Source: Rhododendron vialii
Lineage: Eukaryota > Streptophyta > Magnoliopsida > Ericales > Ericaceae
DNA length: 64,000 nucleotides
Direction: 5' to 3'
Assembly: GCF_030253575.1 (NCBI RefSeq)
Contig: NC_080559.1
Span: forward strand, 8,026,501 to 8,090,500
In this document: positions 1 through 64,000 of the stretch, piece after piece
Layout: each line of letters starts with the position of its first letter
How positions within the stretch are numbered: the stretch's first letter is position 1
Notes under the pieces: generated by a model
What the model was told of the DNA's origin: nothing
The model's database searches: none
The model's input: only the letters and a program-made list of their open reading frames with translations
Translations under genes and position numbers: made by a program

Positions 1-1103
1 TGTTTTTTTTATTATGTGTTTTTATGTTTATAGGTTGCTCGAGTCCGTTATCTAAGACTTTGGCTAAAAAGAAGATTTTAAAGAAGTTTGGGATTCAAAT
101 GCGAAGTGATTCAAAACTGAATGGTTCATATGTTATTTTATGAAATCCAAAGGACCTTTGTGTGATTTAAATCCTCAATCCCTTTATAAGCAATTGACCT
201 ACTGCTTCAGTAGGTAGCAGCCCGTGGAGAAAAAAAAGGAAAAAAAGCGGTCTTCTGGCAGAAAAGAAAAGCTGCGCATGAAGCAGTAGCGGTACGACAG
301 CAGTTTCGATTTTTACTTGACAGCTTTAGATTTCTGTTCTTCTTTTCAGAGCTCTTTTTTTACCTTAAGTCTTGAAGCTTTATTCAAATTACTCGCACTT
401 TGGTAATTAATTTTAATTTTCGTTCTTCATTAAAGTTATTCGATTGTTTTTGTTTGGTTTGGATCTCCTGTTTATTTTTCATTTCGAGTAATTGAAGCAT
501 GTCTCAAATTAGGGTTTCTTTTGTTTCTTTTTTTAATAATGAGTGAGTAGACGTATGGGTAGGGTTGCGGGGTGATTAGCACACCATAGCCAGTTCGGAC
601 ACTGCTTCTATTTTCAAACAATGTAAAAATGATTTAACATAGGAGAAATACTTCCCGCGGACGAACTCGGGCATTGTCGGAGCCTATGTGAACGGGAGAA
701 TGGGGGTCCAAAACTCATTCTCCGTTGCGCATGGATAAACGGCGACCATAGGGTTTCGCATTTTGCGGGGTATCTTTTCTAATCTTAAATTGAACATTTT
801 TAAGAACATCGAATGGAGCAGGTTATTCTGGACTGGTTGCGAGTGCTATGAACCCTACAACCGTACCTTTCTTTTAATTATTTGAAAAGTACAATCAATT
901 TTTAGATTTTTGTAATCTCAATCAAATCAACAAGGGGTGGCTACCTGAGAGCCTATTTAAATTATAACAACCCGAATTTTTAGTCAGCACACATTACCGT
1001 CTTTGTGGATTCGACTCCGGACTTACCGGATATTATGCTGCATCGGTCTCCGCCCTACGCTTGGGGCAACCCATTATTTTAGGTCTAGGAAATCGGTCAA
1101 GCA
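1..1103 (+). mobile_element. Probable 3' part of an LTR whose left end lies outside the window
   Basis: No gene is visible here. The ALS homology of the neighbouring pseudogene starts abruptly at 1104, and the sequence immediately left of it ends AATCGGTCAAGCA, a plausible LTR terminus (CA at 1102-1103). Just upstream, 1003-1075 has a 'gtggattcgactccgg ... ttaccgg' stretch resembling sequence near the 3' end of many plant Gypsy LTRs. This reading is from memory of such elements; no partner LTR or left target duplication can be seen. Alternative: a simple deletion junction. Confidence 0.4.
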
Positions 1104-2776
1104 GGTACCACCAATTGTTGCTGTAGATTTTTCGGCACATCAATCAAAACCGGACCAGGACGGCCTGAACGAGCAAGGAAAAAAGCCTCTTTCACAATCC
1201 TAGGAATATCCTCTGCATCTAGAACAAGATAATTGTGCTTCGTAATAGGCCTAGTTACCTCAACAATTGGGGTTTCTTGAAAAGCATCGGTACCTATCTG
1301 TTTATGCCTATTTTTGGAACATAATCTCGGACCAGTGCTAGAGGGCCATTTAATTAGATACTAATTAAATTGGGTCGAGATTTACAAGTTTCTCGGGCTA
1401 AAAATTAGTGGGTCATATTAATTTTGTGATCTGAAGCAAGGCTCAATTAATTAAAGCCCAAGTGAAGCGAGATACGCCGAATAATCTTCCATGGAAGTTT
1501 TTATTCGGAGCTTTAGAAAAAAAATGAAGGCAACAGGCAAGTGATTGTTCTAAAAGTGGAGTGGCCCACGAGCCACGATGCAGGAGCAATTAGGTTTTTA
1601 CTTGGAAGTTACAAGTAATTGTGGACACTTGGCATCCAAAGAGCAAAGGAGGGAAGTTATTTGCCAAGTCATGGGATACTTGTCAACATACAAGAAACCC
1701 ACTCCCTGTGATCTCACTCTTCCACAATTCGGGCTGCTTCTTTGCTCTTTTCTGCACAACCTTGGAGCCTATATATAACAGAATCGAAGATAGAAAAAGG
1801 GTTCAACACCAATTAAAACATAGCGCTTAAAAACATTTTTCTATTTTCAACAAAGTAGACTATCGAGTACCTCGTGCTCAAATCTCATTCGAACTTACTT
1901 CTTTAAGTAGTTTGAATTTTACTTTTCTTGTACCACTTTATTATCCCGGTATAATAAAGTTTACGTTTTATATTTTACGCATTTCCTATACGACTAGAAA
2001 ATTCTAAATCCACAATCGTGTGACAAACCATGACCCTCCTTGTAATCATTACCCTTTGGGTCACAAGCAATCTCCTTACAAGTTAGAAGTCACGATTCAC
2101 AGCAATCGTCATCCAAAGTTAGGCGCTACAAGTCTTGGCACGTCCGTACTCAACCAACCAACGCCTGCAAACGCATCCGCGCCTTGCTCGGCGTACGTGT
2201 GTCAAAAACGGGAGTTTTCACTATCATACTCGTTGGGACTTGTCCGGTGATGGCGACGATGGGGATGCTGTCGAGCATTGCGTCGGGGAGGCCGGAGATG
2301 AGATTGGTGGCGCCGGGGCCGAAGGTGGCAATGTAGACGCCGGGGAAACCGGAGGCGCGTGCATAGCCCTCAACGGCAAAGATCCCGCCTTGTTCGTGGC
2401 GGGGGAGGACGTTTCGGATGGTGGGGCAGCGCGTGAGGGACTGGTGGATCTCCATCGTGTCGCCGCCAGGGTAGGCGAAGACGTGCTTCACGCACTCCCG
2501 CTCGAGGGCCTCCACTAGGACATCGGTACCCTTTCTGGGTTGCTCCGGGGCAAATCGGGAAAGGAATGTTTCGGTTGGGGTGGTGGGTTTGGAGTTGGAG
2601 TTGGAGAGGACATTGGAAATTTGGAGAGGGCGGCGGATGGCGGTGGTGGTGAACCGGTGGGGATTAGAGGTAATGGGGAGGGTGAATCTGGGAAGAGGGT
2701 TTTTGGATTTGGTGTGGGAGATGATTATGGAAGGAGGATAGGAGGAGATGGCAGGGTTTGCAGCAAGCGCCGTCAT
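1104..2776 (-). pseudogene. ALS: Acetolactate synthase pseudogene (ALS-A), split by a solo LTR and 3'-truncated
   Basis: Minus-strand remnant of plant acetolactate synthase, the plastid ThDP enzyme of branched-chain amino acid synthesis. The 5' part runs from the ATG at 2776 to 2221: a Ser/Thr/Pro-rich transit-peptide-like leader, then [19 protein letters not shown], the catalytic-Glu motif LPRHEQGG and AITGQVP. A solo LTR (1299-2220) interrupts it; the frame resumes at 1298 with [16 protein letters not shown] and PGPVLIDVP and stops at 1104, where homology ends. The two thirds downstream, including the FAD and ThDP/Mg2+ regions, are missing. Where present, it is closer to the family consensus than ALS-B or ALS-C: no gap around MIGTDAF. 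The usual Ala of the YPGGAS motif is Asp. Its 5' leader resembles that of ALS-B, so the two are duplicates in opposite orientation. Confidence 0.9.
1299..2220. mobile_element. Solo LTR (922 bp) inserted in ALS-A, target duplication CTATC
   Basis: The segment begins TGTTTATGCC and ends GGGAGTTTTCA, so it has TG...CA termini. It is bounded by CTATC at 1294-1298 and 2221-2225. Removing it with one CTATC rejoins the ALS-A reading frame exactly (…Met-Ile / Gly-Thr-Asp…). It has no coding capacity; a TATATATA motif near 1770 and AATAAA-like sequence near 1950 fit an LTR. One LTR with matching target duplications is the product of LTR-LTR recombination. The superfamily is not recognisable. Confidence 0.87.
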
Positions 2777-2777
2777 A

Positions 2778-3489
2778 TCTGAAGGAAAGAGAGAGAAACA
2801 GAGTGGAGGCCGTTTTGTGTGTTTGTGTAGAGTTTTGAGGGAGGAGAAGGACGAGTGGTGAGAAGCAAGTTTTTATACTGTATCAAATATATTAGCCGCC
2901 AGATGCCCCGCTAATTTTGTTTGTTTCCGAGTCGAGTTCGGACAGAGCATGCACTACAGAATAGCGGAGTTTACGTGTGCTAAAAGAGAGAATCTTTGCA
3001 TCTGTTTTGCAAAGAAAAAGTTACAGTGCTCAGTCGAGATCGTCCAAAGTATTTTTAAACGATTTGGATTGAAAATCAATTTTGATAGATAATAAATGAT
3101 TATGATTAACTTGTTTTCAAACAAATCTCATTAAAATCCGAACCGTCCAAAATCGAAATGGACGCGCAAGATTAAACAGAAGCTGTGAAAAAGACACTCA
3201 CGTGCCAAAAATGCTTATATTTCTATGGATTGTTACTACTTACTAGTAATTAGATAGGGGTGTATATACATCTGGCCGAGTTGGGTCGGACGGAACTTGC
3301 ACTACAGAATTACGGAGTTTATGCGTGCTAAAATTCCATCCAATCATCAAATAGGTTTCTCTTGATATTTCTCATGCTTATTTTCTAAACCCGTTAATCT
3401 ATTTATTTTATACTACCTTTAATTTCTATAAATTCCTTCTACGAAAAGGTTGAAACTTACAAACTATCTCCCGGTAGTGCAACTTTTAC
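2778..3489. other. ALS-A upstream region with a diverged direct repeat
   Basis: The first 100 bases are the ALS-A leader, similar to the ALS-B leader. Beyond it, a stretch of about 55 bases at 2927-2986 (containing 'gcactacagaat' and 'cggagttta') recurs in the same orientation at 3275-3333. No gene is seen. Confidence 0.5.
2871..2877 (-). promoter_or_regulatory. Possible TATA box of ALS-A
   Basis: TATAAAA on the minus strand, about 95 bases upstream of the ALS-A ATG at 2776, a normal distance for a plant promoter with a leader of about 60 nt. Positional inference only. Confidence 0.4.
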
Positions 3490-5487
3490 TGTAACGCCCT
3501 GAATTTTGGAAACGTTAAATAGACATTTTTATTGAAAATCTAAATAGAGTTTGGCTCAATATTACATCATAATTCTCAAAAGAGTACTTTTATTCAACAA
3601 AATGAGGGGAAACTAAGGTTCCTATCTACTGCCCTGTCTGCTCCTCCATCCTAGCCAGCTCCTCGGCTCCGAAAGTCTTCAAGGTGTAGAGTTCTCCCTG
3701 TTCATCTACAAAGTCTGACACATTATACCAGCGTCGCTACTAGTATAATATCTCAGGGTCACCAAAAGTAACACCGTGAGTTACGAAAACTCAGCAGAAC
3801 AATCTCATACCCGCTAATCCATAAATTACACATAATAGTGTATAGAATTAGTGAGATCCACATAACACATGTGTATTTAACAAAATAATTAATAATGACA
3901 CATCCACATCCACATTCACTATTCAACTAATGTTGGTATCCGTGATTTTTGAGTTTCTCCTACGCGATATCTCGTAAATCGTGTCTCCATTTTTCACTTT
4001 TCATTTTCCAAATCAACATTTCCAAAATCGTTTTTACACTCTCATCCTCGGTTCCGCCGCTCCGAGTTCCCGAGTATCCGCACAATAGTTCCGCTGCTCC
4101 GGGTTCCCATTGGCACACAATTGGCATTGACACCTCTCTGCGATAGCCAAGCCACACATCCTACCTCGGTTCCGCCTCTTCGGGTTCCTGAGTATCCGCA
4201 CAATGATTCCGCCGCTCCGGGTTCCCATTGGCACATACACACACACACCATACAATGGGCTACCACGTCCTGCCTCATTTGGGATTTCAAAATATTTCTT
4301 TTTTTTTTTCAAAACACATCTCATCATTAACCACATCCTAGGTGCCATATTTTTACTTTCTCGATTTATGTGTCTCGTTTTCATGCAACGACTCCGCGGT
4401 AGGACTTTTCACATATGTAATCATAAATCATTCATTGTAATCTTAAAACTAAACTAGCAAGATCATCCAACTCTATATTAATCATCATGCTCAAACCACA
4501 ACTTAAAGCATAACGTCACATGTATGGACGCCTTTGGAGTGAAAATCACTTATACTTTATCACACCACAAGTAATACAAGCAATTCATGTATGCATGCTC
4601 ATAATCATTCTAAATATCAAAATACGAATATTTCTTCATCAACATTAAATGCTTATCTTTCTAAATCTGTTCTTTCTTCTTTTGTGGAAAGTTTTAAACA
4701 ACATATGTTTATTGAAGTAAATGTCGATTATTCAACATGTTTATACATCCTTTAGCAAAATAAATTTACTAGCTATCTTTCATGCATTTCAAACATTATA
4801 GGCAACTAGACAAACTTATATATATACTTAGAGAGAGTAGTTAGGGATATTCTACATGATCATACAACTTTTATACTTAGAATTAATGAGTAAGGGAAAA
4901 TCTACCGTTCTTCTTGGTGGTAGGTACGGCTACGAAAAAAGTAAGTACGTCGGACGGAGTAACTTCCTACGGTGAGCTTCCGGTAGCTTCAAAAGAGAAA
5001 TGTTTTTCTCAAAACTAGATCTTGACTATACTACTAAACTTTTTGGATCCAAAGGGTGGTCGAGTGGTGGTTTGTGACGGTTTTGGATGAGTTTCTTGAA
5101 GAACTTCAAGAAAAACTCAAGAATACCAAGAACAAGAAAGAACAAAGTAAGAACTCAAGTATTTCTAGAGAGAGAAGTTGAAAGGTTAAAAGGTGTGAGT
5201 TAAATGGCAAGGATGGGGTGCTATTTATAGCAAAAGTCTTGGCTATTACCCAAGGAATAAAAATTCTCCCTAATAATTATTGTCCAATGGTTAAGATTTT
5301 TCTAAAAAAATAATAGGCCAAAAGGTACATGTACCCATATATAAATATATTTGTGTACTTAGAAAATCTTATAAAATACTTTACAAGATACTATATAATC
5401 TTTTAAGATTTTCAAGTATCCAATAAAAAAATATAAGATCAAAATTTCTTAATAAACTAATCTAATAAGCACATGTTTCTATTTTAT

Positions 5488-5521
<34 letters not shown>

Positions 5522-6365
5522 TGTCAAAGTTTTCAAATATAAATGTAGGTGCTATTAGGTACCATATAATCCATCAAGATTTTCAAGTATCAAATAAAAT
5601 ATATAGCCAAAATTTTCTTATTAGAATAATTCAAGAAGTACTAGTACTTATATATTTATTAGTGTACTTAGAAATCTATGAAATTATATATTTACATATC
5701 TTTAATGCATATAAACACATGGAAAAATCTATGAAGTGATTTATTTAATAAATCTTAGTACTAGTTAGTAAGACTAACTTATTATCTAATGAATATTTTC
5801 CCTTGCATTTTTGACCAATGGTTAAAATGAATAAGGTAATATATATTTGAAAAATATTTAAAATAACTAAATGTCCTTTAGGTATGTGTATATAAGTCTA
5901 TATATAAATATATATGAGTACTTTATCAAATCTAGCACAAAATATCTTTGATAGAAAATTTAGATTTCCTATTGTTCAATGGATAAAAAATTTCTCTAAC
6001 TTTTATTGTCCAATGGATAAAGGTTTATCTATGGTTAGGAGATTGTAACTAGATGAATTGGTAGTTCGATTCTTCCAACTAATCGGTTGAAAACTAATTC
6101 TACTTGTCACGTAGGATTTCTAGTCAAGAAATATAATTTAAGATTTTGTTTTATACACTAGAAAAATATACAAGTTTTCTACAAGTACACTAGTCTTTTG
6201 AAAATGACTAGATTATCCGGTGCAAAGAAATATAATTTTATAAGTCTCAAATCTAGTTATGACGGATTATTAAAGTTAAAAATGAATTTTAAAGGAAATC
6301 CAAGTAATTAAAATTTAAATATTTAACGAAATTTTTATTTACCAAAAAAAATCAGGATTGTTACA
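3490..6365. mobile_element. Large solo LTR (2876 bp), target duplication TTTAC
   Basis: Starts TGTAACGCCCTGAATTTT and ends AATCAGGATTGTTACA, an inverted terminal match (TGTAAC/GTTACA) typical of long Gypsy LTRs in plants. TTTAC flanks it at 3485-3489 and 6366-6370. No gag, protease or RT homology is found inside. It contains an internal partial duplication (4046-4235) and a TA/CA microsatellite (about 5488-5520). The ends and duplication support a single insertion. Assignment to a Tekay/Del-like chromovirus is inferred from LTR length and terminal sequence only. Confidence 0.75.
4046..4235. repeat. Two-copy internal tandem repeat in the solo LTR
   Basis: A unit beginning 'cctcggttccgcc' and running through 'gagtatccgcacaat' to 'ccgggttcccattggcaca' occurs at 4046-4117 and again at 4161-4235, separated by about 45 bases. 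Within each unit the 'tccgggttccc' motif is itself repeated. Confidence 0.7.
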
Positions 6366-6370
6366 TTTAC

Positions 6371-8029
6371 TTTGCAATAAAAATTTTTGAGTAAAGTACG
6401 GATTACCTCCCTGCAATTTGACAAATGACCTTCCTGAGATGATTAATTAATGACCAATTTATCTCCCTATAATTTTGGAGTAAAATGCTTCCGCTACTTT
6501 TTCTGTCCAAACTGACAGTTTTCGTGTTGCACGTACCTTTATCTCGTCTATGCCAGAGTTAACAAATCTTTTCTTCAAAAATTGTTCGATAAAAGACAAC
6601 AATGCCCTCATTGTTCATCTTCTTCCCCAAACTCAACAAATCCCCCAAATCCCTAGATTACACGAAAAAATTGGCCCCTCTCTCACCCATGCCCCCTCCC
6701 TGCCACATCAATTCACGGACCCATCTCCCCCCCTCTCTCACACACCCAAAATTTGGGAAACCATGAAAAAATTCTTGCATCTCTCTCTCAATTTAGGGAA
6801 CCACCCAACATACGATCACATCCACCATTGTTGAATTGAAGAAGTTCGAAAATTCTATTGGACCGGTGAGTCTTAAGAAGCTCGATGATACAATCCCTTT
6901 TTATTTTTCCGATCATCATCCAACTACCGTACGGGTCGCACACGCCATTTAAACAGCGGTGCATGTCACTGGAGTTCTGGTGCGCGCATTTCGGCCGAGA
7001 TCGACGTTGCCCATAAACGAGTTTTGAGCATTGAGTCTTGTGCGCCACAAGGAGACGATCACAGAAGTGTATTCACGGTTGTCGTCCGTCGAGGTAGTGA
7101 GCCGCACGGGCAAGATAAACGTCGGTGCTTGGTATCAGAACATTCCGTTCTACGCGTTAGAAAATAGGGAGAAGGTCCAGCCATCCAGTAGCTTGTTCTT
7201 TTTTGACCAAGTTCACTCCTGAGTTTTTGTAGGTGGCCGGAATTTGGTCTCAACAAGTTTTTGTTTATTTCCAATTCCAATTGCCATTTCTCCCTCTCCG
7301 TGTTGGAACTTTTGAACATAAGAAGGGAGTAAAGGCTCTTTATTTAAAAAAGAGAAAGGGTAGTTGGGTCTTTTACTTCTACAGTTGACGAAATTAAGTT
7401 GCAGTTTACTCCAAAACCATACTTATTAAGGACTGCACTTTTATATTTTGTTCGACCCTTATAAACCTTGTGTGTAAATACAAGAACATCATCCTTACCT
7501 ATATTATTGCTCTTAATACATTTACATAGGTAAATGAAAGAAACTCATCAACTTTTTATCATTGACTTTTAAAGAGGGATAATTTCTATGTGATAAGAAA
7601 AGTGTAAAAAGAGACAAACAATTGGGGATGAATTGAGTAAAAAAAACATATACACAATGTCCTATGCATATCGGATTGGGTTTCAAGAGATACCCAAAGC
7701 TAATCTCATTAAGTGAACGGGCTTAAAATTAACCTGTGAACCTATAAAATACCATCCCCAAATCTTTATGAAAATACATGATCAGTTAATCACAAACTAA
7801 TCTCTTTAGTGCTCTTTTTACCATTTTTAACAACAATCATTATCTTAAAATTTGTTGGTCTCACACCTTTATGTGAGAGAACAGAGCAGTGATCCTCTCC
7901 CTTACTACAGAATTACTCTCCCTAATAAAGTGGACTTCTAAAATTGCTTTTCTTCTTATGAGGATCCAAAATTTTCGACAATGTGGTGTATTTGAAAGCC
8001 GTATCTATAGGGCATTGTCCATCGCTACT
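6371..8029. other. Intergenic, no gene seen
   Basis: AT-rich sequence with short chance frames only. None shows a recognisable domain, and no tRNA or rRNA is visible. Confidence 0.5.
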
Positions 8030-8215
8030 GCTGGCCCTAATCAAATGCTGTTGAAAAATATTTTGCTTGTACCTGACAAGAAAAAGAACCTACTTTCTGT
8101 TAGTCAGCTTACAAAAGATTTTCCCTGAATTTTTGAGTTCTCATCAAAGGGATAATCAAGGATCAGAAGAAAAACACGATCTTAAAAGGCAGTGAAAGTA
8201 GCAGCAGCAGTAATG
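8030..8215 (+). pseudogene. Copia retrotransposon remnant (post-protease region)
   Basis: The translation of about 8045-8128 contains LLVPDKKKNLLSVSQLTKD, which is the hallmark of the region after the protease in Copia polyproteins (usually '…VPxLKKNLLSVSQL'). After a stop, the frame continues with recognisable FEFSS-like and IKDQK…ILKG-like pieces to about 8215. No gag, integrase or RT remains nearby, so this is an isolated fragment. Confidence 0.6.
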
Positions 8216-8968
8216 AATTATATGGCAGAAAGTAAAGAAGTAGGACTAGCCTCAGAGCATCCACATCAGACTCTTTATTTTTCGGACCAAATTACGTCTT
8301 ACAAAGTCACTTTTTTACTTTAACTAGACTGTCACCTCTAAAGTACCCCTACCGCATCAGACTCTCTACTCTAATTTATTTAAACTCTCTATTTTAATTT
8401 TGGAGAGTGATTTTGCCACTTCCCTTTTCTCTAATGACACTCCCCTTTATGTCTATATTAGGTGATTTGTAGTATTGTTATAGAAAGAGAGTGACATTAG
8501 AAAAAAAGTGAGTGGCAAAATAAATTCCCTCAAATTTTTATAATATTTTGTTTGAAACAAAGCACTGGCCGTTAATGGGACCCAATTGTTGGGTTTTACC
8601 GTTGCAATTTCCCGTTGGAATTGCCCCTTAATTGCATCAGTGGCAACAGCACCTTTGTAGACTTTTTCATATACAACTCAATACATGCGGATGCCCGTTT
8701 GTATATTCTGTTTTGTGCAGAGAATCTGAGAAGATACAAAGGAACGACACAAATATTTTCATCTGTGGGCCAGAAGTTGGTAGCTAGTGGACAATGAAAA
8801 GTTCGATAGATGACTATTTCTACTGAAAAGATGGCCCGTTTTATTCTACTGTATTTTTTTTTTTTTCTAAAAACAGATGGAATTCTCAAGAATCGATAGC
8901 TATATTTTCCATGTTATTGTTGGTGACCAGAAACTCTTAGAATGTTAAGGTCACTTTGGAAATTGGTC

Positions 8969-9135
8969 CTCCCTCCGTCCATTTTTCATGGCCCCGTATT
9001 CAATTATGAACTATTCCTTAATAAGTATTCATTTTAAAAAGCTAATAGGTAAAAATTGACACATTTTTTGTTTTTCCCTCAAAAGTAGATGCCTTTTTTT
9101 AAAAAGTAGTGAGTAAAAGTGTAATGATGAACGAA
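8969..9135. mobile_element. Possible Stowaway-like MITE fragment
   Basis: CTCCCTCCGTCC at 8969-8980 is the classic terminal motif of Stowaway (Tc1/mariner) MITEs. The following sequence, including 'agtgagtaaaagtgtaatga', reappears in diverged form at about 43415-43570. The opposite terminus was not found, so the element is probably truncated. Confidence 0.35.
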
Positions 9136-10470
9136 TGAAATTACAACCAAAAAAACATAATGGCGAAAAATGGAATTGGGCTCCAATCTATCAATTCTGT
9201 TAAACTCAGCGAAGAGAAAATCAAGTTACTTATGAAATTACAACCAAAAAAATAGAATGGCAGAAAATGAAATTGAGGTCCAATCTATCAAGATGGGGAA
9301 GACAAAAAAGAAAGAGTAAAGGAGTGAAGGAGGAGTAGTCCTACCTTTCTATCAAGGGCAAGGGGTGGGACGACTCTGTCAATAGCGGAGCGCGGGACGG
9401 CGGAGCAAATCTGTGAAAGATTGAGGGAGAAGTGAAGATGGGGTGTTCATAGGCCATGAGAGAGTGAGGGGTGTGGGTGTGGGTGTGGGTGTGGGTGTGG
9501 GTGTGGGTGTGGGAGAGAGGCGTGGGGTGGTGGCGGTCGAGGAATGGAAAGGGAGAGAGAGAGGGAGGGAGATGGATCCTGGAGGGTGGGCTAGGGCTGT
9601 TTTTCAGCCGAATTGGAGGAGTCATGGGGTTCTGTGAGAGACGGTGAATATGAGACAGAACGTGGGTAGTTTTTTTTTTTTTTTTTAATGGAAAATATAG
9701 GTAGTGTGTAAGAAATAAGATCATGGGTTTTTTTTTTTTCCCCCCCTTTTAAAGAAAGTGGGAAATCTAGGAAATAAGAATTGAGGATCTGGAGGCTTTG
9801 AGAAGTCGAACAACATTCCCTTAGGATATAGATAGATAGATGGATGGATGGATGGATGGATTATAACATTAATAGATTGAAGGGTATAAAAAATTTGTTG
9901 TCAAAAGAGAACTAAAAAATAATGCATTTCTTCAAGAAAAAACTCTAACCTTTTTGATAAACTAAAAGAATTCAAGGGTATCTAATAAATTGTTGATTTT
10001 TTTTTTTGAAATTTTCTCACATAAATTGTACTATTTGTAAGTCCTCATTTTGCAGACCGAACAAACTTTATAGGATGGGGGAAGTAACAATTTATTAGGA
10101 TTGAGTTCGAAAATATAAAGAGAAACCTATTTATGAATGGACGGACTTTTAGTTCTAGCAAAGCTCCATTCGAACCTGACTCGGCTATATATATTTAGGA
10201 TTTTGTTAACGTATGTCCCATAGGCATATGATAAAGACTAATATATCCTTGTTCATTTATGTTTGTTTGTATGAAAAACCTAAGTTTGAAACACTAGCCA
10301 TAAATCCTTCATTAATTATTATTGATTCATCTGAACGTGAAATGTTCCAAACTCAAAACTTTTTGAATAAAGTCAAACAAATGTGGCTTTTTTTACCACT
10401 ATTTTGTCCCTATTTAAAAAAGAGAGTTTAAATTAAAACTTTTTACTTTTCTCATTACTCTTGTCAATAC
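9136..10470. other. Intergenic, microsatellites only
   Basis: Contains the GGGTGT repeat, poly-T runs near 9670 and 9730, and a GATA/GATG tetranucleotide tract at about 9826-9861. No supported gene. Confidence 0.5.
9469..9513. repeat. GGGTGT hexanucleotide repeat
   Basis: About seven perfect copies of GGGTGT, followed by purine-rich GA tracts. This is a microsatellite; the translated Val-Gly or Thr-His repeats are not evidence of a protein. Confidence 0.9.
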
Positions 10471-10483
10471 AAATTAATAATAC

Positions 10484-10745
10484 ATAAAAAAAGGCATTGA
10501 GTGTTGTCTCAATTGGCATTTCCCGTTCCTTCCCTTGTGGGAGGACCTAGTTCAAACCATGTGAGGGGGCGTTGTGTGGTTCAAAGCTATAGAGAGCCTC
10601 TAAACGCTCCGTGGTGGCATACTCTTACTAACTAACCCCCATAATCTTGGTATAAATCTCTAGACCCCCTATGGTAGCCTACTACTACTAACTAACCCCC
10701 ACAATCTCTGCTAATTTATACTGTTTGACAAAAAAAAATTAACGC
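10484..10745 (+). mobile_element. Possible tRNA-derived SINE
   Basis: A box-A-like sequence (TGTCTCAATTGGCA, about 10505) and a box-B-like sequence (AGTTCAAACC, about 10550) lie roughly 40 bases apart, as in a pol III promoter. The unit ends in an A-run (10731-10739). Similar AT-rich stretches ('aaattaataa…tac') flank it at about 10471-10483 and 10746-10759 and could be a target duplication. The unit cannot fold into a full tRNA cloverleaf by eye. Confidence 0.42.
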
Positions 10746-10759
10746 AAAATTAATAAATA

Positions 10760-11774
10760 CAAATAAAATTGAATAAAAACAAAAAATAAACCAAAAGAAT
10801 AATCAAGGGAATTATTAAGCCAAAACAGTAAATAATAAACATGGTACTGCATAATGTAATATACAGGTAAACTAATAGGAGACTTAAATATTCATCTTCA
10901 GAACCCAACTGACTTATATTTTCATCCTGCTCATTTTGAACACTTATGTTTTCATCCTCTATCTTTTTTAATCCCACAAGTACCTTTATGTGTGTGTGTG
11001 TGTGTGTGTATATATGTATATATATAATAGCACCGAAATTTGGGACTGAAAAATAAAACTTCCCGTCCCCAGGAAAGAATCGACGGTCGATCTCCACTGA
11101 TTTTGCCATGGAATCCCAACAAATCTGCTAATCAATTCCTAAAATTTCTCCACTCAATCCATTTATAACTGACACCCCCTCCGTTTGTAATTTGGTCTCC
11201 ATATTTTCCTAAAAACCCATAAAAAAATCCAGACTATGTTCGTCCTCCATTAATTGGTGCGAATTCCCTCGCCGCTTCTCACTCGCTGCTTGCTGTTGCC
11301 TCGATGCTCGCCGCCGCCTCTCTGCTCGTTGCATGTATAAGAACCATTGCAGTTATGATGGTTTTCGTTTCATGGTAAATAATTTGTATCATTTTACCAT
11401 GAAACGGGTTTTTCACGATCAAACCATCCTTTCTAGCCTCCTTGTGAGCACCCTCAGTGGCCTCGCCCTCACCAACCAACACTTCATCATCTGCAGTCTC
11501 GTCCTCGTCCCCGCTAAGCTTACCCTTACCTTGTTGTTGCCGACTTCCTTCCATCGACGGCCGTTGGACCAATCAACATCAAGATTGAACGCTGGAGGAT
11601 GCGGTTTCCGCACCAAGATGGTCTCTTCAGCGATCGAACGGCTCTCCATCGCCGTGATTTTCCCAGAACACTCAAATCTCGGCCGTCGCAAAAGAACAAT
11701 GCTCCGTCACCATTATCGTTCAACTTCGCCTTTGCCAAAATCAACGCGTTCAAAACCAACAAGAGGAATCGAAA
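10760..11774. other. Intergenic, one perfect hairpin, no supported gene
   Basis: Holds a TG/TA microsatellite (about 10991-11027) and a 14-bp perfect inverted repeat, 11366-11379 with 11393-11406 around a 13-base loop. Open frames on both strands at 11279-11806 show no recognisable domain. Confidence 0.45.
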
Positions 11775-11990
11775 AAGTAAAAATATTTAAATATTTTGGA
11801 AAATAACACTTTTCAGCAAAAAAAAAAGTAGGTTTTTTTTTTCTTTCTGAAAATTTGTTATTTTTCAAAATATTTGGGTAAAAATCAAATATTTTCCGAT
11901 TTCTTTCGTCGAGACAAATCAATAATCTACAAAAATTTAGTTCAAAATTAACGAACACGAAATTTTTTGAATAAGGACAAAACCTCTAAT
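11775..11990. repeat. Dispersed repeat, copy 1 (palindromic head)
   Basis: An imperfect inverted repeat (AAATATTTTGGAAAATAAC against GTTATTTTTCAAAATATTT) is followed by 'cgatttctttcgtcgagacaaatcaataa'. The same order of palindrome and tail recurs at 57005-57225. Function unknown; the layout fits a non-autonomous transposon. Confidence 0.55.
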
Positions 11991-12900
11991 AAGTGCTAAA
12001 AATTAAACGAAAAGGGCCTAATTTTGCGAACATTCGTATTTTTTAAGTACTTATTTTTTAATTTACGAAATGAGTCATTTTCTTACGATACATCACTTTA
12101 ATTCAAAAAAACAAGTAAAAATTGTTCACCGCGAGTGTGAAGATCTTATTGTTCAAATAATATTATTCTAAAATGGACATAATTAAATTTTATCTCATTG
12201 ACTCTCATAATCAAGTTTCTGCTCTAAACAGTATTTTACACAATCATTGTGAGTACCATTTTTGTTGGAAATTGAATTCTACACTCCCTTTATTGACATC
12301 TATACTCTTTTTTTTGTCTTTTAGCAAAAAAATTACATACACTTTCAACACTAAAATCCAAAAAAAAAGTGTAAAATTCAATTTTCTTTTTGTTCCAAAA
12401 AATCAATTTTCAACATTGTCCCACTTTTTGCCGATCGTCCATGCTGAGTTAGTGAGTTGTCTTCTTGTTATTGGGCAGGCGGACACTCCCTTCTACACGA
12501 AGGGTCCGTGTATAATTTATTACGTTCTTAGAGCATCTCCAAGAGTCTAACCAAAATTCTAGCCATTTTGCTTAGGAAAAATGAGTTAGCTAGCCATCAA
12601 AAGGTTGAAACACCCGAGGCGAAAGAGAACACAGCTGTCAAATACGGTAACAGAGAACACAGTTGTCAAACCAGGACTTCCCAAGACTTCCCGGATCTCG
12701 CCTCTCAGGTTCCCCCATGGACTCCCAATTCTCTCCAACGAAACCCCAAACCCAAATCTAGAAAGGTGGAAAATCAGTCGATTTTAATTTCAATTTCCAA
12801 GATACAAGAAAGTAACCCAGCCTCCAAAGCCACCAAGATCAGTAGTCAATTTTGATTTTGGGGCTACAAAACAGGAACCCTAAACACAAACACAGAAGTA
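11991..12900. other. ALS-B upstream region
   Basis: AT-rich up to about 12530, then more GC-rich towards ALS-B. No TATA box at a convincing distance from the ALS-B ATG was found. No independent gene is supported. Confidence 0.45.
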
Positions 12901-13006
12901 CTGCTACTTGCTTCTCGCCACTTCTCTCTCCTCTCAAGTTCCAACAAGAACCCTAAACACAAACACACAAAACAGACTCCTCTCTGTTTCTCTCTTCCCG
13001 TCAGAC

Positions 13007-14887
13007 ATGGCAGCGCTGGGTGTAAACCCTGCCACCTCCTCCAATCCTCCCTCAATTTTCATCTTCCACACCAAATCCAGAGACTCTCTTCCCAGATTCA
13101 CCCTCCCCTTCACCTCTAATCCCCGTCGACCCACCACCACCCTCCGCCGCCTTCTCTACCTTTCCAATGTCTTCCCCAATTCCAAACCCACCACCACAAC
13201 CGAAAGATTCGTTTGCCGATTCACCCCTGGCCAACCCAGAAAGGGCAGCGATGTCCTCGTCGAAGCCCTCGAGCGTGAAGGCGTAAAAGACGCGTTCGCC
13301 TACCCCGGCGACGCGTCGATGGAGATCCACCAGGCCCTCAAGCGCTCCCCCACCATCCGCATCGTCCTCCCCCGCCACGAGCAGGGCGGGATCTTCGCCG
13401 CCGAGGGCTACGCACGCGCCTCCGGCCTCCCCGGCGTCTGCATCGCCACCTCCGGCCCCCGCGCCACCAACCTCGTCTCCGGACTTGCTGACGCAATGCT
13501 CGACAGCGTCCCCATCGTCGCCATCACCGGACGAGTTCCGCTGATGATCGGAATCAATGCTTTTCAAGAGACCCCAATTGTTGAGGTAACTAGGTCTATT
13601 ACAAAGCACAATTACCTTGTGCTGGATGCCGAAGATATTCCTAGAATTGTGCGAGAGGCGTTTTTTCTTGCTTGTTCAGACCGTTCTGGTCCAGTTTTGA
13701 TTGATGTACCTAAAGATATACAGCAACAATTGGTGGTACCCAATTGGGATCCACCCATGATACTACCTGGGTATATGGCTAGATTACCGAAAGAGCCTCT
13801 AGTGGCACATTTGGAACAAGTTGTTAGGCTTGTATCCGAGTCGAAGAAACCAGTTTTGTATGTGGGTGGTGGGTGTTTGAATTCGAGTGAGGAGTTGAAG
13901 AGGTTTGTGGAGCTTACAGGGATTCCGGTCGCGAGCAATTTAATGGGTCTTGGGGTGTACCCGGCTTCGGATGATATGTCTCTTGGAATGTATGGTACTA
14001 TTTACGCCAATTATGCTGTGGATAGTAGCGATTTGTTGCTTGCTTTTGGGGTCAGGTTTGATGACCGTGTGACCAAAAAGCTTGAAGCTTTTGCTAGCCG
14101 AGCTAACGTTGTTCATATTGATATCGATTCTGCTGAGATAGGGAAGAATAACCAACCCCATGTATCGGTTTGCGCGGATGTGAAATCTGCTTTGAAAGGT
14201 CTGAATAAGGTTTTGGAGGGTAAAAGAGGTCAGCTTAAGCTTGATTTTTCTGCTTGGAAGAAGGAGTTAAAGGAGCAGAAAATTCAGCGCCCATTGACCT
14301 TTAAGACCTTTGGAGATGCCATTACACCGCAATATGCAATTCAGGTTCTTGACGAGTTAACGGATGGGAATGCTATTGTAAGTACTAGTGTTGGCCAGCA
14401 TCAGATGTGGGCTGCACAATTTTACAAGTATAATAGGCCGAGGCAGTGGCTTACTTCCGGCGGATTAGGGGCTATGGGTTTTGGATTGCCTGCTGCAATG
14501 GGTGCCGCTGTTGCTAGACCTGATTTGGTCGTTGTGGACATTGATGGCGATGGGAGTTTTATCATGAATGTCCAGGAGTTGGCAACAATTCGGGCGGAGA
14601 ATCTTCCGGTTAAAATAATGGTGTTGAATAATCAGCATTTGGGTATGGTGGTTCAACGAGAGGATGAGTCTCAAATATTCCCAAATCTGTTGAAAATCGC
14701 GGAAGCTTGTGAGATTCCTGCTGCTCGGGTGATGAAGAAGGACAATCTTAGGGCTGCAATTCAGAAGATGTTGGATATGCCTGGTCCCTATTTGTTGGAT
14801 GTTATCGTACCACATCAGGAGCGTGTCTTGCCTATGATCCCCAGCGGTGGAGCATTCAAAGATGTGATTACTGAAGGCGGTGGTTGA
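13007..14887 (+). CDS. ALS: Acetolactate synthase-like protein (ALS-B), open frame but altered active-site region
   Basis: A 626-residue intronless frame, against about 660-670 for plant ALS (plastid ThDP enzyme making acetolactate or acetohydroxybutyrate for Val, Leu and Ile). The ATG at 13007 is chosen because it aligns with the ALS-A start; the frame is open 33 codons further upstream without ATG. In order: a Ser/Thr/Pro-rich transit-like leader (1-80), [11 protein letters not shown] (99-109, usually YPGG), LPRHEQGG with the catalytic Glu at 125, FAD-region GVRFDDRV (348-355), ThDP/Mg2+ motif DGDGS (513-517) and NNQHLG (541-546), and IPSGG with Ser613. Odd: VPRRMIGTD reads VPLMIGIN (one residue lost, P178 kept), three residues are missing between L326 and G327, the herbicide-site Trp (Arabidopsis W574) is Arg551, and about 17 residues of the following mobile loop are absent. 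It may be an inactive or re-purposed paralogue. A hAT element abuts the stop codon. Confidence 0.88.
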
Positions 14888-14894
14888 TCAAAAT

Positions 14895-15748
14895 TAGGGC
14901 TGTTACGAACCCGACCGGACCGAAAAAGACCGAAAAAACCGACCGATCGGTTCGGTCCAAGGGAGTTTTTTTTCGGTTCGGGGTGGATTGAACCGAACCG
15001 AATCTAGGTCGGTTCGGTCTCGGTTTTTTGGAAATCTATACCGACCGAACCGAACCGAACCGAATGCGGACCGAACCGACCGAACCATATATATTATATA
15101 TATTTATATAAATTGTTTTAATCTTCTGGCTCTTATTGTTTTGAATGGTTAACTTTTGGCTCTTACTTTTTTTTTTTTGGAATTTCATTGCTTGATTTAT
15201 TTACGTTTTTGCAAAATTTTCCAATCGATTACTCTCTCTGTTCTAAATTATTTTAACTCCTCCAAGTTATATACACGAGTGTAGAAAATATTTCCAATCG
15301 ATTGAAAAAAAAAGATGGTGGAAGAAAAAGATGGTGGAAGAGTACTTGTAAAAGTTGTAATTGTTTGAGCATAATTGTTGTATGTTTTTTTTTTTTTTCA
15401 ATTGGTGTTTGAAAAAAAAAAAAGGTACAAATTACGATGGCCTAAATGTGAAAAAATGGCTCAAACATGGGTGATTGACTTAAGGTTGAAAATTGTCCAA
15501 ATATGGGTGAGAAACATGTGAAAATGGCCCAAATATGGGTAAAAAAATGGTCTAAACATAGCTCGTAATCTATTGTTAGTTTTTAAAAACGGCCCAAATG
15601 ACCCAACTAAGGCCCATTTCGGGCGGACCGAACGCCCCGAAATTCCCGACCGAACCGAACTCACCCCGAACCGAATCAAACCGAATTTAATTTCGGTCGA
15701 AATCGGTCTCCGAATTATATACCCCGAACCAACCGAATAACTCCCCTA
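14895..15748. mobile_element. hAT-like non-autonomous element at the ALS-B stop codon
   Basis: Begins TAGGGCTGTTACGAAC and ends GAATAACTCCCCTA. Perfect 8-bp duplications ATCAAAAT lie at 14887-14894 and 15749-15756; 8 bp is the hAT signature. Both ends are rich in CCGAAC/GTTCGG repeats facing each other, and the centre is AT-rich without coding capacity. The left duplication starts on the last base of the ALS-B TGA, so any transcript would use this element as 3' UTR. Confidence 0.7.
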
Positions 15749-15756
15749 ATCAAAAT

Positions 15757-16759
15757 ATTGATCAACTAAAGCCTCAGGCTTCGTATTTAGCAACTCTAGG
15801 CTAAGCAAAAAGTTTTGACCATGGTTTATTTAATTTCCTGTGGTATTGTGTTTTTGTTTCCCCCTTATACTGTACAGTTTCTTTTCAAGTCGTCTGTCGT
15901 TTTGACACCGTAGTTGTTCTTTTAATGTTAAGTTCAATCATCTTGCTTTTAAATGGAGCTTCATGTTCTTTTAATGGCAAGGTCTCCTAAACCCACTTTG
16001 TTTTTCCCTTTCTCTCATCTTCACCTTTTTCCAGGTGGCTCATCGAAACAACAAAGATCATATACAAACTTTTCATCCTATTTTCGTCTTCCGTAGTGTT
16101 GAATTTTCGAACCAGCAAGGGCAATCCTAGCATACTCGAAATCGATGACTAATCCGAAGAAAACCACATGAGCATTTGAAAGTCTACTTTGTAATAGCAA
16201 TTAAAGGTGCTCCAAATCACGTGAATGTTTTGGTCAATTCACGTTATTTGGAGCTCCGATGGGCAAGAGATCGGTCCCAACCTCACGGGATTTTTGTTTG
16301 AACAGGTGGGATTTTTTTTGGAAGGGCGTAGTTGAAAGAGCAAGACAGTTCCTAAGCAAGGGAAGGAGGAGATGATGCAGCCCAAGGAGAAGTATAGAGA
16401 CCACAGAGAATGAGAAAGTATGAGACGGTTTCATTCATGATGACTGGTTGTTCTCGTTGATCAATCATTGGCAGAGTTGGTCGTCGTCGGAACCTATAAC
16501 TGGAGAGGAAAGAGACGAAAGAGACAAGGTGGATTGGTTGAAGAGGGAGGCGGTGGAGGACAGTGGGAGGAGCGAGAAGTTAACCGTGAAAAAAGGAAGA
16601 AGACAAAATAGATGACTAATGCTTTGAGACTTGAGTGAGAGAGTAGAGTTTGGTTCAGTCTCTCATGAGTGTACATTTGTCAGAAAGTGGCAAACAGTCG
16701 TGCGGAATAAAAAATAGACTCGTGGCATTATGTCACCCCTTTCAAAATACTGAGAGTTT
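15757..16759. other. Intergenic, no gene seen
   Basis: No supported coding region, RNA gene or repeat. It probably includes the displaced original 3' flank of ALS-B. Confidence 0.45.
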
Positions 16760-16769
16760 ACGGGGTCAA

Positions 16770-17142
16770 AAATGCTACCGGTACAGAAATCTGTGCACAG
16801 ATTGTGCACAGATTTTTTTATGAGCCCACCACGGATTCTACACAAATGATTCGAGCCGTTCATTAAATATAAAACATTTTTTCAAGGGCTTCTGTAAAAA
16901 ATCAGCTCAATCCAATACCTATAGGTTCTTGATCTAATTATCTAACTTTTTATTACCCGAAAATCTGAATGAAAATTTAAATGATTGGATCGAGCACTTA
17001 CAGGTATTAAATTGAGCTAATTTTTTACGGGGGTTCTTGAAAAAATATTTTACATTTAATGAACGGTTCAGATTATTTGTGTGGGACCCGTGGACCACAA
17101 AATCTGTGCACAATCTGTGCATAGATTTCTGTACCAGTAGCA
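16770..17142. mobile_element. Fold-back MITE at the left edge of a hAT-like element
   Basis: The ends match in inverted order: TGCTACCGGTACAGAAATC (from 16773) against a right end GATTTCTGTACCAGTAGCA (to 17142), with CTGTGCACA-rich stems. The centre is a second, imperfect palindrome built on 'aatcagctcaatcc'. The same centre occurs in the element at 21518-21883, so both belong to one family. The exact target duplication is ambiguous; 'cggggtcaa' (16761-16769) and 'cagggccta' (17141-17149) may be its decayed copies. Confidence 0.6.
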
Positions 17143-17147
17143 GGGCC

Positions 17148-18683
17148 TAGGGACGGCAATTTCGGCCTACCCGATCCAATCCGATCCGTTCCCTGTCCCA
17201 AATGGGTAGAGGATTTGGAGATTATTTGGGGATCGGTAGGGTATGGGGATAACTTTTAAAAAAGAGTAAGGAACGGGTAGGGGGTGGATATGAGTTAGTC
17301 CCCGCCCTAATCTCCGCCCCACTAGCCTACTATATATAATTATATATACATAAGTGAGGGTTTACCCACATGTTATTCTGTTTTATGTTAAATGCTCAGT
17401 TTGTTTTTCCCCGTGGGTGAATTTTGATGGTAACTAAAAGTGATGGAAAGAGCATAAATTTACTATTTGTGGATAGTGGATTGTGAGTGAGATGGTTGTG
17501 GAGAATTATGAGAAGTTATGGCATGGTGTTAGATATAATTTTTGAACTACTATGAGATAGATTAGAGAACGAGTATTGGGCGTGGATTTGAATGTAATGT
17601 ATGTTGTCTTGTAGTCTGATGTTATTACCGACTAATGTGGCTGATATTGAATGAAGGTTCGAGGTTTTCTTTTCGAATTTGAGTATCTTCTGTGTATTTT
17701 TGTTTCACATTTTCTTAATGCATTTTTCATTTTGAACACAGTCTACCACTTCGGGAAACTCGCTCGCTGTCAAAATGTAATGGCAGCTAGGGCTGTAAAT
17801 GAACTGAGCCATTCGCGAACTGTTCGAGGCTCGGTTCGGTAAGAGCTCGTTCGAGTTTGATTCGTCTGCTAAACGAACTGAACTTGAACCTCAATTCTAG
17901 GCTCGTTTCGTAAATGAACTGAACCTGAGCCTAATAGTATTCGGCTCGGTTAGGTTCGCGAACCTATACTTAAATTTAATTAATAATTCAATAGGAGTTT
18001 ATTTGTAAATATAAAATTTTTTAAGGTTGTATATATAATTCAATACTTATTTTTCTCCCAAATTCTATACGATCAATGAGAGAGTTTGGGTTCGTTTGAG
18101 TTTAATGAGTTGAGCCGAATCAAACCTGAGTCTTGACGAGCTCAATTCGAGCTTAGATTCGGCTCGACTCGATTCATTTGGGTTTAACGAGCCAAACTCG
18201 AGCCAAGATGTTCAAGTTCGAATCGAACCCGAGCCGAACTCGAGCCAGACTAGTATCTTAACAAACCCAACCGAGCCGAACCCAAGCCTTGAAAAATTTT
18301 AACGAGCCGAACTCGAGCCAAGTTGTTTAGGCTCGAATCGAACTCGAGCCGAACTCATACCTTAACGAACCCGAGCCGAACTTAACAGGGTTCGGCTTGA
18401 TTCAGTTCGTTTACAGCCCTAATGGTAGCCAAGATTTTTTTTTTTTGAATTTAGTTTCATGGTTTGTGTTTTCTAATGGTAGATGACCCTTTTTTTTAAA
18501 AGCTTTGGAATCTTTGGATCCCCGATTCCCTGCGGAGATCTCCGTTCCCAATTTGGAGCGGGGATGGAGAGTAAAAATAAATCCCCAGTGGGAATCGGGG
18601 CGGGGATGAAGAGGGATTTGGGTTCGGAGATCGGGGATCGGAATAGTGGTATCCACCCCCGACCCTTCCCATTGCCATCCCTA
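17148..18683. mobile_element. hAT-like element with TAGGGAYGGCAAT ends, carrying a nested hAT
   Basis: The left end TAGGGACGGCAAT (17148) pairs with the right end ATTGCCATCCCTA (to 18683). ACGGGGTC follows it at 18684-18691, and an identical 8-mer stands at 16760-16767, left of the fold-back MITE. This suggests the MITE landed at the hAT left junction. A second hAT-like element (17788-18421) sits inside. The ends carry GATCGGGG/CCCGATCC-type repeats. No transposase is present. Confidence 0.5.
17788..18421. mobile_element. hAT-like MITE with TAGGGCTGTAAA ends, nested
   Basis: Ends TAGGGCTGTAAATGAACTGA and TCAGTTCGTTTACAGCCCTA are near-perfect inverted repeats. Flanking 8-mers are ATGGCAGC (17780-17787) and ATGGTAGC (18422-18429), 7 of 8 identical. 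The body is dominated by 'cgagccgaactcgagcc'-type repeats in alternating orientation. No coding capacity. Confidence 0.68.
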
Positions 18684-18722
18684 ACGGGGTCTTTACGATG
18701 GGCTATTTCGATTAGGGGTAAG

Positions 18723-18862
18723 TGACAAAAGATGATAGATGAGGCCTCAAGAAACTCCGTAGGCAAGTATTTGCCGTCCATGGTCGTCAATCGTTGTATT
18801 CCTTTCAATTCTTCAAGCGTGAAGCATGGAGTTTTTGCACCTTGCTGCATTTCTTTCTGTTG
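18723..18862 (-). pseudogene. Coding-like exon fragment, possibly glycolipid-transfer-protein-like
   Basis: The minus-strand translation of this stretch includes TPCFTLEELKGIQRLTT, DGKYLPTEFLE and then ASSIIFCHLPL, which reads like real protein rather than chance sequence. It loosely resembles the N-terminal helix region of plant GLTP-domain proteins, but the match is from memory and weak. No further exons were found nearby, and the outer hAT element begins about 30 bases beyond it. It may be a stranded exon. Confidence 0.28.
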
Positions 18863-18869
18863 GTTTTAA

Positions 18870-20015
18870 TTTAATATTTTACTTTTATGTTAACATTGAT
18901 TGTGGGTCTAAGGAGGAATTATAGGAATGTATAGTTAGAGTCAAAATGGGAGTGTTTAGTTGAAAACCACTTTGACTAGGTTTCCTATTTTTCCTCCTAG
19001 TTTTGAGACCACTATCTGTTAGCATAACAAACTTACGTTTTATTAATGCCTATAAAACCTCTGCTTTGTTATTCGGCTGAAAAGTAGTAAAGTGCTCAAC
19101 TCTATAAAAACCTCTCTCATCCAAATATATTGTTGTACCAAAATCTATATATATATTTATATGAAAGAGGATGGCTGAAAGTGGTATCAGTGTCAGGAAA
19201 CAATCGGTTCGTGAGTTTGATTCGCTGCACCGAAGATAACTTGAAAGTCGTTATATCTTGGGGAAAGAACGCAATCCAACCCCGTGCAAAAGGGAGTGTA
19301 TCATTCCTTAGAAGGGCGTCATCATGTGCCTCGACCATCCCACAGGCTATTCTTATCTTTTCTCTAATAATATTGAATTGCCTTACTTGGTTGATTATTT
19401 GTTCTTGTTTAGGCATTTAATTTATTGCAGAAATATCCTAATCATATAATTTTCCCAACACTTTCTTCTTTTTTTGATCGGCCGCGTAGTATATCTTCCT
19501 GCCGTCCCTTAATGAGTAATTCCACCATTTTGGGCTATTTTATGGCTCTTAAATTTCAATTTGATCTATTTTGTGTAAAGGAGACTAGTGCAAATTTTTT
19601 TGGGGCCATACACACACATATATAGGAATCCTAAAATTTTGAGAACCCTCATTTTAAACTTTTTTGGGGGGCCGGAAGCGCAGACTTCCCCTGTCTTGGC
19701 CATAAGCCGGCCCTGTCCCAATCACTCTCTCTCTCTCTCTCTCGATCAAGCATCATTCATAGCGCTTCTCTCTCATCTCGGTTTTGCCATTTAGCAGTCT
19801 TAGAGCAAGTTTACCAGTGAAAATATATACTACCTCGTGAACAGTTCTCAATTCTACTTTAGCTATCAACTTTTTCTTTCACAACTATATCAACACTATT
19901 TATTTTACCTAACACTAATTAAAATATACTTTTTTCTTCTTTAATAGAAGAGAGAGAGGGGGAGTGAGAGAGAGAAGGCAGAAGAGAGAGAGAGAGTGAG
20001 GAAATATTAAAATAA
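18870..20015. other. Intergenic, no gene seen
   Basis: Short frames only; TC microsatellite at about 19725-19744 and GA-rich tract at about 19945-19998. No domain recognised. Confidence 0.45.
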
Positions 20016-20018
20016 TAA

Positions 20019-20793
20019 GGCTCCGTTCCAGAAATCTTCTTAAAAAATAAGTACTTATTTTGCCACTTCTCATTCAAAAATAAGAAGGGTCATTCCACAA
20101 AACCCAAATAAAAAGTTCATTTCACATTTTCAAACTCAAAAATAATGTAAATGAAAAAAAAAATTTAATTTTTTTTGTATCGTATTAAAGATCTCAATGA
20201 GATCTATCAAACAAGATCCATAGTGATAGGAAAATTATTTGCGTAAACACATGATTTTTGAGCTTGAAGTTGTCTTATACAAAAAATAAGACTGTTGCTA
20301 TAATAATGGGCGCCGGCGAAGAGAAATCGTACCGACGGCCGCGCCGGGCCATCTCGGCCACCGAACGGCCGATCCGAGCCGTCCAAAAATTCTATAAAAA
20401 AAAAACCGAGGGGGCCCGTGCAGGAATCAACGGCATCCGAGGTGTGTAGGATGCTTGATCCGAACACCCCTTTTCCGAGTATATACCCCTTTTCCGAGTA
20501 TATAATATATACTCGGAAAAAGGGTGTTCGGATCAAGCATCCTACACACCTCGGATGCCGTTGATTCCTACACAAGCCTCCTCGGTTTTTTTTTATAGAA
20601 TTTTTGGACGGCTCGGATCGGCCGTCCGGTGGCCGGAGAAGGCCCCGCACGGCCGTCGGTACGATTTCCCTCCCCGGCGCCTATTGGTACCTATATAAAT
20701 TCTTCAAAAATAAGCACCTCCTTCTTATCTTTGTGGAACAAGCCTTATTATTGAACAAAAAATAAGTTCTTATTCCATTTCTGGAACGGAGCC
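20019..20793. mobile_element. Tourist-like MITE (TAA duplication) carrying a fold-back element
   Basis: The ends GGCTCCGTTCCAGAAAT and ATTTCTGGAACGGAGCC are inverted repeats, flanked by TAA at 20016-20018 and 20794-20796. A 3-bp TAA/TTA target and GG...CC ends are typical of PIF/Harbinger (Tourist) elements. The inner 20309-20681 is a separate fold-back unit. Confidence 0.68.
20309..20681. mobile_element. Fold-back element with arms of about 180 bp
   Basis: Almost the whole unit is two inverted arms: the left arm runs from GGCGCCGG through 'cgtaccgacggccg', 'gatccgagccgtccaaaaat' and 'ggatgcttgatccgaacacc' to 'ttttccgagtatata', and the right arm mirrors it. The left arm has a short tandem duplication of 'ccttttccgagtatata' at 20466-20503. 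RNA from it would form a very long hairpin. Confidence 0.75.
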
Positions 20794-20796
20794 TAA

Positions 20797-21508
20797 GTAC
20801 CTCGTGAATAGTTGCTAGGTAGAGGAAGCTAACAACTGTAGACAAAGGGACAATACCTAACAGTTTACCTTCAAGGATATGCTAAGAATATTAATATCCT
20901 TCAAGGATATGCTAAAAATATTTATTAATGCTAAAAATGTCATTGACGAGTATTAATTATCAAAACACGTCCTGAGCCGTCATTTTCCCAACAAATTTAG
21001 CACTTTCCTGGCTGTGGTGCTTTGGTTGGGTTTTTAATATATGTTTGGATGCTCTCTTACGCATCTTTACCGTATGGAGGGAGGGAAAAAAAGAAATGCG
21101 GACCTTAATCTGTTTATTAGTCGTTTTTTTTTCCTTTATTTGTTTGTAATTCACACAGGGAATCCATGAACCATGTGCGGCTCCACTTGTTTGTGAAGAC
21201 AGGGAGTTACTGCAAATGGGTTCGAAGTTGTTTGCTGACCCTTTGTTGTTAGTTTATGAAAAAAAGCTCTTTAATTGCAATTGCATTTTCTTTGCAGGAA
21301 TTGAGCCTGGTATATCCTACTAGTATGTTAGACATCAAAATCCTCAAATGTAAGAGGTGGCGGCATGGTGTTTGGTTGTTGTATTCTAAACAATGATGCT
21401 CGTCATATATCTGGGTCGCACCCAGTTGCAGGGAGGGTGACCTTACAAATAAGCCCACAATGAGCCTATATGGCTCGGCTCAAGCCATGTCATGGCTCTA
21501 AAGCCTTT
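20797..21508. other. Intergenic, no gene seen
   Basis: AT-rich, with a short duplicated 'tccttcaaggatatgcta' at 20867-20883 and 20897-20914. No supported coding region. Confidence 0.45.
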
Positions 21509-21517
21509 GACCATTAA

Positions 21518-21883
21518 CGAAAAAGATATGAGGACCGCGGTTGTGCATACCGACGGCCGCGCGGGATCCACTACAGGCTCTGCACGGAAAATCAGAGCCG
21601 TTCAATAAATTTTTAAAAACAACCGAGTGGACATCGTGAAAAATCAGCTCAATCCGATATGTGTAAGTACTCGATCCGATCTTCTCATTTTGTAAATATC
21701 GGAAAAAATGGGAAGCTTGGATCGAGTACCTACAAATACTAGATTGAGCAGATTTTTCACATTTCCCACTTGGTTTTTTGTTTTAAAATTATTAAACGGT
21801 TTGGATTTTTCATGCTAGCTGGACTCGTAGTGGGCCCCACGTGGCCGTCTGTACGGTACCCATCAGTACCTATGGCAGTACTC
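21518..21883. mobile_element. Fold-back MITE with 9-bp target duplication GACCATTAA
   Basis: GACCATTAA at 21509-21517 and 21884-21892 bounds the unit; 9 bp fits the Mutator superfamily. The body is an imperfect palindrome centred near 21690: 'gaaaaatcagctcaatccga' against 'tagattgagcagatttttcac'. Its core matches the element at 16770-17142. The ends carry 'ccgacggccgcg', also seen in the arms of 20309-20681. Confidence 0.65.
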
Positions 21884-21892
21884 GACCATTAA

Positions 21893-23605
21893 AGGGACTA
21901 TTTGATACAACCATTTTTGGAGCTAGGAGAGGTGAAGAAAACCCAAATGGGCAAATTCCTGTTATTCCAATACTCTAATCAATTGTAGAACCGGTGAAAT
22001 GAAGATTTCATTTAGTAATATGACGGTTGAACTCAATAAATTTGATGTAAGCAAACAACCACCGATGAAAAAGAGAGCTTATATGATAAAAATAGTCTTA
22101 TTCAGGATACTTTTATTCTATCAAGTTATCAGGATCCTTTACAGGCTTACTTAGCTTATTCGTAAAGTCACCCTCCATGCAACTGGGTGCAACCTAGTTA
22201 TATGATAAGTGATGGTAAGCCATGTAACAATAGCGCTTGTATGTCAACTTGACTCAACTACTTATTACACGTGTTTAAACTTGACTCATATTTGAAGTAC
22301 TTCTGTGTTTGTGAAAAGCTTGACTTGACTCGTGAAATATGCAAGTCAGTTTCAAGCCTAACCTTAAAGCTCGTGAAATTTCAAGCTGTTAAGGTATAAG
22401 CTCATGAAGTTCCAAAATGACAAAAGCTGGAGAAAAAGAAAGTTGTACCCTGCACAAAATTAATTTCCATGTCTCTCATTGAAGAAGTTTTCCAAACTAG
22501 TTGCAAATGCCAAAGATAGGAAACGTACGGATTAGGTGAAAAGATCTAAATGGAAGGTGATCTCATATCTTTTTGATATTTGTTGATTTATCCCTAATTC
22601 CCTATCTTTACAAACATTTACAGAATGACCCATTTTTTACAAGTCTGTCGAGCCAAACACCCATATATATGCTCAAGTTTGACTTGAATTTATAAACAAA
22701 CAATCAAAAGTGATTAAGCTTGGCTAGCTTGTATTTTTTTTAACGAGTTTGAATGAGCCAAAAATCAATCTAAGCTCGAGCCGAGCTCAAGCTGTTTGTT
22801 TTATTTAGCAACCTAACTGTGACAAGATCCTATAATCATTTATCCGTAACCTATGTAACCATGCTTAAATGAGCTGTACAAAAATATTCATTTTCTATCA
22901 CTTTTTACTATTTTCATGCTAATCAAACATCAAAAAGTGTTTTTTTTTTCCCCTCTCTTTCTTACATTTTCTTTCATTTTCACACAAATCGAATAGACCC
23001 TAATTAAGCAATGTGACTGCTAATCCAATTAGTTTTCAAAGTTTGTTAATGTTATAATTAGCTTAATTATGTTAAGTTAGAATTAGGTATATATCTCTCC
23101 TGTAGGCATGCTTGCAGGTAAATGACTGCATGTTGTTTTGCATCAAACGAGTTTAATCGATCATGCAAATGTTGCTGAATGAATTGGTGTTCATCACCAT
23201 TAGTTGTGTTATGGGAATCTAATTAGAAGTTACTCCTTTGTTCACTTCTGGAAGCTTCGATCAGTTTCCATACCTGCACTGCATGAGATATGGCCCAATG
23301 TAGAGATTTTGATTTTGGATTAATGTTGAATTTGTGAATTAGCAAAGACGGGAGCATTTGGGGATTGCTCTAACTTGCTGGTTGACTTTACAGTGATCAA
23401 ACTATTTATCGTATGTTTAATCTCACGGCATTCAATCAGTAAGCTTTATGTTGGGTCGTTGAACTGTTCATCCGTTTATGTTTTTCAACTTAAATTGCAG
23501 TCATCTGCACCTGTTGTTGGAGCATTTATTATTAGAAAGATTTGGTCTGGCTAATCACATGCATGAGCTTGATCTTAGGTGGTTTTGTTTTCGCTTCATA
23601 ACCAA
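21893..23605. other. Intergenic, no gene seen
   Basis: AT-rich sequence with no frame of note and no recognisable repeat boundary. Confidence 0.45.
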
Positions 23606-23679
23606 GTCTAGATTATTTGTGACACGTTTAAATTAACTTTTTATCCGCCGGTCGTATTGTCTAGATTATTCATGACAAG

Positions 23680-23991
23680 TGTTGTAACGAACGCTATGAA
23701 TGCAAGCTAAGAACGAGAAATTGAAAACTAAACAAGAAATCACAAAGACACAAGATGTACGTGGTTCCCCAAGATGGGTACGTCCACGGGCGAGGAGAGA
23801 GAGGATTCACTAACCAACGTGAAGAAGAGATACAAAGAGCCGGCTATAATCCGTAACTCTATAAAGGCCACAATATGAAAGCCTAAAAGATAATTTCTAG
23901 AAGTACCCCAAAAGCCTTATTTATAATAGGCTACAAAAACGGGAACAACATAATTAACCAATGTGGGACTAAAGAATACAAGGCATTCCCA
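23680..23991 (-). repeat. 3' LTR of Copia-1
   Basis: TG...CA direct repeat, 312 bp, matching 28090-28401 except for one T/C difference near 23884 ('gcctaaaag' here, 'gcccaaaag' in the other). Contains a TATA-like 'ttataatagg' region on the plus strand. Confidence 0.93.
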
Positions 23992-24088
23992 ACAATTCTC
24001 CACCTTGACTTGAATTCCACCGAACTAAATCACCAAATATAGCTATCCCCTTCTAACCTCTCACTCGCCAAATGCCCCCGAGGGGCGA

Positions 24089-27000
24089 TCAACTGCAAAT
24101 ACCAAGCAAGCCCAAGCAATGCTTGAACTTGGCAACCGGAACCGGTTTAGTCAACATATCTGCTGGGTTATCTGCCGTACCCACTTTCTTCACCTCAACT
24201 TGCTTCTGTGAGATGATATCCCGATCGAAGTGATACCTGACATCGATATGCTTAGTCCTCTCATGATACATCAGATTTTTAGTCAAATGTATAGCACTCT
24301 GCGAATCACAAAATACTGAACTCACACCCTGTGCAAGACCAAGCTCACAAAGCAAACCTCTCATCCACAATGCCTCCTTCACAGCTTCAGCAATGGCCAT
24401 ATACTCCGCTTCTGTTGTAGACAGCGCAACTGTAGCCTGTAAAGTAGCTTTCCAACTAATGGCACTTCCGGACAGAGTAAAGACATAACCTGTCAGAGAC
24501 CTCCTCTTATCGTGGTCACCGGCAAAATCCGAATCAACATAACCAACAGCATGATCACCAGAATTGACAATCCCAAACAATAGACCAACACCTGCAGTTC
24601 CGCACAAATACCGTAGTATCCATTTCACAGCCTCCCAATGTGCCTTTCCTGGACGCCCCATATAACGACTAACGACACTAACTGCATGTGAAATATCAGG
24701 ACGAGTACATACCATGGCGTACATAAGGCTCCCAACTGCGCACGAATATGGAACCTGAGACATATACTTCTCCTCATCCTCCGACTGTGGTGACAACTCA
24801 GCTGAAAGTCGAAAGTGTGCTGCCAAAGGGGTACTGACTGGCTTCGAGTTCTGCATGGCAAAGCGCTCAAGCACTTTAAGAACATAAGACTTCTGATTCA
24901 AAAATAATTTGCCAGCTACTCGATCTCTGCAAATCTCCATACCCAAAATACGTTTTGCCGCACCCAAATCTTTCATCTCAAATTCACCACCTAACTGTTG
25001 TTTCAACCTGTTGATTTCTGACACACTCTTGGCAGCAATAAGCATATCATCAACATACAACAGTAGATAAACAAATGAACCATCTGGAAGTTTTCGAAAA
25101 TATACACAACTGTCATACTCACTCCTAGAATATGACTGGCTTATCATAAAAGTATCAAACCGCTTATACCACTGCCTAGGGGATTGTTTGAGGCCATACA
25201 AAGACTTACGAAGTAAACAAACGTGATCCTCCTTACCAGAAACAACAAATCCCTCAGGCTGACGCATATGAATCTGTTCCTCAAGCTCGCCATGCAAAAA
25301 CGCAGTTTTGACATCAAGTTGCTCTAACTCAAGATCATAACATGCAACAATAGCAAGTAAAGTGCGAATGGAACTATGTTTTACAACTGGTGAAAATACC
25401 TCATTGTAGTCAACACCTTCCTTCTGGCTGTATCCTTTCGCCACTAGCCGAGCTTTAAACCGAGCGTCTTCTACCCCTGGAATACCTGGTTTGCGCTTGA
25501 AGATCCACTTGCATCCAACAATCCTCTTCCCTTTCAGCGGTTCTACTAACTCCCATGTCTGATTCTTCTGAAGAGACTCAATCTCCTCATTCATAGCAAC
25601 AAACCACTGTGCAGACTCAGCGCTCAAAACAGCTTCCGTATAGCTTGAAGGCTCCTCATACTCAACTGTTTCAGCAACTGATAAAGCATAGGCCACCATC
25701 TCAGAATAAGCCGAATACCTTTCAGGAGGCCGAATCTCCCTCCTTGGCCTATCTTTAGCAATAGTGCGTGGTTGCTCAACTAATGCATCAACCTCTGTAT
25801 TTGAACTCTTGAACTCCTCTTCAATTGGCTTCTCAATGTGCTTCTTCCCTGAGTCGGAAGATTCACCCAAAAACTCCACCTGCTTTGGAACACTATGTTC
25901 TTGAACTGTATCATCAACCTGCTTAGACCCCTTAATCAGATAATTTTCATCAAAAGTCACATCCCTACTGATCAAAAACTTCAAATCATCAGAGCACCAT
26001 AACCTGTACCCTTTGACACCTGCTGCATAACCCAAGAAAATACACTTCTTGGCCCGTGGCTCCAGTTTACCTTCATTCACATGAGCGTAAGCTGGACACC
26101 CAAAAACACGCAACACAGAATAATCAGCCGGATGACCTGACCATACCTCAAACGGAGTCTTACACTCAATAGCAGTCGACGGAGACCTGTTCACCAAATA
26201 GCATGTTGTGGAAACGGCTTCAGCCCAAAATTCTTTGCCCAATCCAGAATTGGACAACATACAACGTGCCTTCTCCAAAAGAGTCCTGTTCATTCGTTCA
26301 GCCACACCATTTTGCTGAGGGGTTTTTCTCACTGTGTGATGCCTCACAATGCCCTCATCACTGCAAAATCTATCAAACTCGCCAAGACAAAACTCCATAC
26401 CATTATCAGTTCTCAAACGTTTTATTTTCTTACCAGTCTGATTCTCAATCAAAGTTTTAAACTGTTTGAATGTATTAAAGGCGTCACTCTTATGTTTCAA
26501 CATATACACCCAAACTTTACGAGAGAAATCATCGATAATACTCATAAAATATCGAAAACCACCTTTAGAAGTTACCTCTGCGGGACCCCAAAGATCCGAG
26601 TGAAAATAATCCACCGTGCCTTTGGTGCGATGAACAGCTGTACTGAATTTTACCCTGCACTGCTTGCCGTAGACACAATGCTCACAGAAATCCAGTTTCT
26701 CAATTTTCTGGCCACATAGCAAACCCTGTTTGCTCAAAACTGTCATCCCCCTCTCGCTCATATGCCCAAGGCGCATATGCCACAAACGAGTCAAGTCTGA
26801 ATCTGAAACCTTGGATGAAGCAACCGTTGCTGCAGCACCTAAAACTGTACTGCCCTGGAGTGTATAAAGGTTACCACGCTTTTGACCCTTCATCAGTACT
26901 AATGCACCCCTTGAGACTTTCAAAACTCCACCTTCATCGAGGAATTTGCAACCATGAGAATCAAGAGCACCCAGGGATATAAGATTTTTCTTCAAATCCG

Positions 27001-28033
27001 GAACATGTCGAACCTCAGATAAAGTCCTAACAATACCATCATGCATCCTAAGCTGAATCGTTCCTGAACCAACAGTCTTACAGGCCATGTTGTTGCCCAT
27101 CAAAACTGTACTACCATTGACCGCCTCATAAGTAGAAAACCACTCTCTATGCGGACACATATGGTATGAACATCCAGAATCTAGAACCCACTCGGTATTA
27201 GAGCGAGAATCGCCCTCTGTAACTGATAACACATTATCTGACTCATCTGAACTTTCAGCAATTCCAGCAATTACTTTACCCCCTTTCTGGTCTTCTTTTT
27301 CCTTCTCCTTGAGTTTTAAACAGTCACTTTTCCAGTGCCCGGGTTTCTTGCAATAATTGCACTTTCCCTTCTTCTTACCTGATGATCTGGATCTTCCCCT
27401 ATTACTTGACTCCACCCTTTCTGTTGTTCTTCCCCTAACAAACAAACCCTCCGCATGTGCATCACCCTCACCTGACACTTTTTTCCTCAATTCTTTCGAA
27501 TATAGGCTGGCCTTAACATCCTCCATGGATATCGTGTCTTTGCCATACAATAGAGTTGTAACAAAGTGCTCATACGAAAGTGGTAAAGAACATAGCAAAA
27601 TTAGGGCTTGGTCCTCATCCTCAATTTTACTATCAATATTTTTCAGATCCATAATAATACGGTTGAACTCGTCTAAATGATCTTTAACAGGTATACCTTC
27701 TCGCATACGAAACGTATAAAGACGTTGTTTGAGATATAACCTGTTGGTGAGCGACTTCGTCATATATATGCCTTCCAACTTCAGCCAAATTCCTGCTGCT
27801 GAAATTTCTTCTTCCACCTCGCGAAGAACGTCATCTGCCAAACTCAACTGAATAGAACTCAGAGCTTTGGCATCTGTATCATCCCAATCTTCCTCTTTAA
27901 TTCCAGAACTAGTCTTGCTTAACAAAACCTTGTGCAATCCTTGTTGGGTTAACAAAGCCTTCATCTTTACTCTCCAAAGACTGAAACTGCTGCTCTGCCC
28001 ATCAAACTTCGCAATCTCGAATTTAGCCGCCAT
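24089..28033 (-). CDS. Copia-1 gag-pol polyprotein
   Basis: Retrotransposon polyprotein of about 1314 residues with no stop or frameshift; the ATG at 28033 is preferred, as the frame upstream has only GTG. Domains in order: gag with zinc knuckle CNYCKKPGHWKSDC (about 225-238); aspartic protease with LDSGCS (about 283-288); integrase zinc region (His pair in HMRLGHM, Cys pair in CEHC, about 419-453) and catalytic core SDLWGP, TDNGMEF and NGVAERMNR giving the D,D,E set (about 480-580); reverse transcriptase with DVKTAFLHG and YVDDML; RNase H with DSDFAGD, STTEAEY and CDSQSAI; C-terminal TKHIDVRYH. It supplies capsid, protein processing, cDNA synthesis and integration. All catalytic motifs look intact, so the element could be mobile. 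Expression is unknown. Confidence 0.96.
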   Translation of the reverse strand: MAAKFEIAKFDGQSSSFSLWRVKMKALLTQQGLHKVLLSKTSSGIKEEDWDDTDAKALSSIQLSLADDVLREVEEEISAAGIWLKLEGIYMTKSLTNRLYLKQRLYTFRMREGIPVKDHLDEFNRIIMDLKNIDSKIEDEDQALILLCSLPLSYEHFVTTLLYGKDTISMEDVKASLYSKELRKKVSGEGDAHAEGLFVRGRTTERVESSNRGRSRSSGKKKGKCNYCKKPGHWKSDCLKLKEKEKEDQKGGKVIAGIAESSDESDNVLSVTEGDSRSNTEWVLDSGCSYHMCPHREWFSTYEAVNGSTVLMGNNMACKTVGSGTIQLRMHDGIVRTLSEVRHVPDLKKNLISLGALDSHGCKFLDEGGVLKVSRGALVLMKGQKRGNLYTLQGSTVLGAAATVASSKVSDSDLTRLWHMRLGHMSERGMTVLSKQGLLCGQKIEKLDFCEHCVYGKQCRVKFSTAVHRTKGTVDYFHSDLWGPAEVTSKGGFRYFMSIIDDFSRKVWVYMLKHKSDAFNTFKQFKTLIENQTGKKIKRLRTDNGMEFCLGEFDRFCSDEGIVRHHTVRKTPQQNGVAERMNRTLLEKARCMLSNSGLGKEFWAEAVSTTCYLVNRSPSTAIECKTPFEVWSGHPADYSVLRVFGCPAYAHVNEGKLEPRAKKCIFLGYAAGVKGYRLWCSDDLKFLISRDVTFDENYLIKGSKQVDDTVQEHSVPKQVEFLGESSDSGKKHIEKPIEEEFKSSNTEVDALVEQPRTIAKDRPRREIRPPERYSAYSEMVAYALSVAETVEYEEPSSYTEAVLSAESAQWFVAMNEEIESLQKNQTWELVEPLKGKRIVGCKWIFKRKPGIPGVEDARFKARLVAKGYSQKEGVDYNEVFSPVVKHSSIRTLLAIVACYDLELEQLDVKTAFLHGELEEQIHMRQPEGFVVSGKEDHVCLLRKSLYGLKQSPRQWYKRFDTFMISQSYSRSEYDSCVYFRKLPDGSFVYLLLYVDDMLIAAKSVSEINRLKQQLGGEFEMKDLGAAKRILGMEICRDRVAGKLFLNQKSYVLKVLERFAMQNSKPVSTPLAAHFRLSAELSPQSEDEEKYMSQVPYSCAVGSLMYAMVCTRPDISHAVSVVSRYMGRPGKAHWEAVKWILRYLCGTAGVGLLFGIVNSGDHAVGYVDSDFAGDHDKRRSLTGYVFTLSGSAISWKATLQATVALSTTEAEYMAIAEAVKEALWMRGLLCELGLAQGVSSVFCDSQSAIHLTKNLMYHERTKHIDVRYHFDRDIISQKQVEVKKVGTADNPADMLTKPVPVAKFKHCLGLLGICS

Positions 28034-28070
28034 AGCCACAATCGGAAACGAAACCCTAGTTTTTGCAACC

Positions 28071-28086
28071 TAAGGCTCTGATACCA
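28071..28086 (-). other. Primer binding site of Copia-1
   Basis: On the minus strand TGGTATCAGAGCC, complementary to the 3' end of plant initiator Met-tRNA, three bases inside the 5' LTR. Standard for Copia elements. Confidence 0.88.
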
Positions 28087-28089
28087 GTT

Positions 28090-28401
28090 TGTTGTAACGA
28101 ACGCTATGAATGCAAGCTAAGAACGAGAAATTGAAAACTAAACAAGAAATCACAAAGACACAAGATGTACGTGGTTCCCCAAGATGGGTACGTCCACGGG
28201 CGAGGAGAGAGAGGATTCACTAACCAACGTGAAGAAGAGATACAAAGAGCCGGCTATAATCCGTAACTCTATAAAGGCCACAATATGAAAGCCCAAAAGA
28301 TAATTTCTAGAAGTACCCCAAAAGCCTTATTTATAATAGGCTACAAAAACGGGAACAACATAATTAACCAATGTGGGACTAAAGAATACAAGGCATTCCC
28401 A
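28090..28401 (-). repeat. 5' LTR of Copia-1
   Basis: 312-bp partner of 23680-23991, next to the primer site. It should contain the element promoter, reading leftwards. Confidence 0.93.
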
Positions 28402-28535
28402 ACAAGTTTGAACTTTTTATCAACCGGCCAATTCTAGTAGATTATTTGGGACAAGTTTAAACTTTTTATCTGTCAGCCATATTATCTAGATTATTCGTGA
28501 CAAGTTTGAACTTTTTATCCGCCGGCCAATATGGC

Positions 28536-29310
28536 TTTGCTTCGTAGCCCATCATTTTCATTAGCTGAACCATGCATAATAAGATACTAAGATCAAAACT
28601 ACTAAGATAGGTTGCTTGAGTGGGGCCATGTCTGCCATGATAATTCAAGTTCAAAAATGCTAGGTAACCCGATCTGTTTGCCCGACTGGGTTTCCGATGT
28701 TGACGTGGCGGATGTACCCCACGCCAACAGCTGACAAAATAAAACTTCCGATTATGCGTGCCTCTCTCCTCACGTATTCTTTGCAACACTTCTCTCTCTC
28801 TCTCTAACACGCCCACGCCATGTGAACCGATTTCTTCCCAAAACAAGTAAAGAAATTCTCTTTGCTATCCTCATGATTAATAATTTCGATTCCTATATCG
28901 GTAGTTGGACCCTTATCAAAGCCTATAACCTCACAATTTCTTCCCTCTTTTCCTCTCGCGTAAAAGTTAATGCTTGTTTTGGATACAAGTTGAGCTTTGA
29001 ACCTTTATCTGCCCATCATATATTGACCCAACTCGAAGTGTAAGGACGTGCAATGGTTTCAAGTCTTGCAATGGATTCAAAGTCTAGAACCTACAATGGA
29101 TTCAATCTCGCATTACATGTTCGACTGAAACCCCAGAGATTTGAAGTTGGAATCTCGCAATGTTTCAGAAATGATAGTCTTGTAATTTTTTTGCTAAAAG
29201 AAAGTCATGTAGCAAGGGAAGATGTGGTTGTTTTCAAGTGTACTGTGTTGTTTAATTATTTCTTTCAACACCAAGCAGGGTCATTTGGCAAGTCCACCCA
29301 ACCTAAACCT
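28536..29310. other. Intergenic, no gene seen
   Basis: A TC microsatellite at about 28791-28804. Short frames have no recognisable domain. Confidence 0.45.
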
Positions 29311-29570
29311 TAGGGGTACCCTATGAAAGTGCCTAAAATTATAAACCCTATGAAAATACCTAAACCACTACAATAAAACCTTATAATAGGAAAGTGAACC
29401 CTAAAACCCTATAAAAGTGCCTAAACACTAGGGTACTCTACACTAAAGTAATCCACCCTACCCTAGGGTACCCTATCCTATAATTTAAAAAAAATGAATC
29501 CTAAAATCTTATGAAAGTGCCTAAACCTTAGAGTACCCTACTGTACTCTAGGGTACCCTAAAATGGACTT
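29311..29570. repeat. Degenerate CCCTA-rich repeat tract
   Basis: Repeated variants of 'ccctatgaaagtgcctaaa' (at least four copies) mixed with 'ccctagggtaccct' palindromes. A few units read CCCTAAA like telomere sequence, but the array is irregular and I do not call it telomeric. Confidence 0.6.
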
Positions 29571-29904
29571 GAGACCTCACAAAATTAATAGATGGACTTG
29601 TGGGCTTATGAAGTTCACACAATGGATCTAAGACTAATTTTTTATTTTTTTTGTCCTATAGAAGCGGATTTGATCGAAGAGCATTTAACTATTTACAAAG
29701 TCGAGGTGTGTGTAAATTGGCCTGAACCCCTAAGCAATCAAAAACTCCTTACAATAAAGAGCAACTTTTCTGGCCGGTCCTGTCTGGGTGAAGAATAGCC
29801 CATTGGGTCCTGCCAAAAGAGCACATAGCCCAGTAGGTCCTCTTCATTATTTTGTTAACAAAAATACCCCTCTAAAAAAAAAAAGCGATTTGAAAGACGA
29901 TCCA

Positions 29905-30222
29905 GCCACCACCACCACCACCACGTCGCCGCCACCACCACGCCTCCATCACCACCACAACACCGCTGCCGCCGCCGCCGCCGCCACGTCACCACCACCA
30001 CCACCATGCCATCGCCGCCGCCATCACCATTCCACCACCACTCCGCCGCCGCCGCCACCACCATGCCGCCACCACATCGCCACCATCACCACTCCACCGC
30101 TACCATCACCACCACAATGCCGCCACCACGCCACCACCACCACCACCACCACGCCGTCACCGCCGCCGCCGCCACCACCACCACCACCAGTACCGCCACC
30201 ACCACTCTACCACCACAATTAA
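29905..30222. repeat. Long CAC/CCG trinucleotide tract
   Basis: About 320 bases of imperfect CAC, CCA, GCC and CCG triplets. All frames give low-complexity His, Thr, Pro, Arg or Ala strings, so open frames here are not evidence for a gene. Confidence 0.9.
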
Positions 30223-30229
30223 CAGTGTT

Positions 30230-32930
30230 AATCCGCCATGATCAACAATGTTTAAATTTTGTCTAACTCCTAGATCTGAACAAAAAAAAGAAGAATAACT
30301 CACGGATCTTGGCGGCGGGCTCTGTGTCCCTGGCATCTTGTGACGCCGGCGACTGGAGCATGATCGGATGAGATTTTCGTGCGTCTCAGAGAGTCGTCGC
30401 CAGCGGAGAGGAGTGGTTAGCCGGGGGCAGCGGTGGAGGAACCGTGGCAAAAACGGCGATTGCAGTTCCAAACGGAGGCAGCAGAGGCATCAATGTACAT
30501 GGAGGTGGCGGCGGAGGCGGGGCTGAGACCGGCGGAGGAGTAGCTGGTGGTGGTGGAGTTGACTGGAGGGGAGAGAGAGAGAGAGGGAGGCTGCACTTAT
30601 TTGAAACCCTAAATGATGAGTTGTGTTCATTTGTTTCTATTTAAAGTGGGGTAAAGAAATAAAATCACACCCACAGGACTTAGTGAGCATTGCACTTTTA
30701 TCCTATAGGACTTGGTTGGCTATGGAATTCAATATTAAGACCGGCCCAGAATTAACTCTACAATAAAAGATGTATGGGTTTGCCCCTCGGGTATCATCAC
30801 GGTTTATCCATGTGTGGCCCATTTTTTTATTTTGGTAATAAACCTAGATGCATTAATACTAATAATTAAGAGTTAACAATTCTAGGGTACACAACTCCAA
30901 TTCCAAAAAGAAAACATTAGCAATACAACTAGGAATGCTATGATAAACATAAAAATTTTAAACCGAAATCGACGCATCATTTGCCAACGCATCTACATAA
31001 TGATTTGCTTTCTGATATATATACTTAATAGACACCGCCTCAATCTCCTCCACAAGGGACTTGCATTCCATTTGATCTTGGCATTAATCTTTTAGTAGTG
31101 CTGCTAAAAGAATAAAAATGTTGAAAGCTATTCCAAGATGATATTGGTGTGTTTGAGCATTAAGAATGGAAAATCTCTTCTACAACTCTGTTCTGGAATA
31201 CGGAAACGGTTTCTGCCGTGAAAATTGGGGTTTGGTTTTTGTGTAGTGTTTGACTAAAATGCAAAAAATAAATATATATGTACTCTTAGATTGAAAAATA
31301 TGTAAATCATGGATATTAAATCAAAACATCTACCAAAAAAATAAGGTAGTTTTTGCAAAAAATGAGATGGTTGTACTATTTTTGCGCCAAAAAATCATAA
31401 TATTACTTACCACAAAAACATTGTTTAATTTCTTATTAGTATTTACCAATGCAACACTTAATATGTTATTTGGTATATGGTTGCCTCCAAAAACCTCCTA
31501 AATCTCATTTTCGATAACTTATTATCATTTTCGACCAAATGATGTTGGTAAAAGAGTTCTCATTGTCACATCGGACAAGAACATATATGCTGTAAATTAA
31601 CAATTGTGATTGCTTTCCATTAGTCCTTTCTCCCAAAAGGACAAGGAATGTGACTGTACTTAGTCACGGCTTCGGCAATACTTTCTTCCTAATGCTCCAA
31701 GTACGTGGAGAGTTTACGTACACATGGACATAGGACTTGGCCAATTGATTTTAGCAAGATTTTATATAATCTGCACACTTACTGTTTGCCTTCAGCCATT
31801 TCAGACCAGCAGAGTGTACTAATTTTTGGTCATTTGTATCTTCCTGCTCTGCATCTGCGCTTGGTATGTAGCTCTCTGGTTTTGATCATATTTATGGGTT
31901 TGCAACAGAAATTTATTGTGATTAATTATTGCATGAGTTAAAGTTATGTTTGCTTTTCTGTAGGAGCTTGAGCTTTGTCTCAAACAAACCTTTCGCATAT
32001 TTGATCTTGAGGAAATGGTCATCAAAATGGCTCATCGTACTTGAAACGTGCTGGTAAATGACTTACGCCTTGATGTTGAAATATTTATTCAGTTCTTGAT
32101 TACTCTTGACTTAGATTCCTCGATTACCTCCTGATTGTCATGTTACCCAGCGTAGAATTTCAGGTGGTTGTTTTTCATGCAGATGAAGACACTAAGAAAA
32201 TCTATGGTTGGTTTTCATGTTAGCGTGCTGGGTATAGGTTTTTGCTCTTGCATTGGTAACAATGTCTTGATAGAAGCCACGAAGCTTTTTAACCCATGCA
32301 AGTTATGTAGAACTTTTGTATGTTTACTCCTAGAATCACTGCTTAGATATGTAATTGCAAAATTTTTTTTGGTTCATATATGTATTTGTAATATATTAAA
32401 GCTATATGATTTATGTATGTGTGCTAGCCCATTCCACATGGTTCTCTATGAAAGTGATGTTAGGACTGACAAGTTTTCTGTAATCTGTTCATATTAACTA
32501 GATTTGTCAATGTCTCTATTCAAATGTTCTCCCTCTTATTAAAAACAAAAAACGTGTGGAGGTTCCTTATAGCCTGTGTACAGAATAGAAATTTTAAATT
32601 GTAAGACAAAAAGCCGAAAAATGAAAGTTTTTTTAAGGGGGAAAAAAATTGTTGTTAGATATGGTACAAGTTGCTGAGCTCCGCTAAATCCAGTTGTCAC
32701 CATATTCTATTTGTTTGTTCAATGATTCAATGTAGGTAACTCCTGATTACAGCATGTCGTATAAGACCAAAAACTTAAAAATGCTCAACCAAAAAAAAAT
32801 GGTACGAACAAGATGCAAGTGTTTTGATTAGGATGATAAGATGCAAGTATGCAACCTTGGCTTGCTACAATATTTGCACCATAATGGAACTTACACAGGA
32901 CTGACATCTTGATGTTCTCTGTTTACTATC
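30230..32930. other. Intergenic or intron-like, no supported gene
   Basis: 30300-30620 is GGC/GGA-rich and 30650-32930 is AT-rich. A pair of plausible splice-bordered segments (ending 31863, resuming 31964) reads CLPSAIS… and LELCLKQTFRIFDLEE, but I cannot assign them. Part may be upstream sequence of the FtsZ1 fragment. Confidence 0.35.
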
Positions 32931-32932
32931 AG

Positions 32933-33340
32933 GAAGTCTATTTCTATGCTATAAACACCAATGCTCAAGCACTACTTCAGTCTGCTGCTAAGAAACTACT
33001 TCAAATTGGAGAGCTTTTCACACGTGGACTCGCACTGGTACTCTCACTTTAATTTGAGTTTCTAAGATTTTATTTTAAAGCTCCCACTCTACCCTTTCTG
33101 AAGCAAGGAATAGCCTATGTGATTGAATAACTATGGTGGTGAATGGTGATTAAGTAGCACCACAAAATCAACATCTGCTTGCTTGTGTGGTGTTGCTACT
33201 TATTTTGTTACACTGTTTTTTTTTATTTTGTCCTCTGATTCAATCGCTTAATAGTGGTGGGAATCTACTCTTGGGAGAACAAGCTGTGGAGGAATCAAAG
33301 GAAGCGACTGTTGGAGGTGCATTGAGTTCAACTTTAGTGG
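32933..33340 (+). pseudogene. FTSZ1: Plastid FtsZ1 gene fragment, two exons
   Basis: Plastid FtsZ1 is the tubulin-like GTPase of the chloroplast division ring. Exon at 32933-33037 (105 bp; ATCAG before it and GTACTC after) encodes VYFYAINTNAQALLQSAA and LLQIGELFTRGL, matching the FtsZ1 stretch before the GTP-binding glycine loop. After a 217-base intron, 33255-33340 gives GGNLLLGEQAVEESKEAT, the next conserved block. The sequence then diverges before the GGGTGSGAAP signature motif, so the GTPase core and everything downstream are missing. The usual 'LGTGGNP' junction is damaged (LAL/SGGN). Retained introns show a genomic copy, not a retrocopy. Confidence 0.8.
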
Positions 33341-33807
33341 TTTGCCTCCTCTCTCCTATGTTATGGATGGTGATACGTCCTGGACATTTATTTCTATTCA
33401 GCATTTATTTCTATTCAGAACTTGAATGTTGTTATGTAATATGCTATAAAGCGTTGAGAAATGTGCTTGAAAACAAGTAGAATTGAAAACATAGATGATC
33501 GTCATGTCCCATCTGTGTGGAAGGTTAGAAATGTTTGTAAGAAGTATGAGCTTCTTTCTCCATGTATGATCTTCATGTCCCAAGTGTCTAAAGTGGATAC
33601 GTGCCAAACGCTACGACATTCTTTAGAAGCTTACTTCCCACTTTTATCTTGTTCTTTTACGGCCTGACAGCCTCTTTTACCATTCTACAATTTTTCAACC
33701 TGTTCTCTTCAACGGGCACAACATTCGTGCTGTGCACGAGGCCGGAACCTAGTTCTTCAAAAAAAGTCATTTGGCTAATTTTGCCAAACAACCCGGTGAC
33801 AAATGAG

Positions 33808-36800
33808 ATTTGCCAAAAGTGGACTTTCCAAAAAATTTCGATGAAGACCCTGAAGGGAGGGTTTACAAATGCGAGAAAATCTTTGAATTTAATGCAATTG
33901 ATGAAACCCAGAAGGTCGAATTGGCCTCAATTCATCTTGAGGATAAAGCCCTTCAATGGTATCGTTGGTTTGAGAAAACCCACTTTCTTAATTCTTGGGC
34001 AAAATTTTCTAGTCTAGGGCCATAAAATCTAGGTTTGGTGATGGTTTGTGTGAAGATGTTATGGGTCAACTGACCAAATTGAGGCAATTAACCAGTGTTA
34101 AGTATACAAGAGAAATTTGAAGAATTAGCCAATAAAACCAGTGGATTGCCAATTTGCCAGAATTATTTTTCGTGAGTTGTTTCATTTAGTGGCCTTAAAG
34201 ATGAAATGGAAGGGGTGTTCAAATGTTCCAGCCCAAGAACAATTTTCCCAAGCTATGGGCTTGACTAGGTTGCAAGAAGAAACTTTTGAAGCTGTATCCA
34301 AGAAGAACAGATTTGTTCCTAGGTCTAACCCTCCACCCGCATCAACCATTTCATTACCGAGTTCTTCTTCCAAATTGACATAACAAAATGACTCCCAAGG
34401 AGTTAGAGGATAGAAGACAAAAAGGATTGTTTTATGGGTGCCATGAAAAATATTTTAGGGGCCATGTTTGCAAGAAGCAGCAACTATTTCTACTGGAAGC
34501 AAGAGGAAGATCATTTCAGGAGAGCCTACAAGACTTAGAACCAGATATTCAGGATCATGCTCAGGAGGAACTCCAAATTTCAGTCCATTCACTTTCTGGT
34601 GCTTTGTCGTGTAGAACTACGAGGATATAAGGGAAAGTAAAAAAGAATGTGGTTACCATTTTGATAAATTCAGGAAGCACCCACAACTTTTTGGATCCAG
34701 TTATGGCAAAAAGAACAGGGTGCCATATTCAGTTTACAGCCCCTCTAACAGTAGTGGTAGCTGATGGCACTAAGCTCCAAAGCAAAGCAGCAATTAAAGA
34801 CTTCCAATGGGTTATGTAGGGTACTACGTTCACGACTAATGTGAGACTGCTTCCTCTGGGCGGGTGTGACATGGTGTTGGGTGTTCAATGGCTTTCAACA
34901 TTGGGGCCTGTACTTTGGGGTTTCATAAACCTCAGAATGGACTTCACCGTTAACAATAAGAAGTATGTTTTGCGAGATGGGATTACTGTGGACTTGCAGC
35001 AAATAGACTTATAGACGGGGGCACAATGCAGCAACTTCTCAAGAAAAATCCACTAGGATTGGATTGGTGGCCCAGTTATTTAGTTTACAAAGTGCTCCAA
35101 CACAAGAGGTACCTTTTCTGATTTAGCAGCAATTTTATCTGATTTTGCTGATGTATTTGCTGAGCCTAAAGGCTTGCGGGCTTGCCCCCAAGTAGAAATC
35201 ATGACCATCACATTCCCCTCAAAGAAGACAGCCAACCCCCCAATATCAGGCCATTTAGATACCCTCACATCCAGAAAAACGAAATACAAAAAATTGTTAA
35301 GGAGATACTGGAATCTGGGATTATACAACATAGTGCAAGTCTCTTCTCTTCACCTGTGTTTTTGGTTAGAAGAAAGGTAGCACCTGGCGTATGTGCATCG
35401 ACTATAGATCTTTAAACAAGATCACTATCATAGACAAGTTTCCTATTCCTATCATTGATGAACTATTGGATGAGCTGCACAGGGCAACTTGTTTCTCTAA
35501 GTTGGACTTGCAATCGGGCTCCCATCAAATTCGCATGTACCCCCCTGATGGGGAAAAGAAAGCCTTCCCTACTCTTGGTTATGCCCTTTGGCTTGACTAA
35601 TGCACCTTCCACTTTCCAAAGTCTCATGAACGAGGTATTCAGGCCTTTCTTACGAAAATTTGTCTCTGTCTTCTTTGATGGCATTCTATTCTACAAAAAA
35701 ACATTGGAGTGAGCATTTAGTGCACTTACAACAAACTTTATCCAAACTTTGGCGACACAAACTCTTCGCTAAAATATCCAAATGTGCCTTTGGTAAAGAA
35801 AAGGTGGAGTATTTGTGGCATATCATAAGTGGGATGGGTGTTTCAGCTGATCCGGCTAAGATTGAAAGCAAGGCCACATGGCCAAAACCTCAAATACTCA
35901 AGGCATTAAGGGGATTCCTTGGACTCACTGGGTATTATAGAAGATTCATCACGGATTATGGTAAGATTAGCCACCCTTTGACTGACATGTTAAAAAAAGA
36001 TTCGTTCATTTGGACTGATGCAGCTGAGTCTTCTTTTATTCAACTCACATTGATTATGACTTCGACTCATGCCTTGGCACTGCCCAACCACAATGAAACT
36101 TTCATTTTGGAATGTGATGCCTCTGGAAAAGGTATTGGTGCTGTTCTCATGCAGGAAGGACAAGGAATGACCTTTTATAGTAAGGTTTTGTCTCCAAAAA
36201 ATTTGGGCCTTTCCACGTATGAAAAAGAGTTACTGGCAGTAGTTATGGCTGCGATTAAATGGCGACACTATCTTCTTGGCAGACATTTTAAAATAAGAAG
36301 AGACCATAACAGTTTGAAGTTTTTGTTGGAGCAAAGGATCACTACTCTTATGCAGCAAAAATGGATCACTAAGCTTATGTGTTTTGACTATGAAATCACC
36401 TATAAGAGTGGGAAAGATAATCGAGTCGCATCCAGACAAAATGAAGACCCTATTTTAATTAGTGCCGCCTTGGATAATGCAGTGGGTTCAGCAACTGCTT
36501 TTCTGTGGTGTTGTGCAATTGGGTGGGAGAATTACAAGCTAGTTGGCACAATGATGCCATTATTCAACAACTCATTACTGACCTTAAACAAAGTTCTACC
36601 AGTCATCCCCATTATGTTTGGCAGCATCAAATGCTATATTACAAATCTAGATTGGTGGGGGGTGATGTACCTCAGCTCAAGACCAAGCTTATTCGAGAAC
36701 ATCACAGTAGTCCCATGGGGAGACATTCTGGGGGAGAAAGAACGTACAAAAGACTAAAGCAATTTTATTTTTTTTGGAAAGGACTGAAGAAGGATGTTTG

Positions 36801-37952
36801 GACATTTGTTGCGGAATGTGATACCTGCCAAAAAAAATAAGAATGAGACTGTAGGAATGCCAGGTCTTCTCCAACCTTTGCCGGTTCCAACACAATTATG
36901 GAGTGATATCTCCATGGACTTCATAGAGGGGTTGCCAAATCAAAATCATAAATCTGTCATCTTTGCGGTGGTGGATCGCCTGAGCAAGTATGCACATTTT
37001 ATGGCTTTACAACACCCTTACACAGCTACTGCTGTTGCTCAAGTTTTCTTGGAGACTGTTTTTATACTCCATTGTATGCCTAGTACCACTGTTTCAGATC
37101 AATATCCCATCTTTACTAGTACTTTTTGGAAAGAGCTGTTCTGATTACAAGGTACTACACTATGTATGAGTTCCGCATACCATCCCCAATTTGATGGTCA
37201 GACTGAAGTTGTGAACAGGTGCATTGAGGGTATTTGCGACACATGTGTGGGGATAGGCCTACAACTTGGACCAACTGGTTACCAATGGCTGAGTGGTGGT
37301 ACAATACCACTTTTCATGTGTCTACTGGTGTGTCTCCGTATGAAGCTTCATATGGTCAAGCTCCTCCCTCTCACAAATACTATGCACCGGGAGGATCTGC
37401 TGTAGCTGCAGTAGATGCTATGGCCAGGGATAGAGATGTCATCATAAAGTTACTGAAGGAACATCTCAATCAGTCCCAGAACCGAATGAAGCAGTTGGTG
37501 GATCTGCGTCGCAGGGACAGAACCTTTGAAGTGGGGGATTGGGCGTATTTGAAGCTCCAACCTTTTAAGCAATCTTCTCTAGCCCTAGGAAAGAATGCCA
37601 ATCTTGCTCCTAAATTCTTTGGCCCTTTTCAAGTATTGCAGAAAATTGGCCTTGTGGCTTATCTTATAAATTGGATTTGCCCCCACTTCTAAAGTTCAGC
37701 CTGTTTTCCATGTTTTCCCTTCATAAAAAGAAGCTTGATGTTGATGTGGTGCCTCAGAACACTTTACCGTTGATAGGTCCTGATGGCCAACTACAGGTTG
37801 AACCAATTGCTATTCTGGATCGCAAGCTAGTTAACAAGCACAATAGACCCCACACCATGGTGTTGGTTCAGTGGTCTAACTCTATTCCCGAAGATGCAAC
37901 ATGGGAGTCTTGGTATGAACTCTCTCAGCAATTCCCTCGCTTTCAACCTTGA
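33808..37952 (+). pseudogene. Chromovirus gag-pol pseudogene
   Basis: Recognisable pieces in several frames: gag FDEDPEGRVYKCEKIFEF and ALQWYRWFEKTHFLNSW (33810-34015); a damaged zinc knuckle (C…H…C, near 34435-34475); protease with INSGSTHNFLDP, where the catalytic Asp reads Asn; RT pieces [13 protein letters not shown] (about 35500) and FFDGILFY where FFDD is expected (about 35670); RNase H LECDASGKGIGAVLMQ (about 36110); integrase CDTCQKK, MDFIEGLP and HPQFDGQTEVVNRC (36815-37215); FFGPFQV (about 37620) and a chromodomain with VLVQWSNSIPEDATWESW ending at 37952. Many frameshifts and stops make it non-functional. Confidence 0.9.
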
Positions 37953-37981
37953 GGACAAGGTTGGTCCCAAGGGTGTGGGAA

Positions 37982-38600
37982 TGATAGGTACAGGGCTGAA
38001 ATGTAATGAATAGTTGATGTAGGGGTTAATGTGTGAAATAGAAAGTGTATAACAGAATTAGTTGATTGTTTAGTTGGTGGGAAAGCTTGATTAGTTTGTT
38101 GCAAGGATCAACATTGTACATATTTTGAAGCATATCCAACAAGCGGGAGCGACTTTCATGGAGGTTGGATTGTGGTTGGCCTTCATGGCCACTTTCAGGG
38201 CCTTTGATGCTATATATAGGGGGAAACAGGGCAGGCCAAAGGCTCCACCGCCGGCCCTCCACACCTCAAATGAAATTTCTTTTATGGCTCCACACCTCAA
38301 CACTTTCATACTATCATCTACATTGAGTCATATACCTTTCAACGCACTTAAAGTTCCTGCAACTTTTGTTTCTTTTCTTTCAAAGCTTCTAATTCCGACA
38401 TTAGAGCTTGTAGTTAGTTGTTCTTTCTATCCCAACCATTGTGACTTTTATTCACGGAGATATTTGTACAATTGGTTCCCTACTTTGTTTCTATATCGTT
38501 GTTCACCGAATACGAAGTCCTTAACGAGTATGGCAACCAACAGACCTCATTTGTTATCTTTTCCAAGAGTTTCTACTCAATCTTTGATTAGAAGTTAGAA
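37982..38600 (+). repeat. 3' LTR of the chromovirus (right end uncertain)
   Basis: Follows the purine tract directly. A TATATATAGG motif at about 38210 is a likely LTR TATA box. The end could lie anywhere from about 38540 to 38620. Confidence 0.55.
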
Positions 38601-38880
38601 CCAGGGCCCTGGGGTCTTAAGTCACGTGTAGGCTACGACACAGCCTTGGCACACCCTTACTCACACACCCAGATACTTGAAAGGCACTGTTTCCAAGGCC
38701 CAATGCGTTTTCCAGGGAAACAGTATTCCACAGTTTAGCCCACATTTTAATGAGTCGAACTCTACCTTTTTCTGAATAGTTGTGTAAAGTTACGTAGGAT
38801 GTTCAAACTGCTTTCAGGTAGCTGTCTGTACTTCAGTTTTCCCTTAACATTTTTCATAAGTAATTTAAAGTGGTCATTGG
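38601..38880. other. Junction between the chromovirus and the CRTISO remnant
   Basis: No homology seen. It should contain the chromovirus end and intron-like CRTISO sequence. Confidence 0.3.
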
Positions 38881-38884
38881 TGTC

Positions 38885-41800
38885 CTCTGAAGCCTACTAT
38901 TTGCTGCGAAATGCTGGAGACATGGCACGGAAATTCATATAGGATCCTGAATTGTTGTCCTTCATAGTGCAGAGGTGGGTTGACATTATCTATTTTCCAG
39001 ACTGAAGATTTTTCCTATTCAAAAGCTTTTGGGTTCCAAACTATCCCATGTTGATCTCACACAAAGAAATTTGTCTGTGGCATTTGCAGTGTTTCATAGT
39101 GAGTACAGTTAATGCTGTACAGACACCAATGATAAATGCAAGCATGGTAATCTCCCTTTTTTTTGCATCTTGGTCCCCCTCTCTTTGTTCCATTTCTGTT
39201 TTTTCATATTATGTTTCCGTAGGTTCTCTGTGACAGGCATTTTGGGGGAATCAACTACACTGTTGGCGGGGTTGGTGGAATTGCCAAGCCCTTAGCAAAA
39301 GGTTTAGTTGATCAGGGCAGTGAAATACTTTACAAAGCAAATGTGACAAACATTATAATGGAAGGTGGAAAGGCTGTAAGTTTGTTCTTAGTGACGCCAA
39401 ATTATTTACTGTATTGATCACTCTGGAAAGAATAATTTTGTTCTCATGTTATTTTTTTGCAACAGGTGGGAGTGAGATTGTCTGATGGAAGAGAGTTCTT
39501 TTCCAAAACCATAGTATCAAATGCCACTAGATGGGATACTATTGGTTAGTTCTTCCATAACTTCCCGAACATTATTTCCAGTGTAGATGTCTGGCTATTT
39601 AAAAAACTTTGAGTGAGCAAGGTGCCAAATAGTTAGTATATTGTCCTTGTTAGGTTTTGGGGGTGATGGAGGGAGGGAGCTACTCCCCATTACGGCACCC
39701 ATTGTCACTGCAAACACCCCCAAGAACATAGCACAGACATACACGGGGAGAGGCAATTTTTTTGCTTTTACCATTTTCGTTCTTCTAGTGGAGACTTGCT
39801 GGAATTGATATTTTTTATTACAGGCAAGCTTTGAAAAGGAGAAGATCTTCCTAAAGAAGAACAAAATTTCCAAAAAATGTATGTCAAAGCACCCTCCTTT
39901 CTTTCCATTCACATGGGGGTTAAAGCTGAGATTTTGCTGCCAGATACGGATTGCCATCATTTTGTTCTTGAGGTACTTTTCGTCATAGAACGCATATGTT
40001 AGATGACCCCAGAGTGAATGATGAATGGCTGCCTGATGTATTTATGCTCTTTACTGTATTCCCTAATCATGTAGGATAACTGGACAAGTTTGGAGAAGCC
40101 GTATGGGAGCATATTTTTTAGCATTTCAACTATTCTTGATTCATCATTGGCTCCAAAAGGGCACCATATTCTTCACATATTTACAACTGCTTCCATGGAA
40201 GACTGGAAGGTAAACATAGTTTTAGATCTTGATTCCATTTTTCTAGTCTAGATCCCTCGCTCAGTATCTAGTAGGAAAATGAATAGTTCATTATACAAGT
40301 AATCTGGTTTTTAACCTGCCAGGGCATGTCTCAAGAGGACTATGAGGCAAAGAAAGAGCATGTGGCTGAGGACATAATTAGCAGATTGGAAAAGAAATTG
40401 TTTCCTGGGCTAAAATCTTCTATTGTTTTCAAGGACATACAAGTAGTACTGTCGTAATCGAAATCGTCTACTATTTTATACCTCTTTTTTTTCACAATAG
40501 AACTAGTGTTTGGAAGTTGGGCTTTGCTGAAATTTCCACACACAAAAAAAAAAAGAAAATGGAATTCAATTATTCAAAGCTGTGAACTCTTTTGGTTTAA
40601 ATTTGTTAGCCTGGCGATTCATCAATTTTAAACCAGGTGATCAGGTCGTAAAACCTTCTGCAGTATTGAAGTTTCCCAAATTACTTGTGATGTGGGGAAA
40701 AAGATTCTTGCTATTAAAATGATTGGTAATTATTTGCAGTCTTTTCTTTTGTTGTTTCTGTGATCATGCCTTTTCTTTTGTTGAACAATATTTTTATGGT
40801 ACTTGTAAATTAAGGTTTTGTGCCTCTCTCTCTCCCGCACCCACACCCACACACCCATTTCAAACCAGCACACACATTTAATGACTAAATGAAAATTCGC
40901 TCTTGGCTTTTACATGGACCTCCTTCTTAGGTGCTTGCTTTTTATTGGTGATCTTCATGTTCACATAAACCACCTAGCCATGCATTGCACAGGGCCAACA
41001 CTTGTGCTGTATGTTTATATCTGTATACACGAATTACTTCAAATTCCCCTCTTCTCTTTGACCTCTTGAATGGGTAAAAGTTAGAGTACAGAATTTCAGA
41101 GTTGTCATGACAGAATGCCTAAATTTTCGGAATTATCATAGGCTTTTTGATTGATTAATGAGTTTTTAACGATTGTTGATCATGCCAGGTGGGGACACTG
41201 AAGACACACAGGATGTACCTGGCTCGGGGTAATGGTACCTATGGACCGATGCCACACGGGAATCTTAAAGGCTTATTGGGAATGCCATTCAACACAACTG
41301 TGAGTTGAATGAAAAATTAGCTCTTCAAAGTAAATTAAGTACTGTTGTCAGAAACTTGGATAAGGGTATGGTATGGAATCTGTGTCCGGCATGTGTTGTT
41401 GGACATTTACCAAGCAATCATATTTTGTAATTCACATATACCATGATCCATGCATGGAACTCCTAGATGCGTGAAATGCACTATGACAACTACTAAATGC
41501 TGATTGTCCTAAGAAATAAAAGAACCATGTTGAGAATTATGGATAATTTGGTGTCCCCATACCAAGAATCTGATACTTAAGACACATATCCGCTACTGAA
41601 ATTCGTAACTGAGTCATGCAATATAGCAAATTCATATGGGTTAATAAATAGATGCTTGTAGCAGCATCAACATGCATAGTTGATTGATCATGTTACTATG
41701 AAACTTACAGGCTATTGATGGATTGTACTGTGTTGGAGATAGTTGCTTTCTGGGACAAGGTGTTATAGTAGTAGCATTCTCTGGAGTAATGTGTGCTCAT

Positions 41801-42246
41801 CGTGTAGCAGCTAACATGGTAAGCATGGTTTCTGAATCCTAACTTGTTATGGAATCTTGGTCATTAGGTGAAAATAAAGTCTGATCTTACATGACTTAGT
41901 TATTCTACAACTGTATTTGTTAATGATTCTGGTGCTTTGCTCATTATTGCGTGATTGGGTGGAGTTGTCTTCTTGGAAAAATTGTTATGGCACTGGCAAG
42001 ACCAAAACATTTCCAACTTCTTTTAAGCTGATGACAATGGTTTCCATACGCTTTCACATAGTGGATAATGTAAAAAGTTGGATCAACGCAATGCTCATTT
42101 GTTTCAACTTTGAATACTGCTTTTCATTTGACTGGAGGTTTTTTTTTTTTTTTCCTCATTCTTTTTTCTCAGGGATTGAGAAGAGTTCCCCCGTATTGGA
42201 TGCTGCTCTTCTTAGACTACTTGGTTGGTTAAGGACGTTGGCATAA
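38885..42246 (+). pseudogene. CRTISO: Carotenoid isomerase (CRTISO) pseudogene, 3' exons only
   Basis: CRTISO is a plastid FAD enzyme that isomerises prolycopene to all-trans-lycopene. Exons with GT/AG borders: about 38885-38974 (AYYLLRNAGDMARKFI, then stop TAG at 38940-38942, then a one-base loss near 38967), 39090-39146 (CFIVSTVNAVQTPMINASM), 39223-39375 ([19 protein letters not shown]), 39466-39544 ([15 protein letters not shown]), 39824-39972 (stop TGA at 39832-39834, then [17 protein letters not shown]), 40075-40209, 40323-40442, 41189-41299, 41711-41818 ([11 protein letters not shown]) and 42173-42246 (LLRLLGWLRTLA, stop). The N-terminal Rossmann fold and first exons are missing. Later exons are well conserved, so decay is fairly recent. 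Chromovirus sequence lies where the earlier exons should be. Confidence 0.9.
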
Positions 42247-43682
42247 CCGCATCTTCACTAATAGGAATGGAATATACAACATCTTCACATTGAAAGGATT
42301 TGCATCTGAATAGCAACATTCTCCTGTAAGTTAGAGGCATGAAGATTCATGATATATATTTCTCCTGTGTTGGTGTGGTGACTGTCAATTCCAAGTTGAA
42401 ATGTGCTGTAAAAGTGATTTTGGTAATTACAATACTGGGTTGTAGTTTTTTTTTTGATCGGTTCTTTTAATCGGCTCTGGAGTATTTTGAAGACTTTGGC
42501 TGTAATTATAGAAAATCCTTATGGTGTTATTTCTGGTATTAGTTCCTGGAAAGTCTTCCATCCTCCTCAATTTCTCTTTCTATTGATTATTTATTTTCAT
42601 TAAGTTGGAGATAAACAAGTACAAGTTTGTCGAAGTCCTCAAGGCAAGATGTATTTAGTTTCTGGTTTTGTGTTGTATATTACCTTTCTGGTTGCAAGTG
42701 CAGCTAGCGCTTCTACTCATAGTTTCCAAGCTTATGTGTATCAACTACTGGACTAGGTGAGTAGTTCACTTTTGCCGGCGTGAGCCAAACCCTAGTCAAC
42801 TGGAGGTACTCATTAGTATCTTTTTATTGTTCGAATGGGTAATAGGTCCGTTCCCAGCAATTTTATCTGCCTTTGACTGTTTTCTCTGTAGATTTCTCTC
42901 AAGTGACAGTGCAAAAATTATTTGAATAGACCATGGAAGATGACAACTGAGGTCATTACTTGAATTTTGTTTCTTGAGGATTCCTATTTTCGACTCTGAC
43001 CCTCCCACTCCAGTCATTGCCTTTCTTTTTGTTACTTTGAAAGTAGCTGCTTCAATTTTGCCTCTTGAATATGAGATATAACCTTTTAGTTCTCATAAAA
43101 AACGATCAAATCTTCTTCTAGAAATCCTAGCTATTTTTATTTCTTAGCATGATATTGGGAAATCATTGCTAATTAGTAATTACTCAAACAAGCATGAAAA
43201 GTATGCTTGCATATTCGTCACTTTAGTCTCCAGTAATTATGCCAATAATTATGGGGAGTTTTTTTTTGTTTTTTTCTCCAACGGTTGAGTCCTGAACCTT
43301 TCTTAGAATCAAGAACATTGACGGTTGATGCTCAAGGACGGGAATAAGGTAAAAAACATGGTAAGATATCAGTTGCAGTAGCACTGCTTCAACTGGAACC
43401 ACTAAATAGTATTCCTTCGTCCCTTATCTAGAGTCCAGTATTTCATTTTGAGTTGTCCCTTAATAAGTGTCCATTTTGTAAAGTTGGTGGATAAAAGTTG
43501 GTACATTATCTATTTTGTCCCTAAAAGTAGATTCCATTTTGAAAAGTTAATGAGTAAAAGTGTAATGACGATAGGCAAGTAGGGAAAATGAGTACTTCTT
43601 CCGTCTCTTTTTAAGTGTCCTGCTTCGTAATTCCAACTTATTAAAAAAATATCATCATTATACTTTTTACATCAATTTTTCT
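42247..43682. other. Intergenic; Stowaway-like repeat remnants near 43410-43640
   Basis: No gene. 43411-43570 repeats, in diverged form, the motifs of 8969-9135 ('ccttaataagt', 'gagtaaaagtgtaatgacg'), and a second 'cttccgtctctttttaag' motif follows at about 43597. Confidence 0.4.
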
Positions 43683-44339
43683 ATGGCAACGGGGTAGGGC
43701 GGGGCGGGTTTTTCCATACCCCGACCCGAAAATCATTACCCGCCCCCGCCCCGACCCCGACCGGGTTTTTTTTGGGTACCCCCGTCCCCGCCCCGTAAAA
43801 ATTAAAAAAATTAAAGTATAAGTAAAAAATTTAAAAAAAATGCAAAATAAGAATAAAAATTATCTAAAAAATAAAAGTTTTGAAATTATTTTTGTGTCTT
43901 TTGGTATCACGGTTTTATCTAAACTTTTAATTGGAATCAATATTTTAGATACTTCATTCTATTTCTTTATGTGTAGGATTTATTATAAATATTTGAAGAA
44001 AACTTTTTAAAAAATATTCTAAACACCAATAAATATCAATTTTTATTTCTTTTTTAAATTTAATTAGACTACTTGACAGTAAAGAGACATTGTTTTTTGG
44101 ATTAATGCTAAAAAAATGAAAAGACATGTATATAAATATATATACATATATAAATAAATACATATACATACATATATATATATATATATACACACACACG
44201 CCTGGTCGGGTAATTTCGCCCCGAACCCTACTTGATCGAACTCGGGCAGGTTTGAAAAATTTTACCCCGACCCGACACCCGAAAATGAGGTGAAAAACCC
44301 GCCTCATTCGGGGCGGGGCGGGTACGCTTGCCATCCCTA
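43681..44339. mobile_element. hAT-like MITE with (TAGGG)ATGGCAA ends
   Basis: The right end CTTGCCATCCCTA (to 44339) pairs with the left end TATGGCAAC (43682), which has lost its outer bases. Both flanks are GGGGCGGG/CCCGACCC-rich and inverted. The interior is AT-rich, with TA and CA microsatellites at about 44126-44200. Terminal sequence places it with 17148-18683. No clear target duplication. Confidence 0.48.
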
Positions 44340-44698
44340 AGGAGAAGTAAATACCATTGTAGCTGCCATCATCAATAGTCTCTCAAAACACTACGGCCAC
44401 CATGACAGCTTACTGCTGCCACTGCTACCAGGGCAACGCAACTACTCAACTGGTAGTGACTCCTATTAGGTAATGATGATCGACTTCCGTACTTCTCATC
44501 TGCTAGCACTGTGAAAAGCATTATACTACTACGCAATAGAACAATATGGATCACCTTCTCTAGTGGTTGTCTGCTCTCTCAAGGTCACCCGTGATATCCA
44601 GGGTAGTCCAAAGAAAGATGGTATATATTATCCCTGCCGCCCTAGAACCGCTATCACCATCACCGCTCCTTACAACATTGTGCCGTACTCCTACTTAT

Positions 44699-46434
44699 TG
44701 ATTGTTTCCGAAAAGTAACAATTGGCCTAGGAACAACGAGTAGTGCAGTTCTAGGCCTGATGCGGGCGTGCCAGGGCAGGATTGCTGCCCAAATATGTAT
44801 CAAGGCCTGGAAGCCTCAATCTGACTTCTAACTGGACGAAAGTGCACGGCCTAAGGGTGGAGACCGTGAGGAGGTTCGTGGTTTGCCTTTGCGGGCTAAG
44901 GACTTAAAATTTCCTAATCGTGTAAAAAATGAAAAGAAAGGTAGAGCAAGGCCTAAAAGAGAAATAAATGGACTTTATTAACGGTTTAACAAAGTCTGAT
45001 TACAAGGAAATGAAATAAAATCTAGGCTTGGCTAGATTGAGTACAAACTATTCTAGAAAGTAAAGGTAATTGAACGATAAGCCGTGGGTTTGTTTGGTCG
45101 GGGACCGAAAGATAAAAATAGTTAAAAGATAAATGAAATGAAATTTGGATAAGCCATGGGCTTTGATGGTCGTGGACCTTTGCCAAGGCCTTCAACTCTG
45201 GTATTTATAGGCAGACATTCCAGGTCTTGAGCTGTTCAAGCTGCTTCCACAGGCCTTCATGCATGGCTGCCAAGTGTCCCTTTTGAGCTCCTTCAAAATG
45301 CTCCAATGAGAGGCTATTCTTTGATAAAAACGTGCCCTTTACTCCAAGGAAATGGTAAAGGCCTGAAAAGCCCTTCTTTTCTGCATAAAACTTTGTAAAA
45401 GAGTAAAAGGAACTTCAGCATCCAGGCCTTTGAACTGCTTGTGAGCAGCTACTGCTTGACTGGACGTCTTTTGGGCCCACCAATGCTGAAGACCAAGGCT
45501 TCTTCAGGCCTTCCCACCATTTTATTGGTCCTTGCATCCCTTGTGGGCCCTTAAATCCTCTAATCTTAACCCCTTATGGAAGAAGAATCGAGAAACAAAG
45601 GCTCAGTCAGATCTGGGTGAGCTACTTGTGAGCAGCTTGCTTAGGTCTGCATGAATCAGTTACCAACAGCTCCAAGGGGCTGCATGTACTCCACCTGTCC
45701 TTGGTCTTGCTTTATGCTGAATGATGGGATCCACTCAGACTTTGAGCTGCTTGTAAGCAGCTTACCCAGGTCTGCCTAGCAAGAACATTCTAGGCCTTTG
45801 AGCTGCTTATGAGCTGCTTGGGATGTCTCCATGCATGGCTGCCACGTGTCCTTGGTCTGGTTGAGTTGCTTGCCTGCATGGATGCTTGTAAAAAAGGGAT
45901 ATTGGGGCCCACCAAGGCCAAAAACGTAGGCTTGGTTGAGCTGCTGGAGCAGCTTGCTAGGGAGAAGCTTCTAGGCCTTTGAGCTGCTTGTGAGCAGCTT
46001 GCTTACCAAGCATGACTAAGCAGCTTATGGCCTTCTTGACTTGGTCAGTTTTAGGCCTAAATAAATCCGAAAAACTGGGCCTAGACCTGAAAAACGAACC
46101 TTGGCCTTATTGGGCTAAATAGGCTTGAAAAACTAGTCCGGGCTTTGATTAGTTGGGCCGAGGCTTGAAAATGGGCCTAGATCTAAAAATCAATTTGGGC
46201 CTTGACTAATTAGGCCATGCTCCAAATATTAATGTGGCCTAATCAATTTTCAAACTCTCTCCTGCCTTTCCAAACTTAATTTGGCCTAATTGTGGCCACT
46301 TTAAATTCTTCCAAAGGCCCAATTCTGCAAGTGACCGATTTATAAGGCTTCTCAAGGCTTGAAACCATCATTCAAGGCCTTCTTTTAACCAATAAATTGA
46401 TTTTCTGAATTTTGACCAAAAATGGGTGTAAACA
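44699..46434. mobile_element. Solo LTR (1736 bp), target duplication CTTAT
   Basis: Starts TGATTGTTTCCG and ends ATGGGTGTAAACA (TG...CA), bounded by CTTAT at 44694-44698 and 46435-46439. The end resembles those of Tat/Ogre-type Gypsy LTRs, which is an inference. No coding capacity. The interior is unusually rich in AGGCCT and in repeated 'agctgcttgtgagcagct' palindromes. Confidence 0.72.
45210..46030. repeat. Dispersed palindromic subrepeat inside the solo LTR
   Basis: Variants of GAGCTGCTTGTGAGCAGCTT appear near 45434, 45618, 45741, 45797 and 45977, often preceded by 'aggcctttgagctg'. Each is itself an imperfect hairpin. Confidence 0.7.
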
Positions 46435-46439
46435 CTTAT

Positions 46440-48200
46440 ATACCCAAAGTCAACAATGCAAATCTCTATTGTGGGATGGAGCCGTTTCAAACTATACCCT
46501 TGGGGTAATTGCTCCAACCTGTATTTCCAATATCCCATACAAAATTACAATGTGGAATGGAGCGCGACAATGCAACCACAGCATTGCTGCTAGTACCTAT
46601 GGGCCACTGTGACTAACTGCATATGTGAGAAGTTGTGAACAGTGAACACCCTCAACCTCCATCCCATAATCATTTCTAAACGTCCTTATATACCGGTTAC
46701 TTTTATCACTATAACCAAAACGATTGTCTGTCAACTTTGCCATCATCACTAGGGCCGAATACCAGAGGGGGACCGTGAGGGCACGACCACACTTGACTTT
46801 GTAAAATTATATTAATTTTCTTAAATATTTCAATTATACTCGAAAATTTATTGATAGTGTTCCAGTAAAAGTACTCTAGATTTCCATTATGAAGATATTT
46901 GTCTAATCTATTTCATCTAGTACTAAATTTTCACACCATCTTTTTGTGCAAACCCATCCCTTTCTGGTAAGTATCAGATGAAATTATAAATATACTCATC
47001 AATTTGTTATTTTAGCAAAAAATGTATTAATTGAGAAATTATAAACATATGGGTTAAATTTACTAATTTGTGTGCCTCCATTAATGAAAATTTCTAAATC
47101 TGTCCTTGATCATCACCAGCACATCAGCATGACCGTGGCTTATCCCTAGTTCTCTAGCACGACTACGGGGCGTAGTGTATGTGCCAATTGTCATTTATTA
47201 GCTAGTAATAAGCACGTGGATATTGAGGTTCCACATGCCGCACTTTCTCATATTGTATTTGAAGCGTTTTTTCATATTTCTTATGACGTAATTGAAACAA
47301 GTTCTTGCTAATTGTTTGCCTAACGAGTGAAGTATAAAAAGTATAAAATTATGACATGAAATCCCCAAAAGTGAACTAATTACGAAAATACACAAATAAA
47401 TTTTTTTTTATTGTCTTTTTGTTCCTCTTACGTAGGATACGCCCTAAAGCGGACATGGACCAATCCAGGGAGCAAGTAGTTCGAATTGGGCTAGGCGTGA
47501 ATCGAATCCGGGGGACTGGGTGGAAAGATTCTCGATGGACCCTATTAAGTAAAAGGCGCAGTCAATCCTAGAATGACGCTTATAGGTTCATTCGATAATT
47601 TAACAAAAAAACTCAATAAACAACAATAATACCCACTTTCTTTAAAAAATTAATTTATGCCAAACACACCTGAATCATCGACATATAAAATTGACATTGT
47701 GATACATATTAAGGAAAGAAAGATAAATATTTTTTTTTCAAAATGAGAAAATATTTTTGAATATAAAATGCTAACTCTATATCATCTGCAATGTATACTA
47801 CCTTCCTTTACATTTAAATAAAAAATCAATCATGATTTGAAATTCGTAATTATGGAATGTTTTACCCATGCACCACACGGAAAATGTATTGATATTTATA
47901 AATACGTAGGTCTGGTCCTCAATTGGCAAATGTAGTTTGAGAGATCATGAGGAATGTATTAAGATTTTGTAACAATAAATTTGGGTATCTTTTTTTTTGG
48001 TCAAGATAAATTTAGGTATCTGTAACAGTGGTGATGTATATATCTGAATACATATGTATCATGATTTCCACTTTTACAAAATGAACATTAAATGTATCTA
48101 TTTCAATTTGTACTTAAATAAATATTTGTAATAGTTTAAGGACCAAGTAATCAGTTTTTTGATACTTTAGGGATTGAATAATAAAAGTTACAAAAACCCG
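46440..48200. other. Intergenic, ALS-C upstream
   Basis: AT-rich with short frames only; no recognised domain, RNA gene or element boundary. Confidence 0.45.
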
Positions 48201-48202
48201 GA

Positions 48203-48209
48203 TATATAG
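48203..48209 (+). promoter_or_regulatory. Possible TATA box of ALS-C
   Basis: TATATAG about 100 bases upstream of the ALS-C ATG, like the ALS-A spacing. Positional inference. Confidence 0.35.
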
Positions 48210-48257
48210 GGTGGAATAGGATTCATTTTGAACCCTCCTGTCAAGACTCTCAAGAAA

Positions 48258-48259
<2 letters not shown>

Positions 48260-48293
<34 letters not shown>
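48260..48293 (+). repeat. CT dinucleotide repeat in the ALS-C leader
   Basis: Seventeen CT units ending 13 bases before the ATG at 48307. CT-rich leaders are common in plant genes. Confidence 0.95.
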
Positions 48294-48294
<1 letters not shown>

Positions 48295-50021
48295 AAGAAT
48301 TCAGTTATGGCGTTAGACTCTATCGACAAGCTTCGAATTCCCCCTGCAATTCCCCCACTTCTCTGCCGCCCGCGCCACCCTAATAATCTCCAATACCCTC
48401 CTCTTCCAGCCCTAAGACTCTCCTCTCCCCACATTTCCAGTGTCCGCTCCTACTCCAAACCCATCACCGCCACCGCGGTGGGCCAAGCCTCCGCCGCTTC
48501 CGGAGACATACCCAGAAAGGGAAGTGACGTACTCGTCGAGGCCCTCGAGAGGGAGGGCGTCGAGGTCGTCTTCGCCTATCCCGGCGGCGAGTCAATGGAT
48601 ATCCACCAGGCTCTCAACCGCTCCCCCACCATCCGCAACGTCTTCTCCCGCCAGGAGCGGGGCGGTATCTTCGCCGCCGAGGGCTACGCACGCGCCTCCG
48701 GCCTCCCCGGGGTCTGTATTGCCACCTCGGGCTCCGCCACGGCCAACTTCGTCCCTGGCCTCGCCCATGCCATGATCGACAGCGTCCCGATCGTCGCCAT
48801 CACCGGACAAGATCCTTCTCTGGAAACCCTATTTGTTGAGGTACCTAGGTCTATCACTAAACGCATTTTCCTTGTTCAAGATGTAGGAGATATCGCTAGA
48901 GTTGTGCGAGAGGCTTTCTTTCTCGCTTCCTCGGGCCGTCCGGGCCCAATTTTGATTAATATACCGATAGATATACAGAAACAATGGGTGGTACCCAATT
49001 GGGACCAACCCATGAGGTTACCTGGGGTTAATTTTCCTAGAGAGCCTCAAGAGAGCCATTTAGAACAAATTGTTAGGCTTATATCGGAGTCGAAAAAACC
49101 TGTTCTGTATGTGGGTGATGGGTGGCGGAATCCGAGTGAGGAGTTGAGGAGGTTTGTGGAGGTTACCGGGATTCCAGTTGCGATTACTTTAATGGATGTT
49201 TGGGGGTACACGGTTTCGGACAGTATGTCTCCTGGAATGAATGGAACTGTTTGTGGCAATTATGCTGTGGATAGTAGTGATTTGTTGCTTGCTTTTGGGG
49301 TCAGCTGTGATGACCGTGTGACGGGTATGCTTGAAGCTTTTGCTAGCCGAGCCAAGATTGTTCACATTGATGTTGATCCGTTTGAGGTAGGAAAAAGTAA
49401 GCATTCACATGTGTCGGTTTGTGCAGATGTGAAATCTGCTCTCAAAGCTCTGAATAATGTCTTGGAGGGTAAAAGAGGTAAGTTTTATACGCTTGATTTT
49501 TCTGAATGGAGGATGGAATTAGAGGAGCAATATATGCAGCGCAAGGTGACCTTTCTGAGCTCTGGAGATGTTATTCACTCAGAGTACGCAATTCGTGAGG
49601 TTTTTGACATGCTGACAAAAAGGAATAGGCATAGGAACGTGACTGTAATCACTGGTTCTGGGCAGCATCGAATGTGGGCTGCTTAACAGTATGATTATGA
49701 TTGGTCAGGGCAGTGGCTTACCTCTGGTGGATTCGGAGCTGTGGATTTTGGACTGCCGGCGGCAATGGGTGCAGCTCTTGGCAGGCTTGATTCAATTGTT
49801 GTGGACCTTGAAGATGACGCCACTTTTATCGTGAACGTCGATGACTTGGCAACAATCCGGCAGGTGAATCTTGCAGTGAAAATAATTGTGTTAAATAATC
49901 AGAATTTGGGCAAATTCCCAAATATTTTGAAGTTTGCAGAAGCTTATTGGATTCCTACTCTTCGGGTGACGAAGAAGGATGATCTTAGGGCTGCAATTCA
50001 GCATATGTTGGACACCCCTGG

Positions 50022-50364
50022 TGTTGGGGATTCGAACGTCCAAACCCACAAGCAAACGCACACAATCGAAGAACAAATCAAGAACAGAAAACAATATAAA
50101 GTAAGAAAAGAACAAGACACAGAGATTACGTGGTTCCGACTTAAGCTGATTGCTTAATCGTACGTCCACGGGGTGCTGGGGTGTTTCACTATGATGAAAA
50201 TATGTCAGAGTTACAAAAAAGAGGCAGCCCTAGCTTTGCTTTTATATGTGCAAACAAGCTAATACTAGAAAACCCTAAAAAACGCTAAAACCTGCGTTGG
50301 GCGGGACCCAAAACCTTCCGGGTCATTTTTACTGCGACTCTAAAATTGTCTTCACATCTCAACA
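50022..50364 (-). repeat. 3' LTR of Copia-2
   Basis: TGTTGGGG…CTCAACA, 343 bp, identical by eye to 54380-54722, with the 5-base inverted ends TGTTG/CAACA. Confidence 0.96.
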
Positions 50365-50442
50365 ATCTCCCACTTGAAGACATGATTAGACATCCAACCA
50401 ATCATCAACTATCATTAACACCACCAGCACCCAGCCTCCCAC

Positions 50443-53400
50443 TCAAGCTTGGAGACCCACAGAAGCTGAACAAGACTTCAGCTTCTCCACAGTAACCACC
50501 TTCGTAAACATGTCTGCCGGATTATCCCTTGTGTGAATCTTCTCCAAAGTGAACTGCCCATCCTCCAATAAAGAGCGAATAAAGTGATACTTTATGTCAA
50601 TATGCTTGGTCCTCGAATGAAAAGCTGCGTTCTTTGCCAGATGTATTGCACTCTGACTATCGCTAAACAATTTGCAATTGTCCTGTTCCTTACCCAACTC
50701 TTTCATGAAGCTCCTTAGCCATACCATCTCCTTGCATGCCTCCGTGGCTGCAACATACTCCGCCTCTGTTGTGGAAATAGTCACTATTTTCTGTAGCCGC
50801 GAGACCCAATCAACTGCTGCACTCCCCAGTGTAAAAACATACCCAGTAGTGCTCTTCCTGCTGTCAATGTCCCCTGCTAAATCCGAATCCACATATCCTT
50901 GCAAACAAATATCAGAACCTCCAAAACACAAAGCCAAATCAGAAGTACCTCTCAGATACCGCAAAATCCACTTGACTGCCTCCCAATGCTCCTTGCCTGG
51001 ATTTGCCATAAACCTGCTGACAACTCCCACTGCTTGAGCAATGTCTGGCCTTGTGCTAACCATAGCATACATCAAGCTGCCTACCGCCGAGGCATATGGA
51101 ACTTTGGCCATGTAGTTCTTTTCTTCATCAGTTACTGCCCCTTTTTCCCTTGAAAGCTTGAAGTGACTTGCCAACGGTGTGCTAACGGGCTTAGCACCTT
51201 CCATGTTGAACCTTTTGAGCACCTTTTCAACATATTCCTCCTGTGACAACTTCAACTTTCGGTTCACCCTGTCCCTACTGATTCGCATCCCAAGGATTTT
51301 CTTTGCAGAACCCAAATCCTTCATTGCAAACTCCCTGGACAGCTGTGCCTTGAGATTAGCAATCTCATCCATGCTTGAACCTGCAACAAGCATATCATCT
51401 ACATACAACAAAAGTATGAGATACGATTTACCAAGCTTCTTAAAATAACAACAGTGATCCCCATGACATCTACTGAACCCCGTATTTGTCATAAAGGTAT
51501 CAAACCTTTTATACCACTGCCTAGGCGCCTGCTTCAACCCATACAGACTCCTTCGAAGCTTACATACCTGATCCTCTTTCCCATTGACAACAAAACCCTC
51601 TGGCTGATGCATATAAATATCCTCCTCCAAATCCCCATGAAGGAAAGCAGTTTTAACATCTAACTGCTCTAAGTGCAAATTCTCAACAGCCACAATATTA
51701 AGGACACATCTGATAGTACAAATCTTTACCACAGGAGAAAAGATTTCGGTGTAGTCAATACCTGGTTTCTGCTCAAAACCCTTTACTACCAACCTCGCCT
51801 TGTACCGTTTGCTCCCATCAGATTCTTCCTTAAGCCTGTATACCCATTTGTTGTGCAAAGTTCTCTTCCCCTTGGGCAACTGAACCAAGTCCCAAGTCTG
51901 GTTTGATGAGAGAGAATCCATCTCATCATCCATTGCTCGCTCCCACTCTCCCCTGGTCTCCACCTGCAATGCTTCCTTAAAACATTCTGGTTCACCACTA
52001 TCAGTTAACAACAAATAGTGTAAAGCAGGAGAATAACGCATTGGTGGTTTAACGGTACGTGTAGACCTCCTGAGTGGAGGAGTCTGTGGATCTGCCTGTG
52101 GAGTAGGTTGTATATTAATATCCTGAGACTGTAAGACATTACTGTCAGGGATCCCCTCAAACTCTACAAAGTCTGAATTTTCTTTAGCCTCATCGGGTTG
52201 ATTCTGTCTATTTCTATACAAAACAGACTCATTAAATACCACATCCATACTCCTGCGTGTTTTCCGATTTTCAAAATCATATAGCCTATACCCATAGCTA
52301 TCAGTACCATAGCCTATGAACACGCACTTTCGAGACTTAGCATCAAGTTTACCCCTATCACTCGATTCAATATGCATATAGGCCATGCAACCAAATACTC
52401 GTAAATGAGATAAATTTACCTCTTTACCTGACCAAGTCTCCTCCGGCAATCCATTGTTCAAAGGAACTGAAGGTCCCCTGTTGATCAAATACGCCGCTGT
52501 ATTTACTGCGTCAGCCCAGAATTGCTTAGGTAACCCAGCATGTAACCTCATGCTCCTTGCGCGCTCTAGGATCGTCCTATTCATGCGCTCAGCAACTCCA
52601 TTCTGCCTTGGCTTCTTTGGGATCGTTTTCAACCTTCGAATCCCATTTGCAGCACAGTAAGCCTCAAACTCACCATCACAATACTCGCCGCCATTATCAG
52701 ATTTCAGACACTTCAATTTCTTTCCTGTTTCATTCTCAACTAATGCTTTCCAATTCTTGAAAACACCAAACACATCAGATTTATGCTTGAGAAAATAAAC
52801 CCATAATTTTCTAGTAGCATCATCAATGAAAGTAACAAAATAACATGAGCCACCAAGAGAAGATACCTGAGATGGTCCCCACACGTCTGTATGAACCAAC
52901 TCCAACTTCTCTAATTTTAGAGTTTTTGCCACCTTTGTAAAGCTAACTTTCCTCTGTTTCCCGAAGATGCAATCCTCACAGAAGTCCAAGTCCAGCGACT
53001 TACAACCCGGCAATTTCCCTTTTGACAACATTACTTTCATCCCCTTTTCGCTCATGTGACCCAGCCTACGATGCCACGTAGTACAATTAACCACTGATGC
53101 TGCCACTGCGATGCTACAGTAAGTACCCGAAGATACATATAAGGTTCCTTCCTTTTTACCGCGAGCCACAACCAGTGCCCCTTTGCTCATCTTCCAAGCG
53201 TCTGATGTAAACGATGTGACCACTCCACCCTCTGACAACTGACCCACCGAAATAAGATTCCTTGTTAGACTAGGCACATGTCTAACATCCTTCAATTTCA
53301 GTACTGTCCCGTCTGTCTGAGTCATATACACATCCCCTTTCCCAATTATGTTGCAAGATTCATCATCACCCAGATAAACTTTTCCAAAGTTTCCCTGCAC

Positions 53401-54336
53401 ATAATTCTGTAGCACATCCATGCGTGAAGTAGCATGGAATGAGGCTCCCGAGTCTACAATCCAAGACTCATCGCGAGAATCCAGCGAACAAATCAAGGCT
53501 TCATTATCCGATTCCTCAGAAACATTTACAGTGTTCTTACCCCCCTGATTATTCCCGTTCTGCTGCTTTTTCGGTGGTGCCTTACAGTCTCGCTTCCAAT
53601 GCCCCAACTGACCACAGTTCCAACAACCTTCAGGTTTCACTTCTCTAGTACGAGATTTACTCCTGCCCCTGTTCTTGGAACTCCCTCTTCCCTTGCCCTT
53701 GTTGCCTCCCCTATTTGCAGACCTGCCTCTGTCCTCTATACTAAGTGCTGAACCCGAAGCAACATCCTCACCTGATGCTCTCCTCCTAGCCTCTTCTCCT
53801 AATATCAATCCAGTAACATCCTCCAATTTAATTGTTGCAGACCCGGAGGAATTACTCACTGCCACGACAAGTCCATTCCAACTTTCTGGCAAACTCGATA
53901 GTAGAACAAGAGCTCTAATCTCATCATCAAAATTAATACCCACGGATTCTAACTGATTCGTGACCGTATTAAATTCATTCAGATGTTCAGCAACAATAGA
54001 GTTTTCAGGCATCTTTAGGTTAAACAATTTTTTCATAAGATATACCTTGTTCACCGCAGAAGGTTTCTCGTACATCTTTTCTAGGGCTTTGAACAAATCT
54101 GCTGTAGTCTTTTCTTTGGCAATATTCGACGCAACCGACGGCGCGAGGCTCAATCGCACAGTCCCCAAAGCTTTGCGATCCAAAATATCCCAATCTGCTT
54201 GCTTTATGCTTTCTGGTTTTGTGCCACTGATCGGATGATATAGATCCTTCTGATACAAAATATCCTCCATCTGCATCTTCCAGAAAGCATAGTTTGTACC
54301 ATTGAACTTCTCGATCTTGTATTTTTCTTCAGCCAT
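50443..54336 (-). CDS. Copia-2 gag-pol polyprotein
   Basis: About 1297 residues from the ATG at 54336 (the frame upstream enters the LTR and has no ATG). Order: gag with zinc knuckle CWNCGQLGHWKRDC; protease WIVDSGASFH; integrase zinc region (HRRLGHM, CEDCIFGKQ) and core HTDVWGP, SDNGGEY and NGVAERMNR; reverse transcriptase DVKTAFLHG and YVDDMLVAG; RNase H DSDLAGD, STTEAEY and SDSQSAI; then TKHIDIKYHF. No stop or frameshift. It resembles Copia-1 in domain plan, but gag and LTR sequences differ, so the two are separate families of the same broad Tork/Tnt1-like lineage. Potentially able to move. Confidence 0.96.
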   Translation of the reverse strand: MAEEKYKIEKFNGTNYAFWKMQMEDILYQKDLYHPISGTKPESIKQADWDILDRKALGTVRLSLAPSVASNIAKEKTTADLFKALEKMYEKPSAVNKVYLMKKLFNLKMPENSIVAEHLNEFNTVTNQLESVGINFDDEIRALVLLSSLPESWNGLVVAVSNSSGSATIKLEDVTGLILGEEARRRASGEDVASGSALSIEDRGRSANRGGNKGKGRGSSKNRGRSKSRTREVKPEGCWNCGQLGHWKRDCKAPPKKQQNGNNQGGKNTVNVSEESDNEALICSLDSRDESWIVDSGASFHATSRMDVLQNYVQGNFGKVYLGDDESCNIIGKGDVYMTQTDGTVLKLKDVRHVPSLTRNLISVGQLSEGGVVTSFTSDAWKMSKGALVVARGKKEGTLYVSSGTYCSIAVAASVVNCTTWHRRLGHMSEKGMKVMLSKGKLPGCKSLDLDFCEDCIFGKQRKVSFTKVAKTLKLEKLELVHTDVWGPSQVSSLGGSCYFVTFIDDATRKLWVYFLKHKSDVFGVFKNWKALVENETGKKLKCLKSDNGGEYCDGEFEAYCAANGIRRLKTIPKKPRQNGVAERMNRTILERARSMRLHAGLPKQFWADAVNTAAYLINRGPSVPLNNGLPEETWSGKEVNLSHLRVFGCMAYMHIESSDRGKLDAKSRKCVFIGYGTDSYGYRLYDFENRKTRRSMDVVFNESVLYRNRQNQPDEAKENSDFVEFEGIPDSNVLQSQDINIQPTPQADPQTPPLRRSTRTVKPPMRYSPALHYLLLTDSGEPECFKEALQVETRGEWERAMDDEMDSLSSNQTWDLVQLPKGKRTLHNKWVYRLKEESDGSKRYKARLVVKGFEQKPGIDYTEIFSPVVKICTIRCVLNIVAVENLHLEQLDVKTAFLHGDLEEDIYMHQPEGFVVNGKEDQVCKLRRSLYGLKQAPRQWYKRFDTFMTNTGFSRCHGDHCCYFKKLGKSYLILLLYVDDMLVAGSSMDEIANLKAQLSREFAMKDLGSAKKILGMRISRDRVNRKLKLSQEEYVEKVLKRFNMEGAKPVSTPLASHFKLSREKGAVTDEEKNYMAKVPYASAVGSLMYAMVSTRPDIAQAVGVVSRFMANPGKEHWEAVKWILRYLRGTSDLALCFGGSDICLQGYVDSDLAGDIDSRKSTTGYVFTLGSAAVDWVSRLQKIVTISTTEAEYVAATEACKEMVWLRSFMKELGKEQDNCKLFSDSQSAIHLAKNAAFHSRTKHIDIKYHFIRSLLEDGQFTLEKIHTRDNPADMFTKVVTVEKLKSCSASVGLQA

Positions 54337-54360
54337 TGTGTAAACCCTTGACCTCCTAAC

Positions 54361-54377
54361 CCGGAGCTCTGATACCA
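54361..54377 (-). other. Primer binding site of Copia-2
   Basis: Minus-strand TGGTATCAGAGCTCCGG, complementary to initiator Met-tRNA, two bases inside the 5' LTR. Confidence 0.9.
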
Positions 54378-54379
54378 GT

Positions 54380-54722
54380 TGTTGGGGATTCGAACGTCCA
54401 AACCCACAAGCAAACGCACACAATCGAAGAACAAATCAAGAACAGAAAACAATATAAAGTAAGAAAAGAACAAGACACAGAGATTACGTGGTTCCGACTT
54501 AAGCTGATTGCTTAATCGTACGTCCACGGGGTGCTGGGGTGTTTCACTATGATGAAAATATGTCAGAGTTACAAAAAAGAGGCAGCCCTAGCTTTGCTTT
54601 TATATGTGCAAACAAGCTAATACTAGAAAACCCTAAAAAACGCTAAAACCTGCGTTGGGCGGGACCCAAAACCTTCCGGGTCATTTTTACTGCGACTCTA
54701 AAATTGTCTTCACATCTCAACA
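54380..54722 (-). repeat. 5' LTR of Copia-2
   Basis: 343-bp partner of 50022-50364; expected to hold the element promoter. Confidence 0.96.
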
Positions 54723-54800
54723 CCTGGCCCTTTCTTGTTGGACGTTATCGCACCAGCACTAGAAGAAGAAATGGTCTCGCTGCACCGAGCAATTCTATGA

Positions 54801-55780
54801 GAGAGTATTTGAGCTCGCCCATACCCCAATGATTGGGGACTAGATAGGTTCTGTTATGTTGTTGTATTTGAACTCGCTTGCCTTTCATGTCCTTGATAGT
54901 TGATACATTAGCTGCAGTTTATTGGGTTCAGCATTTCCTTTTTGTATCGCCGTGGCCCGTTTACTGTCTTTTTACTGTTCCACTGTTTTTTACTATCCAT
55001 GGTTTTTGGTTTCATAATGTGGACTTGATTAGGATTTCTAAACTGCTCCTATAATTCTGATGGAGAAGTTGTGATGCCATGTCTTTGAGAAGTTGTCCAT
55101 TGCAATCATGAGGTTTGTGGAGGAGTATTATGGTAGAATTGGCATGGCAGTAACTTGGGAGTGATAGGCGTAGGGGTTTAATTGCAATTGTAGTTTGTAT
55201 TCAGGGTCTCATGTGTAATTCGGTAGGGGTGTTTGCTAAGTCGGTGTGTCTGTTTTCGGTTAGGAGCTTATAAGGGAAATAACGTAGAGGAAATGGGTGT
55301 GGAGTTTGTTGCTACCTTCTCTTTTCTCTCTTCCTCCTCTCTTCTCCTGTAATCCTTTTTCTCTATTCTGCTGCAACCATTCCTGTACAATAAATAAAAG
55401 TCCAATTCTTGATTGCATTTTGTAAGTAAAACCTATCATTAGAATAAGAACAAGAATTCGGAAGACTGCAACACCTTTGCACGATCCCATCTCTTCATAT
55501 GAGATATCTCCACAAACAAAAGAACAGCAGTAGCGGCAGAAAAGTAATTCTGTGCTTGATGCTATGTTTAAACGTCTAGGAACTTGACAGAATAGCACCC
55601 TATACCAGTCCCAAACCAAAAGCAAGAGAAGAAAAAGGATAATTGCATTTGTTAACATCTTGAAATGTTCAGAAACTTAACAGCTTAGTACGCTATAAAC
55701 GTCCATTAACAACGTCTGCAAGCTCATGTGACCTGTTTCTGGGGGAGAAATTCTTTGGGTGCAAATAGCGTATGGCAAAC
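54801..55780. other. ALS-C downstream region, no gene seen
   Basis: Probable old 3' flank of ALS-C. Short frames without domains. Confidence 0.45.
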
Positions 55781-55789
55781 ATGGAACGT

Positions 55790-55945
55790 GTCGCGCACAT
55801 CCCGACCGTCCAACAATGGAACCGTCGGTCTGAATTGAAACACACTTTTTCCTTTTCATTTCTTTTTTTAAATCCATTCGATACTTTCAATCCGGACCGT
55901 TGATTGCATTTTTGAACGGTCCGGATGTGCGCGTCGGGTACCACG
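55790..55945. mobile_element. Palindromic MITE-like unit
   Basis: 'tcgcgcacatcccgaccgtcc' at the left mirrors 'ggtccggatgtgcgcg' at the right around an AT-rich centre, forming an imperfect fold-back of about 150 bases. No clear target duplication. Confidence 0.45.
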
Positions 55946-57004
55946 TGGTTGAACCGAGAATTGCCCTTGCTGTTACTAGAGCATGCAGATAATGTAAGTG
56001 GCATTATTGTAGTTGTGCGACAATACTGTTGACCATGGTTAAACAGGAAGGGGTTTGGATTCAGTGATGTCAGATGAAGTGAATGGTGAAATTGGATGAA
56101 GTGGATGGTGAATTTGGATGAGGTGTTCAAAGAACATTGGTTGAAACAACTAGAAGTTGTTCAACTTACTGGAAACGCCCCCATAATAAAATAATTAAAA
56201 TTGAAAGGGTATGTGCAAATATGTAACAATGAATTAAAATTAAAAGGGTATGTGTAAATATGTAACGATGAGTATGACGGAAGTGGCTATAAATACAAAT
56301 CCAGTTACGGAGTCATAAAAATTACTCTATCACAGACCGAGATCCCAATGGAAAGGGACATTCTATCATAGATCATTCGCATGTGCACATCACATCAGAG
56401 TTTAACAGGTTAATCTAAACGGGAGAGTAACAAAAGGGTCCAAGTGATACTAAAATGATACTATTAAGGAGGTAAAGTTTTTTAGTTGAAGAGGTAAAAT
56501 GAAAAAGTGTGATAGTTTATTGAGTTAATCAATAATTTGTTGTCAATGAGCTCTTAGCTCAGTTGGTATAACCTCGCCTTCCTTAGTGGAGTCATGGGTT
56601 TAAGTCTCGTGAGGGGCGGTTGGTTGAGGTTCAGGGTTATGGACAACCTCTTAACTCCATGTGGACAACTTCCTGTTGATGCATGCATGCAATATTGGCA
56701 AAAAAAATCTACTCTAATTTATCTTAAATGCACGGTAACTCGAAGTTGTCAATCCCTACCATCACTAGCCTATTTTGGCTTATTGGCCCACCAAGATGGA
56801 CCTGTAATTCATTATCACTCATATATACAAGATTGTTCGGATCGATATACTTGGGTACAAGCATCTCATCATTTGAATCTAAGCTCTTATTCAGTTAATT
56901 GATAGGACCATGGTTAGGAACTTCTTGACCAATTTATAGCCACATTGGGTGAGTGCCTACTACTTTTTTTCAAGCTAAGCCAGATTTAAAAAGAGTTTTT
57001 TTTT
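55946..57004. other. Intergenic; tRNA-like pol III boxes near 56550
   Basis: 56550-56615 has a good A-box match (TAGCTCAGTTGG) and a weak B-box match (GGTTTAAGTCT), possibly a SINE head or decayed tRNA. The following 100-codon frame (56594-56902) is not recognised. Confidence 0.35.
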
Positions 57005-57225
57005 TTTTACTTTCACCCAAGTATTTTGATAAATAACTATTTTTTAGTGTAAAAAGGACATTTTTGGGCTAACAAATGATTATTTCTCAAAATACTTGGA
57101 TAAAAGTGCCAAAATTATACTTTTTCGATTCCTCTCGTCAAGACGAATCAATAACCCAAAAAAATTTGACGCAAAACTAAAAAATACGAAAAAAATTCAA
57201 ATCAGGACAAAATTTTCAAATTTAA
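57005..57225. repeat. Dispersed repeat, copy 2
   Basis: Inverted pair 'aagtattttgataaataa' / 'ttatttctcaaaatactt' followed by 'cgattcctctcgtcaagacgaatcaataa'; same layout and similar sequence as 11775-11990. Confidence 0.55.
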
Positions 57226-58010
57226 GTCTAAAAGAATGCAGATGAGAATTTAATTGTCGAGAACCAAGAACTTATTAATTCAATAACTTAAATAATTTTG
57301 ACTCACTATATGGATTAGACGTTCAATTAAATCAGGAAATCTATAAGAGTTGACAACCTTCTTTACCACGGAGGAGGAAGGAATAAGGTTTTCTCAATTT
57401 GGATATTTGATGGCTGGTTGGATATTTTTATCATGAACCATATTCCTATTCATATTCTAGACTTGTTTGAAAATTGAAATGTAAGTCACGGAGGTTCACT
57501 TTGGATTCCATGATATTTGGCTAATATTGGATGGTGGGAATCTTAAAGAGAAATACAATTGTGATGCCATATTTTCATGGTTATGACGCTTAGAAGAGAT
57601 AATAATAGGGATGTGATACCATATTTCCATGAGTACAACGTTTGAAAGAGACAAAAATAGAAATGTGAAAATCTGTTCCATTCTTTATTGAATGGCAATA
57701 TTAAATTCCTGGCTCAGTCATTTTAAAAAATAAAACGTTCACTTTGATAAAAAAATTTGTTTCTTGTATATGATAAGATTTTTTGATCCGATTTCTTGTA
57801 TATGACAAGATTAATGAATTAACTTAAACACGAGAATGAATCAGGTAATACATTTTTAGGAATTTAATTTTCAGTAATCATATTTTTATTCCTTGTAAAG
57901 ATTCCGGTCTTCCAAAGCAGATCGGGGTGGAAAGTAAACCCATGCCCTTGTGCCGCGCACGTGTGTCTCAAGTCTCTACGCCTTGTCAGCGGCACCACGC
58001 ATCTCTACTG
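57226..58010. other. Intergenic, no gene seen
   Basis: AT-rich. 57510-57680 contains a diverged internal duplication ('tgtgatgccatattttcatgg' and 'tgtgataccatatttccatga'). Confidence 0.45.
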
Positions 58011-58014
58011 GATT

Positions 58015-58225
58015 GGGGATTCCTGTAGTGCAGCCGGCACTGCAAGGTGTGTAGGACGGCTGATTCGGCCGTCCATTTTGGCACCAACGGTTCGGATTTA
58101 ATCCGAACTCCTATTGATCCAAGCCGTCCATTATTTGGATTAAAATTCGAGTCGTTCATTGCCGAGATGGACAGCCCAGATGCGCCCTGCAGGGCCTGTA
58201 GGGCACCCCGCCCTACAGAATCCCC
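58015..58225. mobile_element. Small MITE with GGGGATTC ends
   Basis: GGGGATTCCTGTAG (58015) pairs with CTACAGAATCCCC (to 58225). The interior holds 'cggccgtcca' and 'agccgtccatt' motifs like those of the fold-back elements. GGAT stands at both flanks; the duplication is uncertain. Confidence 0.5.
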
Positions 58226-59100
58226 GGATCCGCCTTGACATCTTCTCCTCTCCACATCTGCCATGTCTAACCGTCCCAATTTCCAAGGCGGCCGTCACGG
58301 CGTAGACCCCAACAGCGGACGCAGCGCACATCGTGGTGGCGGCAGTGGGGGGGAGGGCGCGGAGAGCAGCGGTGGTGGGACCCCGTCTGGCTCGCCGAGC
58401 GCCTGAGACAACAAGCAGCAGAGGTACAATTGCAGGCTCCACTTCAAGGTTTTCTTGGCAATTGCATGATCAGTTAAAGGTCGAGCTTTAAATTTTATTT
58501 AGAATTATAATAGCCTTTTTCTTTTCGGAAACTTGAAGATTGTATATTTTTTATTTTGTTGTTAGTATAAGTTAGATCACGCCAACCTCCTCTCCGTAGG
58601 AATCTAACCCTAAACCTTACGCCTCAAAGGATTTTGAACAATCATACCCTACACAACTGTTGGGCCAAACTCCAAAGTTTAAAATTGTTTAGTTTCACCC
58701 ACTATGATTTTGAACAATTCAAACTGTCTGTAACTGTATATTAACTACCATATGAACTGTGTGATTTGTCTTGTGCACTGGTCATTTCAGAGTCCTGGGG
58801 GTTGAAAATAAGAGCTAAGGGTTTAAACCTACTGGCGCACGCAGGTTCTGGTGTGGCACTCGCAGGTCTGGTCAGCATGCAGTTGCTTGATCAGTGCATG
58901 CTGGTTTCTTCCTGCGCATGTCACTCCAAAACAGTGGCCTCCCAGTTTGTTTAAACTCCCACATGAGTCTATTTTCATCCTATTCAAATTGTTTTAATAA
59001 GTGAGTATGTCATCTATCACATCCTGCAAACTTGTTACAGTTTTAATCCCCTTAAACTGTTCCCCGCCCTAATTGGCTAAAAATTGATTAATTAGAAAGA
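58226..59100. other. Intergenic, no gene seen
   Basis: GC-rich to about 58430, then AT-rich. Frames show no recognised domain. Confidence 0.4.
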
Positions 59101-59101
59101 A

Positions 59102-59400
59102 TCGCAAATGGTTTACAAATGCTCTAGTAGAGACTGATCTCCGGATTGGGCGAGAGGCGTGCCTTAAAACCCTTTCCCTCTCGTAACCTGGCTCCTGAAC
59201 CTCAGATATTAAGGTGACGACGGACCAGTCTACAAGCCTTTTTCAAATCAAACAACGTAGCAAACGTTTCAAGTTCGGTTCCTTGTGTGTCGGACTTTCA
59301 AACCCAAGTGGTGACTCTGAATTGAGCATTTCGTAGCACTTCCAAAAAGGGGCACACCCGCTTATTGCGATGCGATTTTCGGGGCGTGTGCCCACAGTAG
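59102..59400 (+). mobile_element. Tat/Ogre-like retrotransposon LTR-leader fragment
   Basis: 'gggcgagaggcgtgcc…aaaacccttt…ctctcgtaac' followed by 'agtggtgactctg' is an arrangement found near the LTR/primer-site junction of Tat/Ogre-type Gypsy elements, as I recall them. The same arrangement recurs at 62810-62960. No pol genes are attached. Confidence 0.4.
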
Positions 59401-59866
59401 CTCGTTGAAGTGCACTAGTGAGCTAGCAGAACCTCCGTGTCCGTATATGTCAATACTGCATTGTTTCAAGCAAAGCAATGGAATAACATTTAGAATAGCA
59501 TCAAAAGCATTAATTCATTTGTAATTAAAAGCAATTTACTAGAGTCTCATCGTAGTCCATCCAAAAGAAATGTGGCGGTCCTGACTTTTCAAGAGTAAGT
59601 CCCCTGGATAGCTAGCGCTAGCAGGGATGTAGCTAGTCATGCCCACTAGCTCAAAGAAGTGTAACCGTGGAGCGTAAGTCGTGGAGGAAAAAGTAAGGAG
59701 CGTACCCTTCAAGAAAGCCTGCACTTCCTGAACCGCGGTGACTCGTTCCTCCATCGCCTCCTCCGGCTCGGGTCCTCCCCCAGGCACCCTCGTCTCCTCA
59801 GCACCTGGCTCAGCAAAGCCCCTAACAGTGTGGCCACAGCCCTCTCCTCAGGAGACCCAACACCTC

Positions 59867-60331
59867 TCAGTATGTCTGTAGCTCTGGGATCAACTCCAAA
59901 AGCTTCGAAGATATCCCGTGGGTCCGCCCTCTCAAAAAAAAAAACCCCTCGGCTAAGGGAATCGGCCGAGAAGCTCTGATCCCGCTCTCGTCGCCTTGCG
60001 GTATCACCACGGACGATCTCAAGATCGGTGTTGCAGCAAAGTGTCCAGCTGTTGCAACCTCACGGTCAGCCGCGACCTCCTCGTCGCCGGTCGCCTCCTC
60101 CTTCGCGACCGTGAGCAAATCCTCCACCGTAGGGGTGTGACGGAGCCCCTCTCCGCTCGTGGCACCACCACCAAGTGCCTCGGCGTCTCCGCCGGCATCC
60201 CCCGTCGCCGCCGCATCGCCCATGGTAGCCCCCACGCTGCCGGGCACCGTCCCGCTTTCGCCGCCGCTGAGCCTCCCTCCTCTTCCCTTGAACCCATGTT
60301 TCTCCGAATCTCTTGGAGAATGGCAGCCCAC
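59867..60331 (-). other. GC-rich open frame, unidentified
   Basis: An open frame of about 154 codons, without an initial ATG (first Met near 60223), encoding an Ala/Gly/Glu-rich protein with HTPTVEDLLTVAKEEA and IPLAEGFFFLRGRTH. A following minus-strand frame (59539-59787) might belong with it. CpG-rich composition differs from its surroundings. It could be a first exon or a transposon gag region. I do not recognise it. Confidence 0.25.
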
Positions 60332-60399
60332 CGTGGTTTTGCGGAGATCTCAGGTTCTCCAAATCGATTTGTTTCGGGTAAGAGAGAGTAGATCGAGTG

Positions 60400-61130
60400 A
60401 GAGGGAGTGAAGTTGAGAGGAAGTCTGGAGAGAGAGTCGCCAGAGAGAGGGAAAGTCGCCTGAGTTGGTTTTCTGGTTCGTGAGCGCTAAAAAATGAGCG
60501 TGCCCTAGAAGATGAACAGGTGGGACCCGTCTGCGGTCCCAAGCGCAGAGGAGTGTTCCTGATGCTCGGGAGTAGTCTCGGGCTGTAGGATTGTGTTTTG
60601 ATTTCCCCTATCGAAATCTTCTTCATAACTCTCGGAGTGTGCAAGAATTTCAAGTCGATTTTCAAAGGAGCGTGATCTCAAGTGATCGAGCAAAATGTGT
60701 AATTGCTAGATCGGAATATCCAGTGATTTTTGTCATCGTCAAGATAGGATTCTTCTTTTACAGCCACCTCTCAAGAATTGTAAATCCTACCGAAACAGAT
60801 CATTTGGTAATCTGGGTTACTTTGGAAATTATTGTTTGCACAATAGCATGTCACGAATATATTGTATTGTCAAAATTTTTGTCTACCATTTTTCTTGCAT
60901 GCACGTTTGCATTTGCCCCGAAGAATTACGTTTGTCTGATTCCTGCAAAAAAGGGTATGTAGGCAGTCCAAAAGGACCCGACTTCACTTTATTTTCTCAA
61001 ACACTCGTGCATTTTTTGCTAGCATTTGGTTTTGAATTTAGAGTTAGTAGGGCTCGAATTGGGCTGTCTCAAATCTTTGGACGTCACTTGTATCCGGACA
61101 TGATGACAAATGTCGCCCAAAGAGGGACAA
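60400..61130. other. Intergenic, no gene seen
   Basis: Short frames only. Confidence 0.4.
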
Positions 61131-62960
61131 CTGTAGACATCCCAATTTAAACCTCTTGAAATTCCTTAATTTGTGGCTTCGTGGCCCCCCGATGATGAAT
61201 TTGGATTGATACAAGCCTCGGTTAAATTTGAACTTTCCTTCTTGGACTTTCAATGCAATCAAAAAAAATTTGCTAAAATAAGTCCTGAGCGCCCAAGACC
61301 ACTCCTGAGCGCCCAAGACCTTTTTTCAAAAACCCTGATCAAGCTCACTCCCGTGCGCTCATGAGTGACTGTCTCGAGCGCTCAGGACCACTGTGTTGCC
61401 CAATGCGTGCTTTAGCTGTTAGGTTTTTCAGGAATTACATGACGATATTCGTTCAACCTGAGGTCTTTCAGCAAGTCAATCCATCAAAGGCTTGTTGAAG
61501 ACCAATGATCATGTCTTTTTCCCCCAAAAATATTTTATATTTTATTTTCAAAATAAATCCTATTTTTCACTCCCCCCTATATAAACAGTTTTATGCTGCA
61601 TTAGGGGAGGACCACAAAAATTTTCTCTCTTTCACCTCTTATTTTCAAAAACAAAAGACTTCCATTGCCTTCAAAAATCATCCTCAAATATTTTCAAAAA
61701 TTCCAAAAAACACCAAATACATCGAGAAAAATTTAGGAAGTTGAGGATTACATCTGGTCCTAACTTCTTGCATTTTCCCACCCTTCAAAATCATTCAAGA
61801 AGCAAAGCTCTAGTTCAAACCAAGAAGGTAGAAATTCTTCTACTTTTCAACCAAAGGGCTATTATCCCTCTGAGGGAGGTCACCCAGTCCACTCCAGTTC
61901 CTCGTACTGGATGTGTGGTTGAGTGGCCTTAGTGTAAAAACAAGGGCAAAAGAGTCATAAAATAGATTTTTCAACCTGCTCTGGAACACTTCCGAGTTCT
62001 CAGGACCTCTCCTGAGCGCTCAGGAATGGTTTCACCCTTATTTCTCACTTTTCTGGTGAACGTTCAAGGAAAATGAAAGTTTTTCACAAAATACATGGGC
62101 TATACTTTGATATGTTATCGTAAATGACTCACTTTCTAAGGATAGATGCATATTTCCTCCCTCTTTTTTATTCAAAGATAAATATTTTCGACCATTTTCA
62201 GAAGCATCTCATCTTCAAAAAATAGAATGAGAACAACATGTCAAGATCTGTCATCTTTCTGTTCAAACTAAAACCTGGGGTGCAGCTTGTTCCTGGGCAC
62301 TCAAAACTTATTTCGAGCGTCATAAAGTGATGTCAGTATGGCAAAATCTCATTTTCCCTTGAATGTTCTCTTTTCAATACTCTTGGGTGTGCACTGGTCC
62401 TTTCAGAACCCAGTTAGTTTTATTTTAAGTTGTGAGGAAGCAAGACTTGGATGGTTAGGAGTTCTTAGCTGTTTAAGCCCTTTGTTGAGCACTGGTGCAT
62501 GCTAGTAATTATGTGTTGCTGTTTCAAGTATCATTCTGCATCTGTTCTAACCAAGGTTTGTTTGCAGGGTGGTGGCTCAACAGAGTTCCTGAGCACTCAG
62601 GAGTGAACTCCCGAGCGCTGGGGAGTTCTTCCAGTTACAGTTCTTCATTTTCTGTAGTTTTCCATTTTGTATCATCCTACCATCATACATTGTACACTAG
62701 CACCTGTATCCACCTCTTTATTTGATATATCTGTGGATATTTGCTAGTTATTTCATGCAACAAAATATTTTTGATAAAAATCCCACAAATGTCGAGTAGA
62801 GATCAATTTCGTATTGGGCGAGAGGGGTGCCGTAAAACCCTTCCTCTCTCGTAACGTGGCTTCCGAACTCAAATGATCTCTGGTTTTCAATTTCAAACAT
62901 CATTTCTTTGAATAAAATGGTTTCTCGAGTGGCGAACCATAAATCCGGGTGGCGACTCTT
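61131..62960 (+). mobile_element. Putative Tat/Ogre-like LTR with leader
   Basis: TGTAGACATCCCAATTT at 61131 resembles the start of Tat/Ogre LTRs; 'gggcgagaggggtgcc…aaaaccctt' (about 62814) and TGGCGACTC (62950-62958) resemble their 3' LTR end and primer site. In between, the palindrome GAGCGCTCAGGA and variants recur. There is no second LTR in the window, so boundaries are inferred. Confidence 0.38.
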
Positions 62961-63029
62961 CAATTTTTCAAATCAAAACATTTTTTTTGGGTCGTCTCGA
63001 TCCACCCGGGCCTATGGTAGCCCACATAA

Positions 63030-63960
63030 ACCTTATCTGGGACTAGGTTGATCTTTCGCTTGGGCGCAAGATCATTGGGAACAAATGGGTTCTTAAGATC
63101 AAACGCAAAGCAGATGGTTCCATACTAAGCAATAAGACTCTTCTAGTAGCGAAGGGTTACACCCCAATCGCACCCCAATCGCCTTATTCTAGCCTTGGAA
63201 CTATTTTTGGTGGACATTAACCCTAAAGGCTAGGAGCGCAGAGTTTGCAAGCTCCAGTGGTCTATCTATGGCCTAAAACAATCATTCAGGCAGTGGTACC
63301 TGAGATTTCATCGAGCCATTTGGGTTTAAGATGATCAATGAAGGCCATTGCGTGCATATGAGACGGTCCAAAGATAGTGTCTTGATATTGTCATTCTATG
63401 TTGATGACATTTTAGTTGGTTAGAAATGACTAGGAGATGATGTCACCACAAGGTTGTGGTTATCCTTCACTTATGAGATGAAGGAATGGGCAAAGCAAGC
63501 TATGTGCTCAGAGTTGAGATCTTGAGGGAACTTTCTAGGAAGATTCTTTGTTTAAGAATGTTTTTAGAACGATTCCGGAGACAAAGCTGCAAACCTTAAC
63601 ACTCATATTGCTAAAGGCAAGACTTGGACTTAACATGGAACCTAAAACTCCTGAAGAGTTGGAACAGATGGCCCACGTGCCCTATTTAAGTACCGTTGGC
63701 AGCTTATAAGTAGTTATTGATCCAATCTTGGTCGTGATCGTTGGCAAGCAGTCAATAGGATATTAGAATATCTCTAATGGACTGCTAATTCTATGCTTTG
63801 CTTCTAAGTTGTGAATCTATGCCTAGTTGGGTCAAAGATATTGTTGTGCAAAAAGGAAGTGATTATAAAACACATAGCTACAAGTCGCATAGTTGTATGC
63901 CCTTTGTCTAAGCCCATTGCTAAGGGGTCTTTTGAGACTTATGATAAAGTTTTAGGACTG
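63030..63960 (+). pseudogene. Copia reverse transcriptase / RNase H remnant
   Basis: Pieces in order: IIGNKWVLKIKRKADGS (63072-63122), LLVAKGYTP (about 63140), LQWSIYGLKQSFRQWYLRF (about 63250-63310), LSFYVDDILVG (63386-63420), MEPKTPEELEQMAHVPY (about 63635-63685), STVGSL (about 63690), and a C-terminal KHIATSRIVVCPLSKPIAKG-like piece (about 63870-63935). Stops and frameshifts separate them. The YVDD catalytic motif is still present. Not closely similar to Copia-1 or Copia-2. Confidence 0.82.
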
Positions 63961-64000
63961 CGTAGATGATGATAGATGTGTTTTATTTATTAATTTTATT

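Follow-up and report, generated by a model that had tools for sequence, protein, structure and literature searches.

Pseudogenes of acetolactate synthase (ALS, also AHAS) are already known from rapeseed and foxtail. BnAHAS4 and BnAHAS5 of Brassica napus are described as extra pseudogenes beside working copies (PMC7072869). Plant ALS is a major herbicide target; the eight known sites at which it is typed are listed in PMC7072869. Likewise, the additional copies ALS3 and ALS4 of Alopecurus aequalis are held to be pseudogenes; there, the deletion of a single base disrupts the frame, and the two copies are 99.5% identical (PMC5332366). Our literature search, with most subscription journals outside its scope, returned no report of ALS pseudogenes from Rhododendron. 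Elements in or near genes are ordinary in Rhododendron: in seven genomes, the ratio of solo LTRs to intact LTR elements was reported to range from 3.7 to 8.0 (PMC12837525, Table 2), and the same paper links elements with gene decay in the genus.

Here, we analyzed a 64-kb stretch of Rhododendron vialii DNA (hereafter the window), in which three ALS copies were found, ALS-A on the minus strand and ALS-B and ALS-C on the plus strand (Table 1). Unlike ALS3 and ALS4 of Alopecurus, these copies diverged long ago (dS 0.37-0.50), and nearly whole frames remain in two of them; in comparison with the brief description of BnAHAS4 and BnAHAS5 (PMC7072869), it is worth noting that each of the Rhododendron copies carries a verified element. 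The first-pass annotation had described a family of three copies, two of them broken by different mobile elements. This finding is largely real, although corrected here in its details, and is of modest interest. We assign a probability of roughly 0.8 to the reading that the window holds three old Rhododendron ALS duplicates, all inactivated or decaying. Among ten other frames of the window, Pfam returned Gypsy-type domains only, apart from one sub-threshold match, and no tRNA was found in the window by ARAGORN (bacterial code).

Table 1. ALS copies and the mobile elements inserted in or next to them. Positions are those of the window; TSD, target-site duplication.
Feature	Positions	Strand	Remarks
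ALS-A, downstream piece	1104..1293	-	Extends to about residue 264 (Arabidopsis numbering); 87% to ALS-B
Solo LTR within ALS-A, 922 bp	1299..2220		TSD GATAG (minus strand) at 1294-1298 and 2221-2225
ALS-A, upstream piece	2221..2776	-	From its ATG; open
ALS-B	13007..14887	+	Open; 626 codons and a stop
hAT-type non-autonomous element, 854 bp	14895..15748		TSD ATCAAAAT at 14887-14894 and 15749-15756
ALS-C, main piece	48307..50021	+	From its ATG; nonsense TAA at 49684-49686
Copia in ALS-C, 4701 bp	50022..54722	-	TSD CCTGG at 50017-50021 and 54723-54727
ALS-C, rest beyond Copia	54728..54800	+	Usual ALS C-terminus lost

The presence of three ALS copies, as originally annotated, was borne out by matches far above chance. 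ALS-B matched the crystallised Arabidopsis ALS with an E-value of 1.7e-289 and contained all three domains of ThDP enzymes (PF02776, PF00205, and PF02775). ALS-C and ALS-A shared 75% (over 1657 nt) and 82% (over 645 nt) nucleotide identity with ALS-B, respectively; the N and M domains were found in the piece of ALS-C 5' of its stop, and the N domain alone in the upstream piece of ALS-A. Besides itself, the closest database protein to ALS-B was its counterpart from Rhododendron molle, the annotated protein RHMOL_Rhmol03G0070600 (P0002), with 95% identity over 96%. Vaccinium darrowii proteins followed with 81% and 80%, and R. vialii and R. griersonianum, from which intact ALS proteins of 653 and 641 aa are annotated, with 79% each. 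From these matches alone, the window would be assigned to Rhododendron or a plant closely allied to it.

A tree of the copies, which had been proposed as a check of their kinship, placed all of them in a single Ericaceae ALS set (support 97/90). Within this set, ALS-A adjoined the pair of ALS-B and its R. molle counterpart with a support of 94/84, just below the program's mark; the long branch of ALS-C makes its position uncertain. On our main reading, the three copies are old duplicates of the plastid-targeted ALS catalytic-subunit gene. For the mature parts, dS amounted to 0.37 (A-B), 0.43 (B-C), and 0.50 (A-C), and dN/dS to 0.26, 0.48, and 0.37, respectively. The low A-B value indicates that constraint acted during much of the history of this pair, which counts against our main reading. 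The 172 amino-acid differences between ALS-B and ALS-C were polarised by four Ericaceae proteins: 135 fell on ALS-C, 28 on ALS-B, and 8 on both, and 1 was ambiguous.

Three element types had been reported on this one gene family, which our analysis supports, and all three insertions have exact TSDs. The insertion within ALS-A is a lone TG...CA stretch with a 5-bp TSD and without internal region, as is characteristic of a solo LTR; a full-length partner was not found within the window. Homology of ALS-A ends at position 1104, where the flank terminates in CA. As CA is the terminal dinucleotide of LTR elements, a second LTR element likely lies at this end, and its far end would fall beyond the window. 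The 854-bp element at ALS-B is flanked by an exact 8-bp TSD, and its ends, TAGGGCTGTTAC and TAGGGGAGTTAT, agree at 9 of 12 positions by eye, as in the short terminal inverted repeats of hAT elements. Furthermore, no frame of at least 120 aa was found inside it, as in non-autonomous elements, and its sequence thus fits a non-autonomous hAT element. The element had been placed on the ALS-B stop codon, which is nearly correct: the TSD begins with the final A of the TGA, but the element itself starts 8 bases later, past the stop. The insertion in ALS-C has paired TG...CA LTRs, a 5-bp TSD, and, on the minus strand, a complete gag-pol frame with integrase before reverse transcriptase, the domain order of Copia. 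Its two LTRs of 343 bp each are identical at 343/343 positions; therefore, it is young, as had been stated in the annotation.

While ALS-B had been singled out as the only open frame among the copies, and its frame is indeed open, it is by no means free of lesions. In comparison with Arabidopsis ALS, residues 198, 347-349, and 577-593 are missing, the substitutions G121D, T203I, H352Y, and W574R are present, and the stop comes four codons early. In the four Ericaceae ALS proteins (P0003-P0006), another four residues, RSKY or RLKY, follow beyond this point, so that the hAT-type element and its TSD lie in formerly coding sequence. Glu144 is kept, as are residues 538, 565, and 567, which we take to be the metal site of ALS. 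The R. molle counterpart shares the losses of 198 and 577-593 as well as all four substitutions, and the loss of the loop therefore predates the split of the two. Unlike ALS-B, it retains 347-349, and its annotated C-terminus departs after VPHQ. The missing residues 347-349 correspond to one unit of the short repeat LGMLGM, which is also gone in ALS-C; therefore, this loss probably has more than one origin. When the ALS-B junction was used as query in a regional search, R. molle and a Linum tenue model (P0161) that lacks the same stretch were listed. The latter was not counted as evidence for a recurrent loop-less ALS type in plants, since it is missing two more segments and has the look of a gene model with false introns.

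ALS-C lacks residues 199-206, 276-277, 347-349, and 571-597, with the first and the last of these deletions hitting the active site. Its ThDP motif GDGS is changed to DDAT, and further changes among the inspected sites are A122E, Q207L, K256I, H352N, H567N, and M570K; D538 and N565 are kept. The C-terminus is unrelated, with the alignment being lost after VIAP. Neither the deletions nor the nonsense codon nor the loss of the C-terminus was produced by Copia; the TAA stands upstream of it, and either may have come first.

Both the active-site loop and the C-terminal arm are needed for ALS activity. The loop after W574 and the arm were found together in none of the three copies (part names follow the available portion of PMC9277346), and disabling lesions, as expected of ALS pseudogenes, are present. 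None of the copies looks intact, and a working ALS should therefore lie elsewhere.

We assessed residual constraint using column classes derived from 152 of 160 ALS proteins (identified by sequence, 640-672 aa) with a 99% limit, leaving out P0001, P0002, and six proteins by length. The two intact Rhododendron proteins that served as controls (P0005 and P0006) had private changes in 1/648 invariant, 10/236 near-invariant, and 29/385 variable columns (p 2.5e-10); both are part of the class-defining set, but the bias should be small, as the 99% limit allows one deviating row. Prior to the R. molle split, 12/298 invariant, 7/115 near-invariant, and 28/187 variable columns had changed on the ALS-B stem (p 5e-5), and constraint was thus still visible. 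The comparison of ALS-B with R. molle B after the split (32 differences, less 5 that were dropped from the divergent tail of R. molle) yielded 12 invariant, 5 near-invariant, and 10 variable changes against the totals of the stem (p 0.79). As its invariant sites have since then changed at the neutral rate, ALS-B behaves as a pseudogene. Private changes of ALS-C were similarly even, with 86/292, 32/110, and 53/164 (p 0.78). Avoidance of ALS-invariant residues is therefore absent in ALS-C and, since the R. molle split, in ALS-B, whereby the test covers ALS constraint only and would miss a novel function that makes different demands on the sequence. Relative to the four Ericaceae proteins, private changes of ALS-A affected 15/125 invariant, 3/24 near-invariant, and 16/87 variable columns.

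The conservatism of the replacements was compatible with neutrality, at little power, for ALS-A (n=17) and for R. molle B (12 changes). All 132 usable changes of ALS-C were not more conservative than neutral (z 0.3-1.0), and for the 78 codons one step from ALS-B the signal was weak at best (z 1.35-1.85, P 0.03-0.09).

In our main reading, ALS-B already lacked part of the active-site loop when it parted from its R. molle counterpart and has since accumulated changes at invariant sites at the neutral rate; ALS-C lost ALS residues evenly at constrained and free sites and carries a nonsense codon. As far as can be judged from the sequences, none of the three copies would make active ALS, and constraint may have been lifted because intact ALS elsewhere suffices. 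The elements would have piled up mainly as nothing removed them, and would not be the first cause of decay, except possibly in ALS-A. The age of the copies (dS 0.37-0.50), set against 0/343 differences between the Copia LTRs, supports this reading.

The view that every copy was first disabled by a mobile element, with all other lesions arising later, draws on the presence of one element in each copy and on ALS-A, which is open save for its LTR. Indeed, with the solo LTR removed, 248 codons of ALS-A are open, and it is the only copy to which the annotated role of the elements as breakers could apply, although 15/125 of its invariant columns carry private changes. For ALS-B and ALS-C, such a role is not supported, as ALS-B was without its loop before the R. 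molle split and has the hAT-type element past its stop, and ALS-C, which carries lesions other than insertions, is long decayed in comparison with the identical LTRs of its Copia. We therefore regard elements as a general first cause as very improbable. Furthermore, the triple hit is less striking than it had appeared, since insertions in a known gene are always seen, whereas in spacers old insertions can go unnoticed; in addition, element-like DNA makes up approximately 28% of the window (hand list). An assembly artefact is very unlikely, as exact TSDs flank all three elements and the ALS-B lesions recur in a separate record from R. molle.

The open frame of ALS-B, whose R. molle counterpart has been annotated as a protein, counts against our main reading and raises the question of whether this copy makes a working protein of altered function. 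The retained Glu144 and residues 538, 565, and 567 as well as the counterpart at 95% identity would agree with this. However, residues 577-593 are gone, W574 is replaced, changes since the split ignore ALS constraint, and the R. molle model has a different C-terminus. In simulations, neutral decay with 28 replacements, similar to ALS-B, would give 1.3-1.5 stops, so that an open frame says little. An altered function of ALS-B thus appears hardly credible to us. Under our main reading, ALS-B would illustrate that a copy with an open frame, all three Pfam domains, and an annotated counterpart can yet evolve in a pseudogene-like manner.

Overall, the decay looks ordinary, save for ALS-C, in which the enzyme residues are lost but the frame is surprisingly whole. 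ALS-C carries approximately 143 replacements, which are spread as if neutral, yet only 1 core stop. Neutral simulations that were stopped at 143 replacements (three settings, 400 runs per setting) yielded on average 6.3-6.7 stops, and 1 stop or fewer in 0.5-1% of runs. In the DNA alignment of ALS-C with ALS-B, 6/6 core gaps are multiples of 3, with off-frame gaps being confined to the transit-peptide part and the tail, both of which are poorly aligned. Relative to the core of V. darrowii P0004, 7/7 indels are whole-codon, although a protein alignment can show no other kind. The single stop together with the in-frame indels counts against our main reading. It could indicate that ALS-C long persisted as an ALS-like pseudoenzyme, without catalytic activity but still coding for protein through most of its history and perhaps serving the ALS complex as an assembly partner, and that the nonsense codon and Copia ended it only recently. 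After catalytic loss, selection would then have acted on a full-length readable protein, with ALS residues mattering little. Against this stand the even distribution of replacements over ALS-invariant and free sites and their lack of overall conservatism. In addition, none of the 120 matches listed was closer to ALS-C than intact ALS proteins, one of the seven indels is the repeat unit that is gone from ALS-B too, and the stop, indel, and conservatism tests were picked after the sequence had been seen. A literature search with most subscription journals outside its scope found nothing that pairs AHAS with the term pseudoenzyme. We consider both the long-lived pseudoenzyme and the selection for its readable frame improbable. 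Still, ALS-C provides a test case for whether, and why, a gene can shed all family-specific constraint yet retain its frame.

Finally, the changes A122D in ALS-A, A122E in ALS-C, and W574R in ALS-B are of practical relevance, as primers that co-amplify these copies could give false resistance alleles in Rhododendron.

Besides the Copia element inserted in the acetolactate synthase (ALS) copy ALS-C, a second full-length Copia is present in the window, with LTRs of 312 bp that show 1 difference, a target site duplication of ACAAG and a gag-pol frame of 1326 codons. This element is young, and it shares approximately 59% DNA identity with the Copia in ALS-C, counted over the common portion only. 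The decayed Gypsy-type element encodes RNase H and Tf2-type SH3 domains, each in a different frame. The three fold-back elements are related, at 62-65% to each other. The tRNA-like stretch may represent the head of a SINE; ARAGORN, run with the bacterial code, found no tRNA genes anywhere in the window. The long frames across the CCACCG/GCC block are probably spurious.

Further features of the window
Feature	Position	Description	Basis
Fold-back element	16773-17142	self-inverted at 78%	
Stretch with hAT-like termini	17788-18432	AGGGCTGTAAA ... TTTACAGCCCT	by eye
Fold-back element	20305-20685	self-inverted at 88%	
Fold-back element	21548-21853	self-inverted at 74%	
Second full-length Copia	23680-28401	gag-pol on minus strand	LTRs, target site duplication
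Dense CCACCG/GCC repeats	29906-30184	long frames in 2 reading frames	
Decayed Gypsy-type element	34030-37960	boundaries placed by eye	domain matches
tRNA-like stretch	56546-56620	begins GAGCTCTTAGCTCAGTTGG	by eye

Furthermore, the Linum tenue ALS protein model P0161, like ALS-B (13007-14887), lacks the segment following QWEDR, an absence that in P0161 probably results from a false intron in the model.
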